Assembly (NCBI GenBank): GCA_017893485.1
Contig: JACEHZ010000207.1
Coordinates: forward strand, 1,612,001-1,676,000
Source: Hemerocallis citrina
Lineage: Eukaryota > Streptophyta > Magnoliopsida > Asparagales > Asphodelaceae
Length of the DNA stretch: 64,000 nt
Direction: 5' to 3'
Position numbers and translations under genes: made by a program
The notes under the pieces: model-generated
The model's database searches: none
What the model was told of the DNA's origin: nothing
Seen by the model: the letters and a program-made list of their open reading frames with translations, nothing else
Shown: positions 1-64,000 of the stretch, piece by piece
Layout: each line of letters begins with the position of its first letter
Numbering within the stretch: the stretch's first letter is position 1

Positions 1-2385
1 TCCTTAACCCCGACTTGGTTATTTGTTATTATTATCAAACAGACATGTACGTGTACAAAACATGGGAAGAATAGCATGGCATAAATAAGTAACAGGTTTA
101 GGTCGGAAGATAAACATGTACAGGTAATAGACAACTCATAAAAGAGTAGGACAACGAAAATTCTAGTTCAGGACAACAAGACAGTACTGATCCAAATCTG
201 GGATTTCCGTTGCCACAAGTATGCAAACTTGGGTCTGTCAAAAAATCTAGAAAATAGACACTTGGCCGAATCCAGCAAATATATATAAGTCATAGGGTAT
301 TTCACAAAAACAGAACTCAAAACAGACTTGTATCCAGAAAACGTGTTCAGCCAGAAATCAGAAGTTTGTATTCATAATCAGGAAAACGGCATAAAATCTT
401 ACTAATTAAATCCAAGAAAAATCTGGGTTATTCCCAAGTATGTTTAGTATTAGAAAATAAAGTTTCATAATTTTTCAACATAGATAAAATAGTCAATTAA
501 AATCAGAAAGCAGCAAGATGTAGCAGATTTGTAAATCTGGAATCATAAACACAGCAATACCAAAACAACAATAGATTACAAAATATAAATCGAAATCCAG
601 ATCCGTCAAAAGAGTAATAAAATAGATACAATATGCTACATTTTATATTCACAAAGTTTTTATAAACAGCAAATAGAATCAGGTCGAAATTAGGTTTCTT
701 TACAGAAAAGCAAGAAATTTCTGCAAGTATAGTAGTTGTTTGCAAGTATAGAATAGTTTATAAAATTTATCAATTAAATCCCAAATAATTAGGGGTTAAT
801 CCCAATCAAGTCTACTTGTACTCAGCAAAATATTATCTTTAACATCAGGTTAAAAAATAAATTACCATACAGAATTCATATAAAACAGAATCTGGAATTT
901 TCTACACATCTGTAGTAAAACAGCAATAACTTGCAACTCACAAATCGAAACTGAGATCTGTCAGAAATTCTGGAAAGTAGACAGAATTATCTATAATTCA
1001 TATTCACAAATAATTTTCATATACTGAGCTTAATAGAGTCTAAAATACTGAATAAAAACGGGGTACAACAAAAACAGAATCTTCTTTATGCATAAAATCA
1101 ACATAGGTCATATGAAACTCATCCAAATCAGAACAAAGTGTGAAGTATGGTGTATTAGATGTCCAAGCAACATGGTATAGGGTGTTTGACAAGTCTACAA
1201 CGAGTTATACTACAACGAACCTATCAAACATACAAGATCATACAACACCTCATAATTCACGAACACATGCATGTATACAAGAATTGATTATCTCTAAGTC
1301 TAAATTCATGTCGTGTGTGTAATGAGACAACTACGGATGGATCAACACATAGAGACAAGATATAACAGGGGTTTTGCACAAGAATTGTCTCTAGAACACA
1401 ACTACATTACAGGCAGTATTTAGTACTTGTATATGCAAACAGAAATTATACAAGTTACTTGCCTTATAAATGCCGACGAAAACGTCGAAGTAAGAAAAAG
1501 AATAACGGAAAAGATTTCCCAGGCCCGAACTCAACGAACAACGAACAACGAACCACAAACTAACAACGAACACACAATCACAATGAGATCCAACACACGC
1601 ACACAAGAGAGAGGGGTCTGGGGTGTGCACTGCGAGGAGGAGATGACGGCGACCAAGAGCGATGCGGTGGCAACGCTCACTGCTGCCGGCTATCGCTATC
1701 GACGGGGACACAGCACAGCATGCAGGGGGCGTCGGGTGTTGTTTTCGCTGCGACGTCGAGAGGAGCACAAGGTGCACAGGGGAATGCAGATGGGGTTGTT
1801 GCGGCTTTGCGACTGAAGGAGGGCGGCACTACAGTGCGTCGGGTGCTATTTTCGTCGGGGCACTGCAAGGGGTCGCCAGAGGGAAGGAGACAGGAGGGCT
1901 CGGGTTAAGGGATCAGTAGAGGAGCACAGGTTTTGTGGCTAAATAGGGTTAACAGAAGTGGGGGGGGGTATATATATGTATAGGGTGATTATATTAGGGT
2001 TTGGAGTTGATGGGGTTACGGGTTGAGGGAAATATTGGGTATGGGTTTTAGTTGGCTTATAGGGTATCCAAGATCCAATAGGGATTTTGAATAGGATTTG
2101 GGTATAATTAGATCCAAAATAATGAAGTGGGAGCAAAATGAACAAAATAAAATAGGACATGAACAATTATAGAATAGGGCTCAAAATAATAGCTCGAACA
2201 TTCAGAGTCAAAATAATTGGAGAAATAAGAATCAAGAAACTCAAGTAAGAAGACGAAAAATCAAATAAATGGATATATAGAAAATAAGGATACAATACAC
2301 GGTCCAAAAAAGAGATACAATGTGAATAAATACACAAAAAGAAAAATACACCCAAAAATACATAAAATGAAAAACATGGGTTACA
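1..2385 (-). mobile_element. Partial Tekay-like (Ty3/gypsy chromovirus) LTR, minus strand
   Basis: Read on the minus strand this starts with TGTAAC at 2385 and runs past the left edge of the window. It resembles the complete plus-strand LTR at 3103-6224. The reverse complement of bases 1-40 matches the stretch around 5250-5275 (shared core GGGGTTAAGGA), and the reverse complement of 190-270 matches about 4925-4990. Both LTRs have a TATA box (minus strand near 1969-1977 here) followed by a GC-richer leader (about 1620-1900 here). The 5' LTR end abuts integrase coding sequence at 2386, so this element or solo LTR inserted into the older plus-strand element. The other end and the 5-bp target duplication lie outside the window. 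Short ORFs here are not genes. Confidence 0.65.
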
Positions 2386-3102
2386 CTAGTCTTCACGAAG
2401 CTCCGTATGAAGTCTTGTATGGTCGGAAGTGTAGATCACCAGTGTGCTGGGATGACATTGGTGAGAGGAAGCTTTTGGGGCTAGAATTGATCACGAGGAC
2501 TGCTGATATAGTGGCCTAGATTAGGAAGCATTTGCAAGCCGCACAGGACTGGCAGAGGAAATGGGCAGACATGCACAGGAGACCGTTAGAGTTCGTAGTG
2601 GGTGATCATGTGTTCCTCAAGGTGTCTCCATGGAAAGGTGTGATTCGATTTGGTGGTGGTGGCAAGTTGAGCCCTAGATTCATTAGTCTGTTCGATGTGG
2701 TGGAGCGAGTAGGCAAGGTAGCCTATAGACTCACGTTGCCACAAGTTCTTTCCGGAGTGCATGACGTCTTCCATGTTTCTCAGCTCAAGAAGTATGTCAG
2801 GATGATAGTCATGTTATTGACTATTCGGAGCTGTCAGTTCGACGAGATTTGTTCTGTGAGATTCATCCAGTGTCAATTGTGGATCGGCGGGAGAAGATTT
2901 GAAGAATAAGGTTATCAAGTTGGTTCGTGTTGCTTGGAATCCTCACTCACCTGGTGAGTCGACTTGGGAGCTTGAGAGTGTGATTCGGAAGAGATTTCCC
3001 CATCTTTTTGAGTTATCCTTGTTCTTTTCTTTTCCTCGGGGTTACCCTACAACCACTTGCTTAAATTTCGAGGATGAAATTTTATTGTACGGTGGATAGG
3101 AT
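2386..3102 (+). pseudogene. Ty3/gypsy integrase C-terminus and chromodomain remnant
   Basis: The translation shows the end of a chromovirus integrase: a segment containing LYGRKCRSPVCW (about 2420-2460), then the GDHVFLKVSP motif (about 2610-2640) and the VFHVSQLKKY segment (about 2770-2795) of the integrase C-terminal domain. A shifted frame then gives a partial chromodomain-like stretch (about 2905-3025, key residues in STWELESVIRKRFPHLF). In Tekay/Del chromoviruses this region guides integration to chromatin. A TAG at 2518 and a frameshift near 2800 break the frame. Everything upstream of 2386 is replaced by the minus-strand LTR. A purine-rich stretch (about 3091-3101) precedes the LTR and is probably the polypurine tract. 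Confidence 0.8.
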
Positions 3103-6100
3103 TGTAACTATCGTTCCCGCTATTTTCCATTTTTCCCCTTTTGTAATATTTTACTTTATATTGAATAAAATACTCTATTTTTGGCTCTTGATTATTTTAA
3201 TTAGATCCTGTTCATGAAATTCTTCGTTCTTGTCATTTGAGCTATTCGTGTTGTTCCTATTTTCTGCTATTTAATTTTGGGTATTTTTATTTGAACCCTA
3301 TTGATCTCGATTTATCTCTTAATGAACCCTAAAACCCAATTCCAATTGTTCTTGACCCAAATCCGCTGTTATTGGACCCAAATTCACCAACCCAGTAACC
3401 TAATTGTATCCTATAAATACATCTCTACTGCAAACCGTAAAAATTGCATAATTCTAAAACCCTAGCCACTTATTCTCTCTCATCTCTCCTCTCTCCTCGC
3501 CGTTCTCTCTCTCCCGACTGAGTTCTCTCCCACATCACCCCAAACCCATCCTCTGAGTTCTTCTCTGGCCATCCCCACAACCTCCGGTGACCCTCACTCC
3601 CGTTGACCTCTCCCCAGTGCCGCCTTCCGCCTCCGCTCGATGCCTAATTGCCCAAATCCCGACCCCGTTCATCTTCTTTCATGTCCTCGACATTAACGGT
3701 GCCCACCAGCCAAAACGCTAGTGCCCTGTTCCTTGCTCTCCCTGTTTCGATCGCCAACCAGCCACCAGTGCCCCCGTTGCGCTCCACCGTCAACGTCGAC
3801 CTGGTCATCAGTGCCGCCACCCCCTTGGCCGACCGCTGACTGTCGCTGTAGTCTCTTTGCTTGCTGTCGTTGCTTGGGTACTGTTGCTGCTTGTCTCATT
3901 GTGTGTTGTGTTGTTATTTGCACGTATATTACATGTGTTATTGGTGGGTTGAGCTAGTTTGTGAGTGTGTTGCTTCAGAATCCTTATCCCGTTATTTTTG
4001 GTATTCGTTTTCACCGGTTATAAGGCAAGTCACTGTCCTCTTGAATTGTTAATTGTATCAAGTTCAAGTTTTTTTGAAACTCTTGCAAGTAGATCTCTTT
4101 GTTATCTTATTGTCCATTGTTCATCTCTTTCTTGGGTCTATTGAGGGTTTACACGAGCTAACCCCAATATTCATGATATCGTGCCATTTTTAACTCTAAA
4201 GTTTGAATCCTGCATGAGTGCATATAGAATTGATAATAGGGTTGTTCATATAATCATCACACAATAAATTATTGTAGACACAATTGCTAGGTTGTATGTT
4301 GTTTGATCGATTGATGATTGATTGATGATAAATTGATGATAAATTGATGTATAAGCGTGTTCTAGTTTTATTTATCATATTTTGACAACCATCATGTTGA
4401 TTACACAATTTATTGACTAAAAAATTGATGCCCATATAGTCTAATTAATTTATTTTCAAGAAAAACTACACAAATCCTGTATATTGTTTGCTGACCTGAA
4501 TGTTAACTGCCATTTTCGAACCAGTAAAAGATCTTAAAATGAAATACTTTCTAAATTTTAATTGTAGCCTTATCTTTCTAGTTTCCACAACATCTTCAAA
4601 TTTTGAATTCTGAGTTTTGCTGCAAAAGTTATGCCCGTTTTACTACAGCTGTGTTTTTGTTTTCAGATTTTCAGATTCTTGTATCTTTCGTGCTTAAACA
4701 GTAAAAGTGCTAATCAAATGATAAAGTTTTAATCTGAAAATTTCCAAATTGTTGCTTAACATGTATAGGAGTCCAGAAAATATTTTTACTAAATTTAATA
4801 TCGAGTTTTTGCTGTTTCTAAAATTTAAAATAACGTGATGTCAAAATTCTGCATGAACCTGAAATCTGTAAAGAGCAGTGTGATTGACCTAATTATTGTT
4901 GTCGGATTTTTACTTTAAATATGCGTTGGAACCGTGTGGAAGTCTACTTTCTAGAACTTCTGACGGATTCACTTTTCAATTTCTGAAACAACGGGAAACT
5001 ATATTTTTATACAAACTGCTTTTACTGTCCAGAATTTTATATTTCAGATTTTAATCGATTAATTATTCCTCTATCGCACTATTGCATGAATTAATGAATA
5101 TATGTTGCACTGCATGATTCCAATGTCTTATTTTCACCATTCTAATTTTCCTATTCCATGTTATCATCCTATTGTTCCCCTATTCATACTATGGTTCACC
5201 TTATGTCCCAAATTATATATTGTATTGTTGCATTGATAAATAATTAACAAGCCGGGGTTAAGGAATTGACTAGAGTAGTTGATGATATAAGGACTGTACT
5301 CAGATGATGGTCCGTGTTATTATCTTTATCGCCATTGTGTAAGAAATTGCACCTTGGCCCGTGTTATTATTGTTATCATCATTGTGTAAAAAATTGCACA
5401 TTGGCCCGTGTTATATTGCTATTGTCATCATACCCAGTACATGAACTATAGAGTCTACCACTATAGTCTAAACGAAATAGATTGTATGCATCGAACCTGT
5501 GGTATGGAACAGATGGGACACAGTAGTACGTGCATTAGTTAGGAGTTAAAATGATTAATAGATACAAAGATTACACATCGACATTGCATGTTGTTCACCA
5601 TTATTTCTATTGATATCAAATATTGGCTAAGTGTTATTGATATAACCATTGATTATTGTTATCGATTATTGGATCATTGTTTATAGCCATTGCATCGATT
5701 ATCATGATTATTGTCCCATGTTATTGATTCCTATTGATCCATTGATTCATTGTTACATCATTATTCCATTGTTTCTTGCTTTCTCTACTTGTTTTCCATG
5801 ACTTGTTCTAAGGAAAAAATTTCTTATCTTTTTAGATGAAGTGTATACAGGTAATGATGGAGAATTGCCTGCTGGGATTGGAGAACAAACTTTTTGAAGA
5901 ACTATTGCTTTAATAATAAAATGTTATTTCATGAACTTATTGTATTGAGACTCATTGCTATTGTGTTTGAGATTTATTATTGTATTGGGCTTATGTCCCA
6001 GATTTTATTTTGTTCCAGACATTGGATTATTATTATATTTGGATATTTTTATTGCTTCATTCCAAGTTTTATTGTTCATGAGATTATTATTATTGCCTGT

Positions 6101-6224
6101 GCAAATGTTCTGTATTGATTATATTATTGAGTTAATCGGATAAATAGCTTATGGGTGACATTAGTCAATCGCTGGCTATTGTCATGTACTCGTATTTCGT
6201 ATTTTTAGAAAGCAGGGTATGACA
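3103..6224 (+). mobile_element. Tekay-like 3' LTR (about 3.1 kb)
   Basis: The LTR begins with TGTAAC directly after the integrase/chromodomain remnant and ends with GGGTATGACA at 6224, so it has the usual TG...CA ends. Its length of about 3.1 kb fits the long LTRs of Tekay/Del chromoviruses. A TATA box (TATAAATA, 3412-3419) precedes a pyrimidine-rich leader at 3470-3640, which marks the probable U3/R boundary. A stretch of about 47 bp containing CCCGTGTTAT is repeated about three times at 5310-5445. No credible gene lies within it. The following bases (ATTAT, 6225-6229) are the candidate target duplication, but the partner is outside the window. Confidence 0.75.
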
Positions 6225-6852
6225 ATTATTATAGTAGTCTAAATAGTAATATGGGTTTTACAATGGTATTAATTATGTCGTTTTCATATTGTATTAATTA
6301 TGTCGTTTTCATATTTGTTTGTTTGATATGTGAATTAGTGGCTCCTGTATCTACAAGAGCTATTTGTTAGTTTCATTTTTCATTGTCATAATATTCTATT
6401 CTATCTTAAATTGATTATTATATTGGTTATCTAAATGTATTTATTATTGGTATTAGTTCCAACATCTGTTGTTTGTTCCTTATTGATAGTAATTTTTTAA
6501 AAAACATTATTTGTGGTGCTTTTCCTATTGCAATATTTTTTGCTTTTTTAAAGTCAAATTCTATATAATTTGGTATGGTCATTTCATAATTTTCTCTAGC
6601 TGGTTTGTATCTTATAATTTTCCGGAATAGTGATTCTATTTTAAAGTTATCCGTTTTTCTATTTTTTACTTCATGCTTACTAGTAAATGCATAAATATTT
6701 TTTATTTGTATACTCATAACCTTACTATTTTCTATAATTTCTATTCCTGATAATCTGTGATACATTACTAAACTTTTGTCCTTTTTTTTCTTCTGCCATA
6801 CTTATAGAGAAATTGGGTTTTATGTGAATTTTATTTTTCGGTACATGCATTA
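6225..6852 (-). pseudogene. Endogenous caulimovirid fragment: movement-protein C-terminal part and protease start
   Basis: On the minus strand 6765-6427 encodes 112 residues resembling the C-terminal half of the 30K-superfamily movement protein of caulimovirids, which enlarges plasmodesmata for cell-to-cell spread. The reading continues 5' to 6852 with one frame slip in an A-run (about 6780-6790). Further downstream a degraded stretch contains the aspartic protease motif DTG (codons 6351-6343) in a retropepsin-like context. The sequence is AT-rich like the fragments at 18850-19827 and 31073-32410 and unlike its GC-rich Tat neighbours. It is cut at 6224 by a Tekay-like LTR and at 6853 by another LTR end. 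It is a dead relic. Assignment rests on recognition of the family pattern and needs a profile search. Confidence 0.6.
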
Positions 6853-6952
6853 TGTAACGCCCTGAATTCCAAAATACGGTAATTCGTAGCACAATAGGAT
6901 CTTTACTTCATTTCGTAGAATTTTACAAGAAATTTAAAAACTTTTCTTTGTA
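6853..6952 (-). mobile_element. 3' end of a Tekay-like LTR, cut off by an inversion
   Basis: On the minus strand this ends in CAGGGCGTTACA at 6853, directly followed by TAATG (6852-6848) and EPRV sequence. The LTR that starts at 32411 begins with TGTAACACCCTG and is preceded by the same TAATG (32406-32410). The two pieces therefore look like the two ends of one LTR flanked by a 5-bp target duplication and separated by an inversion. The fragment joins Tat B sequence at about 6953. Confidence 0.65.
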
Positions 6953-9000
6953 CAACACTGGGCCTCCTTCAGCTCGCCCGTAAGTTTGGTGACCTCGCGG
7001 GAGTGCTTATCCGCAGTCTTCCTCTCGACGAGGACCTCCTTCTCCATGCACCGGTGGTAGTTCTGTACATGGAGCAACAACTGGTCGAGGAAGAACAAGT
7101 TAGAAAAATCCTGAACTCCAAAATTCTGTGCACATGGAAAACACCAAACACTTATCGAGAATTGCGCCCGAGCCAACCTCATGTAGGCTGTCCCGGACGT
7201 CTGCGTTGCCAGATTCATCCGATCCCGCTCTGTGGCGATATGCTCCACTGCCTCCATTTCCACCGAGCCCTCGATCAAGGTGTCCCCTACCTTGACCCCC
7301 CATTCCGAGATGTGCGGCAGCAAGCCCTGCCTGCCCACCATCTCCGCAGCATCGGGGCGAGGGGGCGGGAGCCTCTGCTCCTGAACCTCGGCCACCTTCT
7401 TACTTCCGGAGCTCGCCCCCGGTTCCTTCTCTGACCTCGATGAGTGGTGATGCCTTTTTACCCTCTTCGGGGATGGCTGCACGGGCACCTGCATCCGCAC
7501 CGTACTGGACCCCATGGCCGGTGCTCCACTCTTCTCCTGCGCGGCCTTCTTTACCAAATCGTCCCTCCTCTTGGCGGCCAGGGCTACCAAGGCATTGCAG
7601 TTTTCGAGCTCTTTGGCAGACATCTCTACAAAAGGAAAAAGTAAAAATGTTAACACAAAGGCAGAAAGAAAAATGAAATGGGAATAAAAACATACTAGGG
7701 TCGGCTGGGCTCAGTCCGGCTCGAGCGAGATGCAGCTCCGTGACGCGAGGCCACCCGATGCTGTGCCCCTCCACGATCTTATCAACCTTTGCCACTCTTT
7801 TTTGGTCAAGTCTCTTCGCTTCGGCAGCTTGTGGTTCGGCTTTCCAAAATTCCAAACTGTCGGAATTTCCCAAGGTTTCTCACTTCGGACTATGAAGTAC
7901 TTCTCCTTCCACCTCTTTATAGAGTCTGGATGTCCATGCATCACTTTCTTATGAGGGCATGGTGAGAGATAAAAAATCCCCTCCTGGTTCCTGAGCGAGC
8001 CCATCCCCAAGATGACGCGGAAGTATGTGAGCTTCGGCGTGATCCCTTTCTCCTGACACTTCAAAATAAAATACTCTAAGTGTTTCCATGAGTTGGGACC
8101 GTACTGCATGGGGCTCAGCTCCCCCTAGTTTAGCACCCTCTTGATGAACGGATGCAGCAGAAGTCTCAACCCCGAGATAAAAGCATCCTCATGGAACATA
8201 CAGAAGCTCGACCCTAGCACGGTGGTCGGGCGGATGCCTGGGTCTGGCACAAGCAACTCAAACTCCCGCAGAATAAAGAAGGTTGCCCTCAAGATGGGCA
8301 AGTAGTCCCTATGCAAGGTGCACTTCACGCTGTCCATCTTGATCATGGATCGGCCTTCGTCCCGCGGCAATGAAGTGTACGCAAGAAGATCCTCCACGTC
8401 GTCAGGGTACATCCTGATCGACCCTGGATTTTTGCCAGAAAGATGGGGGTACTTAAACCCGGAGCCATACTCATATTTGTCCTTCTCGGCCGGATTGTCG
8501 GGCTGTATCCACTTCCTTTTCCTCCTTCGGGGGTGGGGCTTCTTATCAGATGAAGGGGTCGCTAGAGGGGGCAACGGTGGGAGGTCTGTCTCCTCCTCCT
8601 CGACCTCTTCCGTGGTACCTCTGACCTCGCCATGTTCGCTACCACCTTCAGTCCCTTGTTCGGAACCCTCCTGACCATCATCCTTCTCAACCTGCTCCTT
8701 TTCCCCCGGGCCTCCTTCCCCTGGCTCATTGTCCTCATCAACAAAATCCTCCCCAGCGTCTCCCTCCTCATGCTCGCTCTGCTCAATAGGATCCCCTTCC
8801 AGTCCGCGAACTCGTAAAAGAGACACGTTATAAACTACAACAGCCTCGTCTCCCGATAGTTACTCCTCCTTCACTTGAAATTCATTCGATGACCAAGATA
8901 TCAAAGACGAGTGAACTTCCTCCTCGGCGCGACCTAAAGTGCCTGCCTAAGAGCCGGACTGAGAGCGTGACATTTGAAAATAAAAATACTAACCTATTTC
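6953..9000 (-). pseudogene. Antisense gene of Tat B, 5' part (Transposase_28-like domain)
   Basis: This gene runs opposite to the element's gag-pol. The largest piece (8826-8125) starts with an acidic Glu/Asp/Gly-rich stretch, followed by a basic KPHPRRRKRK patch and the beginning of the domain listed in Pfam as putative gypsy-type transposon (Transposase_28). A TAG near 8126 interrupts it. The domain continues in 8109-7711 (NSWKHLEYFILKCQ, YLSPCPHKK, KRWKEKYFIV). After a frameshift the exon ends at 7696. A 70-bp intron (7695-7626, GT...AG) follows. Exon 2 (7625 to about 7165) is basic and then helical, and a second intron (about 7162-7088) has lost its GT donor. The coiled-coil coding is cut at about 6953 and resumes at 36881. 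Function is unknown. Confidence 0.7.
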
Positions 9001-9107
9001 ACCGGAGAACGTAAAAGTCAATGAAAAGTGGTCACCGGCAGCTTGCAAGGAAATTTCTGTTGTAAAGAGGATGAAAGCAAAGTGAAGAAGTGGGGTGAGG
9101 GGAGGGG

Positions 9108-9118
9108 GATTTATAAGC
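9108..9118 (-). promoter_or_regulatory. TATA box of the Tat B antisense gene
   Basis: The minus strand reads CTTATAAATCC here, about 110 bp upstream of the first plausible ATG of the antisense gene (near 8970). TATA motifs occupy comparable places upstream of the antisense genes of Tat A (21925) and Tat C (60185). The 9119-9320 stretch further upstream holds no gene; it is ordinary GC-rich element sequence. Confidence 0.5.
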
Positions 9119-9319
9119 AGAGATGAGACTCCTCGAATTTCGCAAAGAGATCTGGTCGTTTGATCTTCATCATCAAGATCTAACGGCCACTAAGATCTAG
9201 ATGACATCAGCCTAGAGCGCAAAAATACCTTCTTACCCTCGGCTCCATCGACCAACGCGGCGGCTCATTGCGCAGGGTCAACTTCTCAGGTACTTCACCT
9301 TTGTTCACCAAAGTCTCTC

Positions 9320-10078
9320 TCAACAACTTGGGGCTCGACGCTAGTGTCACCGTGAGCCCTAAAAAATTTCTCCCAGCAACTTGGGGGTCGACGCTCGGAT
9401 GTCACCGCGAGCCCTAAAAAGTTTCTCTCAAAGGCTTGGGGCTTGACGCTCGGATGTCACCGTGAGCCAAAAAAATTTCTCTCAAAGGCTTGGGGCTCGA
9501 TGCTCGGATGTCACCGTGAGCCCTAAAATGTTTCTCTCAAAGTCTTGGGGGTCGACACTTGGATGTCACTGCGAGCCCCAAAAAGTTTCTCTCAACAACT
9601 TGGGGCTCGACGCTCAGATGTCACCGCGAGCCACAGAAAATTTCTCCCAAAGGCTTGGGGCTCGATGCTTGGATGTCACCGCGAGCCACAAAAAGTTTCT
9701 CTCAAAGGCTTGGGGCTCGATGCTCGGATGTCACCGCGAGCCCCAAAAAGTTTCTCTCAAACTCTTGGGGTCGATGCTCGGATGTCACCGCGAGCCCCAA
9801 AAAGTTTCTTTCAACAACTTGGGGCTCGACACTCGGATGTCACCGCGAGCCACAAAAAGTTTCTCTCAAAGGCTTGGGACTCGACGCTCGGATGTCACCG
9901 TGAGCCACCAAAAGTTTCTCTCAACAACTTGGGGCTCGACGCTCGGATGTCACCACGAGTCACAAAAAGTTTCTCTCAACGGCTTGGGGGTCGACGCACG
10001 GATGTCACCGTGAGCCACAAAAAGTTTCTCTCAACAACTTGGGGCTTGACGATCGGATGTCACCGCGAGCCACAAATT
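9320..10078. repeat. 55-bp tandem array in Tat B (about 14 copies)
   Basis: The core GCTCGGATGTCACCG recurs every 54-55 bp (for example 9397, 9452, 9506, 9561, 9671, 9726, 9780, 9835). Units vary by substitutions and 1-bp indels. Because 55 is not a multiple of 3, the array stays open in all three plus frames and creates long spurious ORFs (9462-10147). Three or so related units in the opposite sense occur at 40056-40215, on the other side of the antisense gene. Confidence 0.9.
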
Positions 10079-10500
10079 ATCTCCCAACCAGTGAGGGGGT
10101 TCACCTCCCAAACCTCGACGCTCGGTAAGCCGAGCTCCTACTCCTAGGGCCTCGACGTCCCCTTGCTTTTCCAACCGTAAGGGGGCTCACCTTCCGACCC
10201 TCGACGCTCGGCAAGCTGAGCTCCTACACCTACGGCCTCAACGTCCCCTTGCTTTTCCAACCAATGAGGGGGCTCGCCTACCGACCTTCTATACTTGGCA
10301 AACCGAGTTCCTTCTCCTAAGGCCTCAATGTCCCCTTGCTTTTCCAACAAGTGAGGGGGCTCATCTCCCGACCCTCGACTCTCGGCAAAGCAAGCTCCTG
10401 CTCCTCAGATCTTGATGCCCCCTTGCTTTTCCAACAAGTAAGGGGCTCGTCTCCCGACCATCGATGCATGGAAAACCAAGCTCCTACTCGTTAGCACTCG
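10079..10500. repeat. 87-bp tandem array in Tat B (4-5 copies)
   Basis: The motif CCTTGCTTTTCCAAC recurs at about 10161, 10247, 10334 and 10421, a period of 86-87 bp. The array lies between the 55-bp array and the polypurine tract/3' LTR. The remaining 10500-10652 holds no gene. Confidence 0.85.
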
Positions 10501-10669
10501 GCACCCCTCGTAACTCCAAGAGGAGATCCCCTGCATTCTACCCTGCTGACCTCTTTAGGAAGATACGGATCCCGTTCTTCGCCGTACACACCACCCCGCT
10601 CTTCCTACAGAGGGAAAAAACCCCTCCTACATGGTTGCATTATCCAGCCCTTCAGGAGTGGGGGGCTCC

Positions 10670-11180
10670 TGATATGGGTCAGATGACGTGGCCCTTCCTG
10701 GGCCACAGGATCCCCTCAAAAATTGCTCACCCCTGATCATCAGGTTTGCCAGGTCAACCCTAAGCCCCATGGGTTTCTGTCACGTCAGGCCCACAGGAAA
10801 ACAGGTCCAGACCCGGCCCAAATGGGTCCAGACCCGCTTTGCACTGCCTATAAATACCAGGCCCTCTCTCCCTTCACAGGTAATCAATCTTTCCCCTCTA
10901 AAAACCCTAGTTACTGTTACTCTTCAGTGACTAACTAGACCATCGGAGGGCCTGCCACCGGGATCAACCCCGGTGTTCCTAGGCCGAGTGCAGGTACACA
11001 AGACTTCCAGATCCGCACCTCCAGATCCGAGCCGAGCATCCGACCTCCACCTCACTCCCGCATACTCCCGAGACGTTCCCTCAACTGAGGGTCAGGCATA
11101 TAGCCAGTACCGAAGCTACCACTTTACAAATTGAGAGAACTCACACCTGGTGCAGCCACCCCCAAAAACAAACCGCATCA
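10670..11180 (+). mobile_element. 3' LTR of Tat B
   Basis: The LTR is 511 bp, with TGATATGGGTC at its start and AACCGCATCA at its end. It follows a purine tract with a run of six G residues. A TATA box (TATAAATA) sits at 10849-10856. The 5' partner at 45453-45939 (487 bp, opposite orientation) shares the start, the end, the TATA region and a TCCCGGTG-type motif near the R region. Indels separate the two, so the insertion is old. Confidence 0.85.
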
Positions 11181-11631
11181 GTAGTGTATTGAGACATTAT
11201 GGAGATTGATACGAGTAGTCCTAATGCATTCATAATGAATTAGGAATGCATTAGGATTTTTTTATAAACAAAATTTTTATATGAAAAGTTCGTATTCCTA
11301 ATGCATGTAATTTTGTATATACGAGTATTGCCGTATTTTTCAAATTTTAGAAGATTTATGTGTATGTATGAATGGTTTTACGTAGTGTATTGAGATGTTG
11401 TCAATATTGATATGAGTAGTGTATTGATACGAGTAGTCAATAGTCAAATTTTTTATATATGAGAATTGGTCTATTTTCAAATTATAGAAAAATTATGTGT
11501 ATGTAAGAATGGATATACGTAGTGTATTGAGATGTTGTTGATATTTATATGACTAGTATATTGAAATGATTAGTGTATCCCAATACTCAAATTTTGTACA
11601 TGACAAATGCTTTATTAATGTTGACAGATAA

Positions 11632-13507
11632 ATGGTCCGACCGAGTGGAGTCATAGCCATCGAGCAATGGTAGAGGCCAACCACCATCACAAGTAAGAAG
11701 CGTATAATATTTTTAGTTATGAATCTTAATGTCTAATATTGTTTTTACAAAACAAAAATTTATACGTTTGTGTAGGATGCTGGCCAACCATCTACTTTGC
11801 ACAAAGTAGGAGCGTCATCTTCAGCCACACATGCAGGTCCAGGTTTATTAGACCCAACTCTACTATACTTGCAAGAAGAGCATAGTTCTCAAATTGTGTA
11901 GGAGGGGTCGACGAAGGCAATGTGTTTCCGTTTACATACGACATTACCTATGCACCTATTTGGTCAATGCCGATTTCCATGGAATGAGCATGGTGGGAAA
12001 TATAAAATTCAACCGTTCATTACTTACAGCTCTTGTTGAGCGATGGAGGCCGAAGACACACACGTTTCATCTACCAGTTAGAAAGATGACGATGACACTT
12101 CAGGATATAGCAGTTATATTCGGACATCCGATAGATGGGGTTGCCGTGACCAGAAACTTAAGAGTTCAATAAAGTTTCCTTTGTTAGAGATTATCTTGGG
12201 AAAGATGTTGATGAAGACGAAAAATGTGTGTTTGTCGGCGAATCAATCTGACGTTTTGTCTATATTTAGAGTTCAACAATAAATTAAGATAACCCGACCG
12301 ACTTCCAACTTCAGAGTTACACTCAGGCGTACCTCATGAGTATGTTGGGAGGTGTTATCTTTCCAAACTCTTCTGGTGATATCGTCCACCTTATGTTTCT
12401 ACCATTGATAGCTGATTTACACAGAGCCGACCGTTTAGTTAGGGAAGTGCAGCGTTGGTTTCCCTGTATCGCGTATTGTGTAATTGTGCGATAGGATCCA
12501 TACAGATGACAGGGCCAATGGGGTTGCTAGTGTTGGGAACATATACACTTCGACCATCCCCGAATAACGGTTCTTTCACAAAATTGGGTGGTAGTTGATG
12601 GGAACCCCGTGATGAGTTCTCCTCTAGAGGTTTACTAGACCGGTGGCCACAGGTGAAGAGATATCACACGTGGAGTGTTGACATATTACAGAGATGAGCT
12701 TGATCACTGCGGAAATAGTACGATAACTGGGATCCATACACCCCCGATCAATTGGAAATGCTACCACCCTTGTGCACGGCTAACATGCAACTATGGTTGA
12801 CGAGAGATTCACATGTTAAATTCAATATCGTGGAGTTCTAACATCCGGATATAGTTTGTCGGAAATTTGGTGTTCAACAAAAAATTCCTGATAACAGCAT
12901 GTACAACCGACGACTAAACAACATCACAGGTTAGGGTCGTATGCTCGCCTAATATTGATAGGGCTGAACATCATTAAGCTCATGTGGCCATGTGGAATGT
13001 GCAAAAATACGATTTGGTGCTTGAAGGTCTCATACCATACAATGGGTCGGAGCAAGAAGTGTACATGACGTGATACCGTCGTGTTACACGCTTATATGAT
13101 TTGCACGAGAAATCCTTAACCCGTGTCGATTTTTACTTCACGAGGTAGTCGACAGACAAAATCTCAATGCTTTTCTAGCTCAACCTCCACCACCACCACC
13201 AAGACAAGCTGAACCTCCATCACCACGACAAGTTCAACCCCAACCATCACATGGGCAGCGACGAAAGAGCGTTACTAGGCCGAGGGAAGGTGCTCAACTT
13301 CAAGCGCAACAACATGAGCGAACACACGAGATTGTAAAAGAGGAAACTGAGCATGAAGATGAGCCACTCCCTGAGATACCCGTGTCACAGTTGACACAAG
13401 TAGAACGTACACGCAAAGTCTCAGAACGGAAGAGGAGCAAGCCTACAACACTACATACCCAGCTAGTGTATGAACTTATTATTTTGTTGTTGATTGGCTC
13501 AAACTAG
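11632..13507 (+). pseudogene. Plant mobile domain (MAIN-like) transposon gene, copy 1
   Basis: The best-preserved piece (about 11894-12172) contains LVERWRPKTHTFHLP followed by MTMTLQDIAVIFGHPIDG, the signature of the plant mobile domain found in MAIN/MAIL proteins and in some Mutator-like and gypsy elements. Downstream, in shifting frames, come the FGVQQ-IP segment (about 12860-12890) and a proline-rich tail (about 13175-13260). An intron (11693-11775, GTAAG...TAG) matches one at the same place in copy 2. Many stops and frameshifts are present. Host MAIN-family proteins act in silencing of repeats; the role of the transposon versions is not established. No known transposase catalytic core is visible. 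Confidence 0.75.
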
Positions 13508-13769
13508 AAAAAGGAATTTTTTTGAAGTAATAACAAGAAGTGTGCATGTAGTGTTTGTTTACTTGTGCTTGTTTGTTTACCAATTGTGTTTTGTTGTTGA
13601 TTACGTGTTGTTATTATTATTACAATTTGTTGATGTAAATTTTTGATATATATGGTTGAGGTTGATCGATGAGAAATTTGTGTGAATGTGATGCATGTTT
13701 TGGAACATTGTATGGTACAGGTGTGATACAAGGGTGGTCCTCTCTGTTTTTTATTTTAAGTTCAACTAA

Positions 13770-14830
13770 CTGATGCAGATGTTGGGGGTAATGACATCAG
13801 TTACCTGTAATGTTATTCCTAATAGCGACATCTGTTATAAAATAGAGCTAAACTGACAGGATCATATATGTAAAAAAAAATCAACTAATGTCTCTATTTC
13901 CAGCAACGGCATCAGCTGTTTTAATACCGTTAATGGAAATAGCGACTGTTCAGATAGAGAGTTCCAAAGACCAAACATTTGGAGCTAAAAACTTCATTAT
14001 CATGTTGCCGCTATTTCCACTAACGGCATAGTTATACCTGTTGCCGTAATTAGAAATAGCGGCAACAGTTCAAATACGATTTCAATTATTAACTATGGTT
14101 AGACAATTTTCATTATTATTGTTGCCGTTATTGCCAATAACGGCAACAAGTATGATTATGTTGTTAATGAAAATAGCTGTATCAGGTGCCAGCGGCGAAG
14201 CCTGAACAATTTTACTGGGAGGGCCAAAGAAAAATTCTATGACTACCTGTAAAAATATAGAGATTTTTTCATAATTTTTAGGGTGGCCAAACAATAAAAC
14301 TTATAATTCAGGGGGGCCAAATTATAAATTTTTAAGGGTTTATAAAATTTTCAATAGTGTGAAGGGGGTTTTTGAAAATTCGGGGGGGGGGGGGGGGGGG
14401 GGGGGGGGCACCCCCGGGCCCTCACTATGCTTCGCCACTGTCAGGCGCGGAAGTTTTTGGTTCCAAATGTTTCCTCTCTGGAACTCTATGTCTGAACACT
14501 CGATATTTTCATTAACGACATCATTATGCATGTTGTCGTTATTGGCAATAGCGACAACAGTTCAAATATGATTTCAATTTTTTTATTCATATTATACAAT
14601 TTCATTTGAATTGTTGTCGCTATAGCCAATAACGACATCAGTTATAATGATTCTACACTTACAATTTTTTCTCAATTCAGAGAGCTCTCAGTTTAATGAT
14701 GTACCTATGTCGTTACTCCCCTAAGCCGTTACTCCCAATAGTCGGATTTGGAATTTTTTTTTACAAGTGCCGCTATTGGAAACAACAACATTAAAATAAC
14801 ATATGTTGTTATTGTCAATAATATTTTATG
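13770..14830. repeat. Array of short imperfect palindromes (copy 1)
   Basis: Motifs of the form GCCGTTATTGCCAATAACGG recur here in both orientations with variants (TTGCCGCTATTTCC/ACTAACGGCA, TTGTCGTTATTGGC/AATAGCGACA, and others), separated by AT-rich spacers. The same arrays are found at 53850-54710 and 46375-46610, which are the corresponding parts of related elements. No coding is seen. A hAT-like MITE is inserted at 14190-14440. Confidence 0.75.
14190..14440. mobile_element. Non-autonomous hAT-like MITE with poly-G run
   Basis: The 251-bp element has short terminal inverted repeats (CAGCGGCGAAGC at the left, GCTTCGCCACTG at the right) and an 8-bp target duplication with one mismatch (TCAGGTGC 14182-14189; TCAGGCGC 14441-14448). 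It contains an uninterrupted run of more than 20 G residues (about 14382-14408). Its insertion splits the palindrome array of PMD-MULE copy 1. Confidence 0.75.
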
Positions 14831-14896
14831 CTGACGTGTCCAAAAATGAGTCAGTTTGGTAATTATTTCTCAGTACAGAAAAAACTCAAAATCAGT

Positions 14897-15058
14897 AGGT
14901 TTTTTGCGTACATGTCACCCAAGATTTCGAAATTACAGATTATTATTTGTATATACATCACTAAAAAAATTTACTTTTTGTATATTCATCACGAATAAAA
15001 TGAGGTTTATTTAAAAATGTTATTTTTGCGTAACTTTTCATCCAAACAATATATATAT
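14897..15058. other. Intergenic, AT-rich, nothing recognised
   Basis: This is the flank of PMD-MULE copy 1. It is AT-rich with no gene or repeat that I recognise and ends in a short TA run at the insertion site of the next element. Confidence 0.6.
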
Positions 15059-15227
15059 AGGGCAATACTCCATTGCAAACGGGTATGAAAACCACAGAAG
15101 TCGTTGTTGGAAACCACGGTTTCAATGTTAACAACTGAAGCCATTGTTCCCAACAATGGCTTAGGTTTATAACCTAAGTCGTTGTTCTCAACAATGATTT
15201 AGTGGTTTGCAATGAAACATTCCTCTT
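15059..15227. mobile_element. Small foldback MITE, relative of 33068-33770
   Basis: The ends are inverted: AGGGCAATACTCCATTGCAAAC at the left edge and its imperfect complement at 15203-15227. The core contains GTCGTTGTTGG and CCATTGTTCCCAACAATGG palindromes. It sits in a TA-rich site. End sequence, TA-rich target and palindromic core match the larger element at 33068-33770. Confidence 0.65.
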
Positions 15228-15248
15228 ATATATATCTCTAATCTCTAA

Positions 15249-15424
15249 TCTCTAATATTATAATGGGAGAGGACCTTAGTGTCATTTGTAAATTTGTAAA
15301 TCTACCAACGCGTGCAACACACATGCATAACTATTATAAAAGAGATCCTAGGTTCAAATCCAGACTAAGTCTAAATTTTTATTTTAAAAAACTATATTTA
15401 TTAAAACGTGCATCGCACTACTAG
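15249..15424 (+). mobile_element. Short Helitron-like element
   Basis: It starts with TCTCTAATATTATAAT after an A and ends with CTAG before a T, which is the A/T insertion site typical of Helitrons. A small hairpin (GTGCATCGCAC) precedes the CTAG end. At 176 bp it has no coding capacity. A similar element is at 18309-18545. The 15425-15673 stretch that follows holds nothing I recognise. Confidence 0.5.
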
Positions 15425-15681
15425 TATATCTAACATAATTTATTATGTAAACTACTAGTATATATAATGGACACTCTTATATTATTTTGACCCTTATACA
15501 TAATTAGTTATCCCTCTTCTATTATGAAATCCAAGTTCTCATCTCCATTAATTATACACTTCATAAGAAAATAAGGTTCAAAACTAGGGTATGATATGTT
15601 AAAAAATGAGAATATTCATCTTTTTTAGATAAAAATACTCAATAAAAAATATTTTTTAATCAACCCTACTTCAGTGATGGT

Positions 15682-16587
15682 CAGAGCCGGTCCTGAGGTA
15701 TTTGAGGCCCTGGGCAAAAAAAATAGGCCCTTTATAGACACTCATGTATTTTTATATATATTAATAAATTATAATATAACGGCAGGGGACATAAAAACAA
15801 TACCCAAAAAAATAAAGATTACCTTTATTTTGATTTATGACACCAAATACTCCATATTTTTCATTAAGCATAGTGACAGCGACTCTTGCACCTGTCAAAT
15901 AAATAAAAAAATCACATCTCATAAGGCCAGGGCCCCAGGAATCAAGCTTATCATATAAATAAGCTTCAAATTTCAGTTTGTCACTAAGCTTGCCTAACAA
16001 TAATATCAATCAATACTACTATTGTTGGAGTGATTTCTACCTCAGTACCTCTTAAACCCATCAAAAGAGATTCTCAATTCTATTAATTAAAAAAAAACGA
16101 CAAGAGAGGGCTAAACTACCAGAGTAGTGCTAAGAAGACCAACAACTCCTGCAGTCCTGCTAAGAAGACCGACAACTCCAACTACGCCTCTGATACCCGG
16201 GACACCATGGCTACAACTCCAACTACAACTCCTGCTAAGAAAAAAAACTCTGTAAAAGAAACAAACGAAAATTCTCAACTGACAATTTGAAGAAGATCTG
16301 ATGATGCCGGAAGGGGAGAGAGAGTGTGAGTGAGAGAGAGAGAGAGAGAATTTGAAGAAGATGAAGAGACTAGACAAAAAAATAAAATGAAGAAGTTGAA
16401 GTGACACTGAAAGAGAGAGAGAGAGATTACTAAATTGGGCCCTCCACTAAAAATTAATTACAAATCCATTAATTCATTATATTAATTATAAGACCATTAA
16501 TTTATTATATTTAAAAAAATTTGGGCCCCTCCCCTGAAGTGAGCCCTGGGCGGTCGCCCTGTTGGCCCTCGGCCAGGGCTGGCCCTG
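15682..16587. mobile_element. Non-autonomous hAT-like element
   Basis: The 906-bp element is flanked by a perfect 8-bp duplication GTGATGGT (15674-15681 and 16588-16595). The ends are inverted: CAGAGCCGGTCCTGAGG at the left and CCAGGGCTGGCCCTG at the right. Inside are GA/CT-rich microsatellites (about 16310-16430) and no credible gene. The following 16596-16800 is AT-rich with nothing recognised. Confidence 0.8.
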
Positions 16588-16808
16588 GTGATGGTGTATT
16601 TATAAATTATCAAACTTTATTAGTGATGTATGTATAAATAATATAAAATTAGTGAGTAATCTACTATTTTAAAATTTTGAGTGATATATCGGGAAAAAAA
16701 CTAAATTAGTAAATAGTAATGATAAGGAGTGCAAGAGGCAAGCAATTAGATTTCAGAAGAGGACAAAGAGGGCTAGCAGATTGGTGCAACTATTTGCATC
16801 CTTTTGGT

Positions 16809-18246
16809 CTGTGATGCACGGGTACTCCAACCCCTCCCCCCCCTCCAGTACCAGTATCGGGTACGTATCCGACTCGGATAGGTGCGTATCCGGATATTTA
16901 AAAATAAAAAATAAAAAAAACTTATTCGGGTACGGGTTGGGTGCGCCCGGGTACGGGTTGGGTGCGTAGAATACGATTTTTATATTTTAAAAAAAATGAA
17001 TCAATCGCTGTTTCTCTCTTGCTCTTTACAGATCTTAGATCTCTCTCTGTCCTCAATCTTTCCTCTCTCTTTCGCTCTCGATCTCCCCTTTCTAAAAAAA
17101 AACCCTAATTTGATTAGCTGCCTTCTCCTTCAACTTCGCCTTCGTAGTCGCCTTCGCCTTCGCCTTCGCAGTCGCCTTCACAGTACCCTAATTTGATTAG
17201 CCACCGTTGCCTTCGCCTTTCCAGTCGCCTTCGCTGTCGCCTTTGCCGTCGCTTTCCTGCCTCGATCTATCTATCTTTCTCTCCCCCCTGAAGCCGTGCC
17301 TCTCTCCCCCGTGCCACTGCGTTCAAAGTTGTGCGACGCTGCTATTGTTGTGCCTCTCTTAAACCCCGAACGACCACTCCCCCCTTCCCCCCCCCCCCCC
17401 CCCCAAACCTACTGCTGTGCGCCGCTCAATCTCTTTACCAAGGTTTGAATTTTTTGCATCCTGATATTAAGATACAAAAATAAATCACTGTTAATTGTTA
17501 ATTGAGTTAATTGAGTGCACAAAAAAAGAATGTTAATTGTTAATTGAGTTAATTGAGTTCGCTGTTAAAATTATTGGAATTGTTAGAATGTTAGATTGTA
17601 TACAAAATTGTTAATTTATTGAATTGTTAGATTGTTAGATTGTATACAAAATTGTGATTGTATTCACTGTTAATTTATTGGAATTGTTAGATTGTGTACA
17701 AAATTATTGGAATAGTTAAAATTAATTGAGTTCACTGTTAAGTGTTCGGAAAGTTCACTGTTAATTGTTAGATTGTTTAGATGAGTTAATGTTAGAATTG
17801 AGAAGAGTTCACTGTTGTTAATTTTAGTTTTAACAGAGAACTAAGTCTTAACAGTGTTAAGACTTAGTTCACTGTTAGTTTTGATTGTATTCACTGTTAG
17901 TAGTGTTCACTTAAGTTCATTAGTTCCTCATTAGGTTTTTTAGTTCATTCTAATTCTTCCAAATTAGTTCATGTCTTCTTTGTAATTGTTACCAAAAATG
18001 TCGTATGTGCAAAATGGAAGTATGATTAGTTGATTACATTTACAATTTGTAGATTACAATCAATTTTCTAGTTATTATATTTTTTTTTGAATTTTATATT
18101 TTGTTAACATAATATATAATACATTTATTATTTTTATATTCAACATACCCTTAACGTACCCATATCCTACATTTTTGAGAAATCTCGTATCTGCGTACTC
18201 GAGTCGTGTCGTACCGGTATCCCGTACCCGTATCCGTGCTACATAG
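16809..18246. mobile_element. Non-autonomous hAT-like element
   Basis: The 1438-bp element is flanked by a perfect 8-bp duplication CTTTTGGT (16801-16808 and 18247-18254). The left end CTGTGATGCACGGGTAC and the reverse complement of the right end CTATGTAGCACGGATACGGG form the terminal repeat. Subterminal GGGTACGGGTTGG motifs follow (16925-16965). The interior has a C-run (about 17391-17404) and a long stretch of GTTAATTG/TTCACTG low-complexity repeats (17470-17930). No transposase is present. Confidence 0.8.
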
Positions 18247-18308
18247 CTTTTGGTTAGGGGTAAAGGACCAAAGGTTCTAGGATTGGTATCGAACAAGAAT
18301 ATTAAGAA

Positions 18309-18545
18309 TCTCTACTATTTTAATAGTAGAGTTGGGGTTTGTAAAAAACAAATCATAACTTTGTAACTATATAAACACATATAGTACACGTCCAAACTAT
18401 ATCCAACAAATATAAATGTGCACCGCACGTATAGCCCAAATCAAAACATTCAAATATAAACTATTTTTTTTCTTATTTGATATATATTCATTTAATTTGA
18501 AGACTTTATTTTTTTTAGACGTGCATCGCACATACATTATACTAG
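18309..18545 (+). mobile_element. Short Helitron-like element
   Basis: It starts with TCTCTACTATTTTAATAG after an A and ends with CTAG before a T. The hairpin GTGCATCGCAC lies about 12 bases before the CTAG end, as usual for Helitrons. At 237 bp it has no coding capacity. The next 300 bases (18546-18850) are AT-rich with no recognised feature. Confidence 0.55.
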
Positions 18546-18849
18546 TATTAGATAATGTGTAACAGTTGGATATGATAATGCATAAGTAGTACGGAACTTT
18601 TTAAAAAAAGACAACATGATTAGTTCTACTAGTTTGATAGAGTGATTCTCACATATAGGCCAAATTTAGAAACTGACTGCGAATATAGGCTGGTTGCCAA
18701 TCGTTTTTATAGAAATAGGCTAGTTGAAGATAATTTTCTAAATAGAACCTTGTCTTCGAAGTTATTTATACAACCTAAAAATTAAATTATTTACATAATT
18801 CAATACTGTATTTTAAAAACCGGATATTTCACAAAAAATAATGAAACTA

Positions 18850-19827
18850 AGATTTAAAAACCTTTCAAATTTTAAAATAAGATGTGTTGATAGTAGACTA
18901 ATAGAAAAAAGTATATAACCAATAAGAAAATATCAGAATATTTTGTAATAAAAATTAGAGCTACTAAGGAATTACCAAAAGAAATACAAAAAATAATAAC
19001 GTACAATGTAGTAGATTACATAAACAAAAAATTAAGTTGATATTACCAACACCTACTAGCACACAAAATAATAAAATATAAGAATTAAGTTGGTATGGAT
19101 AATACATAAATTAAATTCAAAAATAGAATTAGGAATTTTTAAGATTAATATACAAGAATAAGAAGAAGATTACAACGGCCCAGAATTTGGATGAGATATA
19201 TGAAAAGATTTAAAAATCATAAATAAGAACATAAAAGAACTAAGTAGATATATAACAGATGACATAGAAGAAGAATTAGAAATAACAAAAGAAGGTACGA
19301 AGGAGTTAGAAGTTATAATAAAACTTAATATAAATATTTTATAAATAGAAGATTTAACGGAAAATCCTAATTCAGAGGAAGTAGAAGAAGTCTTAAAAAA
19401 TCTAGATACAACAAACGAAGAAATAAAAATGGATTAAAAAAGCAAGATTAAAACAAAACCTATAGAAAATTCAACTAATATGTACGAATACTTCAGACCA
19501 CAACCTAATAAATGACCTTATCACCTACTATGGAAATGGCAAATTAGATAAATGAGTAAGTTAGGAAAAGAAAAGAAAAAAAAAACCCAAAATATGAACC
19601 CACAGAAAACTATGAAAAATGAATAGCAGGAATGAAGGATGACTAGATCTAAATTGTGTAAAAGGCGTATATAGAACAATAGAAGAATGGGTAAAAGCAT
19701 CCTTAATTGTAGGATTTAGGCAAAACCTCTTAGAAATTACATTCGAGAAATTTATAGAAGAAACATTTATAGGAGTAATAGCAAATTGGTGGAATGGATA
19801 AACAGAAGAAGACAGAAGTAATATCAG
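18850..19827 (+). pseudogene. Endogenous caulimovirid fragment: gag/coat-like region
   Basis: This AT-rich, Lys/Glu-rich degraded coding region carries many stops. The clearest part (about 19480-19820) reads as a capsid-like stretch with a Trp-rich segment near its end. It stops exactly at the target duplication ATCAG (19823-19827) of Tat A and continues at 31073 after that element. I recognise it from its position and composition rather than from a strong motif, so the family assignment is an inference from the linked fragments at 31073-32410 and 6225-6852. Confidence 0.45.
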
Positions 19828-20391
19828 TGTTGTCGCTAAATCTGGTGTGGGGGCAAACAGATAGAATTTATGGATTCTTAGGGAAACCGAATAACCAAAC
19901 CTGAAACTTTTCCGCCAGAGTTTGACCGTTGACTCCTGCCGTTCACCTGCAAAAAGTGCGATACACCGGGGTTGATCCCGGCGACGCACCCTCCGACGCT
20001 CAAGTCGGTAATCAGAAAGATTATGAATAAGCTTTTATTGGCAAAAGATTGATTACCTCTTAATGGTGGTAGATGGGGGGTATTTATAGCCGGCATTGGG
20101 ACCAGTTTAGGAATGAAATCCCTAATTCCCAGTGAAAGGATAGAGTGAATCAGGGCCGTTGATTAAATACAATCAGAAACCCTAATTCTATCCAGCTGGA
20201 CTGAGTTTCTTGCGGGTTGAGACCCGCACACAGTTGAGACGAATCCGTTCGTGGGTTATTAGGCCTTTGTAGAAAAGATCCAGAACCCATCTCGGACCTG
20301 CTTGTAGGTGAAATTACCATTTTACCCCTAAGCTTTAAGATTCGTGCCCGATTTGGACGGTTCCGATTTAACCCTATTTTTAGCCATATCA
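19828..20391 (-). mobile_element. 3' LTR of Tat A
   Basis: On the plus strand it runs from TGTTGTCGC to AGCCATATCA. The inner flank (20392-20412) reads as a G-rich polypurine tract on the minus strand (GGGAGTGGGGGGCTTG). The minus-strand TATA box is at 20081-20088. Confidence 0.92.
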
Positions 20392-21920
20392 CAAGCCCCC
20401 CACTCCCGAAGACCGATTTTGATCAGCCTTTGAGGAGTAATTTTACTGTCTTAATGGCTTTCGGGGTTGTATCGGAGTCCAAACGAGGGGTATTGAATCT
20501 TTGTATGAAGTTTTATGGTTATTTTCAAAGCTATTTGCGCGCTCAAGGTTGTTCTTGAGCTCTTTTGGACTTCAGGTGATTTTTCTTAATTTTTATCTAT
20601 TTTTCGGACCATTTATTTAATTTTGCGAAGTGGTGATTTATTGTTCGGGGGCCTTAATTAATTGTTCTAGGCAATAATTATTTACCCAGGGGTTCAAAAG
20701 TATTTCCCTGAATTTATAATTATTTTTTAGAATTTTCAATTAATTTTCCTGAATTTTAAATCATTTTTTGCAATTTTTTAAATAAATAAATCGATTTTAA
20801 TAAAAATTAATTTTTTAATCTGATTTATGAAGTGGTGCAATCTGGGCCTTTCATCAGCTTGCGGCGTGACTTTCTGGGGGATCGGACGGCCGGAGTAGCT
20901 CGGCAGGCTTTTTCTCCGTATGCGGAGGTCGGTGCCTAGCACCTCGGCACCACGTCCTCGGTAGCTCGGTAGCTTGACACCTAACGAGCTGCCAAGCAAC
21001 GTGGCAAGATCTGGAGTGTTCATCACGGTGCGAATCACGAGGAGGGCGGCTCAGATCACGAGAAAATGCTATGTTGTCGCTTTGTGGGCGTGGCGTGATC
21101 TGAGCCGTTCATCATGTTCTGGCACGTTTTTTGACACGATCCAACAGCTGGGGTAGGTCGGCATCATTTTTCTCCATATGTGATGGTCTGTACTTTGGCA
21201 CTTCGGCCAGAGGGCTTCGTAGCTCGGTGGTTCGGCTAAGCTGTTCGGTAGCTAGGCTAACACTCCGGTGGCTTGGCAGTTCGGGTCGAGCTCTTGGGCA
21301 CGTGGCTTGATCTGGGGCGCTCATCATGGTGTGGATCTCAAAATTATGGGTTCAGATCACGAGAAAATGTTATCTTGTCGTTCTGTGGGCGTAGCGTGAT
21401 ATGAGCTGTTCATCAGATTTGGGCACGAATTTTGAGACAATCTGACGGTGAAAGTGGCTCGGCGGCATTTTTCTCCATATGTAGAGGTTGGTGCCCCGGT
21501 AGCTCAGTAGAGTGCCTCGGTGGCTCGGCAAGTTACGAGTCATCAAGCCACGTGGTTGGATCTGGAGCGCTCATCATGGCGCGGATCTCGAAATTGTGGA
21601 TTCAGATCACGAGAAAACGTTATCTTGTTATTTTGTGGGCATGGCGTGGTCTGAGCCGTTCATCAGATTTGGTTACGAATTTTGAGACAATCTGACGGTG
21701 AAAGTAGCTCGACAGCATTTTTCTCCATATGTGGAGGTCGGTGCCCCGGTAGCTTGGCAGAGTGCCTCGGTGGCTCGGCGAGTTACGAGTCGCCGATTTG
21801 CGATGTGAAGTGAACCAACGCGACCTTCCTCTGAACCGTCGCAGCTTTCTGTATTCTGTCGTTTCATCTCCTTTAATGGGTTCCCCAAACGTTTACAAAA
21901 GCCCAATCATTGCCCTTCTT
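20392..21920. repeat. Tat A non-coding 3' region with diverged repeats of about 250-300 bp
   Basis: The stretch from 20413 to 20880 is AT-rich and empty. From about 20880 to 21800 a unit containing TTCTCCATATG (about 20908, 21170, 21469, 21720) alternates with ATCACGAGAAAATG and ATCTGAGCCGTTCATCA. A comparable array lies at 58190-58720 in Tat C. No coding is credible; ORFs in this region are repeat-driven. Confidence 0.75.
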
Positions 21921-21924
21921 TGGC

Positions 21925-21930
21925 TATAAG
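21925..21930 (+). promoter_or_regulatory. TATA box of the Tat A antisense gene
   Basis: TATAAG lies in the context GGCTATAAGTTC, about 270 bp upstream of the antisense coding region, followed by a CT-rich leader (21940-21990). The arrangement matches Tat C (60185) and Tat B (9108-9118). Confidence 0.5.
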
Positions 21931-22189
21931 TTCTCACACCCCCACCCCTTAGCACATTCTTTCACTTTTACTTCAAAGTTTTTACTTTTGCTCTTGAGTT
22001 GCTCTGCTAGCGGAGATCTGAGCTCAAGGGCGGTTGCACTAGCTGTCGAGAAGGCCAGGCAATTTCCGGCAAACTTTTTCCGACCATGTACGTCACATCA
22101 AGGTCAGTTTCCTTTGCCTTAGATATTTATTCAAGAAGTCACGAGTAAGCTCGGGTAGTGAGGCATCGTCCTCGGGAGGTCGAAATGCC

Positions 22190-24372
22190 GAAGAAGGAAG
22201 AGAGGTGGTAAGCCGGAGGAAGGGGAAGGAGATAGTGGGGTCATCCACTGCCGACGAGAAGGGGAAGGGAGTTGTTAGGTCCTCAGTAGTTAAGGAGGTG
22301 GTGGAGACCGTGAGAGGAGCGGGTGAGTTAGGTCGGATGCCGACCGTGCTGTCCGGACACGCCGGGATAAGACAGTATAGCGGCGAGCTGCTGACTAAGG
22401 CTGTCATTGGTCGCGTGGAGACCTACAAGGAGAACGATCCGAGGGAGGTCGCCGAGGTGGACGACCTCCCCTCGGTGTTAACCGAGCGGGATCTACTTCG
22501 GATCAGGAAGGGTTTCGCCATCCCCAAGGAGTACACACTGGTTCTTCCCGGCCCCGGGGTGCGAGCGAACACCATCTTCCCCCGGACACATGCGTCTTTG
22601 CTTACGATGCCCTAAATGCCGGGCTGCACTTCCCCCTTCATCCCTTCGTGACGGTAGTCCTTTGGTGGTTCGGTCTGTCCCCCATATAGTTCATGCCGAA
22701 CACTTGGCGTCACGTGCTCGGCTTTCTGCTTCAATGCCGAACTGCCAAAGTGGAGCCGGAGCTCGTCATACTCCGAAGTTTATACCGGATCAACAGGATG
22801 AGCAAGCTCGAGCCTCGCTACTACCTATCGCCTCGAAAGGGAGTTAAGTTGGTAGAGAATCCCGACTCGATAAAGTCATGGAAGGGGAAGTTTTTCCTGA
22901 TAAAGGGGCCTTCGGCATGGGACTTCCCGACTCGGTGGAAGGAAGAGGTGCCGAAGTTCGCAAAGTCCGAGCCGGTGTTGACCCCGGTCGAGGTAGAAGT
23001 GGCGGCCAAGCTGATCGGTCTCCCGATGTTGAGTTGGAGGGAAATGACCGAGGAAGTGTTGCACGGGTTGGGCCTTAGTCCGATCGACCCGAGTACGCTC
23101 CTGACATCTCACTTTGTGATTTTCCTTTCTTGAATGTCTTGCATTTTTTTTAACTTGTTTTACTTTTTACTTGGACAGAGGCGCTGAATATGGATTTCAA
23201 GGGTATGATGGTGGAACGAAGAAAAGCCGGCGACGGAAAGAAGAGGAAGAGGACGAGCACGGGGCCCTCGTCTGGACGACCCACCAAGGCACCTTCGGTG
23301 GTCGTCACTTCTTCTCCTCGGGAGCTGTCCTCGGCCGTTGTTGTCCAGCCGACCCTTTCTGCCCCTGTAGGTGAGGGCTTCTCCGTCTCTACGGCGCTAG
23401 GGCTGGAGGCCCCGCCACTGACCGAACATGCCGAGGTTATTCTAACCGAGGCCCACAAGAAGCTGTTCGTCCCCAACTGGCAAGTGAAGAATCACGATGG
23501 TTTCTTGGGAGACTCGAGGATGAGCATGCAAGCTGTTCGGCACCTGCCGACCCTGAAGGACCGAGCCGCCCTGAAGGCGGGGACGACAGGTGATGATGCT
23601 CTCGAAGTAGCTCGGTCACTCCTGTCGGTAAGTCCCCTTTGTTGTTTCAAAATTTTTTCTTTGAAAATTTTCTAAGTCTTTAGTTCAGCTTTCCTGGCAT
23701 TCTAATTGTTTCTTCGTGCAGGCCACTTGCCACTTCGGCCATCTCCTCGAGGAGTATTCCGAGCAGGAGAGGGAGCTGAAAGCCCTCAGCAACAAGGACC
23801 GGGCAGAGAGGGCGAGGGCTGTGAAACAGCTCAAAGCCGAGCAACATCGCTCGGATGCTCTGGTAGCCTAGGTCACCGACCTCGAGGTGGCCTTGGCGCA
23901 AGCGAAGGAAAAGCTTGCTACGGAGGTCGCCAAGGCAGCCGAGGAGAAGGCCGCAGCGGCGAAGGTTTTGGAGGTGGTGAAGTTGGAACAAGCCGAGGCT
24001 GTAGAGAAGGCGAGGGCGAAGATCGAGACAGAGGCCAAGAAGCACATGGAGGCGAACGTGGAAATGTCTTACGCCAGAGCGCTCGATCACGTCGAGGCTC
24101 GAGTCCCCGGTTTCCAAAGGTTGGGGTACAGGCTGTGGCCCGGTGGTGAGGAAGAAGGCGAAGAGGAAGAGGAAGAGGAGGAGGAGGATGAGCCGCAAGG
24201 CAATGGGGGCCCCGCCGATCCCGAGACTGGGGTAGCCGACCCCCGAGCCGAAGTGGCGGCGGCAGATGAGGACGACGAGGTCGTGGCCGACCCTCGAGCC
24301 GGAGCGACGGGGGATGAGGGGCCGTCCACCGAGGTGCCTGTCGCCGAGGCACCGCTGCAGGTGGCTCCTTGA
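22190..24372 (+). pseudogene. Antisense gene ORF1 of Tat A (Transposase_28-like domain)
   Basis: Exon 1 (about 22190-23092) carries a basic N-terminus and the Transposase_28-like (putative gypsy-type transposon) domain: LTERDLLRIRKGF (about 22476-22515), MPNTWRHVLGF (22693 on), YYLSPRKG and WKGKFFLIKG (to about 22910). Introns are 23093-23178 and 23628-23721, both GT...AG. Exon 2 holds the segment FVPNWQVKNHDGFLGD (about 23470), shared with Tat C. Exon 3 is an Ala/Glu/Lys coiled coil ending in an acidic Glu/Asp-rich tail and a TGA at 24370-24372. Breaks include a frameshift near 22610, a TAG at 22689 and a TAG near 23869. An AATAAA signal follows at 24451. The molecular function is unknown. 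Confidence 0.75.
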
Positions 24373-24589
24373 TCCTCTCACTTTTGTAAAAAAAATTCTT
24401 TTTTCTTTTGTACTGCCTTGTAGCAGACTGGCCACCGCTTTTTTTATATGAATAAAACTTTTGTTTGAAATCTCTTTGAAGTTTCTTCGAAGTTTGGCTA
24501 AGTGTTGGAGTGTTTTGACCTGAAGTTTTTTCAAAATTTGGCTAAGTGTTGGGCATCGCCTCTTGTACTTCGTGTTGATATGCTCTCGC

Positions 24590-25435
24590 TTTCAGGTAGT
24601 CGAGTCGAGTTCGGTAGCCGAAGTCGCTCGTCTTCGTGCTGACTTGAAAGCGGCAAAGCGGGCCGTCTCTCGTAGCCAAGAGTGTTTCCTCAAGAGTGAG
24701 TTGGACCTAGAGGATCTTAAGGCAACGACGAGAGGGTACTTTTCCGAGCCGAAACAACTACGGAAGTGATCTCGCGAGGTTCGTCTTGAAGGCGAGGTGG
24801 AATCGCTCCAAAAGGCGTTGTTCGACGCTGAGACAGAAAAAGGCGAACTGCTGGTGGAGGTTCATCACCTGAAGATAGCAGAAGAACTTTTGGCGGAGGA
24901 GGAGGAGTCAGCTTCTGTGGTGGGAAAGTTGATGGTCGAGCGTGACGAGCTAACGGCGAGGGTTGACGAGTTGAGGAGGGTTACGGTTGACAAAAGCATC
25001 GAAGTGACCCATCTTCGTCGACTCACAGCCGATAGCTCCGGAGCCGTAGGATCAGCTCAACTTCATCGTTTTAAAATAGTTGTGAAGGACGCTACTCTGA
25101 AGGATCGAATTGTTGAACTCGAGGAGGAAGTGGCTCGACTCAAAGCTCAGCCTGAACGGGTTAACGTCAGAAGGACGTCGTGTACTCGTGAAGAGAGTGA
25201 GAGGGGAATCTTGTTTTACGAGCTCGCTACTCGTTTGCCTGCCGCTAGGCGGAGCCCGACTGACACTCAGAGTGGGGTGGCTGCTCCGTCCATCGGTGCT
25301 TCGGTTGGGGCTACAGTCAGAGGCAGCGCTGAAGAGGCGTCCCGGTTTGTTGGTCTGGAGACGAGCTCCGAGGTTAGGCGACGCTATCCCCGGGTGTCAC
25401 TGAACCGAAACGTCCCCGTTCCGAAGAAGCGTTGA
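24590..25435 (+). pseudogene. Antisense gene ORF2 of Tat A (coiled coil)
   Basis: The region follows a splice-acceptor-like CGCTTTCAG (about 24588-24596) and encodes a long coiled coil (Leu/Glu/Arg heptads, 24600-25150) with one TGA at 24768. The C-terminal segment contains TSCTREESERG (about 25170-25205) and FYELATRLP, followed by a Ser/Arg-rich end (stop at 25433-25435). The same C-terminal segment is kept in Tat C (about 63485-63560). It may be a further exon of the antisense gene or a separate ORF; the acceptor-like start favours an exon or an alternative transcript. No enzymatic motif is visible. An AT-rich stretch without genes follows (25436-25774). Confidence 0.65.
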
Positions 25436-25774
25436 ATAAGTTGCTGTGATTATGCTTCTTTGAGTTTTTGTAGCAACTCGTAGTAGTAACTTGGTCTTGT
25501 AACTTGAGCGCTCTTGTACGCTAAAATTTTATATAAGTGAAAGCTTGTTTCTCTTCTGTGTTTGTGTGTTTTGTTGGTAGGCATTTATTCAAGTACAACT
25601 CCTCCAACTTTTAACAACTACTCAAAATCAGAAGCCATTCTTTCTTCTTATAGGCACGGAATGTCTCACTTCAACTTTAAACGAACCATGGGAACCAAAG
25701 GTTCAGCACCCCTAAGTACTCTTCTCCCATGTCTAGTGTAGTTGTAGACATTTCACGCGCGTCGTTTAAGCTTC

Positions 25775-26238
25775 AACGGTTGTGGGAGAAATTCCGAATG
25801 GCGAACCACTTCTAGCTCGCTTAAGAGCGAGCTTGCAAAGCGGAATCGAGCCAAGTTTTGGACTCTGAACTCGTCGTTTGAGTGGGTTTTAACGGTTGTG
25901 GGAGCAATTCCGAATGGCGAACCACTTCTAGCTCGCTTAAGAGCGAGCTTGCAAAGTGGAACCGAGCCAAGTTTTGGACTCTGAACTCGTCGTTTGAGTG
26001 AGTTTCAACGGTTGTGGGAGCAATTCCGAATGGCGAACCACTTCTAGCTCGCTTTAGAGCGAGCTTGCGAAGCGGAATCGAGCCAAGTTTTAGACTCCGA
26101 ACTCGTCGTTTGAGTGAGTTTCAACGGTTGTGGGAGCAATTCTGAATGGCGAACCACTTCTAGCTCGCTTAAGAGCGATCTTGCGAAGCGGAATCGAGCC
26201 AAGTTTTGGACTCCGAACTCGTCGTTTGAGTGTATTTG
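25775..26238. repeat. 116-bp tandem repeat, 4 copies, with internal palindrome
   Basis: Units start at 25775, 25891, 26007 and 26123 (AACGGTTGTGGGAG), exactly 116 bp apart. Each contains the palindrome AGCTCGCTTAAGAGCGAGCT or a one-base variant. The array separates the antisense gene from the 3' end of pol. It also keeps a minus-strand ORF open (26508-26044) that is not a gene. Confidence 0.95.
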
Positions 26239-26431
26239 GTTAAAGGCCTTAAACAGAGAGATAAAAATAATCCACAAGGAAAAATATGGGAAAAGATAAT
26301 CTTTATTGATAACTGCTAATCGGCTGCTTCTAAGTTGCAAGCCGTTATTACAATCGAGAAAATAAAGAAGCAAAATACAAGAAGTAAGAAGGAGAGGAAT
26401 GGCTCGACATTTAAGGCACGAGGAAAGGCAT

Positions 26432-27669
26432 TCAAGCGCTCTCTTGGTACTTAAGTAAATGGTCGGCATTCCAAGTCCTGGGTATCTCTCTGCCCTCAAG
26501 GTTTTCAAGTCGATATGCTCCAGGGCGAACTACCTTGGTGATCTTGTAGGATCCTTTCCAATTTGGGGCTAGCTTACTCTTTTGGCTGGGAAAGGAGATA
26601 GCTAGTTTTCTGAGGACCAAGTCCCCTTCCTTGAGATTGGTGGGACGGACTTGAAGAAGATTGGTGGGACGGACTTTTGGCTGGGAAAGAAGATTGGTGG
26701 GACGAATCTGTTATAGGCTTGCTCAATTCTTCTTCGGTAGTTCTGCTGACGAATTGAAGCTCTTTCACGAAGCTCATCAACTAAATCTAGATTCGCCCGA
26801 AGCTCTCTGGCGTTCTGCTCTTCTTCATAGGCCATAAGGCGATGAGACGACAGACCAATTTCCAAGGGGATTACAGCTTCGGACCCATAGGTAAGATTGA
26901 ATGGCGACTCACCTGTGGGGGTCCGTTTCATAGTGCAGTAGTTCCACAGTACATTGGGAAGCTGTTCCGCCCATAAGCCTTTGGCCGCCTTATCTAGCCT
27001 TTTCTTGATACCGGAGAGGATCTGCCGGTTGGCATTTTCCACTTGGCCATTTGATTGAGGATGGGAGACAGAAGAGAAGCGTTGCTAAATGGCGAGGTCT
27101 TCACACAGAGATCGGAATGCGGCTCCCGTAAACTGTGTTCCATTATCTGTTATTAGGACCCGAGGCACGCCGAACCTACAAATAACATTTTTCCAAAAGA
27201 ACTATAGCACCTTGTTCTCGGTGATCGTAGCCAATGGCTCAGACTTTATCCACTTAGAGAAGTAGTCGATTGCCACGACTAGAAACTTGAGTTGATCGGG
27301 AGCTGGTGGAAACGGGCCTAGTAAATCCATCCCCCACATCACGAAGGGAATCAGGCTTGAGAGAGACGTGAGTTGAGCTTGGGGTAGGCGACGAATGTTG
27401 GAGTACTGCTGACAGGAGTTGCATTGCCGGACATGTCGTTCGGCATCCTGTAGGAGAGTAGGCCAGAAGTCCCCGTAGTTTAACACTTTCCTAGCAAGGG
27501 ACCTCGACCCCGAATGGGCTCCGCCTATACCTTCGTGGAGTTCTTGCAAGGCATATGACGCTTCTTCCGGGGAAAGGCATCTCAAGTAGGGTCTGCCGTC
27601 TACTTGGGTGTAGGAGCATTTGTACAAGAATCCTTCAACAAGGGAGTACCTCTTAGCTCTGGTTCGGAT
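26432..27669 (-). pseudogene. Integrase of Tat A (broken)
   Basis: The minus strand shows an HHCC zinc-binding segment (HEGIGGAHSG at about 27530, then CNSCQQYS at about 27415). The catalytic core follows with MDLLGPF (about 27320), DNGTQF (about 27140) and an SHPQSNGQVE segment that supplies the glutamate (about 27050). The C-terminal domain ends with RTWNADHLLKYQ (about 26445). The D, D and E of the catalytic triad are all readable. Stops interrupt the frame at the join to the RNase H ORF (27667-27669), after ENKVL (about 27203), and before QRFSS (about 27083). A small internal duplication of a TTGGTGGGACGGAC unit (about 26636-26710) disrupts the C-terminal part. The product would insert element cDNA into the genome; this copy cannot do so. 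Confidence 0.85.
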
Positions 27670-29847
27670 TCAACGAGCTTCTTTAGGGTCTTCGAGGAGG
27701 AGCCCATCCTTGAGGAATTCTATCAAATATTTCATCCAGTTGTCCTGAAGCTGGACGGGCAGCGACTCCATTGAGTCGGGGGTTTCTTCTTCTATGCTCG
27801 GTCTTAGGAGGACTTCAATCAGGACAGTCTGCTCGAGACCTTGAAGGGAGGAGGAGGCCAATTTGGAGAGGGCATCTGCTTGGGAATTTTCTTCTCTGGG
27901 GATCCGCTGGATTTGGGCCTCTTCGAATGAAGCCATGAGACTTTGGACCTTGGCTAGGTACTTAGCCATTCGGTCGTCTCGTGCCTCGTACTCCCCTAAG
28001 ACTTGGTTTACAACTAGCTGAGAGTCACTGAATATCCGGAGACGTTGTACCTCTGCCTTGCGAGCCATGCCGAGGCCGGCTATAAGCGCTTCGTACTCTG
28101 CTTCGTTGTTGGAGACCTTAAAATTGATGCGGAGGGAATATTGGAGAACGAAGTCATCTGGGCCTACCAGAATGACCCCGGCTCCGCTCCCCTCGATGCA
28201 AGAGGACCCGTCTACATACACCGTCCAGATAGGGGGCCCTTTTGCCGCTTGACTGACCTCTGGTATGGTGCTCTCAACAATAAATTCATCTAGGGCTTGA
28301 GCCTTGATTGCGGTTCGAGGCTGGTATGATATGTCATGCTGGCTCAGCTCGATCGACCACTTCATCAGATGGCCGGAGGTCTCGGCTTTGTGTAGAACTT
28401 GTTTAAGCGGCTGGTCAGTAAGAACGACTACCGAGTGGGACTGAAAATAGGGGCGGAGCTTCCTAGCTGCCATAACCAAGGCGTACGCCATCTTCTCCAA
28501 TCTTGGGTACCGAAGCTCGGCATCCCGAAGTACTTTGCTCACGTAATAGATGGGCTTCTGGGCCTTGTCTTCTTCCCTCACTAGGACAACACTAAGGGTT
28601 TGCTCAGAGGCAGATAAGTAGAGGTAGAGTGTTTCCCCGAGGATAGGCTTGCTGAGAAGAGGGGGATTGACTAGATAGGCCGTTAGCTGATCGAACGATT
28701 CTTGCTGCTGCTGACCCCACTCGAAGCCCTTAGCCCCCCTGAGGGCTTTGAAAAAAGGAAGACACTTTTTTCCTGACTTAGATAGGAAGCGCCCTATGGC
28801 TGCGAGGCGACCAGTGAGTTTCTGAACCTCTTTCATACTTTTGGGAGGGGCCATGTCCAGTATGGTTTTGATCTTCTCGGATCTGGGAGGTGGGCTGTGC
28901 TGGCCCCTATTGTCTTTCTGGATCTTCTTAGCTCCCTCTTCTTCAGCTGCCTTTCTCTTGTTCCCGGAGGAAGACCCCTCAAATATGGGGCGATGCTCAA
29001 CTTCCTCAGCCCGGATATACTTCTCGCTTCTGAGAAGGAGGTCGGAGAAGTTTTGCAGAGGCTTCTTGGCTAGGGAGGACCGAAGGCCTGAGTTAAGGAC
29101 ATTTGATTGGAAGGCTGCTGTAGCGACCGACTGGTCGAGGGAAGCAATGGACCTAGCTTCCGCGGTGAATCGCTTCACATAATCTCTGAGCTTCTCACCC
29201 TTCTTCTGACTGAGATAGAGTAGCGAAATACTGGTTTTCTCGGTGCGGCGGCTACTCACAAAGTGGGTGACGAAGAGGGTCTCAAATTGTTCAAAGGAGA
29301 ATATAGAGGATGGGGCAAGGCGAGAGTACCATTCCCGAGCCGGACCCTTGAAAGTAGCTAGGAAGGTTTTGCACAGCAGGGCATCAGAAGCTTGGTGAAT
29401 CAACATGAGGGTCTTAAAGCTCTCGATATGGTCCATTGGGTCTGACTCCCCAGAGTAAGTCTCGAACTGCGGGGTCTTGAAGCCTATTGGAACGGGCGCC
29501 TCCATAATTGTTCGAGAGAAGGGAGGTCGGCTCGGACGGAGGGTCCTTCCTCTCAGCTTATCTTTCCTGTCTAGTTGGCAGAGGTGCCTTTCCATCTCAT
29601 GGAGACGACGATAGACAGCATCATCCATTTGACGGTAGGCAAATGAGTCTCTGAACTCGTCTTCGTAAGAAGGGGAGCGGGGACTACGGCGATGGTAGCT
29701 CAGGGATTGACGAGGACTAGGAACATAATGGCGGTTGCTAGGAGCTGGGGGAGGAGTAAAGGACCGATGGCGAGGACTTTGGATCGGAGGAGGTGTGGGG
29801 ACCCTCTGAGCATTGTTGTTGTCAGTTCGGAGGTTGAGGGCTTGCAA
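27670..29847 (-). CDS. Fused gag-RNase H ORF of Tat A (725 codons, internal deletion)
   Basis: This uninterrupted frame joins two normally distant parts of a Tat polyprotein. Residues about 115-285 are a retrotransposon gag (capsid) domain (FKGPAREWYSRL, YVKRFTAEARSI). After about residue 325 it jumps to the end of reverse transcriptase and the first RNase H (PFFKALRGAKGFEWG at 364-378, YPRLEKMAYAL). Residues 541-665 form the second, archaeal-type RNase H with D546, E584, D608 and D658 in place. Protease and the catalytic reverse transcriptase palm (no YVDD) are missing. The junction is near nucleotide 28872. The upstream gag part (30432-29866) is in the same frame, separated by one TAG. The frame ends with a TGA before integrase. 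Whether it is expressed is unknown. Confidence 0.8.
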   Translation of the reverse strand: MQALNLRTDNNNAQRVPTPPPIQSPRHRSFTPPPAPSNRHYVPSPRQSLSYHRRSPRSPSYEDEFRDSFAYRQMDDAVYRRLHEMERHLCQLDRKDKLRGRTLRPSRPPFSRTIMEAPVPIGFKTPQFETYSGESDPMDHIESFKTLMLIHQASDALLCKTFLATFKGPAREWYSRLAPSSIFSFEQFETLFVTHFVSSRRTEKTSISLLYLSQKKGEKLRDYVKRFTAEARSIASLDQSVATAAFQSNVLNSGLRSSLAKKPLQNFSDLLLRSEKYIRAEEVEHRPIFEGSSSGNKRKAAEEEGAKKIQKDNRGQHSPPPRSEKIKTILDMAPPKSMKEVQKLTGRLAAIGRFLSKSGKKCLPFFKALRGAKGFEWGQQQQESFDQLTAYLVNPPLLSKPILGETLYLYLSASEQTLSVVLVREEDKAQKPIYYVSKVLRDAELRYPRLEKMAYALVMAARKLRPYFQSHSVVVLTDQPLKQVLHKAETSGHLMKWSIELSQHDISYQPRTAIKAQALDEFIVESTIPEVSQAAKGPPIWTVYVDGSSCIEGSGAGVILVGPDDFVLQYSLRINFKVSNNEAEYEALIAGLGMARKAEVQRLRIFSDSQLVVNQVLGEYEARDDRMAKYLAKVQSLMASFEEAQIQRIPREENSQADALSKLASSSLQGLEQTVLIEVLLRPSIEEETPDSMESLPVQLQDNWMKYLIEFLKDGLLLEDPKEAR

Positions 29848-29865
29848 GATAGTTGCTTGGAATTG

Positions 29866-30432
29866 CTAGAGTTCGGCACGGGTGATAGGTGCGTTATCAT
29901 TCCTCAGGGGTTGTCGACCAGCGGGAGAACGAGGTCTTCTTCTATGGTGCTCAGGGGACTCTCTCCATCTTCTGTGAGGTGGGGACCTCCGATAGTCTCG
30001 GCGACGAGGAGATCGCTCACTTGGACGTTCTTGGCGGGAGGCTCCCTTACGGGCCTGCCTTTCATCCAAACGGCGACGAAGGTCCTCCTCTTTCTGCCGA
30101 TTGATTAGAATATTACGGAGGTCTTCGGAAGCTCGGGGGTTGTGAGATGCCATCGAATCAGTAGAGGGGTTGTGCACGGAGATGTGGTTACGATGAAGGG
30201 GTTGTTTCAGAGGATTGGGACGGGAGGTCCCTGTGCCGGCATTCTGGGGCCCGAGCGGTGCCCTTTGGGATTGAAGGTTTTGAAGAGGAGGTTGGTCCTG
30301 CAGCGGGGGCTGATCAGGTTGTAGTGGGAGTTGCCCCTGTGGCTGGACGGTTTGGAAGGGAATCTCCTGTTGTGGTTGAGGAGGAGTGGATCCACGGTTG
30401 GACCCTTTGGATCTCAGTTTTTGGAGAGGCAT
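29866..30432 (-). pseudogene. N-terminal gag region of Tat A
   Basis: A 188-codon frame begins with ATG at 30432 about 70 bp inside the 5' LTR. It is Gln/Pro-rich, then Arg-rich (RRLDERQARKG, SPRRRDYRRSPP), and ends at a TAG (29866-29868). The frame continues in the fused gag-RNase H ORF, so this is the start of the same polyprotein with one nonsense change. The Arg/Ser-rich part may bind nucleic acid; that is an inference from composition. Confidence 0.7.
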
Positions 30433-30482
30433 GGCTAGAGGTGATCTTAACCAAGGGAAGAGGGAGGATTGCTATTCTTGAA

Positions 30483-30503
30483 TTCCCACAGACGGCGTCA
30501 ATC
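30483..30503 (-). other. Primer binding site of Tat A
   Basis: Directly inside the 5' LTR the minus strand reads TTGACGCCGTCTGTGGGAATT. The equivalent site in Tat B is TTGGCACCGTCTGTGGGAAT (45432-45451). This GCCGTCTGTGGGAA form is usual for plant Tat-type elements and primes minus-strand DNA synthesis from a tRNA. I do not assign the tRNA with certainty. Confidence 0.65.
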
Positions 30504-31067
30504 TGTTGTTACTAAATCTGGTGAGAGGGCAAACAGATAGAATTTGTGGATTCTTAGGGAAACCGAATAACCAAACCTGAAACCTTTTCACCGGAGTTTG
30601 ACTGTTGACTCCCGTCGTTCACCTGCAAAAAGTGCGATACACCGGGGTTGATCCCGGCAACGCACCCTCCGACGCTCAAGTCAGTAATCAGAAAGATTAT
30701 GAATGAGCTTTTATTGGCAAAAGATTGATTACCTCTTAATGGTGGTGGATGGGGGGTATTTATAGCTGCCTTTGGGACCAGTTTAGGAATGAAATCCCTA
30801 ATTCCCAGTGAAATGATAGAGTGAATCAGGGCCGTTGATTAAATACAATCAGAAATCCTAATTCTATCCAGCTGGACTGGGTTTCTTGCGGGTTGGGACC
30901 CGCACCCAGTTGAGACGAATCCGTTCGTGGGTTATTGGGCCTTTGTAGAAAAGACCCAGAACCCATCTCGGACCTGCTTGCAGGTAAAATTACCATTTTA
31001 CCCCTAAGCTTTAAGATTCGTATCCGATTTGGACGGTTCCGATTTAACCCTATTTTTAGCCATATCA
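30504..31067 (-). mobile_element. 5' LTR of Tat A
   Basis: It is 564 bp, the same length as the 3' LTR, with about 30 substitutions by hand count and no net indel. On the minus strand it starts TGATATGGC and ends AACAACA. The minus-strand TATA box is at about 30758-30765. The target duplication ATCAG follows at 31068-31072. Confidence 0.92.
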
Positions 31068-31072
31068 ATCAG

Positions 31073-32410
31073 TAAATCAAGACCAATTAATGATAAAGAA
31101 ACAGAAAAAAATTCATCATAAAGAACCTTAAGACTAAAAGAAATAATTACAAATTACGAGATTCCAATAAGAACATAATTTAGTGTCTACAAAAAAATAA
31201 AAAAATAAAAAATATATGAAAAGAACCAAGCAAGATGGAAACTAAGCAACTTAGAAATATGCGACATGTGTAATTTTGACAACTATGCTTGTGAATTTAA
31301 AGAATATTTCCAAGATAGTTATGATACAAAAGAAGAAAATAGCCCAATCTTGGACTTATTTGTTTTCTAAAACTATCAAATCCATGGGGTATAAACATAT
31401 ATAATGTATACATAAATGAGAAAGTAAAACTAGAAACAAATACTTTAGGATATATAACACAATTTGTAAAAGATTATCGAGACAAAGTGTGCCAAGAAGC
31501 TAGATCAACTATAAAAACTTTAGAACATATAAACAAAGAATTTGTCTTGAAGAAGCAAAACCAAAGCACTGGGGATGTAACAATAATTATAATTATATAA
31601 AAACATAAAAATAAAATGAAATATAAACCAAAATACAGAAAAACATTTAAGATATATAAAAAACACCATAAAAAATAATTCAGGAAAATAAATAATAACA
31701 AAAAATATCCAAAAAACCCAAAGAAACTTAATTGTTATATATGTAGAGAAGTATATCATATCACCAAATTGTCCTAACAGAATCAGAAAATAAAATGTGA
31801 AATATATAGAAGAAATTGAAGAAATGTATAACATAAACTATGAATCTATAGAATATGAAGAAAAATGGTCAGAAATAAGTGAAGATAAAGAAATAATGAT
31901 AATGGAAGAAGATAGTGGAAGTAATGAGGTTGAAATATAAGAATATGGAATAAATGTGATAACAAAAATGGGAGAACCATTAGAAAGAGAAGAAAATAAT
32001 GAAGAAGTAAGAGAAAGAATAAGCTTTGATATACAAAAATATGATAAAATAAGAGCAACCAAACTAGATATAAACTCAAAAGAAATATTTAAACTACCAA
32101 TATTTGAAAGAAAAAGGAATACCATAATAATAACCAGAAATAATGATCAATCTATAAACATTAAACAAGCTCAATGAAAAACCATAGTTCCATTGATAAC
32201 AGAAAGAATAATAAGATAAAATATAGAAGAAAAAAAAGTGAGAAAACCAAGAAGACATTAAGACACATATATTTAGGAGTAGTACAACTAATAATAAAAG
32301 CTTATTTTAAGGAAAGAATAAATACACCCTTAGAATTATACTTAATGGTTGATAGAATAATATCAAGTATACAAGATTCCCTAACAGAAATAGTATAAGG
32401 AAACTTAATG
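31073..32410 (+). pseudogene. Endogenous caulimovirid fragment: zinc knuckle and movement-protein N-terminal part
   Basis: The fragment continues the EPRV copy interrupted by Tat A. Around 31725-31790 a Lys-rich stretch leads into a CxxC...H...C zinc-knuckle-like motif, read across one frameshift, as in the capsid C-terminus of caulimovirids. After an acidic stretch, 31956-32400 encodes, with a TGA at 32175 and small frame changes, the N-terminal part of a 30K-superfamily movement-like domain. It stops at 32410 in the duplication TAATG (32406-32410), where a Tekay-like LTR begins. The C-terminal part of the same domain is on the other strand at 6852-6427. The order zinc knuckle, movement domain, protease is notable. 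It is a dead copy. Confidence 0.55.
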
Positions 32411-35400
32411 TGTAACACCCTGCAAAATCGAGTAAAGACAATTTTGCCCCTCGCGTGTTACGCACGTGTATTTTGTACCGTTACGGGTAATATCGGTAAC
32501 GTATTTTAATACGTATTTTGTATTTCGACTATTCATGCATTTCTCGTTTTCTCCAAAATTCATTTTTATGTTATTTGAGCTAACTCAAATATTAAATTTC
32601 AATCTTTATGTTTTTACGTGCATTGCACGTGTTATCGATGCACGCGTCAATTACGTATATTCTACCGTTACGTGTAATATTTTCTGTGTTTAAATTATTT
32701 ATTTTATGATGAGTTTGAGTTCTTTTTATAAACGGAAATTCATTTTTCTCCTATTTTGATTAAAATATCTTATACGTGCGGTGCACGTGTTTTTTATGGA
32801 TGTGTTGATTATATTCTGGTATATGTATAATGAAATATATTTTCGTATTTTGTATTTCGATTATTTATAAATATTTCCCTGTGGATAAACTCTATTTTGT
32901 ATTTTAATATTTTTACGTGTGACGCACGTGTTTGCAGTGACGTGTGGTTGTATTTTCTTTCAAAAGAAAATTTTGAAGTGTGTGTGCTTATTTTATTTGT
33001 GCATGAAAAATCTAATTTATAATTAAATCCAACTAATTTTATTTAAATGCATATTATATATATATATGGGGCAAATGCTCCATTGAAAACGGGTCTAGTT
33101 TTCACGAGTTGGAAAACATGAATCTGAGCCATTGGATCGCTCATGATAGCGATCAGTGGCTCAGATCGAGCCCCCCATCACCCGTTTCAATTGATGAGCG
33201 GAGGGTTATTTTGGAAATTTCGTCCCAAATAACTCTTCGCCTCACTAATTCTAAAAAAAAATGATATAACCTAGGCCGTTGTTGGGAACAACAGCCTAGG
33301 TTATAAAAAATTGAATCATAGGCCGTTGTTCGGAACAACGGCCTTGTCTCAATTTTTATAACCTAGGCCGTTGTTGGGAACAACGGCGCCGTTGCCGTTG
33401 TTGGGAACAACGGCCTAGGCTATAAAATTTTATAGAAATTTATAGAAATTTTATAGTCTAGGCCATTGTTGGGAACAATGACCTAGGTTATAAAAATTGA
33501 GAACAAGGCCGTTGTTCTAAACAACGGCCTATGATTTAATTTTTTATAACCTAGGCCATTGTTCCCAACAACGGCCTAGGTTATATCATTTTTTTAGAAT
33601 GAATCAGGCGAAGAGTTATTTAGGACGAAATTTTCAAAATTACTTAAGTCATATTGGGTGATGGGCGGAGGTGATCTCAGCCGCTGATCGAGATCATGAG
33701 CGATCCATTGGCTCAGATTCGTGTTTTCCAACCTATGAAAACAAACTCGTTTTCAATGGAGCATTTGCCTATATATATATATATAAACATATATTTTTAA
33801 TTTAAAAATAAAAATAATTAATTTTGTGAAGTATACACAATGCATGTGCACGTGCAATGTGCACACCCCAAAGATAGGTGGGCTGTTCTTGGGAATTTAG
33901 GAGGTGGAGAAAGAGTGGTGGAGTAATGGGTAGTTTTTTTATTAGTGGTTAAATTAAATTAACCATTACTTAATTAAACAAATCTCTTTATAAAACTACT
34001 CATTCCCCACTCCTATTTAGCCAAAAAAATAAATATAAAACAACTTCAAAAAAATGGATGGGCTGTGCTCTCGGGATATCTTACTGTAGGCTTTCGGATT
34101 GTGTTGCTGGAGATTTTTGCTTGGTTTAGGGTGGATTTTGGAGTGCTTTTGTGAAGGGAGATTGCTACTAGTAAATTCTTTCTAATAGGTGGGTGACTTT
34201 ACTTCATTTCTAATTATGTTTTAAAAGCATGTTTAGTAATTCATGTTGGAATTATGATTGAATTATTTTACTTCCAATGTTTATGTTCGTGTGATGCATA
34301 TGGTATGAAAATTTAGAAATTTTGTGATTGAAAATTGTGAAGAATGCATATTAAAAAGAAGTCTTTTATAGAATTTATGTGTAGTTGAAACATTAAATTG
34401 TATTAATTCTCATATGTGATATCATGAAAATTTTAGCATAATGTGAGTAGATTTTTTGTAGATGAATTGTGAAAGAAACAGATTGTGGTCAAATTGAGTG
34501 AATTATAAATTGTGAGAAATTATTCCATCACTCTACATGACATTGAAGAGAAAAAATATATATGTGTGTGTAGAGTAATGTTGTTAAATTATTTAAAGGC
34601 ATGTGTAGATGAATAATCAACTTGATTAAATTGCATGAATTTTTGTGTCTCTTGCGAATTGGTTTAAAATGTGTATAAAATAGATATAAATAGTAATGAA
34701 TAATTAGATAAATATTTTGGGGAAGGAAATGGGTATAGTAGAACAAAGGAAAAGTTGCATTAATGTCGGTAGAACAATTATCTAATTGTATTTTGGGTTA
34801 AAATTCCAATAAAAGAAGCAAATGATTAATTTGGGAAAATTGAAGTTAATTATCCAATAATATGAATAAAGTCAGTAAGATTATAATTTTGGAGGTTTAT
34901 AGATATATAAAAAAATTGGTATTAATTTGAAAGAAAAGAGATGGTTTTGTTAATAAATCAATTATATGTTTATGTGTTTCTAAAAATGAATATGTACCTA
35001 AGTGGGGTTAAATCTTCATTAATATGATTAAAGTCAATAAAATAACAATTCTGGAGATGTATAGAAATAAAATAGTAATATTAATTTGAAGAAAAGAGTA
35101 GAACTCAAAAATAGTTGAAAGTGTAAAATATGTGAATAATCAGAGAACCGAGTTAACTAAATTTTAACTCCGATTATATCGTAAGACCTGCTTGGCCTTA
35201 GTGGCTAGCATGGGCGCCGAAGCACCATGCGCTGCCATGTGGTGCCTCTGGGGTTTGGTTGGGGTTCTCGGGTTCAAAACCTCGTGCTCAAAAAAGTGTT
35301 TTGCTAAAAAAAAGTGTTTTTTTTGTATCTTTGGGGTTTTGGGGTTTTAAAAATTCAGAAAAAATTATATAAATATTTTAAAATATTATGTGAACATCTA

Positions 35401-36875
35401 AAAATATTTCTCACTATTTTAGTTCATATTTGGAGGTTTTAAAGTCATTTTTCATCTATATATTGAGTTGAGTTAAATTTGAAAGTAAAGGAAATATATT
35501 GAATTAAAGATTTTCATGAATTGATTATAAAAAATCAAAGTTGGAGTTTAGAATGAGGGACATTAGTAATGAATTTTTAAGTAAAATGTGTGCATTAAAA
35601 AGTGATGTTTTAATCAAAGAAATTTAATAAGATTGAAGTCTAGTGTGAGAAAGATTGTGTAGAATTAGTACAATGAAAGTGATTAGTTGATTGTTCAATT
35701 AAAGAGCATTGTTTATCAGAAATTTGATTTGGAAATTAATATAGAATGTGAATATAAGAGATGAAATGTTTTGGGCAAAAGATTGAATAAAAGAAGTTTA
35801 GTGAATAAGAATTCAAATGTGAATGAAAGAAATGGATAAGTTATGAATACATAGAATTGGGAATATGAATTATAAGGGTATGCATACCCATAATGTTGAA
35901 CATGGAAAGATGGGATTCTAGAGGCTAGTGAGACAGAGGTACCGACAAAAGTAATAGAAGTAATTATTAATTTTGAGAAAGGACCGGTATGGGCTATTGT
36001 TCTCGGTCTTTTTGTGTAAGACCGGTATGAGGGTAACCTAACTCTAGGTGGTATAATATATTCATGTTTAAACTTAAGGATTAGGCACTAAGTGGATATG
36101 TAATAAAACTTAGGCAAACACATGTGGTTTGCCTCTATATAGTCTGACGGTGGACTCTGGGACTACAGACCCAGTTTGACGGTGGACTCCGGAACTGTGG
36201 TTGCTTGTGATGGAGGCGAGCCTTAATTAAATCTGGGACTTTTTTTGTTTGACAGTGGACTCCAGGATCATGAGTACTCGGAGATGGGAGGCCGTTCTCC
36301 AGTGTATATATGTATACCGGGGCTAGAGGGACACTTGCGGGATGTTTGCACGACGAGGATTTTCGTATAAGCTTGACGGTGGATTCCAGGGCTGGGGGTC
36401 TGTACTCATGGAATGTATAAAACTTGATTTGTTACCGGATAGTTTTCATGGTGAGGGATTAAACCCTATAATATGGAGCACGTAAGTGCTTGCTCTTGGA
36501 CCTATGTAGTATGGGATGCATAGACTCCGAACAATTATGCATTAGTATCATCGTAATATAACGTCTGCATTAGGCATCTAAGTCATATCATACACTAACA
36601 TGTTTAGAATAGTCACTCTTGTACACTTTATTATGCATTCAAGTGTGTGGTTGCTAAAGTAAGTGAGTCGCTATATTATGGCATAGCGAGAATCGCCGTG
36701 TATAGTATTGTGTCAGTTCTATGTAACTGACGTGCCCACAATGTTCAATGCAGGGCTTGGATTGGCAAAGACTTACAAATGAATTTGAAGCTAAAGAATG
36801 TTTTAAATGTTGATGTTTAAATTGTACATGTGTTATATTGTAATCTTTATTATTCTGCTGTGTTGATGTAAAATG
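32411..36875 (+). mobile_element. Tekay-like solo LTR lacking its 3' end (inverted away)
   Basis: It starts TGTAACACCCTG at 32411 next to the TAATG duplication. It contains LTR-type sequence without coding: CACGTG-rich repeats (32440-32950), an AT-rich body, and four diverged copies of a TTGACGGTGGACTCC motif (about 36141, 36177, 36248, 36379). Its missing 3' end (about 100 bp, ending CAGGGCGTTACA) is at 6952-6853. No gag or pol lies between the two ends once the inversion is undone, so it appears to be a solo LTR of about 3.9 kb excluding the nested MITE. No host gene is seen. Confidence 0.6.
33068..33770. mobile_element. Foldback MITE with palindrome array, nested in the LTR
   Basis: The 703-bp element has inverted arms of about 200 bp or more. 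The left edge GGGGCAAATGCTCCATTG pairs with GGAGCATTTGCC at 33758-33769, and the match continues through the GATCGCTCATGA and GAAGAGTTATT regions. It sits in a (TA)n target. The centre (33270-33590) has about seven palindromes of the type GCCGTTGTTGGGAACAACGGC, spaced roughly 45 bp apart. No coding. The small element at 15059-15227 belongs to the same group. Confidence 0.8.
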
Positions 36876-36880
36876 AACAG

Positions 36881-37248
36881 AACAACGAGGCGGTCCATGA
36901 GGCTCAGATGGCCTCGCTCGTCGACCAGCATAAGGCCGAGCTGGCGCACTTCAGGGCGAAGGCCCAGGCGGAGGCTGAAAAGGCGCAGAAGGATATGGAG
37001 GAGGCAGAGATCACCATGGCGGACACTCTGATCCAGGCCCAGGATGAGCCCTATGCCAAGGCGAAGGAGCACTTCACGCTGATCTACCCGGACAAACGGG
37101 TCGACCACCTGCACTTCAACTGGCAGCTAGAGCATCCGCCTACGCTTGGCGGCGAGGAGGAACTGGGGGACCCTCACCAGGAGGAGGTCAGGGGCGACCC
37201 GACTGACGAAGAGGTGTCGTCCCCCCCCCCCTCCCCAAGCATAGTTTA
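36881..37248 (+). pseudogene. Antisense gene ORF1 of Tat B, 3' part
   Basis: The open frame continues the coiled coil cut at 6953: a helical Ala/Glu/Lys stretch (DQHKAELAHFRAKAQAEAEK), then a segment with YAKAKEHFTLIYPDKRVDHL and an acidic/proline-rich tail ending with TAG at 37246-37248. The corresponding segments in Tat A and C carry the same order (coiled coil, conserved hydrophobic segment, acidic tail). The junction at about 36876-36881 retains the reading frame if joined to 6958 on the minus strand. Confidence 0.65.
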
Positions 37249-37484
37249 GGTTTTTTCTCTTTTGGTTTTGTAAACGCCTTACGTGGGCTGGCCACCGTAT
37301 TTTGTAATACAAAATTTTGACTTCATAAAAAAGGATTTTTGGCCGATGCTCTATGACTTTTTGATAGACGCATGAGGTCCTCGGTGACCTGTCATTTTTC
37401 CCGTCTTTTTGATAGACGCATGAGGTCCTCGGTGCCAACCTTGGTTTTGCCAAGGTCTCCTAGGTCCGAGCTGGGCTGGGGGCC

Positions 37485-37916
37485 ATGGAGAGTGTCTTGG
37501 CTCACCAACGTAAACAGGCTCGGGATCGTGAGGCCGCAGTGAATTACTTTATGAACAAGTCTAGAGAGCTCAGCCTGGAGGTTGCTCGCCTGAAAAAGGC
37601 CATAGCTGACCGGGACTGGTGGGCAGTTGAGACGAACTGGTCAATCTCGGATGCCTCGAGTGGGCAACCGGCTTCGGAGTCTTTTCTTCGTGAGGCGGTT
37701 GTAGAGAAATAGTTGGAGATCCGTGGACTGAAGCTCATGCTAGGCGCTGGTCTGGTCGAGGAGGCGAGCAATTCCGTGTTGGGACCTTCTCTGACTTTTT
37801 TCTTGGAGACAGCCTAGCCTGCCAATGTGCAAAGTTCCGTTGCCGGGGTGCCCTCGTTGGTCAGACCGGTCGAGCACGCGAAGGATCCCGTGGGAAGCAT
37901 CGAGTTTGAGTTTTAA
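37485..37916 (+). pseudogene. Antisense gene ORF2 of Tat B (coiled coil)
   Basis: The frame has heptad-like Leu/Glu/Arg residues (MNKSRELSLEVARLKKAI, about 37550-37605), a TAG at 37710 and further stops before 37916. It occupies the position of ORF2 in Tat A and C but is shorter and lacks the TSCTREESERG segment. An AATAAA signal is at about 37983. The following 37990-38850 is non-coding; it contains three diverged repeats with the GACAATTCGG/GAACAATTCGGGGTTTTGGC motif (about 38320, 38485, 38605). Confidence 0.55.
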
Positions 37917-38849
37917 GCCGAGCGATAACCGATCTGTAAACTTTTCATAGTATTGTGTGGCCGTTTCTGGCGTTCTATGAGTAATAAAACTTTGATTTCT
38001 CTAATCTTGATAATTTGTTGAGTGAAGTGGGCAGGAGTGTAGCTCGAGGTCATTGCTGAGTCTGGCCTTGCTCGAGGTCGCCGCCGAGGCAGAAGGGGCT
38101 GTCAGTCTTTGGCTTGCTCGGGAGCCAAACTGCAATTTCTTGCAGACAACGCTCAATGAGGGACGTTTTGCCTTCTGAAAAAAATTAATGGCGACGTTTC
38201 ACCTTCCGCCATTTGGACTTTCCGTTGTAATAAATGCGCTGCTCAGGGGGCTATATAATCTCCATCCCCTCATCCTTTTTTCACCAGCAATTGGCGGTGA
38301 CTCATCTGCCACCCGCTGACAATTCGGGATTTTGGCTCCGAGGGTCGTTTACCCCGACTTGTCAGCGGGTGAGAGGCGGGTTGACCCCGGAGGTGAGATT
38401 CGGGTGCCTGCCAAAGGCGGGTGCCTATAAGTGGAATTTTTGGCCGAGAGTTCTGGGTCGGTGGCTCCCCTGCCACCCTCGAACAATTCGGGGTTTTGGC
38501 TCTGAGGGCCATAAACCCCAAGTCGTTCGCGGGTGAGAGGTGGGTTAACCAACTGGTCTGGGGGCTCGGCGAGAGTCCCGGGTCGGTGGCTCCCTTGCCG
38601 CCCTCGAACAATTCGGGGTTTTGGCTCTGAAAGCCGTAAACCCCGAGTTGTTCGGGGATGAGAGGTGGGTCAACCAACGATCCGGGGCTCGGGGCATTTT
38701 TCGAAGGTGAGCGCGCTAACTCTATAATGAAATTTTTTGGGATGGGCGTGGTTGAAACTCCATCGCCGAGCGTAAAGGCCGCATGGCTTATGAAAGCTAA
38801 GGCCTTGCTCGAGGTCGACACCGAGCCCTTATGCGTACTCCTTGGTAGG

Positions 38850-40065
38850 TAGTACGGGTGCGGCTGGAGGTCATCACCGAGCTCATAGGCTGTAGAGCTT
38901 GAAAAAGCCTAGGCCATGCTCGAGGTCGATGCCGAGCCCCCATACCTTAGAGAAGATATTTATGAGCCTAGCTAAAGGTCGTCGCCGAGCGTAAAGGTTG
39001 CATGGCTTGAAAAAAGCTAAGGCCTTGCACGAGGTCGACACCGAGCCCCCACACCTATTCTCAGGTAGATATTACAGGTGTAGCTGGAGGTTATCGCCGA
39101 GCACGTAGGTCGCAGGGTTTGAAAAAAACCCAAGGCCGTGCTCGAGGTCGATGCCGAGCCCCCATACCTTAGAGAAGCTTGTTATGAGCATAGCTGTAGG
39201 TCGTCGCCGAGCGTAAAGGTCGTATGGCTTGAAAAAACCAACGTCTTGCTCGAGGTCGATGCCGAGCTCCCATACCTGTTCTCGGGTAGATAGTACGTGT
39301 GTAGCTGGAGGCCATCACCGAGCGCGTAGGCTGTAGAGCTTGAAAAAGCCTAGGCCATGCTCGAGGTCAATGCCGAGCCCCCATACCTTAGAGAAGTTTG
39401 TTATGAGCGTAGCTGCAGGTCGTCGCCGAGCGTAAAGGTTGCATGGCTTGAACGAAGCCAAGGCCTTGCTCGAGGTCGCCACCAAGCTCCCATACATGTT
39501 TTCGGGTAGATAATACGGGTGTAGCTAGAGGTCATCGCCGAGCGCATGGGTCACAGGACTTGAAAAAGCCCATGCCCTGCTCGAGGTCGATGCCGAGCCC
39601 CCATACCTTAGAGAAGCTTGTTATGAGCGTAGCTGAAGGTCGTCGCCGAGCGTAAAGGTCGCATGGCTTGAACAAAGCCAAGGCCTTGCTCGAGGTCGCC
39701 GCCGAGCTCCTATACCTATTCTCGGGTAGATAGTACGGGTGTAGCTGGAGGTCATCGCTGAGCGCATGGGTCGCAGGACCTGAAAAAGCCCAGGCCCTGC
39801 TCGAGGTCGATGCCGAGCCCCTATACCTTAGAAAAGCTTGTTATGAGCGTAGTTGAAGGCCGTCGCCGAGCGTAAAGGTCGCATGGCTTGAAAAAGCCAA
39901 CGCCTCACCCGAGGTTGATGTCGAGCTCCCATAGGCATTCTCGGATAGATAGTACGGGTGTAGCTGGAGGTCATCGTCGAGCGCATGGGCTGCAGGACTT
40001 GAAAAAGCCCAGGCCCTGCTCGAGGTCGATGCCGAGCCCCCATACCTTAGAAGTGACTTTTTGTG
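38850..40065. repeat. 220-bp higher-order tandem repeat in Tat B
   Basis: The phrase TAGCTGGAGG recurs at 38861, 39081, 39302, 39522, 39742 and 39961, a period of 219-221 bp over 5.5 copies. Each unit is made of two related halves of about 110 bp (GTCATCGCCGAGCGC... and GTCGTCGCCGAGCGTAAAG...), each with a GCTCGAGGTCGATGCCGAGC-type core. About three 55-bp-type units (TTGTGGCTCGCGGTGACATC) follow at 40056-40215. ORFs in this region are repeat artefacts. Confidence 0.9.
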
Positions 40066-40329
40066 GCTCGCGGTGACATCCGAGCGCCGAACCGCAAGTT
40101 GGATTGAGGAGAAATTTGTGGCTTGCGGAACCGTCCGAGCACCGAGCCCCAAACTTGTAAGAGAAGTCTTTTGTGGCTCGCGGTTCCATTCGAGCGCCGT
40201 ACCCGAGACTTGTTTTAAGAAGGATAGCATAAAGCCGAAGCTTATTTTAAGAAAGCTGGCATAAAGCCGAAGCTTGTTTTAAGAAAGCCGGCATAATTAC
40301 AACATATTGACTTTACAAAACAAGGCACA

Positions 40330-42000
40330 ACATGTCGATTACATTTGATTTTTTACATGGGGGTATCTGTAGAGGCTACTCCTCCCCTTCAAGGAATTTT
40401 ATAAGGTGCTCGGCGTTCCAGGGTCTCTTGACAGTCTTGCCCTCCGGGTCGGTGAGGCGGTACATGCCCAGGAGTACAACCTCAGAAACATTGTATGCGC
40501 CTTCCCAGTTCAGGGCCAACTTCCTCTTTTGGCTTGGGTTAGTGGGGATTCTCTTCGTCGTTCGATGGACCTAAAGAATGCTCGGCAACTCGTCGACCCA
40601 TAACCCCTTGGAAGAGTTATCAAGCCGTTTCTTGGGACCATCGAGGATCTGGTGGTTCGCATTCTCGGCCTGGCCGTTCGACTGTGGATGGCATACCGAA
40701 GAGAAGCACTGCTGGATCCCGAGATCCTCACAGAACTTTCGGAAAATTTTACCCTCGAACTGAGTCCCATTATCAGTGATGAGTATGTGTGGAATCTCGA
40801 ATCGGCAGACGATGTGTTTCTAGAAAAATTGTTGGGTCTACTGCTCGGTGATCGTGGCCAGGGGCTCGACCTCGATCCACTTCGTGAAGTAGTCGATTGC
40901 TATTATCAGAAACTTCCTTTGGCCCGTTGCCTTCAAAAATGGGCCCGCCAGATCCATCCCCTACATAGCAAAGGGGGTCGGACTAGCCAGGGAGTGGAGG
41001 TTTGCTTGTGGAGCTCTTTTCACCGAGGAGAACCTTTGACAAGGGCCACACTTTTTAACCAGGGTCAGGGCGTACTTTGCTTTGTCGGAGGTATGGCCTT
41101 CCATCCACCGTGGTGTACGACCATTTGAAGAGGGTTTCGCTGATCATGGCGAACCTCTCTGCACGGACCCTGACTCGCCTTGCCTCAGCTCGGTCTTCGG
41201 GGAGCTCTCCTTTGATTAGAAACTTTCTAATGGGAGTGGTCCAATCATCAGGCTGAGCTCCGTCTTCTACGCAGAGGGTCTCAGGGCAGTCGATACTCGG
41301 CTTTAGAAGTACCTCGATCAAAACGGTGCGATTGAGACCTTCGAATGACGAGGAGGCTAACTTTGACAGGGCATCAGCCTGGGCGTTCTGCTCTCTGGGG
41401 ATCCTTAAGACTGCAGACTCTTCAAAGGATGCCAAGAGCTGTTGGACCACGGCCAAGTACCATCTGATCATCATGGGCCTCGTACTCTCCAGTGATCTGA
41501 TTGACCACGAGCTGAGAGTCACTGAAAGACCTGATTTGTCTGGCACCTGCCTGATGTGCCAGGGTGAGCCCGGTAATTATGGCCTAATATTTGGCCTCAT
41601 TGTTGGAGGCTGGAAAGTTGAGGTGGAGGCAATATTAGAGAAGGAAATTGTCAGGTCCTCGCAAAATGATGCCCACATCACTTCCCGCTTTGTAGGAAGA
41701 GCCATCGACGTAAACTTTCCACGTCTGGTCGGCCTCCCCACTTTCGGGTTGTTCGGAGATGGTGCATTCCGTGATGAACTTGGTGAGGGCCTGCTCCTGA
41801 TGGCTGTTCTTGGCTGATAGCCGATGTCGTATTGACTGAGCTCGATCGACCATTTGACCAGTCGGCCGGAGCTCTCGGGCTTGTAGAGTACGGCCTTCAG
41901 AGGCTAGTCCGTGAGGACCTGGATTGAGTGCGCCTGGAAATAAGGGCGGAGCTTCCGTGCGGCCATAACCAGGGCGTATGCTACCTTCTCTATTTTCGCG
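40330..42000 (-). pseudogene. Second RNase H and integrase remains of Tat B
   Basis: On the minus strand, 41853-41635 begins the second RNase H (TWKVYVDGSSYKAGSDVG) and 41546-41055 continues it through IPREQNAQADALSKLASSS into the linker before integrase. The integrase itself is badly decayed between 41050 and 40330, with recognisable pieces only in shifted frames (for example a DNG-type segment near 40770 and the C-terminal domain near 40400-40540). Several stops and frameshifts prevent function. Confidence 0.65.
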
Positions 42001-43100
42001 TATCTGGTCTCGGTTGCGAGCAGAACCTTACTCACATAGCACAGTGGATTTTGGACTCCGTCCTCTTCTCAAACGAGAACAGCACTGTGCACATTTTCCG
42101 AGTCCGAGCGATAAAGCCAGAGGGGCTCGCCTGGTTCGGGCTTACTGAGGAGAAGAGGATTGGCGAGGTACTCTTTCAATTGGGCGAACGCCTCTTACTG
42201 CGGAGTACCCCACTTGAAGCCTTCGGTCCCGCGCAAAGCTTTGAAGAATGGGAGGGACTTCTCTCTGGACTTGGAGAGGAAGGGCCATGTCTATTATGGC
42301 CTGGATCTTCTCGGGGTTCGCCTCGATGTCGCACTGGCTGACGACGAACCTGAGGAATTTCCCTAAGGAGATACCGAATGCACACTTCGCCGGATTGAGT
42401 CTCATATTGTGGGTCCGAAAGACCCCAAAGGCTTCTTCCAGGTCAGTGACATGGCCCTGTCCCCACTGGCTTTTGACGAGCATGTCATCGACGTACACCT
42501 CCATGTTGCGACCGATCTGATCCTTGAAGACTCGGTTAACGAGCCTCTGATAAGTAGCACCAGCATTCTTCAGCTCGAAGGGCATAACTTGGTAGCAATA
42601 AAGACCTTGGTCTGTGACGAAGGATGTCTTGGCTATATCAGGGGGAACATTCGGATCTGGTTGTAGCCTGAGAAGGCATCCATGAAGGGGAGGAGCTCTT
42701 GACCCGACATTGCGTCGATCAGAGCATCGATGCTGGGAGAGGGAACGGATCTTTAGGGCATGCCTTGTTGAGTTCAGTAAAGTCTATGCAGATCCTCTAG
42801 CTCCTACTCGCCTTTTTGACCATCACGACGTTCGCCAGCCACTCAAGGTAGCTGACCTCCTGTATGAACCGGGCAGACAAGAGTTTGTCCACCTCTACTT
42901 TCACTGCCTGCTGCCTCTCCGGGGAGAACTTATGTCGCTTCTCGACGATCGGCTTCGAGCCGGGGATCACACTGAGTTTGTGCATGATCAGGTCTTCGGA
43001 GATCCCGGGCATATCGGAGGGCTTCCAAGCGAAGAGGTCGACATTGCGGTGAATGTAATCGATCAGGTCAGACTTGAGGTCGGGCACGAGGGAGCAGCTC
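42000..43100 (-). pseudogene. Reverse transcriptase and first RNase H of Tat B
   Basis: The minus-strand translation shows the reverse transcriptase start (KWRPSDMPGIS-like segment and KLSVIPGSKPI, about 43050-42960), a polymerase motif around DAFSGYNQIRM (about 42690), and YVDDMLVKS (42500-42470), the catalytic palm motif. The RNase H entry (LPFFKALRGTEGFKWGTPQ) lies near 42250-42190. The frame changes at least five times and carries many stops. Unlike Tat A, the reverse transcriptase is still present, so the deletion in A is element-specific. Confidence 0.75.
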
Positions 43101-43108
43101 ACGCGAAA

Positions 43109-43678
43109 CTACTTTGACATGTCCTCTATCTCGAACGAGACTTCTTCTAGTTCGTCCGCCGCCTCAGGCTCGGGCTGGCTCCTTTCGGGCTGCAGTTTGA
43201 CGGCATCCAGGGGGAACACACCGCCACCGACCGCTATCATATAGCACGATCGTGCTGCTTCTTGGTTCCCTCGGGCGACCCTTACACTTGATTCGGTGGG
43301 GAACTTCAGCTTTAGGTGGTAGGCCGAGGGAACAGTCTGGAGGGAGCAGAGCCCAGATCGGCCGAGGATGGCGTTGTAAGCTGCCTTGATGTTCACAACC
43401 ATGAAGTCCATCAACTCGGTTCGTCCGTGACGGGTTATACCGACGGTGACATACAAGGTCACGATCCCCTCAATTGGCACTGGGACGCCAGAGAACCCAT
43501 GCAGGGTGTACCCGGCTGGCTTCAGCTTATCTCGGGGGAGCTTGAGGTTCTCAAATGCTTCCAGAAAAAGGATGTTCACCGAGCTCCTGTTGTCCACGAG
43601 GATCCGACGGACCTCGTAGTTTGCCATAATGAGGCTGATGATGAGCGCATCGCAGTGCGAGAGCCCGACCCCCTCCAA
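43109..43678 (-). pseudogene. Retropepsin-like protease of Tat B
   Basis: This 189-codon frame contains an aspartic protease-like region (RRILVDNRSSVNILF, about 43610-43570) followed by GFSGVPVPIEG and YNAILGRSGL, the usual flap and second hydrophobic-Gly segment of retrotransposon proteases. The position normally occupied by Gly in D-[TSN]-G is Arg, which would be expected to impair activity. It lies between gag and reverse transcriptase, as in the family. Confidence 0.7.
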
Positions 43679-43743
43679 GTCTTACCCTGAGAAAGAGACT
43701 GGGAGCTGCTGAACCTGGGGGGAAGGGAGACCCCAGACGGCAT

Positions 43744-45410
43744 TTACCTCACGGACGAATGCCTTGCGGGAAGTGCTGGACTCTCCTCCCATGGACCCCC
43801 ATGGACGTAGTGTAGGATGGCTTGGCCTCCGGTCTCGTCGGGCTCGGGGTCCCGCTCGGGACGCTGTTTGGGGGCACGAGGAGGAGGAGAAGGCCTCTGA
43901 TTCCTCGTGTCTCTTCGGTCCCGGGCATCTTCCCAGGTGAATTTTCGGAGGTACCCTCGTTGGATGAGTGCCTTGATTTCGTTCTTCAGGGCCCGGCAGT
44001 AGTCGGTATCGTGCCCGTTGTCCCGGTGGAAGCGGCAATAGAACCGCTGATCCCTTTTCTTGTTGCTGGTCGGTCGAGGGGGTATCTGGATGAGGTCCCT
44101 GTCCTCGATTGCTAAGAGGATAGCCGATACATTCTGTGTCAGAGGTGTGTACCTCTCGAAGCGTGGGATAGGATGGACCCTCTTTACTATGGTCTCATCT
44201 TTTGGGACCTTCTTTGCTGGTTCCGCCTCGTCAGCTTTGCGCTTCCCCTTCCCTAGGATCTCTTTGGCATCCTCTGGATTTAGGGCCTCCTCGGCCCGGA
44301 TGTACTTTTCGACCCGGTTGAGCAGGTTAGGAAAATCGAGGGGAGGTTTCTTCACCAGGGATGCCTTCAGCTGGCCGTGTCGGACGTTGTGCCTAAATGC
44401 CACTGAGGCGACCCCAGTGTCGAGGGAGGAGATCGACCTCACCTCCGTGGTGAACCTCCGGACGAACTGCCGGAGTGACTCCCCTTCGTTCTGTCGGAGG
44501 TCCAGTAGGGATGCGCTCGTCTTCTCGGCATTTCTGCTGGTCACGAAGTGGGCCAGAAAGTTGGCTTCCAGTTGGTCGAATGAGTAGATCGAGCAGGAGA
44601 CGAGCTTAGAGAACCACTCCTGAGCCGGACCCCGGAGGGTGGCGGGGAAGGCTCGGCACAAAAGGGGATTCGAAGCGCTATGAATCATTATGAGGGTCTT
44701 GAAACCCTCCATGTGATCAGCAGGATCACCTTTGCCATCATAGGTCTCGAACTGGGGAGGTCAGAAATTTTGGGGTATTTCTGCTTGTAGGATTGCGACA
44801 GAGAAAGGAGGTCGGGTCGGCCAATAACCCTGAGCCGGCCTCGGGCCGCCATCGCTGAAGTGGTCAAGGCGATTCTCCATTTTCTGGAGGCATCTTAGGA
44901 CGTCCTCGTTGCACTTTGGCAGGGCTATCAGGCCGCGAGATGCACTGGCTCCGGCATCTGACCGCGCGTAGGAGCGGTGGAGTGTCTCGTTGACAGGGGT
45001 CCCTAGGATGGCCTCCGGGATCTCATTTCGGAAGTCTTGAAACTCACGGTGGGTGATCGGAACCCGTCCGGCCTGGTCGCGTAGGAGTGGTGGCCTCCGA
45101 TTGGTGAGACTGAGTGCCGGCTCCCGCCCTTGGGATGGTTGTCTGGGATGGTTCAGGGCCGAGTTGGAAGTGGCCCTTCCCCTGGTTGGACTAGCCTGTC
45201 TATTCTGGATGACTCGACGTAGGTCGGTTGTGACCTAGGGAGAGGTGCTCGGTCCGGGTCCGAGGTTGACCTTCGGATTGTTGGATCCATGAGTGTCGGC
45301 GGGGACATCCTGAGGAGGAGCATCCTGACGACGAGTAGAGGTGACAGCTCTCCTGGGCTTGGGTGCCATGTGAACTCGGATTAATGGGATGCCGTTAATG
45401 GCTGGGTTCG
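43744..45410 (-). pseudogene. Gag of Tat B
   Basis: The gag starts around 45370 (MAPKPRRAVTS) and runs to about 43744 with stops near 45236 and 44766. The capsid domain is in 44712-43744 (RGPAQEWFSKLVSCSIYSF, FVRRFTTEVRSISSLD), followed by a Lys-rich linker. A Cys/His segment CRFHRDNGHDTDYC (about 44045-44000) is the zinc-knuckle-like motif of Tat gag proteins. Gag packages element RNA in virus-like particles. Confidence 0.8.
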
Positions 45411-45452
45411 AACTGATGTCCGTACCGAGGATTCCCACAGACGGTGCCAACC

Positions 45453-45939
45453 TGATGCGGTTTGTTTTTGGGGGTGGCTACACCAGGTGTGAGTTCTCTC
45501 AATTTGTAAAGTGGAAGCTTCGGTACTGGCTATATGCCCGACCCTCATATGAGGAAACGGCTCGGGAGTAGGTGGGAGTGAAGTGGAGGTCGGATGCTCG
45601 GCTCGGATCTGGAGGCTCGGATCCGAAAGTCTCGTGTACCTGCACTCGGCCTAGGAACACCGGGGTAGATCCCGGTGGCAGGTCCTCCGACGGTCTAGTT
45701 AGTCACTGAAGAGTAACAGTAACAAGAGTTTTTATAGGGAAAAATTGATTACCTGTGAAGGGGAGAGGTCCTGGTATTTATAGGCAGTGCAAAGCGGGTC
45801 TGGACCCGTTTGCCCATGGGCCTGACGTGGAAGAAGCCCTGGGTCTTAGGGCTGACCTGGCAGACCTGATGATCAGGGGTGAGCGATTTTTGAGGGGATC
45901 CTGTGGCCCAGGAGGGGCCACGTCATCTGACCCATATCA
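45453..45939 (-). mobile_element. 5' LTR of Tat B
   Basis: It is 487 bp, plus-strand TGATGCGG to CCATATCA. The primer binding site lies at 45432-45451 on its inner side, so it is the 5' LTR of a minus-strand element. The minus-strand TATA box is at 45775-45782. The outer flank ACTAC (45940-45944) begins the PMD-MULE 5' region. Confidence 0.85.
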
Positions 45940-46619
45940 ACTACGTATATACATACATATAATTGTCAATACAAAAAGTGAATATTTTTAAACAAATTAA
46001 GAGTTTTGGATTACCTTGCACAATATGAAGTTTAACGGCGTAGATGTTGTCGATGCTGAGTGGGGAAGTTGCTAGATAAGCTCCGATATTTGCTCGACAA
46101 TTTCTGATTTATTTTGAGCTGTAGAAGATTCGGCGCTGAGATCCAAGTGGAGGGAGAGTGGAGGGAATCAGAGGTGATGAGGATTAGAGTTTATGGATTA
46201 AGATTTTATGAACTTTTGGGGAAAGATGACAGATTGAAGGAGAGGTGTGAGATCTATAGTTTTAGGGTTTTGGGGTTTTGGGTTCGGGAGTGGAAGGATA
46301 AAATAGATAAAGTGAAAGAGGAAGGAGAAGAGGGGGCCAGTATTTATATGTATATACTATTATACTGATACCGCTATCTCCAATAACGACATATCGCATA
46401 AGGATGTCGTTATTGGAGCTAACGGCATCAGTTATAAGATGATTTCATACTTACAATTTTTTCTCATGTTAGAGAGCTCATAATTGAATGATGTAACCAT
46501 ACCGTTACTCTCAATTGCGTCATTTGAAGAAAAAAATTTACAAGTGTTACTATTAAAAACAACGGAATTAAAATAACATATGCCGTTATTGCCAATACTG
46601 TTTCATGCTGACATATCTA
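45940..46619 (-). mobile_element. PMD-MULE copy 1, 5' region and end
   Basis: The region is the promoter-side part of the PMD transposon whose gene lies at 11632-13507 (after undoing the inversion it would be on the minus strand just left of 45940). On the minus strand it has a TATA-like ATATAAATAC (about 46340-46350) and a CT-rich leader (46290-46340). The 46375-46610 part contains the same palindromes (CCGTTATTGCC...) and the same terminal sequence (TGTTTCATGCTGAC) as 14640-14830, so it is the inverted terminal region. The ORF 46114-46368 is not supported by any similarity. Confidence 0.6.
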
Positions 46620-47109
46620 GCGCTGTCACATTTACCCGATACCCGGACCCGACCCGGACCCGGCATTGGACCGGAACCGACCCGATCTATACAGGTCCGG
46701 GCCCGGGTCCTAAAATAAGACCCGATGTATTTTCGGGTCCGGGTCCAGGTCCACTCAAAATAGAATCGACCCGGACCTGGACCCGTCAAAAAATACCCAA
46801 AAAAATGAAATTTGAATAATAGAGTTATAGGGATATACATGTAAATAATAATTGTTGAAGATATGTGTAAATATAATATTTATTCATATACTTAAGTGCA
46901 AAAATTATTGAAACCGTAGGGTATCAGGTGCAAAAATACTTAAGTGCAAATATTTATTATCCGCTACCGGATTCGACGGGTAGATTTTTTTAATTATGAC
47001 CTAGAACTGGACCCAATTCTCATAACTCCAGATCCGGGTCCAATTTTTAAACCCGTGAAGTACCGGATCCGGATCTGGATAGTGGAAGATCCGACCTGAT
47101 AGAACTCGA
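46620..47109. mobile_element. Probable small insertion rich in CCCGGACCC motifs
   Basis: This stretch interrupts the terminal region of PMD-MULE copy 1: the sequence before it (ATGCTGACATATC) and after it (TCCAAAAGTGAGACAG) are adjacent in the homologous end at 14829-14850. It contains repeated ACCCGGACC/GGGTCCGGG motifs (46635-46790 and about 47030-47095). The ends TAGCGCTGTC and GATAGCAC are weakly inverted. I cannot define a clean target duplication, so the class is uncertain; hAT-like is possible. Confidence 0.35.
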
Positions 47110-47215
47110 TAGCACCTCTGGAAGTATCCAAAAGTGAGACAGTTAGGTAAATAATTTCGAACGTGGGTCAGTATGATAATTACTTTCAAAAAGTGGGTCG
47201 TACCCAAAAAAAATC
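47110..47215. mobile_element. Terminus of PMD-MULE copy 1 next to the DRT102-like gene
   Basis: It contains TTTCGAACGTGGGTCAG and ACTTTCAAAAAGTGGGTCG and ends CCCAAAAAAAATC at 47215. Read inward on the minus strand this gives GATTTTTTTTGGG, close to the terminal GATTTTTTTCCCAAAATG of the foldback MULE at 50303. The following 9 bases ACTAATTTT (47216-47224) are the candidate target duplication. Confidence 0.55.
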
Positions 47216-47286
47216 ACTAATTTTCTCTGCCAGATCCCAAACTTTCAATCCAATCCCCGAGCTTCCACAGACAACGCGAGTGAGTC

Positions 47287-48210
47287 ATGTCGACCCCCAC
47301 CGCCGGAAACGACGACAAATCCCCTCAACTAACAATCTACACCGGCGCCGACGCCTTCGGTTGCCCTCTCAAAGACTCCCTCACCTCCCACCTCTCCTCC
47401 CACCACCCCACTATCCGCCTCGTCGACCTCGGCGTCTCCTCGTACTACTCCATCGCCTCCCAGGTCGCCCGGCACGTCAGCACCTCCCCCAACCCCTCCG
47501 CCACCCGCGGCCTCCTCTTCTGCGGCACCGGCGTCGGCGTCTCCATCTTCGCCAACAAGCACCCCTCCGTCTACGCGGCCACCTGCTCCTCCGTCGCCGA
47601 CGCCGTCAACGCCCGCTCCATCAGCAACTGCAACGTCCTCTCCCTCTCCGGCATGTCCACGTCACCAGATGACGCCATCAAGATCTTCGACGCCTGGATC
47701 TCCACCCCCTTCAAATCCCCCTGCCCCGCCTCCAACAACGAGCCGTGGCCGGACGACATCTCTTCGTTTCTTGATTCGTCAATCTCGGAGATGAAAAAGA
47801 TTCCGTTCGAAGAGAAAACGGAAAACTGTGCACTCTGTTGTTTAAAGAAGAAGATGGAATTCGAGGAGGTGGGGATTATGCCGGGAGGGGAGATGAAGAT
47901 TGTGAGGGAGAGTCCGACGTCGGCGTTTGTGAAGTTTAAGGCCGGGAGCGTGGAGCCGGCGCATCATCATACGTTTGGGCATGATGTGGTGGTGATGAAG
48001 GGGAGGAAGAAGGTGTGGAATTTGGATAGGAAGGAGAGTTTTGAGCTGGGGGAAGGAGATTTCTTGTTCACGCCGGCAGGGGAGGTGCATAGGGTGAAGT
48101 ATTTTGTGGACACCGAGTTCTTTATTCGGTGGGATGGGGATTGGGATATCTTTTTGGACGAGGATTTGGAGACTGCCAAGGGATTTGTTCAGGAACAGAT
48201 TGGAGCTTGA
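47287..48210 (+). CDS. DRT102: DRT102-like protein: RpiB/LacAB-type sugar-phosphate isomerase-like domain plus cupin
   Basis: An intact, intronless 307-codon frame, close in length to plant DRT102 proteins. Residues about 15-145 match the RpiB/LacA/LacB isomerase-like fold: IYTGADAFG at the start and LLFCGTGVGVSIFANKHPS (76-94), the conserved Gly-rich loop. Residues about 190-300 form a single cupin barrel with H226, H227, H228, H232 and a second motif ending in H268 (GDFLFTPAGEVH), suitable for metal binding. Arabidopsis DRT102 was found as a plant gene that partly complements DNA-damage-sensitive bacteria; its true substrate is not established, so sugar-phosphate chemistry is an inference from fold. 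No transit peptide is evident. The first ATG in frame was chosen. This is the only intact host gene in the window. Confidence 0.93.
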   Translation: MSTPTAGNDDKSPQLTIYTGADAFGCPLKDSLTSHLSSHHPTIRLVDLGVSSYYSIASQVARHVSTSPNPSATRGLLFCGTGVGVSIFANKHPSVYAATCSSVADAVNARSISNCNVLSLSGMSTSPDDAIKIFDAWISTPFKSPCPASNNEPWPDDISSFLDSSISEMKKIPFEEKTENCALCCLKKKMEFEEVGIMPGGEMKIVRESPTSAFVKFKAGSVEPAHHHTFGHDVVVMKGRKKVWNLDRKESFELGEGDFLFTPAGEVHRVKYFVDTEFFIRWDGDWDIFLDEDLETAKGFVQEQIGA

Positions 48211-48286
48211 AGATGCACGCCGAAAGAAATGGTGAGTGTTTGTTGTTGTAGTACTGGTTTGCTTTGATTTTGCTTGTTCATGTTGG

Positions 48287-48292
48287 AATAAA
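48287..48292 (+). terminator. Poly(A) signal of the DRT102-like gene
   Basis: AATAAA lies 77 bp after the stop codon in an AT-rich 3' region (48211-48540) that holds no other gene. It is the first canonical signal downstream. Confidence 0.55.
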
Positions 48293-48539
48293 TGCGTATG
48301 GAATGAACAACTGCTTGTCAGAGATATGTTGTATGTATATAAAGAACTCTTTTGTGTGCTTCTTATGATTTCGGAGTTTGCTAAGTGTCGAATGATTGTT
48401 GAAATGTTTTATCCGAATTCAAATTGCTTGCTGAAGCTCGGTCAGGTGATTTTTATGATTTGCATAGATAATATGGATTTTTCCATATTGATCTATGTTA
48501 TCCTCGAAACAATATCCATACCTGCCACAACTATAGTTA

Positions 48540-49313
48540 TCTTTGACGGTAAAATAGATGCAGTTGCGTCTAAATCCGAATAGAGGAAAGTTTCAGCATT
48601 TACAGATATCGCTCCGTAATCAGCCTAAGAGAAGCATCTCATCTCCCAAGCTCTTCACTCTTACCCACTTGGGAACACTCACGTCAAACTTGCATACATC
48701 GAAGAAAATTTCCCTATGTAATCCTTTGTCATATCTTGCAACCATCAAAAGTTCTCCTGCCTATTCCACCAAGTACAAGCACTTGAAACCAGTACTTCTG
48801 AAATCCAGTGGAACCATCATGGCATATTTGTATTTCAAAATAGGTCACGGATCATCAAACTCGTATACTTGAAGCTGATCGCACTTAAGCAAGCAATACA
48901 GAAGCCCATTGAAGATAGTAACTTCTTTTACAATTTTTTCAGTGCAACCCGGCAAGAATGACCATCGCCTGTCCCCTGGTCTAGCATATCTAACTTCAGA
49001 CAAGCGGCGAAGGACCACCACAAAATTCCTGGAGGACAGATTGTGCGGAGAAGGATATGATGAAAAGATGGTCTTGGTGTGTTCCAAAAACTGGACTTTT
49101 TTCTACTTTATCCACTGGAGCGATATGCATCGGTTTGTGAAGATGTTGAGGAGAAGGGTGCGGAGTTTATGGGGTTTATTATCATTCTGTGTTAATGTTA
49201 TCCGGCCAATGAATGCACCAAAACAAAAGGAATTGGAGGAATCGAGAATAGATGAAAGGCGATGGGTCTGATATTGGATCGGGCTGAAGAGGTGCAGGTT
49301 TTTCTTGTTTCGG
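48540..49313 (-). pseudogene. F-box/DUF295-type protein pseudogene
   Basis: The minus strand encodes a DUF295 (beta-propeller-like) segment: RRLSEVRYARPGDRRWSFLPG, then KEVTIFNGLLYCL (49000-48870), ELLMVARYD (about 48745) and PKWVRVKSLGDEMLLLG (about 48660-48610). A TGA near 48846 and a TAG near 48765 break the frame. The upstream part to 49313 is in frame with one stop near 49103 and less recognisable; no N-terminal F-box is visible. DUF295 genes form large plant families in which pseudogenes are common. The remnant is tail-to-tail with the DRT102-like gene. Confidence 0.7.
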
Positions 49314-50293
49314 GGCATTGGTAGAATAATATATTCTCTAGTTGAATAATATATCGGTTATTTCTCCCCCGATCAGGTATGCCGAATCGGGATAGAATGT
49401 TGTGCGTGTGTGTTTGGTTTTGGTCTACATTATTTGGTTGTTTATTGGATCGGTTGTCGTATAACTCAGCGCCCAATAAGTGGTGTCAAAGCTTCAGATT
49501 TTTCCTTATATAGACAACTGTGTGTTAGATTTCTTCTTAATTAGGGAACCAAAGTAGTAGATCCTCTGTTTCACTAATCTTTACGTCAAAGTCATCTATA
49601 TAAATCTCATTTGGTTGAAGAACTTTTGAATAAGTCTCATATAAAAAGAGGGGTAATATTACCAAGTCACTCACAATGTTTGTGACATAAAAGAAGGCCT
49701 AAGGCTACTTCCTAAAAGTAAATTATATATACAAGCAAATAAAAATCTGTACAAGAGAAGGATTAAGCCAAACCAGAGACTCACTATCTTGAAGGTGATT
49801 ACTAATTAGAGATGAATTGCTCAATTTTGTACGACCTCAGCGTTGGGCATTTGGTGCAAACGTCTTCATGTAAATTGAACAACCACAGAAGTCCAGCAGG
49901 GACATAGAGGGCTGTAGACAGAGGAAGGGGTAGAACTGCACCACTGTAAGTTGCTTTTACTTTCTTGCATGAATAAAAGATGTGAGGTTTTCTCACTGCT
50001 ATCATGGTATCAGTATATGCACAACCCACAGCCACTACGTCCCACTCAGCAGGTTTGAGTCAAGGCACTGCATGTCCGAATTCATTGAATTGAATGACAA
50101 TCCTGAAGCATTAATTTATTAATCAAGAACTAAGCATAGCCAATTGAATGGACAATTTATAGGAGAGCCCCAAATGGAATAAGAAAGATAAGTAGCCACT
50201 AGCGTAGTGTCAAATTTGTGTTAGTTACCTGTGAACAAAAAACTTGTAAGCGAGAATACCAACATGGACATCTAGTCCCAAGTACTGTAGGTT
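49314..50293. other. Intergenic; one unassigned ORF
   Basis: No clear gene. The minus-strand frame 50035-49802 (77 codons) has a hydrophobic stretch and several Cys residues but matches nothing I recognise; it could be an exon fragment or chance. The rest is AT-rich and without recognised repeats. Confidence 0.4.
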
Positions 50294-50302
50294 CAACAAA
50301 TA

Positions 50303-52388
50303 GATTTTTTTCCCAAAATGACCCTTTTTTTGAAAGTTTTTCCCAAACTGTCCTATTTTTCATTTTTGTTCCCTAAAGGACCCACTCGCTTTTTGAAAAA
50401 GCGAGTTTGGTTAAAAATAACTCGTTTTTTCCAAAAGCGAGTCTGGAACTTTTAATTTTTGAAATGTTAGACTCGCTTTTTGAAAAAGCGAGTTATTTTT
50501 AACCAAACTCGCTTTTTCAAAAAGCGTGCTTGGTTATTTTGATAAATATTTTCGAAAGTGGGTCAGCTTGGTAAATACTTTTAGAAAGTGAATTAGTTTG
50601 ATAAATAATTTCAGAAAGTGGGCTATTGTGGTAACAAGTTCTTTCTATATCACATTGTCACTTTATCTTCTTTAGACCACTATATATGAAATCGTTTGTC
50701 AGGACTTTCTATATCACATTGTCACTTCATCTTCTTTGGTCATGATTTTATAAATTTAGCAACTATTTAGCAGTAGCAGGGGATATACATAACTTGACAT
50801 AATTTCAGTATATACATAATTGGTGTGTTTTAAGTTGTCGAGAATGAGCCCATAGATACTCTCAATCCCCGGTTTACACACAATTGGCTTTTGACCTATC
50901 AATCATATGCGCTGAGTTCTTGCGCCAAAAGTCTCACACTCGCTTTCTGAAAAAACGAGGGTGGTTAAAATCTCATCTCTTTTCATCAGCGCACCTATCA
51001 ACCAAAATAGTTCACCATTAGGTCACGATCTTAGAAATCAGATCCAATGATTAACAGATATGAGCCTCGACAACAATCTTAACATTTATCCATCCAAATA
51101 CTGAATTGGCATATGTTGATGCTCCTACCAATAAATCAATGGACAAATCATAAACAGAATGAACAATTCATAAACAACAATATAAACAAACGAAAGAAAA
51201 GTGATCAAGAGAGAAAATTTCTTCTTTGTTAGGAAAAAATAAACTCGGGCTTTCAAAACAAGTGCAAGAAATACAAAACAATATATTATGAGCAAACCTT
51301 AGTCTGCTGACAATATTCAGAACTAAAATACAATGTCTCATCAATTACCACGTCAGGCTTTTGTAGTCTACCATTATGTATAACAGCAACCATGAACGAA
51401 GTTACAACCACCCTTTTAATATAAGAATTTTTAGCGCAAGAACCTAGCGCATATGATTGATAGGCCAAAAGCTAAGATTGATTGGGAGTATCTATGGGCT
51501 CATTCTCGACAACTTAAAACACACCAATTATGTGTATACTGAAATAATGTCAAGTTATGTATATCCTCGACTACTACTAAACTGTTGCTAACTTTATAAA
51601 TATAAATAACTTTATGTATGAAGATCTTCTATCTCTCGATGGATTTAATACTTTAAATATAAATAATATATATTAAATATATAAAGTTTATAATTAAAAA
51701 AAATTTGTGAAAGTGAGAGACGGATGAACTTCATCCGTCCCTCCTTACCGCATGACCCTTTTACCCCTAAGGTGATAATCTAGTTATATGAAGGAAGGGG
51801 TAACTTGGTCATTTCCGCCAATGTGAAATACAAAAAAAATCATGGACCCTTTTAACCACCCTCGCTTTTTCAGAAAGCGAGTGTGAGACTTTTGGCGTAA
51901 GAACTCAGCGCATATGATTGATAGGTCAAAAGCCAATTATGTGTATACCGAGGATTGAGAGTATCTATGGACTCATTCTCGACAACTTAAAACACACCAA
52001 TTATGTATATACTGAAATAATGTCAAGTTATGTATATCCTCTGCTACTGCTAAATAGTTGCTAAATTTATAAAATCATGACCAAAGAAGATGAAGTGACA
52101 ATGTGATATAGAAAGTCCTGACAAACGATTTCATATATTGGTCTAAAGAAGATAAAGTGACAATGTGATATAGAAAGAACTTATTACCAACATGAATCAC
52201 TTCCTGAAATTATTTACCAAACTAACCCACTTTCTAAAAGTATTTACCAAGATGGCCCACTTTCGAAAATATTTATCGAACTAAGCGCGCTTTTTGAAAA
52301 AGCGAGTGGATCGTTTAGGGAACAAAAATAAAGAATATGGCAGTTTGGGAAAAACTTTCAAAAAAATGGTCATTTTGGAAAAAAATTC
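50303..52388. mobile_element. Foldback MULE-like element, non-autonomous
   Basis: The 2086-bp element is flanked by a perfect 9-bp duplication CAACAAATA (50294-50302, 52389-52397). The left arm (50303 to about 50975) and the right arm (about 51845-52388) are inverted copies; the ends are GATTTTTTTCCCAAAATGACC and its near complement. A third, inner copy of part of the arm lies at 51430-51600. The arms contain hairpins of the type ACTCGCTTTTTGAAAAAGCGAGT (50385-50530, 51860-51885, 52290-52310). The short interior (about 50976-51844) has no transposase. The 9-bp duplication and long inverted repeats fit a Mutator-like foldback element. Confidence 0.85.
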
Positions 52389-52397
52389 CAACAAATA

Positions 52398-53744
52398 CAT
52401 ACCTCTCGTGCCTAGGCTTGTATTTTTAGGTTTAGTATAGAGACGTCCTTAGAATACTTTGACTAGCTTGTTAACCGATTAAAATAAGGTATCAGGTAAG
52501 GTTCGCTGGGGTATTAAAAGTTTTTCTTATTAGCTCCAAAACGGGCTCTTTATGAAAGAGGAAGAATAGTTTACTTGGAGATTGTAATCATCAACCTAAA
52601 AGGAAACTTTGCTATCATTCATCATTATTGAGATTTTTTTTGTGTGGCAAAATAGCTGAGAAACAGTATTTAGCTACACCAACATCATTGTTATCTAAAA
52701 CTAGCCTGAGTGAACAGGTAAAGGAATATATAATAATATCCCCTGTGAAATTTTCTGGATTTAATACTTTTGAGTTCAGAACCAAATTATATGTTGCATT
52801 CTGGAGTGAAAAACATCAGGATGAAATCATGATGGGGAAAGTGAGGAGGAATGGGGTTGTGAATCAGATCCACCTTCTGAGAAATCGTCTGATAGTTGAA
52901 AATGTGGAAATTTAAACAATTTCAGAATCTTGTAAAGGTAAAGAAAACGATGATTCAAAGAACGAGAAGAATTCTGGTGTTTGGCTGGGTATACTAAAGG
53001 TTTCAAGTTTATAGTGCTGGGTTAATGGGGGAATAGTATGCATCCTTGAGGGCGGTGAACTTCATATATATATATATATATAAGGTGTATTTAGTGCATC
53101 TGGAATAGCATAAGATTATTAATTTAGGGTATCCAGTTATAGAAGAAGGTCATACACATGAATCAGAATCTCTGTTTTCTGCTCAAAATTAAGCCACTAA
53201 TAAGACTGATAAAAAGCTTTGACAAACTGAAATTTACATCTCTGCACATTAACAATCTCCATGCACTTGGAATTCTTTTTTAGCTGTAGAACACCCTAGG
53301 ATTTCATCCAGTCACAAGTCGCCGCTTAGTTCACAGACCCTAGAAGTTGGTTCTCGATGTCATTCTGAATTCAAATCTACTAAGTCAATATTGCTAGCTG
53401 TAGTTTTTGGATTCATGGGAACTACGGTGTAACAAGAACATTTCAAAAACAGTACCGTTGTTGAAGGGCTACTCACTTTTGGAGTGTGATGCTAATAACA
53501 TCCTAACTGAAAAAAAAAAGTGTCATATTACCTGAAACTACAGGTAAAGCACACAATAGCTTATCACTGAGGGGAATCCCTTGTTCAATAAGCATCAATT
53601 TTTTGTGATTTCGAGTAAGCAACAAAATGGAAGCAACTTAATAGATTTAAACAAAAAAGAAATTTTAAAAAAAAGTCACCTATTAAGGCTCCAGTGTTGG
53701 AACAGTGTTCTGGCTTGTCCGGTTGAAAAGTGAAGAGCATAAGT
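52398..53744. other. Intergenic; unassigned ORF and TA microsatellite
   Basis: The plus frame 52628-52915 (95 codons) resembles no family I know and lies in AT-rich DNA; it may be a decayed exon. A (TA)n run occurs at about 53066-53084. Otherwise nothing is recognised. Confidence 0.4.
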
Positions 53745-53849
53745 AGATAGCCAAACAATATTGACCAAACTGACCACTTTCAAAAATATAAACCCAACTA
53801 ACCCACTTTCGAAATATTTACTCAACTGACTCAGTTTTGGACACATCAG

Positions 53850-54710
53850 CAACGGCATTGGTTATTTTTATGCCGTTTCCAATAGCGGCATCTGTAAAAG
53901 AAAAATTCATGCTATTTTTTGGAGTAATGACATAAGTACATTTTCTACTCGTTCGTAAACTCACTGACTTGTAAAAAATTGTAAGTATGGAAACATCTTA
54001 TAACTTATGCCGTTATTCCCAACAACGGCATTCAGATGCACTATGCCGTTGTTGGGGATAGCGGCATCAGTATAATTTTTTTTTTTACATATAAAGTGAC
54101 CCCCTCTTCAACTTCTCATTTCACTTTACAAATCTTCTTGCTGCTTCTCCTACAATCTTCTTTGAACTGTTGCTACAATTACCAATAACAACAAGTTCTT
54201 AGATGTCGTTATCAGTAACAACGACTGCTAAGACAGAGAGTTCCTAAAAGTTGAGATTTATTCCCATAATAACTCATAGCCTGTTGTCGTTGTTAGTAAT
54301 AATGGTATAAAATAGGCGATACAGTTATCAGAGATAGCAGCAACAGTTATATTCAGACATGTTAAACGAGAATATAAATTTGAAATCTTCTTTGAACTAT
54401 TGCCGCTATTTACAATAACGACATAAGGTATTTCAGTGTCGTTATTTTAATTAACGACTGTTCAGATAGAGAGTTCCAGATTTTAAAAAAACTCATACCT
54501 TGATGTTGTTGGTTCTAATAATGGCTTAATTGTAACTGTTGCGTTGTTTTGAATAACGTTAACAGTTATAATGAAAATTGTCTAGATGTAACTGATGTCG
54601 TCATTAGGGATGTTGTATGAAAATTGTTTAGAGGTAACGACTTAATGAATTGATGCCTCTATTAGGGTTAAAGTTAAGCAGTCATCCCCAAGAGCGACAT
54701 CAGTAATTTC
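53850..54710. repeat. Array of short imperfect palindromes (copy 2)
   Basis: Motifs such as ATGCCGTTATTCCCAACAACGGCAT and ATGCCGTTGTTGGGGATAGCGGCAT alternate with AT-rich spacers, as in copy 1 (13770-14830). The positions correspond but the individual palindromes have diverged, some retaining symmetry with different bases. The 54711-55067 part is AT-rich and contains no gene. Confidence 0.7.
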
Positions 54711-55067
54711 ATATTTTTAACCAAAACATGCACAACATGCACAAAACCTATATAACTCCTAATTTCCTGAACTAGCATTCACATAAGAAAATTTCTCAAC
54801 AATCAACCTCAACCACATACATATCAGAGATTTACAAAACAATGGTCGATACGAATCATGAACAAAACAAAGTTCACATGTTAAAAACAAAATTCAACTG
54901 ATTATTTTATCCACATTCACATCAACAATTTTTAATCAATAAAGTTTAACCAACATTCAAAACTAAGTTCAAGAGTTTATCAAATGCTCCAGAAGTTCCA
55001 AGTTCACAAGTTCACTAGTTCATCTCAATAATCCAACATTCCCAACACCAACACAATATTTAAACAT

Positions 55068-56868
55068 AGACTAACTAGGCGTGTAGTGTTGTGGTTTTCT
55101 CCTCTTAACTGGGACTCTCCGTATACGTTCGAATTGTGTCAAATGTGACACGGGCAGCTGGGGGTCAACATCATCTTCATCCTCAGCTTCCTCCTATACA
55201 ATCTCTTGTTGTCGTACACGTTCTTGCACTTGAAGTTGGGCACCTTCCTTCGGCTAAGTAATGCTCTTCCATCGCTGCCCATGTGACGGTCGTGGTTGAG
55301 CTTGGCTTGGGGAAGGAGCTTGAGCTTGGCTTGGTGGTTGTGGCGGAGGTTGAGCTTGTGTTTGTGGTCGAGCTAGAAGACTAGCAAATTGAGGTCTGTA
55401 GCATTACTTTTGTAGCATTACTTTTCAACACACGAGCGCGTTTATGCGCTATATCTCATAAATTATCAATCTAAAACAACAGTTAATTATAATCATGCAT
55501 AAACAAAATAATGTGATGCAAGTATAACTCCAAATATGTACGAAATTTGTTAATTCATAATTATTAACAAAGGAGTTACTAACCAAGAGTCGATACGACG
55601 AGGCCTTGGGTTGATACATCGGTTGAGAAGTAGAATGTGCTAGTTGTGGTTCGACCTGGTGCTTTGGCATCGGTATTTGGATCCCCGTCGGCATATTGGT
55701 TTGCGGAGATATATAAAAACGTGTAACATTACGGTACCACGCAATATACTCTTCTTGCTCTGACCCATCGTTTGGTACGAGACATTCAAGCACCAAATCA
55801 TATTTTCTCTTGATCAACATTGCCACATAAGAGCGATGATGATCGACCCAGTCAATATTCGGCAATCGACCTTGACTGGTGATGTTGTGTAGTCTTCGGT
55901 CGTACATCCGGTTTTCTAGGATTCTTTGTTGCACGCCAAACTGTCAGAGGCCTCGATCGGGGTCGTAGAACTCCATGATATTGAAGTTCGCAAGTGGAGC
56001 TCGTGTTAACCACAATGGCCTATTGGTCGTGCAAGAGGGAGGTAGTCTTTCAAGCCTATTGGGAGTGTACGGATCCCAATTGACGTACTCTTCCCGCTAT
56101 TGATCAAGCTCATCTCTATTGTACCTCAACACTCCATGTGGGCTATCTCTCCATGTGTGGTCACTGGTCCAGTAAACCCCTAGAAGAGCCCTCAACACGG
56201 GGTTCTCATTAACTACATTCCCTGTCTTTTAAAGAACAGTTATCTGGGGACGATCGAGATGTAAATGTTCCCATCAACCTCTCTCCCAAGATAAGCTCTA
56301 ACCAGTGCAACTTTGATGAACATGAGGAGACTGGTCACGGCAATCCCATCGATTGGAAGTCCAGATATGATCGCTACATTCTGTAGTATCACCGTCATCT
56401 CACCAGCTGGTAGGTGGAACGTGTATGTCTCCGGCCTTCATCGCTCCACAAGAGCTATAAGTAATGAATGATTGCATTTTACTTTGTCCAACATTGACAT
56501 TTCATGGAAATCGGAATTTACCAAATGATTCCGTATACATTAGTGCACCGACAATTTCGTGTGTAGCCGGAAACTCATATTCTTCGTCTCTCCTTTCCAC
56601 ATTGCCTGAGACATGTGCTCTTCTTGCAAGTAGAGTAGGGTTAGGTGCAATGGACCGGACCTCCATGTGCGGCGGAAGACAACGCACCTACTGCATGCGA
56701 AGAAAATGGTTGGCCGACATCCTACACAAAAATATAAATTCTTATTATTATGGAATACATAATAGACATGAAGATTATGGGCTAAAAATAATAATCGCTT
56801 CTTACTTGTCAGGGTGGTTGGCCTCTACAACTGCTCGACTGCTGTGACGATTCACTCGGTCGCGCCAT
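55068..56868 (-). pseudogene. Plant mobile domain (MAIN-like) transposon gene, copy 2
   Basis: Exon 1 starts with ATG at 56868 and has a TGA just before the donor. An intron (56805-56722, GTAAG...TAG) is at the same place as in copy 1. The best-preserved C-terminal part (55934-55700) contains HHRSYVAMLIKRKYDLVLE and EEYIAWYRNVTRFYISP, typical of the end of the plant mobile domain. A proline/glutamine-rich tail follows (about 55390-55240). Several stops and frameshifts make it non-functional. It complements copy 1, whose N-terminal half is clearer. Confidence 0.75.
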
Positions 56869-57181
56869 TTCTCTGTCAACAATAATAAAACATTTCTTAT
56901 GAACAAAATTCAAGTATTGAGATTACACTACTCATTTCAATACACTACTCATATCAATATCGACAACATCTAAACACACTGTGTATATCCATTCATACAT
57001 ACACAAGTCTTCAACATTTTGAAAAATAGACCAAGTCTCATATATTAAAATTCGCCGATTGAGTGCTCGTACCAATACACTACTCATATGAATATCCTAC
57101 TCATAAAATATCAAAAGCATATCTCAATAATCATATCATAGTACAACTAATAACAATCTCCACAACATCTCAATACACTAC

Positions 57182-57771
57182 TGTTACCGCTGATTTCGGT
57201 GTGGGGGTAAACAGATAGAATTTGTGATCCGAGAAAAATCTGGACAGTTGACTCAGCCTTCTTGCTCCTGTCGTGACCTACAAGGAAGTGCGAAACATCG
57301 GGGTTGATTCCGGCGACGCACCCTCCGACGCTCTTGTCAGTAATCAGAAAAAGATTAAGAAAGAGCTTAAGTGGTGAAAAAGTGATTAACCTGGTCTTGG
57401 TGGTAGAGGGGTGATATTTATAGTTGCCTTTGGAACGGTTAGGGGCCTGATTTCCTGCTTAACAGTAAGGAGGAAAATCCTCCCATTCTGTTTTGGGAAA
57501 TTAGCCCATGATTCCCGGTGGGAGCAAATCAGGGCTGTTGATTTGGCTAAACCAGGGATCCTGATTTGCCCCCTGTTGATTTGGGTTCGCCTTGGGTCGG
57601 GACCCGAACCCAACAGGTGTGGATCCGTTCGCGGGTTATTGGATCTGTGAGAAGAAGATTCAGTACCCGCCTTGGATCCACTTGAATGTGAAATTACCAT
57701 TTTACCCCCGAGCATCAAGATTCGTGCCCAATCTGGACGGCTCCGATTTAACCCCATTTTTAGCCATATCA
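57182..57771 (-). mobile_element. 3' LTR of Tat C
   Basis: It is 590 bp on the plus strand from TGTTACCGC to AGCCATATCA, followed by CGAGCCCCCCACTCC, which is the polypurine tract on the minus strand. It resembles the Tat A LTR across its length (GGTGTGGGGG, GCGACGCACCCTCCGACGCT, AAATTACCATTTTACCCC), so A and C are close relatives; B has a different LTR. The minus-strand TATA box is at about 57415-57422. Confidence 0.88.
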
Positions 57772-60180
57772 CGAGCCCCCCACTCCTAAAGACTGAGTGT
57801 GATCAGACTTTGAGGAGTAGTTTAACTGTTTTAGTGGCTGGTGGAGTTGTATCGGTGTCCGAATGGAGGATTTTGAATCTCGAAGGGGGTATTGAGGTAA
57901 CTTTTTGATGCCATGTGTTATTCTCCAGCCTTGTCGAGTATTTGGCGTCTTTCGTCTATTTTTCTCAGATTATTTATTTAATTTTGCGATGTGTTTGCTA
58001 ACTGTTCGGGGGCCTTGACTGTACATTCTAGGCAATAATCGTTCGTTCAGGGATTCAAAAATATACCCCCGAATTTTTAATTATTTTCCAGAATTTTTAG
58101 TTAATTTTCCCGAATTTTTGACAATTTTTTTGCAATTTTTAAATAAATAAAACAATTTAAATAGATAAAAAACGATTTTAATACCGATTAATGACGTGGC
58201 TCGATCTGAACCGTTGATCATGGACGAGCACAAATTTCAGAAAGATCTGACGGCTGTTACCGCTCGGCAGCACTTTTCTCCGTTTACGAGCTCGGAAAGG
58301 CACTTGCTCGGCTGCCGACCGGAGGTAAGGGAGTTCGGCGGGCCGAGCGACGTGGCGCAATCTGAGCTGTTGGATGTTGGCACGCATCTCGAGGCGGGCG
58401 CAGCTCCCAAGAAAACACTATCTTGTCTTTTAGCGCACGTGGCGCAATCTGGGCCGTTCATCATTAGGAGCGCGAATTTCTGAGAGATCCAACGGTCTAA
58501 GTAGCTCGGTGTCTTTTTTCTCCGTTTACCAGCTCGGGAAGGTACTTGCTCGGAAGCCGACCGAGGAAGTGTGGCTTCGGTCGTCCGAGCGACGTGGCGC
58601 AATCTGAGCTGTTGGATGTTGGTACGCATCTCGAGACGGGCGCAGCTCCCAAGAAAACACTATCTTGTCGTTTAGCGCTGTCGGCGAGATCTGGGCCGTC
58701 TGATCGAGATTAGGCACAAAAGTTGAGGAGAAAGTGAGTTTTCTCCGTTTACAGGCTCGGGAAGGCACTTGCTCGGTGGCCGACCGAGGGCCTGTGGTTC
58801 TGGCAATCCGAGGTGACTCTGTTCCCAAGGGTATTAATGGTGTTTCGGGACTTGCGCGGCGTTCCGCCTTCCCAATGTCATTAAGGATAACTCCCTTAAT
58901 TAATACGCGGCGTTTCAACTTCCGAGGGTCATAATGGCTGGTTCTTGGAGGCAGGCTATAAGTACTCCACTTCCTTTGTCATTTCAGTCGCAGCAGTGTT
59001 GAGTTTTAGACCTCGGTGGTGTCTGCCTTGGGTAGCTTCTCTTTTGAGGTCCGGAGGGGTGGTTGCTCTTCTGCCTGGTTTTCCCTCTATTCCTGACGGC
59101 CCCAAAGTGGATGTCAGGAGCGGGGGGGGGGGGGGGACGAGGCAGTAGTGGTGACGACCGTAGTCCGGACCCGAGGGATGAGTTACTTCGGAAGGACGGG
59201 TGGTCGTTCTTCCACCAAGATCTTCGGCCTTCTTTGGTTGCTCCGAAGTGGGTGTCAAGGTAGGCGGAGATCCTGGTGGAAGAGGTGATGATCCGTGTCC
59301 GAATCCTTGTTCCGGACCATCTGAGCTCGTTGTTTGCTACTGTGAAGGTGCTGTTGCCAGAGTCCTCTGACAAGCCGAGCATTCCAGTTGCAACCAACTA
59401 GCTCGGAATGGTGCGCTTCTCCACCATGAGTCGTGGCTCGGGCTTCCAGACCGTCCGAGCTCGTTGTTGGCAACTGTGAAGGCGCGGTTGCCAGAGTCCT
59501 CTGCCGGGCCGAGCCTTCCAGTTGCAAACAACTAGCTCGGAATGGTGCGCTTCTCCTGATCTCTGAGTGTTGATGGGCCCCCTCCCATCTCTGTCTTCCT
59601 TCCGGGCCGACGCCTTCTGATGGATGTCAACCCGGAGGAGTTAGAGATGGGGGAGTGTCGATCTGTTTTTGACCGGGGCCCGTGGGTCGGTCGAATATCG
59701 ACCGAACGCAGGACCTGGGGGGTGCTCGCCGAGGGCGGTGCCTTAAAACTTTGAATCAAAATTTTTCATGGTTCCTCTAGACACAGGTGGGATGTTCGAG
59801 GGTTCAGGAGTCCGAGCGGCGTGGTGCAATTCGAGCCGTTGGATGGTGGCGCGCATTTCAAGACGGGCACCATTCTCCAGAAAACACTATCTTGTCGTCT
59901 AGTGTTCTCGGCGAGATCTAGGCCGTCTGATCGAGATCATGCGTGAAAGTTGAGGAGAAAGTGTGTTTTCTCCGTTTGCAGGCTCGGGAAGGCACTTGCT
60001 CGGATTTCGACCGGACCCTGTTGCCGACAAGTTCGGATTGCTTGTAGCTCGGATTCAGATCCCCTGGAGCCGAGCTAGTTGACTTGGTGATGGAGACAGT
60101 GGTGATGGGCCTTCGCGACGTTTCGAGAGCAGCCCAAAAGTCGCAAACTTTCGTTTGGAAGTCCAAGGGACGTTCCATTT
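57772..60180. repeat. Tat C non-coding 3' region with direct repeats
   Basis: 57790-58190 is AT-rich and empty. 58190-58720 holds a repeat of about 232 bp (GTGGCGCAATCTGAGCTG at 58362 and 58594; related parts at 58436 and about 59823). 59320-59560 has a direct duplication of about 134 bp (GAGCTCGTTG at 59323 and 59457). A run of about 14 G residues lies near 59122. Frames here are repeat artefacts. Confidence 0.7.
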
Positions 60181-60184
60181 TTAC

Positions 60185-60190
60185 TATAAA
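60185..60190 (+). promoter_or_regulatory. TATA box of the Tat C antisense gene
   Basis: TATAAA in the context TTACTATAAATCTG, about 195 bp upstream of the ATG at 60382, followed by a CT-rich leader with CTCTCTCTTCAG (60232-60243). This is the best of the three antisense-gene TATA boxes in the window. Confidence 0.6.
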
Positions 60191-60381
60191 TCTGCACCCC
60201 TCCTTAGACCAAGTCTCACTTTTCACTTTTACTCTCTCTCTTCAGTTTTTACTTTGCTTCGAAGTTTTTAGCTCTCTGGTGGCGTTGCTAGCTGTCGCAG
60301 TAGCGTTCCTCGTTTCCGGCGAACTTTCCGACCGCACTTGTCACTTCAAGGTCAGTCTCTTTCCCTTCTCTTTTAGGAAAA

Positions 60382-62690
60382 ATGGTTAAGATTTCGGATG
60401 AGACCCCCGCCTCGGAGCAAGCCGTTGGCCGAGGGGATAAAGGGAAGAGAGTATTAGAGCCGAGCGAGCAGGACGTCGTTCGTCCGGACAAAGAGGGCGA
60501 AGTGGCTGAAGTACCCGAGGAAGTCGTGGCGGAGTCCCGAAAGGGTAAAGCCGTGGTCACGATAGTGGAAACACCGAAGAGAGCGGGGGCGTTCGGTCGG
60601 CAGCCTATCGCCCTGTCGAGCGTGGGAGGCGTCCGGGATTACGCCGAGGATACCTTGGAGAGAGTCACTCAAGGTACGGCTAAGCTGGTGGAGGAGAACG
60701 AGCCTAGGGAGCTGTCCGAGGTGGACCATGGGATCTCGACTCTTACCGAGACCAATCTTCGTCTGATCCGAGAGGGTTTCCGGATCCCGCTTGAGTATGT
60801 ACTGCTCCTTCCTGGGCCGGGATTCCGAGCCAACACAAAGTCCTCGTCGGACGTATGTGTCTTTCCGGTCGACTCCCTCATTGCCGGACTCTGCTTTCCC
60901 CTCCACCCGTTCGTGGTTGAAGTCCTGGTCTGGTACGGTTTGAGTCCCGCCCAGCTGATGCCGAACACATGGAGGCATGTCGTGGCGTTCGTCCTCCGAT
61001 GCCAAGAGGTCGGCGCCAAGCCGACTATGTTCCTCTTTCGGAGTCTCTTCCGACCTTGCCAGCCAAGGCGGGACGAGCAGAGGTTTTTCCTTTCTCCTCG
61101 GACGGGAGTTAAGTTGATCGAGAACCCGGACTCGATCAAACATTGAAAGGAGAAGTACTTCCTCGTCCGAGCCTTGACGCCATGGGTGATACCGACGGTT
61201 TGGGCGAAGGAAGGTCTGCCCAAGCGGACCAAGAGAGAGGCGCCATTGAGTAAGGAGGAGGCGGAGGTCCAGAAGAAGCTCCTTGCCCTGCCAGCGCTAA
61301 GCTGGAAAGATATCACTGAGGGGCACCTGTTCCGAGGGGGTCTCAGTCCGATCGACCCTAGTATGCTTCTGGTATTTATGCCCTTCGCTTTAAGTTCATG
61401 AAAATTTTTCTAAGTTTTTTCGTTCGGCTTGTGCAGAGACAATGAAGCTGGACTACAAAGCTCTGGTGGCGAAGGGCAGGTCAGAGCAGGAGAAGAAGAA
61501 GAGGCCGTCGGCAGCGCCTCAGGACAGTCGAGCCCCGAAGAAGCCTTCGGTCGAGAAGACTGCCGACCGACCGAAGGTCGCGGTCCTTGAGCAGGGGGAT
61601 ATTAGCGTTCTCGATCCCCCTACTTCGGATGTGCCGACTCCGACCCCGAAGGTGGATGCTCCCGGTTCGTCGAGCGGTACATTCGGCATGACGGAGGTGC
61701 TGTCCCTCCAGGTCCTGCCCCTCACTGCCGAGGCGGAGAAGATCTTGACCGAGCGTCATAAGCAGATCTTCATCCCTGACTGGCAGGTGATGAACGTCGA
61801 CGGCTTCTTGGGCGACGGCAACATCTGCATGGAGGCGGTGAAGCACTTACCGACCCCCAAGGACCGAGCGACCCTGAAGGCCGGGCAAGCAGGGGACGCC
61901 GTGATGTAGATTGCTCGGAATACTATGTCGGTAAGTAGGCTGGGCTTTCCCTCGTTGAAATTTCTTTCCTGGAATTTTTGCTAAGTCTTTGGGTTCGGAT
62001 TTTAATCCGCTGTTTTCTTTCAGACCCTCTGCCACTTTATTCCTGGTGGAGGAGTTCGCGAACAAGGAGCAGGAGAGGGAGCGGGAGAGGGCGGAGCGCG
62101 TCAAGGCTACGCAGCGGCTCGATGCCGAGCAGCTTCTCTCGACGAAGAGGGCTGCTGAAGTGAAGGGGCTGGAGCAGCAGCTGGCCAACGCTATTCAGCT
62201 GTCGAAGGACGTGGCGGCCAAACTTGAGGCGAAGGAGAAGGAGGCAGCCGAGCTGAAGGAGGAGTTGGCCAACGCCCGGTCGGAAGCAGAGAAGGCTCGG
62301 AAGAGGGCGGAGAGGATCAAGGCCAAGCACCTGGAGAAGGTGAAGAAGGTGAGGAAGGCCGTGCAAGAGGAGGCCGCGCAGCATATGATCCAGAACATGA
62401 AGGAAGCCTACGGTCGAGCCCTGCTCCACGTAGCCGCCAAGAACCCGGGCTTCGACACGTCCTCCTACCGTTTCTACGACCCTGTGGAAGGGGAGGAGGG
62501 GATCACCGAGGGTCTGCTCGGTCCCGAGGGGGAGATGGAACCTGTCGAAGGCCCCGGGGAGACCGAAGCCGAGGGCGAGGAAGAGGACGACTCCGGGGAG
62601 GAGAGCTGGAGCGAAGGCGGAGGCGAGGGCGATGGCAAGGACAAGGCCGGGGGGTCGACGGACCCGAGCGACAAAAAGGTCGACCCCTGA
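60382..62690 (+). pseudogene. Antisense gene ORF1 of Tat C (Transposase_28-like domain)
   Basis: Exon 1 (60382-61360) starts at a clear ATG. After an acidic/basic low-complexity stretch it carries the Transposase_28-like domain: LRLIREGFRIPLEYVLLLPG, then LIAGLCFPLHPFV, LMPNTWRHVVAFVLRCQ, FFLSPRTGVKLIENPDS. A TGA at 61144 replaces a Trp codon kept in Tat A. Introns 61361-61436 and 61931-62023 both have GT...AG ends; the first interrupts the same codon (phase 1) in A, B and C. Exon 2 contains FIPDWQVMNVDGFLGD and a TAG at 61907. Exon 3 has a 1-bp frame slip near 62040, then a long coiled coil and an acidic Glu/Gly tail ending at 62690. Opposite strand to gag-pol; function unknown. Confidence 0.75.
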
Positions 62691-62899
62691 CTCGGTTGCC
62701 TTTTTTTTTAGTCTTTTGTCGTCTTGTTTATTTTTGTAAGCCTAACTGCGGACTGGCCACCGCTGTTGTAGAACTTTCTCTTTGAACTTGAATGAAAAAT
62801 GTTTTGTTTGGCCGAAAATTTATCCAAGTGTTGAGTCTCGGATTTAGTGTCTGATTTGGCGTAAATTTCTTCAAGTGTTGGGCCTCAGATTTATCTCTG

Positions 62900-63747
62900 C
62901 TTTTCAGGTGAGATTCGGTCCGATCACGGAGGTTGTATACCTTCGGAAGGAGCTGGCAAAAACGAAGGGCGAGCTCTTTCAGAGCCGGCAGAATCGATTT
63001 ATCCTGCTCGGCAGGCTGGAGGAGATGAAGGCAGCTCTGCGGAGGTACTGTCGCGAGCTGTGGCAACTGCGGAAGTACCCCCCAGCTCCTTGTCCCGAAG
63101 GCGAAGTCGAGAGGCTCCGTAGAGAGCTCATTGCTGTCGGGCAGAAGAATGACGACCTTTTGGCTGAGGTCCAATACTTGGAGTTAGCGGAGAAAGAACG
63201 CTCGGCGGCGGGAGACAAACTGACTTCCGAGCCGGAGAAGACGTCGACCGAGCGCAAGAGGCTGTCGGCCGAAGTCGATAGGCTCAGAAGGATCACGATA
63301 GATAGGGGGATCGAGGTCACCCATTACTGACGGCTTGCGACCGATAGTGCTAACGCCTCGGGCTCGTCGAGGGTCCCTCGATCGAAGAAGTTGGCAAAGG
63401 ACGACGCCTTGAGGGATAGAATCATCGAACTGGAGGAGGAGGTGGCGTCGCTCAAGCCCCTGCCCGAGAGAGCCAACGTCCGGAGCACATCGTGTACCCG
63501 CGAAGAGAGTGAGAGAGGGATTACATTTTATGAGCTTGCGACACGCTTGCCCTCGGTCAGACGGAGTCCAGCCGACGCCCAGAGTAGTGCGGCCATTTCG
63601 TCGAGCGGGGCTTCGGTCGGCGCCGCTGTTAGGACCAGCAGTGAAGGGGGATCACGCCTCGTTGGTTTAGGGTCGAGCTCGGAGGGCAGGGCTCGTCGTC
63701 CTCGCGTTTCCCTAAACCGAAGCATTTCCCTTCCGAAGAGGCCCTGA
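62900..63747 (+). pseudogene. Antisense gene ORF2 of Tat C (coiled coil)
   Basis: An acceptor-like CTGCTTTTCAG (to 62907) precedes a frame encoding a coiled coil (62910-63300, Leu/Glu/Arg heptads). A TGA near 63328 is followed in the same frame by DRIIELEEEVASL and the segment TSCTREESERG (about 63485-63517), then FYELATRLPSVRRSP and a Ser-rich end (TGA at 63745). The arrangement and the C-terminal segment match Tat A. Beyond 63748 the window holds untranslated element sequence with nothing recognised. Confidence 0.65.
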
Positions 63748-64000
63748 TCATGTCATTTTCCATTTTTGTCGGTTGTTGTAAAAACCTAATTGTGGGGTCG
63801 GTTCGGTCGTCTGTAACACTATTATGTCTAAATGCGAATCTTTTTGGAAAATTTTCAAGTGTTAGACTTCGGCAGTGTATTGAAATTGTGTTATTCGTTT
63901 TCCCTTCTTTTCAGCTCGTGGTGACGATCCATGGCTCGGATTCCGAGCGTTCGAATGATGACTCCGAATCCGAGGCCACTTCTGGGACGGTGGTTCTGAG

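What the first reader, a model, noticed from the sequence alone, without database searches (positions are those of the whole stretch)
6953..36875. A single inversion of about 30 kb explains five split structures
Seen in sequence: (1) the LTR start at 32411 follows TAATG, and the LTR end at 6853 (minus strand) is followed by TAATG; (2) the Tat B 3' LTR is followed by GTAGT (11181-11185), and the Tat B 5' LTR by ACTAC (45940-45944), its reverse complement; (3) the antisense coding of Tat B stops at about 6958 (minus) and resumes in frame at 36881 (plus); (4) PMD-MULE copy 1 is split between 11181-14887 and 45940-47215, with 9-bp flanks differing at one base once inverted; (5) the EPRV pieces at 6225-6852 (minus) and 31073-32410 (plus) end and begin at the same viral position and come to lie on one strand. 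Inference: one inversion, with breakpoints inside a Tekay-like LTR and inside the Tat B antisense gene. The breakpoints are not in long inverted homology; both sides share only a CAG or ACAAC-type microhomology, which suggests end joining. A mis-oriented contig in the assembly is the main alternative.
Basis: partly seen in the sequence, partly recalled or inferred. Interest (0 to 1): 0.9.

Follow-up and report, generated by a model that had tools for sequence, protein, structure and literature searches.

The report
A 30-kb inversion among nested transposons
A 30,000-base stretch of a plant chromosome (probably a monocot) appears to have been turned end for end, cutting two older mobile elements in half; flipping it back restores them, so the event looks real but is of an ordinary kind.

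Summary
One inversion of window 6958-36880 (reader: 6953-36875) reunites, on one strand, a 4.6-kb solo LTR (TSD TAATG), a 13.3-kb Retand-type element, Tat B (TSD ACTAC), a PMD-type DNA transposon, and two pararetrovirus pieces whose movement-protein gene the LTR had split. New support: Tat B's primer-binding-site region reads on the minus strand and its polypurine-tract region on the plus strand; base composition changes within 8 bases of both breakpoints; Tat A, wholly inside the segment, keeps its own TSD. The joints share a 3-bp inverted CTG/CAG and no long inverted homology, so end joining of two breaks is likeliest. The absence of Ns and the 3-bp overlap speak against a flipped contig, but no reads, haplotype or sister genome could be examined. 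The weakest of the five points is the transposon's 9-bp flank (8 of 9, ends poorly fixed). Inversions in repeat-rich plant DNA are known; interest is modest. A side finding may be more unusual: two different Tat elements follow the same nucleotide of a repeated motif in two transposon copies.

The parts
6958..36880 (.). inverted segment (6961-36877 is equivalent because of the 3-bp CTG/CAG)
   Evidence: restored flanks, strand polarity of Tat B ends, reading phase, composition change points
6958..6960 (.). left junction, CTG of the inverted CTG/CAG pair
   Evidence: sequence and GC change point 6955, support range 6944-6962
36878..36880 (.). right junction, CAG of the pair
   Evidence: sequence and GC change point 36885, support range 36874-36890
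6853..6957 (-). 3' end (105 bp) of the split solo LTR
   Evidence: terminal inverted repeat TGTAACRCCCTG and flank TAATG
32411..36880 (+). rest of the split solo LTR (4470 bp, with a foldback element at about 33055-33790)
6848..6852 (-). TSD TAATG, copy 1
32406..32410 (+). TSD TAATG, copy 2
6225..6852 (-). endogenous pararetrovirus piece, C-terminal part of a movement protein
   Evidence: PF01107 positions 144-188, E 1.9e-5
31068..32410 (+). endogenous pararetrovirus piece, coat-like (weak) then N-terminal part of the movement protein
   Evidence: PF01107 positions 56-112, E 1.3e-6; PF22909 below its cut-off, E 0.0077 and 0.015
6958..11180 (+). Tat B, 3' part in the sense direction: antisense gene (on minus), tandem repeats, polypurine-tract region, 3' LTR
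36881..45939 (-). Tat B, 5' part: 5' LTR, primer-binding-site region, gag, reverse transcriptase, a weak RNase H-type match, tandem repeats, end of the antisense gene (on plus)
   Evidence: (RVT_3 E 0.016, below cut-off)
45423..45452 (-). Tat B primer-binding-site region, resembling that of Tat A
   Evidence: the name is by position and resemblance
10629..10669 (+). Tat B polypurine-tract region (AGTGGGGGGCT), as in Tat A but on the other strand
   Evidence: the name is by position and resemblance
6958..8859 (-). antisense gene, N-terminal part, with two in-frame stops and a TRP28 match below cut-off
36881..37246 (+). antisense gene, C-terminal part
11181..11185 (-). TSD ACTAC of Tat B, copy 1
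45940..45944 (+). TSD ACTAC of Tat B, copy 2
11181..14887 (-). PMD-type DNA transposon copy 1, one arm
   Evidence: PF10536 in the plus frame 11852-12169, E 1.7e-18; similarity to copy 2
45940..47215 (+). PMD-type DNA transposon copy 1, other arm
   Evidence: longest match between the arms, 229 columns at 72%, is direct now and inverted once the segment is turned; 5 of the 11 listed matches between the arms are in the other orientation
14888..14896 (-). 9-bp flank ACTGATTTT
47216..47224 (+). 9-bp flank ACTAATTTT
19828..31067 (-). Tat A, complete inside the segment, TSD ATCAG at 19823-19827 and 31068-31072 (internal control)

Best explanation
A cluster of nested mobile elements (a pararetrovirus integrant with a solo LTR in it and Tat A in or beside it; a PMD-type DNA transposon with Tat B in it) suffered two double-strand breaks about 30 kb apart, one 105 bp from the end of the solo LTR and one inside the antisense gene of Tat B. 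The piece between was joined back the other way round by end joining, with a shared 3-bp CTG/CAG and no visible loss or gain. Shown: orientation, restored flanks, strand polarity of the Tat B ends, phase, breakpoints to a few bases. Inferred: that the event happened in the plant, that end joining did it, that nothing was lost at the joints. It is younger than the Tat B insertion (LTR K2P distance 0.074).
For: Three flank pairs match only in inverted orientation, 5/5, 5/5 and 8/9. The primer-binding-site region of Tat B is on minus and its polypurine-tract region on plus, while in Tat A both are on minus. The Tat B LTRs are 93.0% identical but inverted to each other. The longest match between the arms of the DNA transposon is direct now and inverted once turned. 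Movement-protein profile positions 56-112 and 144-188 lie on opposite strands. The antisense gene is in phase across the joint; its C-terminal piece matches Tat A (0 of 100 shuffles reach the score) and less surely Tat C (4 of 100), a non-Tat control giving 91 of 100, and in both it lies downstream of the N-terminal piece's matches. GC steps at 6955 and 36885. No N in 64000 bases. Flank-to-flank alignment at the joints is within the shuffled range for 50 and 1000 bp.
Against: No read, second haplotype or related genome was examined; the own-genome search did not complete in 7 of 7 tries. The 3-bp shared word has a chance of about 5% in blunt joins. The 9-bp flank is weak with slack, and the arms of the DNA transposon hold shorter matches in both orientations. 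The Tat C match of the C-terminal piece is marginal, and the region it hits also draws a low-complexity match of the N-terminal piece (E 0.009). Two database searches with the N-terminal piece found no relative. With 200-bp flanks the inverted score at the joints exceeded all 60 shuffles and was reached by 6 of 300.
Confidence: 0.85

Rival explanations
1. Assembly artefact: a contig or a chimeric read was placed the wrong way round.
For: No reads could be checked; nested repeats are hard to assemble (general knowledge).
Against: No N in the window. The joints share 3 bp only, far below a usual assembler overlap (general knowledge), and no long inverted repeat was found at the joints that could let an assembler flip the segment. 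No sequence is visibly duplicated at the joints: the longest shared words of the 100-bp flanks are 7 (direct) and 9 (inverted, away from the joint).
Confidence: 0.1
2. Inversion by homologous recombination between inverted repeats, or by aberrant (alternative) transposition of a DNA transposon.
For: Known routes to inversions: ectopic recombination between Galileo copies in Drosophila (PMC2775673) and alternative transposition in maize (PMC8225341); search listing and start of abstracts only.
Against: No inverted repeat of length at the joints; the best inverted match of the 200-bp flanks is weak and gapped. No transposon terminus or flank duplication at either joint: one is 105 bp inside an LTR, the other inside a gene.
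Confidence: 0.04
3. No inversion: the halves come from separate, truncated elements that happen to face each other.
For: Several elements of the same kinds lie in the window.
Against: Two exact 5-bp duplications at well-fixed ends, complementary halves with the primer-binding-site region on one and the polypurine-tract region on the other, and agreement of four structures on the same two breakpoints.
Confidence: 0.01

Closest known systems
Inversions in repeat-rich plant DNA (maize centromere 10 region, PMC4806543, abstract and passages seen)
   Same: Inversions among retrotransposons; the paper holds double-strand-break repair, in many of its cases with microhomology, the most plausible mechanism for its rearrangements.
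   Different: Those inversions were inferred mostly from synteny with sorghum and are larger; here a 30-kb event is read from one sequence through split nested elements.
Retand lineage of Tat LTR retrotransposons (PMC11963269, abstract and passages seen)
   Same: Long region between pol and the 3' LTR with antisense TRP28 genes and, in about half, tandem repeats; Tat A, B and C here look like this.
   Different: Tat B is cut in two by the inversion and carries stops in its antisense gene.
Defragmentation of nested repeats (REANNOTATE, PMC2672092, passages seen)
   Same: Rebuilding the history of nested elements from their fragments.
   Different: The passages say that only certain rearrangements are flagged and that pieces out of colinearity normally get separate models; here the test is flank duplications and strand polarity of the element's ends.

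Membership tests
Simple reciprocal inversion | Adjacency and orientation restored at both ends by turning one segment | tested here: met
Simple reciprocal inversion | Un-inverted ancestral or sister haplotype exists | not testable with these tools
   no plant genome collection is offered; the own-genome search did not complete in 7 of 7 tries
End-joining product | Little or no homology at the joints | tested here: met
   3-bp CTG/CAG; within the shuffled range at 50 and 1000 bp flanks; at 200 bp a weak inverted match, 6 of 300 shuffles as high
Recombination between inverted repeats | Long inverted repeats at the two joints | tested here: not met
Alternative transposition | Transposon termini and flank duplications at the joints | tested here: not met
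   joints lie inside an LTR and inside a gene
Retand (Tat) element, for Tat B | Antisense TRP28 (PF04195) gene between pol and 3' LTR | tested here: inconclusive
   E 0.0043, 17.7 bits, below the cut-off 26.2, in 7714-8124 (-); clear in Tat C, E 4.7e-15; weak in Tat A, E 0.021
Retand (Tat) element, for Tat B | Tandem repeats between pol and 3' LTR | tested here: met
   arrays at 38763-40051 and 9310-10489
Retand (Tat) element, for Tat B | Place in the reverse-transcriptase tree | not tested
   RT fragment only; no tree was built
Tekay-type LTR | Pol of that lineage beside the LTR | not testable with these tools
PMD-MULE | Plant mobile domain PF10536 | tested here: met
   E 1.7e-18, profile positions 2-65 of 347
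PMD-MULE | MULE transposase | tested here: inconclusive
   no transposase domain in the frames of the two copies that were scanned; short or broken frames were not all scanned
PMD-MULE | 9-bp duplication at ends with terminal inverted repeats | tested here: inconclusive
   8 of 9; terminal 16 bp agree at 9 of 16
Caulimoviridae (endogenous) | Movement protein | tested here: met
   PF01107 in two pieces above the cut-off
Caulimoviridae (endogenous) | Reverse transcriptase of the family | not tested
   only fragments are present and no frame of them was searched for it beyond the Pfam scans

The most novel reading that the evidence does not exclude
The locus shows directed integration by Retand elements: Tat B in transposon copy 1 and Tat C in copy 2 follow, in the same orientation, the same nucleotide of a repeated motif, CTCAATACACTAC. 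At the Tat B site, and in one of the two uninterrupted exact motifs, it is followed by GTAT, so that ATAC-ACTAC-GTAT forms a palindrome around the 5-bp duplication. Such preferred sites would stack large elements at the same spots and make them prone to breakage and inversion. By my count (2 such motifs, 3371 visible bases of copy 2, 2 orientations) chance is about 3 in 10,000. Whether it is the same repeat unit is unsure, because the two copies align in two registers, and the far end of Tat C lies outside the window.
Probability: 0.2. Interest if true: 0.5.

Novelty: new member of a known kind. Interest (0 to 1): 0.3.

Why it matters
It is a clear case in which an inversion, its place in the order of events and its breakpoints to within a few bases are read from a single sequence through split nested elements. 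Annotation that demands colinearity would probably report eight fragments instead of four structures. It also lies beside an open DRT102-like frame: the DNA transposon that holds Tat B ends 71 bp before its ATG. If that transposon landed in the gene's upstream region, the former upstream sequence, already pushed about 18 kb away by the insertions, now lies about 32 kb away and reversed. Whether expression changed is unknown.

Tried and rejected
Relatives of the antisense protein in the large protein set: none, neither for the whole left piece at E 1e-5 among the 7996 candidates scored nor for residues 146-360 at E 0.001 among 418; so continuity rests on Tat A and Tat C in the window. RNA families: 0 matches at gathering score. 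Split LTR against the other LTR element at 1-6224: no match better than E 0.23, only the last 35 bases or so look alike in a local alignment. Recombination between inverted repeats and alternative transposition: see rivals. A palindrome at the targets of Tat A and of the solo LTR: not seen, which weakens a general rule for Tat. In the listings and passages seen of eight paper searches I found no account of this locus or of Retand insertion at one motif of a MULE; other wordings were not tried.

Full report
What was claimed. One inversion between about 6953 and 36875 explains five split structures.

Flank duplications. Before the LTR start at 32411 stands TAATG; after the LTR end at 6853, read on the minus strand, stands TAATG. 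Both Tat B LTRs are flanked by ACTAC, at 11181-11185 on the minus strand and 45940-45944 on the plus strand. The DNA transposon has ACTGATTTT at 14888-14896 (minus) and ACTAATTTT at 47216-47224 (plus), 8 of 9. Read on one strand without inversion, none of the three pairs match. In two million random pairs from the window a 5/5 match came at 0.0013 and 8 or more of 9 at 0.00017. For the two LTR elements the ends are fixed by sequence, so there is little freedom; with one base of slack each way the 5/5 chance is 0.009 (300,000 pairs). For the DNA transposon the ends are poorly fixed: 9 of 16 terminal bases agree, and with ten bases of slack 5.8% of 600 random windows do as well. It counts as weak support.

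Polarity inside Tat B. Tat A (19828-31067) carries gag and pol frames on the minus strand, and so does the right part of Tat B (gag and reverse transcriptase; an RNase H-type match below cut-off). Next to the Tat B LTR at 45453 the minus strand reads GGTTGGCACCGTCTGTGGGAAT, resembling GATTGACGCCGTCTGTGGGAAT beside the Tat A 5' LTR. Next to the Tat B LTR at 10670 the plus strand reads CTTCAGGAGTGGGGGGCTCC, resembling CTTCGGGAGTGGGGGGCTTG before the Tat A 3' LTR on the minus strand. I name these primer-binding-site and polypurine-tract regions by position and resemblance; no call names them. So the two ends of Tat B lie on opposite strands, and one inversion between them sets this right. The Tat B LTRs are 93.0% identical (487 sites, K2P 0.074), those of Tat A 94.7% (564 sites, K2P 0.056). 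Tat A, wholly inside the segment, keeps its duplication ATCAG.

The antisense gene. The left piece ends in phase at 6958 and the right piece begins in phase at 36881. The left piece matches Tat C in order (39% over 213 columns, then 34% over 97) and Tat A (33.5% over 200). Acidic low-complexity stretches of the left piece also hit Tat C and Tat A out of order (E 0.001 to 0.012), one of them in the region that the right piece hits. The right piece matches Tat A at 23899-24255, where none of 100 shuffles scored as high, and Tat C at 62235-62591, where 4 of 100 did; a control stretch without Tat gave 91 of 100. In Tat C the right-piece match starts 283 bases after the left-piece match ends; Tat B turned back would give 219 (my count). 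This is order and rough spacing, not proof to the base.

The pararetrovirus. The frames 32165-32395 (+) and 6430-6801 (-) match PF01107 at 56-112 and 144-188. Counting coordinates only, about 32 codons lie between the matched parts where the profile has 31 positions, so the solo LTR seems to have split a movement-protein gene. Weak coat-like matches precede it on the plus strand. Left of Tat A the three frames that I scanned gave no viral match, so that Tat A lies inside the virus, and not only beside it, is not shown.

The DNA transposon. A plant mobile domain (PF10536) is found at 11852-12169; no MULE transposase was seen in the frames scanned, so the name PMD-MULE is half supported. The longest match between its arms, 14615-14840 with 46405-46617, 72%, is direct now and becomes inverted when the segment is turned; of the 11 matches listed, 6 are direct and 5 inverted now, the shorter ones being palindrome-rich.

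Breakpoints. Maximum-likelihood GC steps fall at 6955 (range 6944-6962) and 36885 (36874-36890). The sequences read ACAACA CTG GGCC at the left and ATGAA CAG AACAAC at the right, so the segment is 6958-36880 or equally 6961-36877. Shared homology is 3 bp; three or more bases come by chance in about 5% of blunt joins. Flank-to-flank local alignment is within the shuffled range for 50 bp (60 shuffles) and 1000 bp (15 shuffles); for 200 bp the inverted score 18 exceeded all 60 shuffles (highest 16) and was reached by 6 of 300 in a second run; that match is gapped and lies mostly in Tat B coding sequence on both sides.

Real or assembly. The window has no N. An assembler usually needs overlaps far longer than 3 bp, and no long inverted repeat was found at the joints. 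I take an artefact as unlikely (0.1) but could not check reads: the own-genome search gave no answer in seven tries.

Age. The inversion follows the Tat B insertion. With the rate 3.3e-8 used in PMC4806543 (passage) K2P 0.074 is about 1.1 million years; with the rice rate 1.3e-8 (recalled) about 2.8. That is an upper bound; there is no lower one.

Setting. The open frame 47284-48207 matches plant DRT102 proteins: 374 at E 1e-5 or better among 1003 candidates, best 120 listed; best named one Vanilla planifolia, 71% over 95%; the first seven named are monocots. So the plant is probably a monocot. The ATG at 47287 lies 71 bp after the transposon's end and 62 bp after its flank.

Known or new. Inversions among retrotransposons, with microhomology seen in many of the rearrangements studied, are described for maize centromere 10 (PMC4806543, abstract and passages). 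Retand elements with antisense TRP28 genes and tandem repeats are described (PMC11963269, abstract and passages). This is a new case of a known kind.

Side finding. Tat C begins at 57182 directly after CTCAATACACTAC in transposon copy 2 (53811-57181), and Tat B sits after the same motif in copy 1, same orientation; exact uninterrupted motifs stand at 11382 (followed by GTAAAA) and 11519 (followed by GTATAT), minus strand. The copies are 63 to 77% alike in their four longest matches and align in two registers here, so it may be the same motif of different repeat units. The Tat B target is palindromic for four bases beside the duplication; those of Tat A and the solo LTR are not. PMC6911290 (abstract and passages) reports only a weak palindrome preference of plant LTR elements.

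Noticed in passing
57169-57182 and 11181-11193 (-): Two different Tat elements (B and C) stand after the same nucleotide of the repeated motif CTCAATACACTAC, same orientation, in two PMD-transposon copies that are 63 to 77% alike.
   Followed up: partly
47284-48207: Open DRT102-like frame (307 aa from ATG 47287, RpiB plus cupin domains) with the transposon's end 71 bp before its ATG.
   Followed up: partly
1-6224: Part of another LTR element on the plus strand (SH3_Tf2-1 match at 2520-2906); its 3' LTR seems to end CAGGGTATGACA at 6224, right beside the pararetrovirus piece.
   Followed up: partly
33055-33790 and 15060-15230: Foldback-like stretches with CCGTTGTTGGGAACAACGG-like hairpins beside TA repeats; similar words occur in transposon copy 2 near 54000.
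   Followed up: no
31209-32395: A weak coat-like match lies before the movement protein, an order that I recall for solendoviruses rather than caulimoviruses.
   Followed up: no
34001-36000: Strong GC skew (0.434) at 28% GC inside the solo LTR.
   Followed up: no
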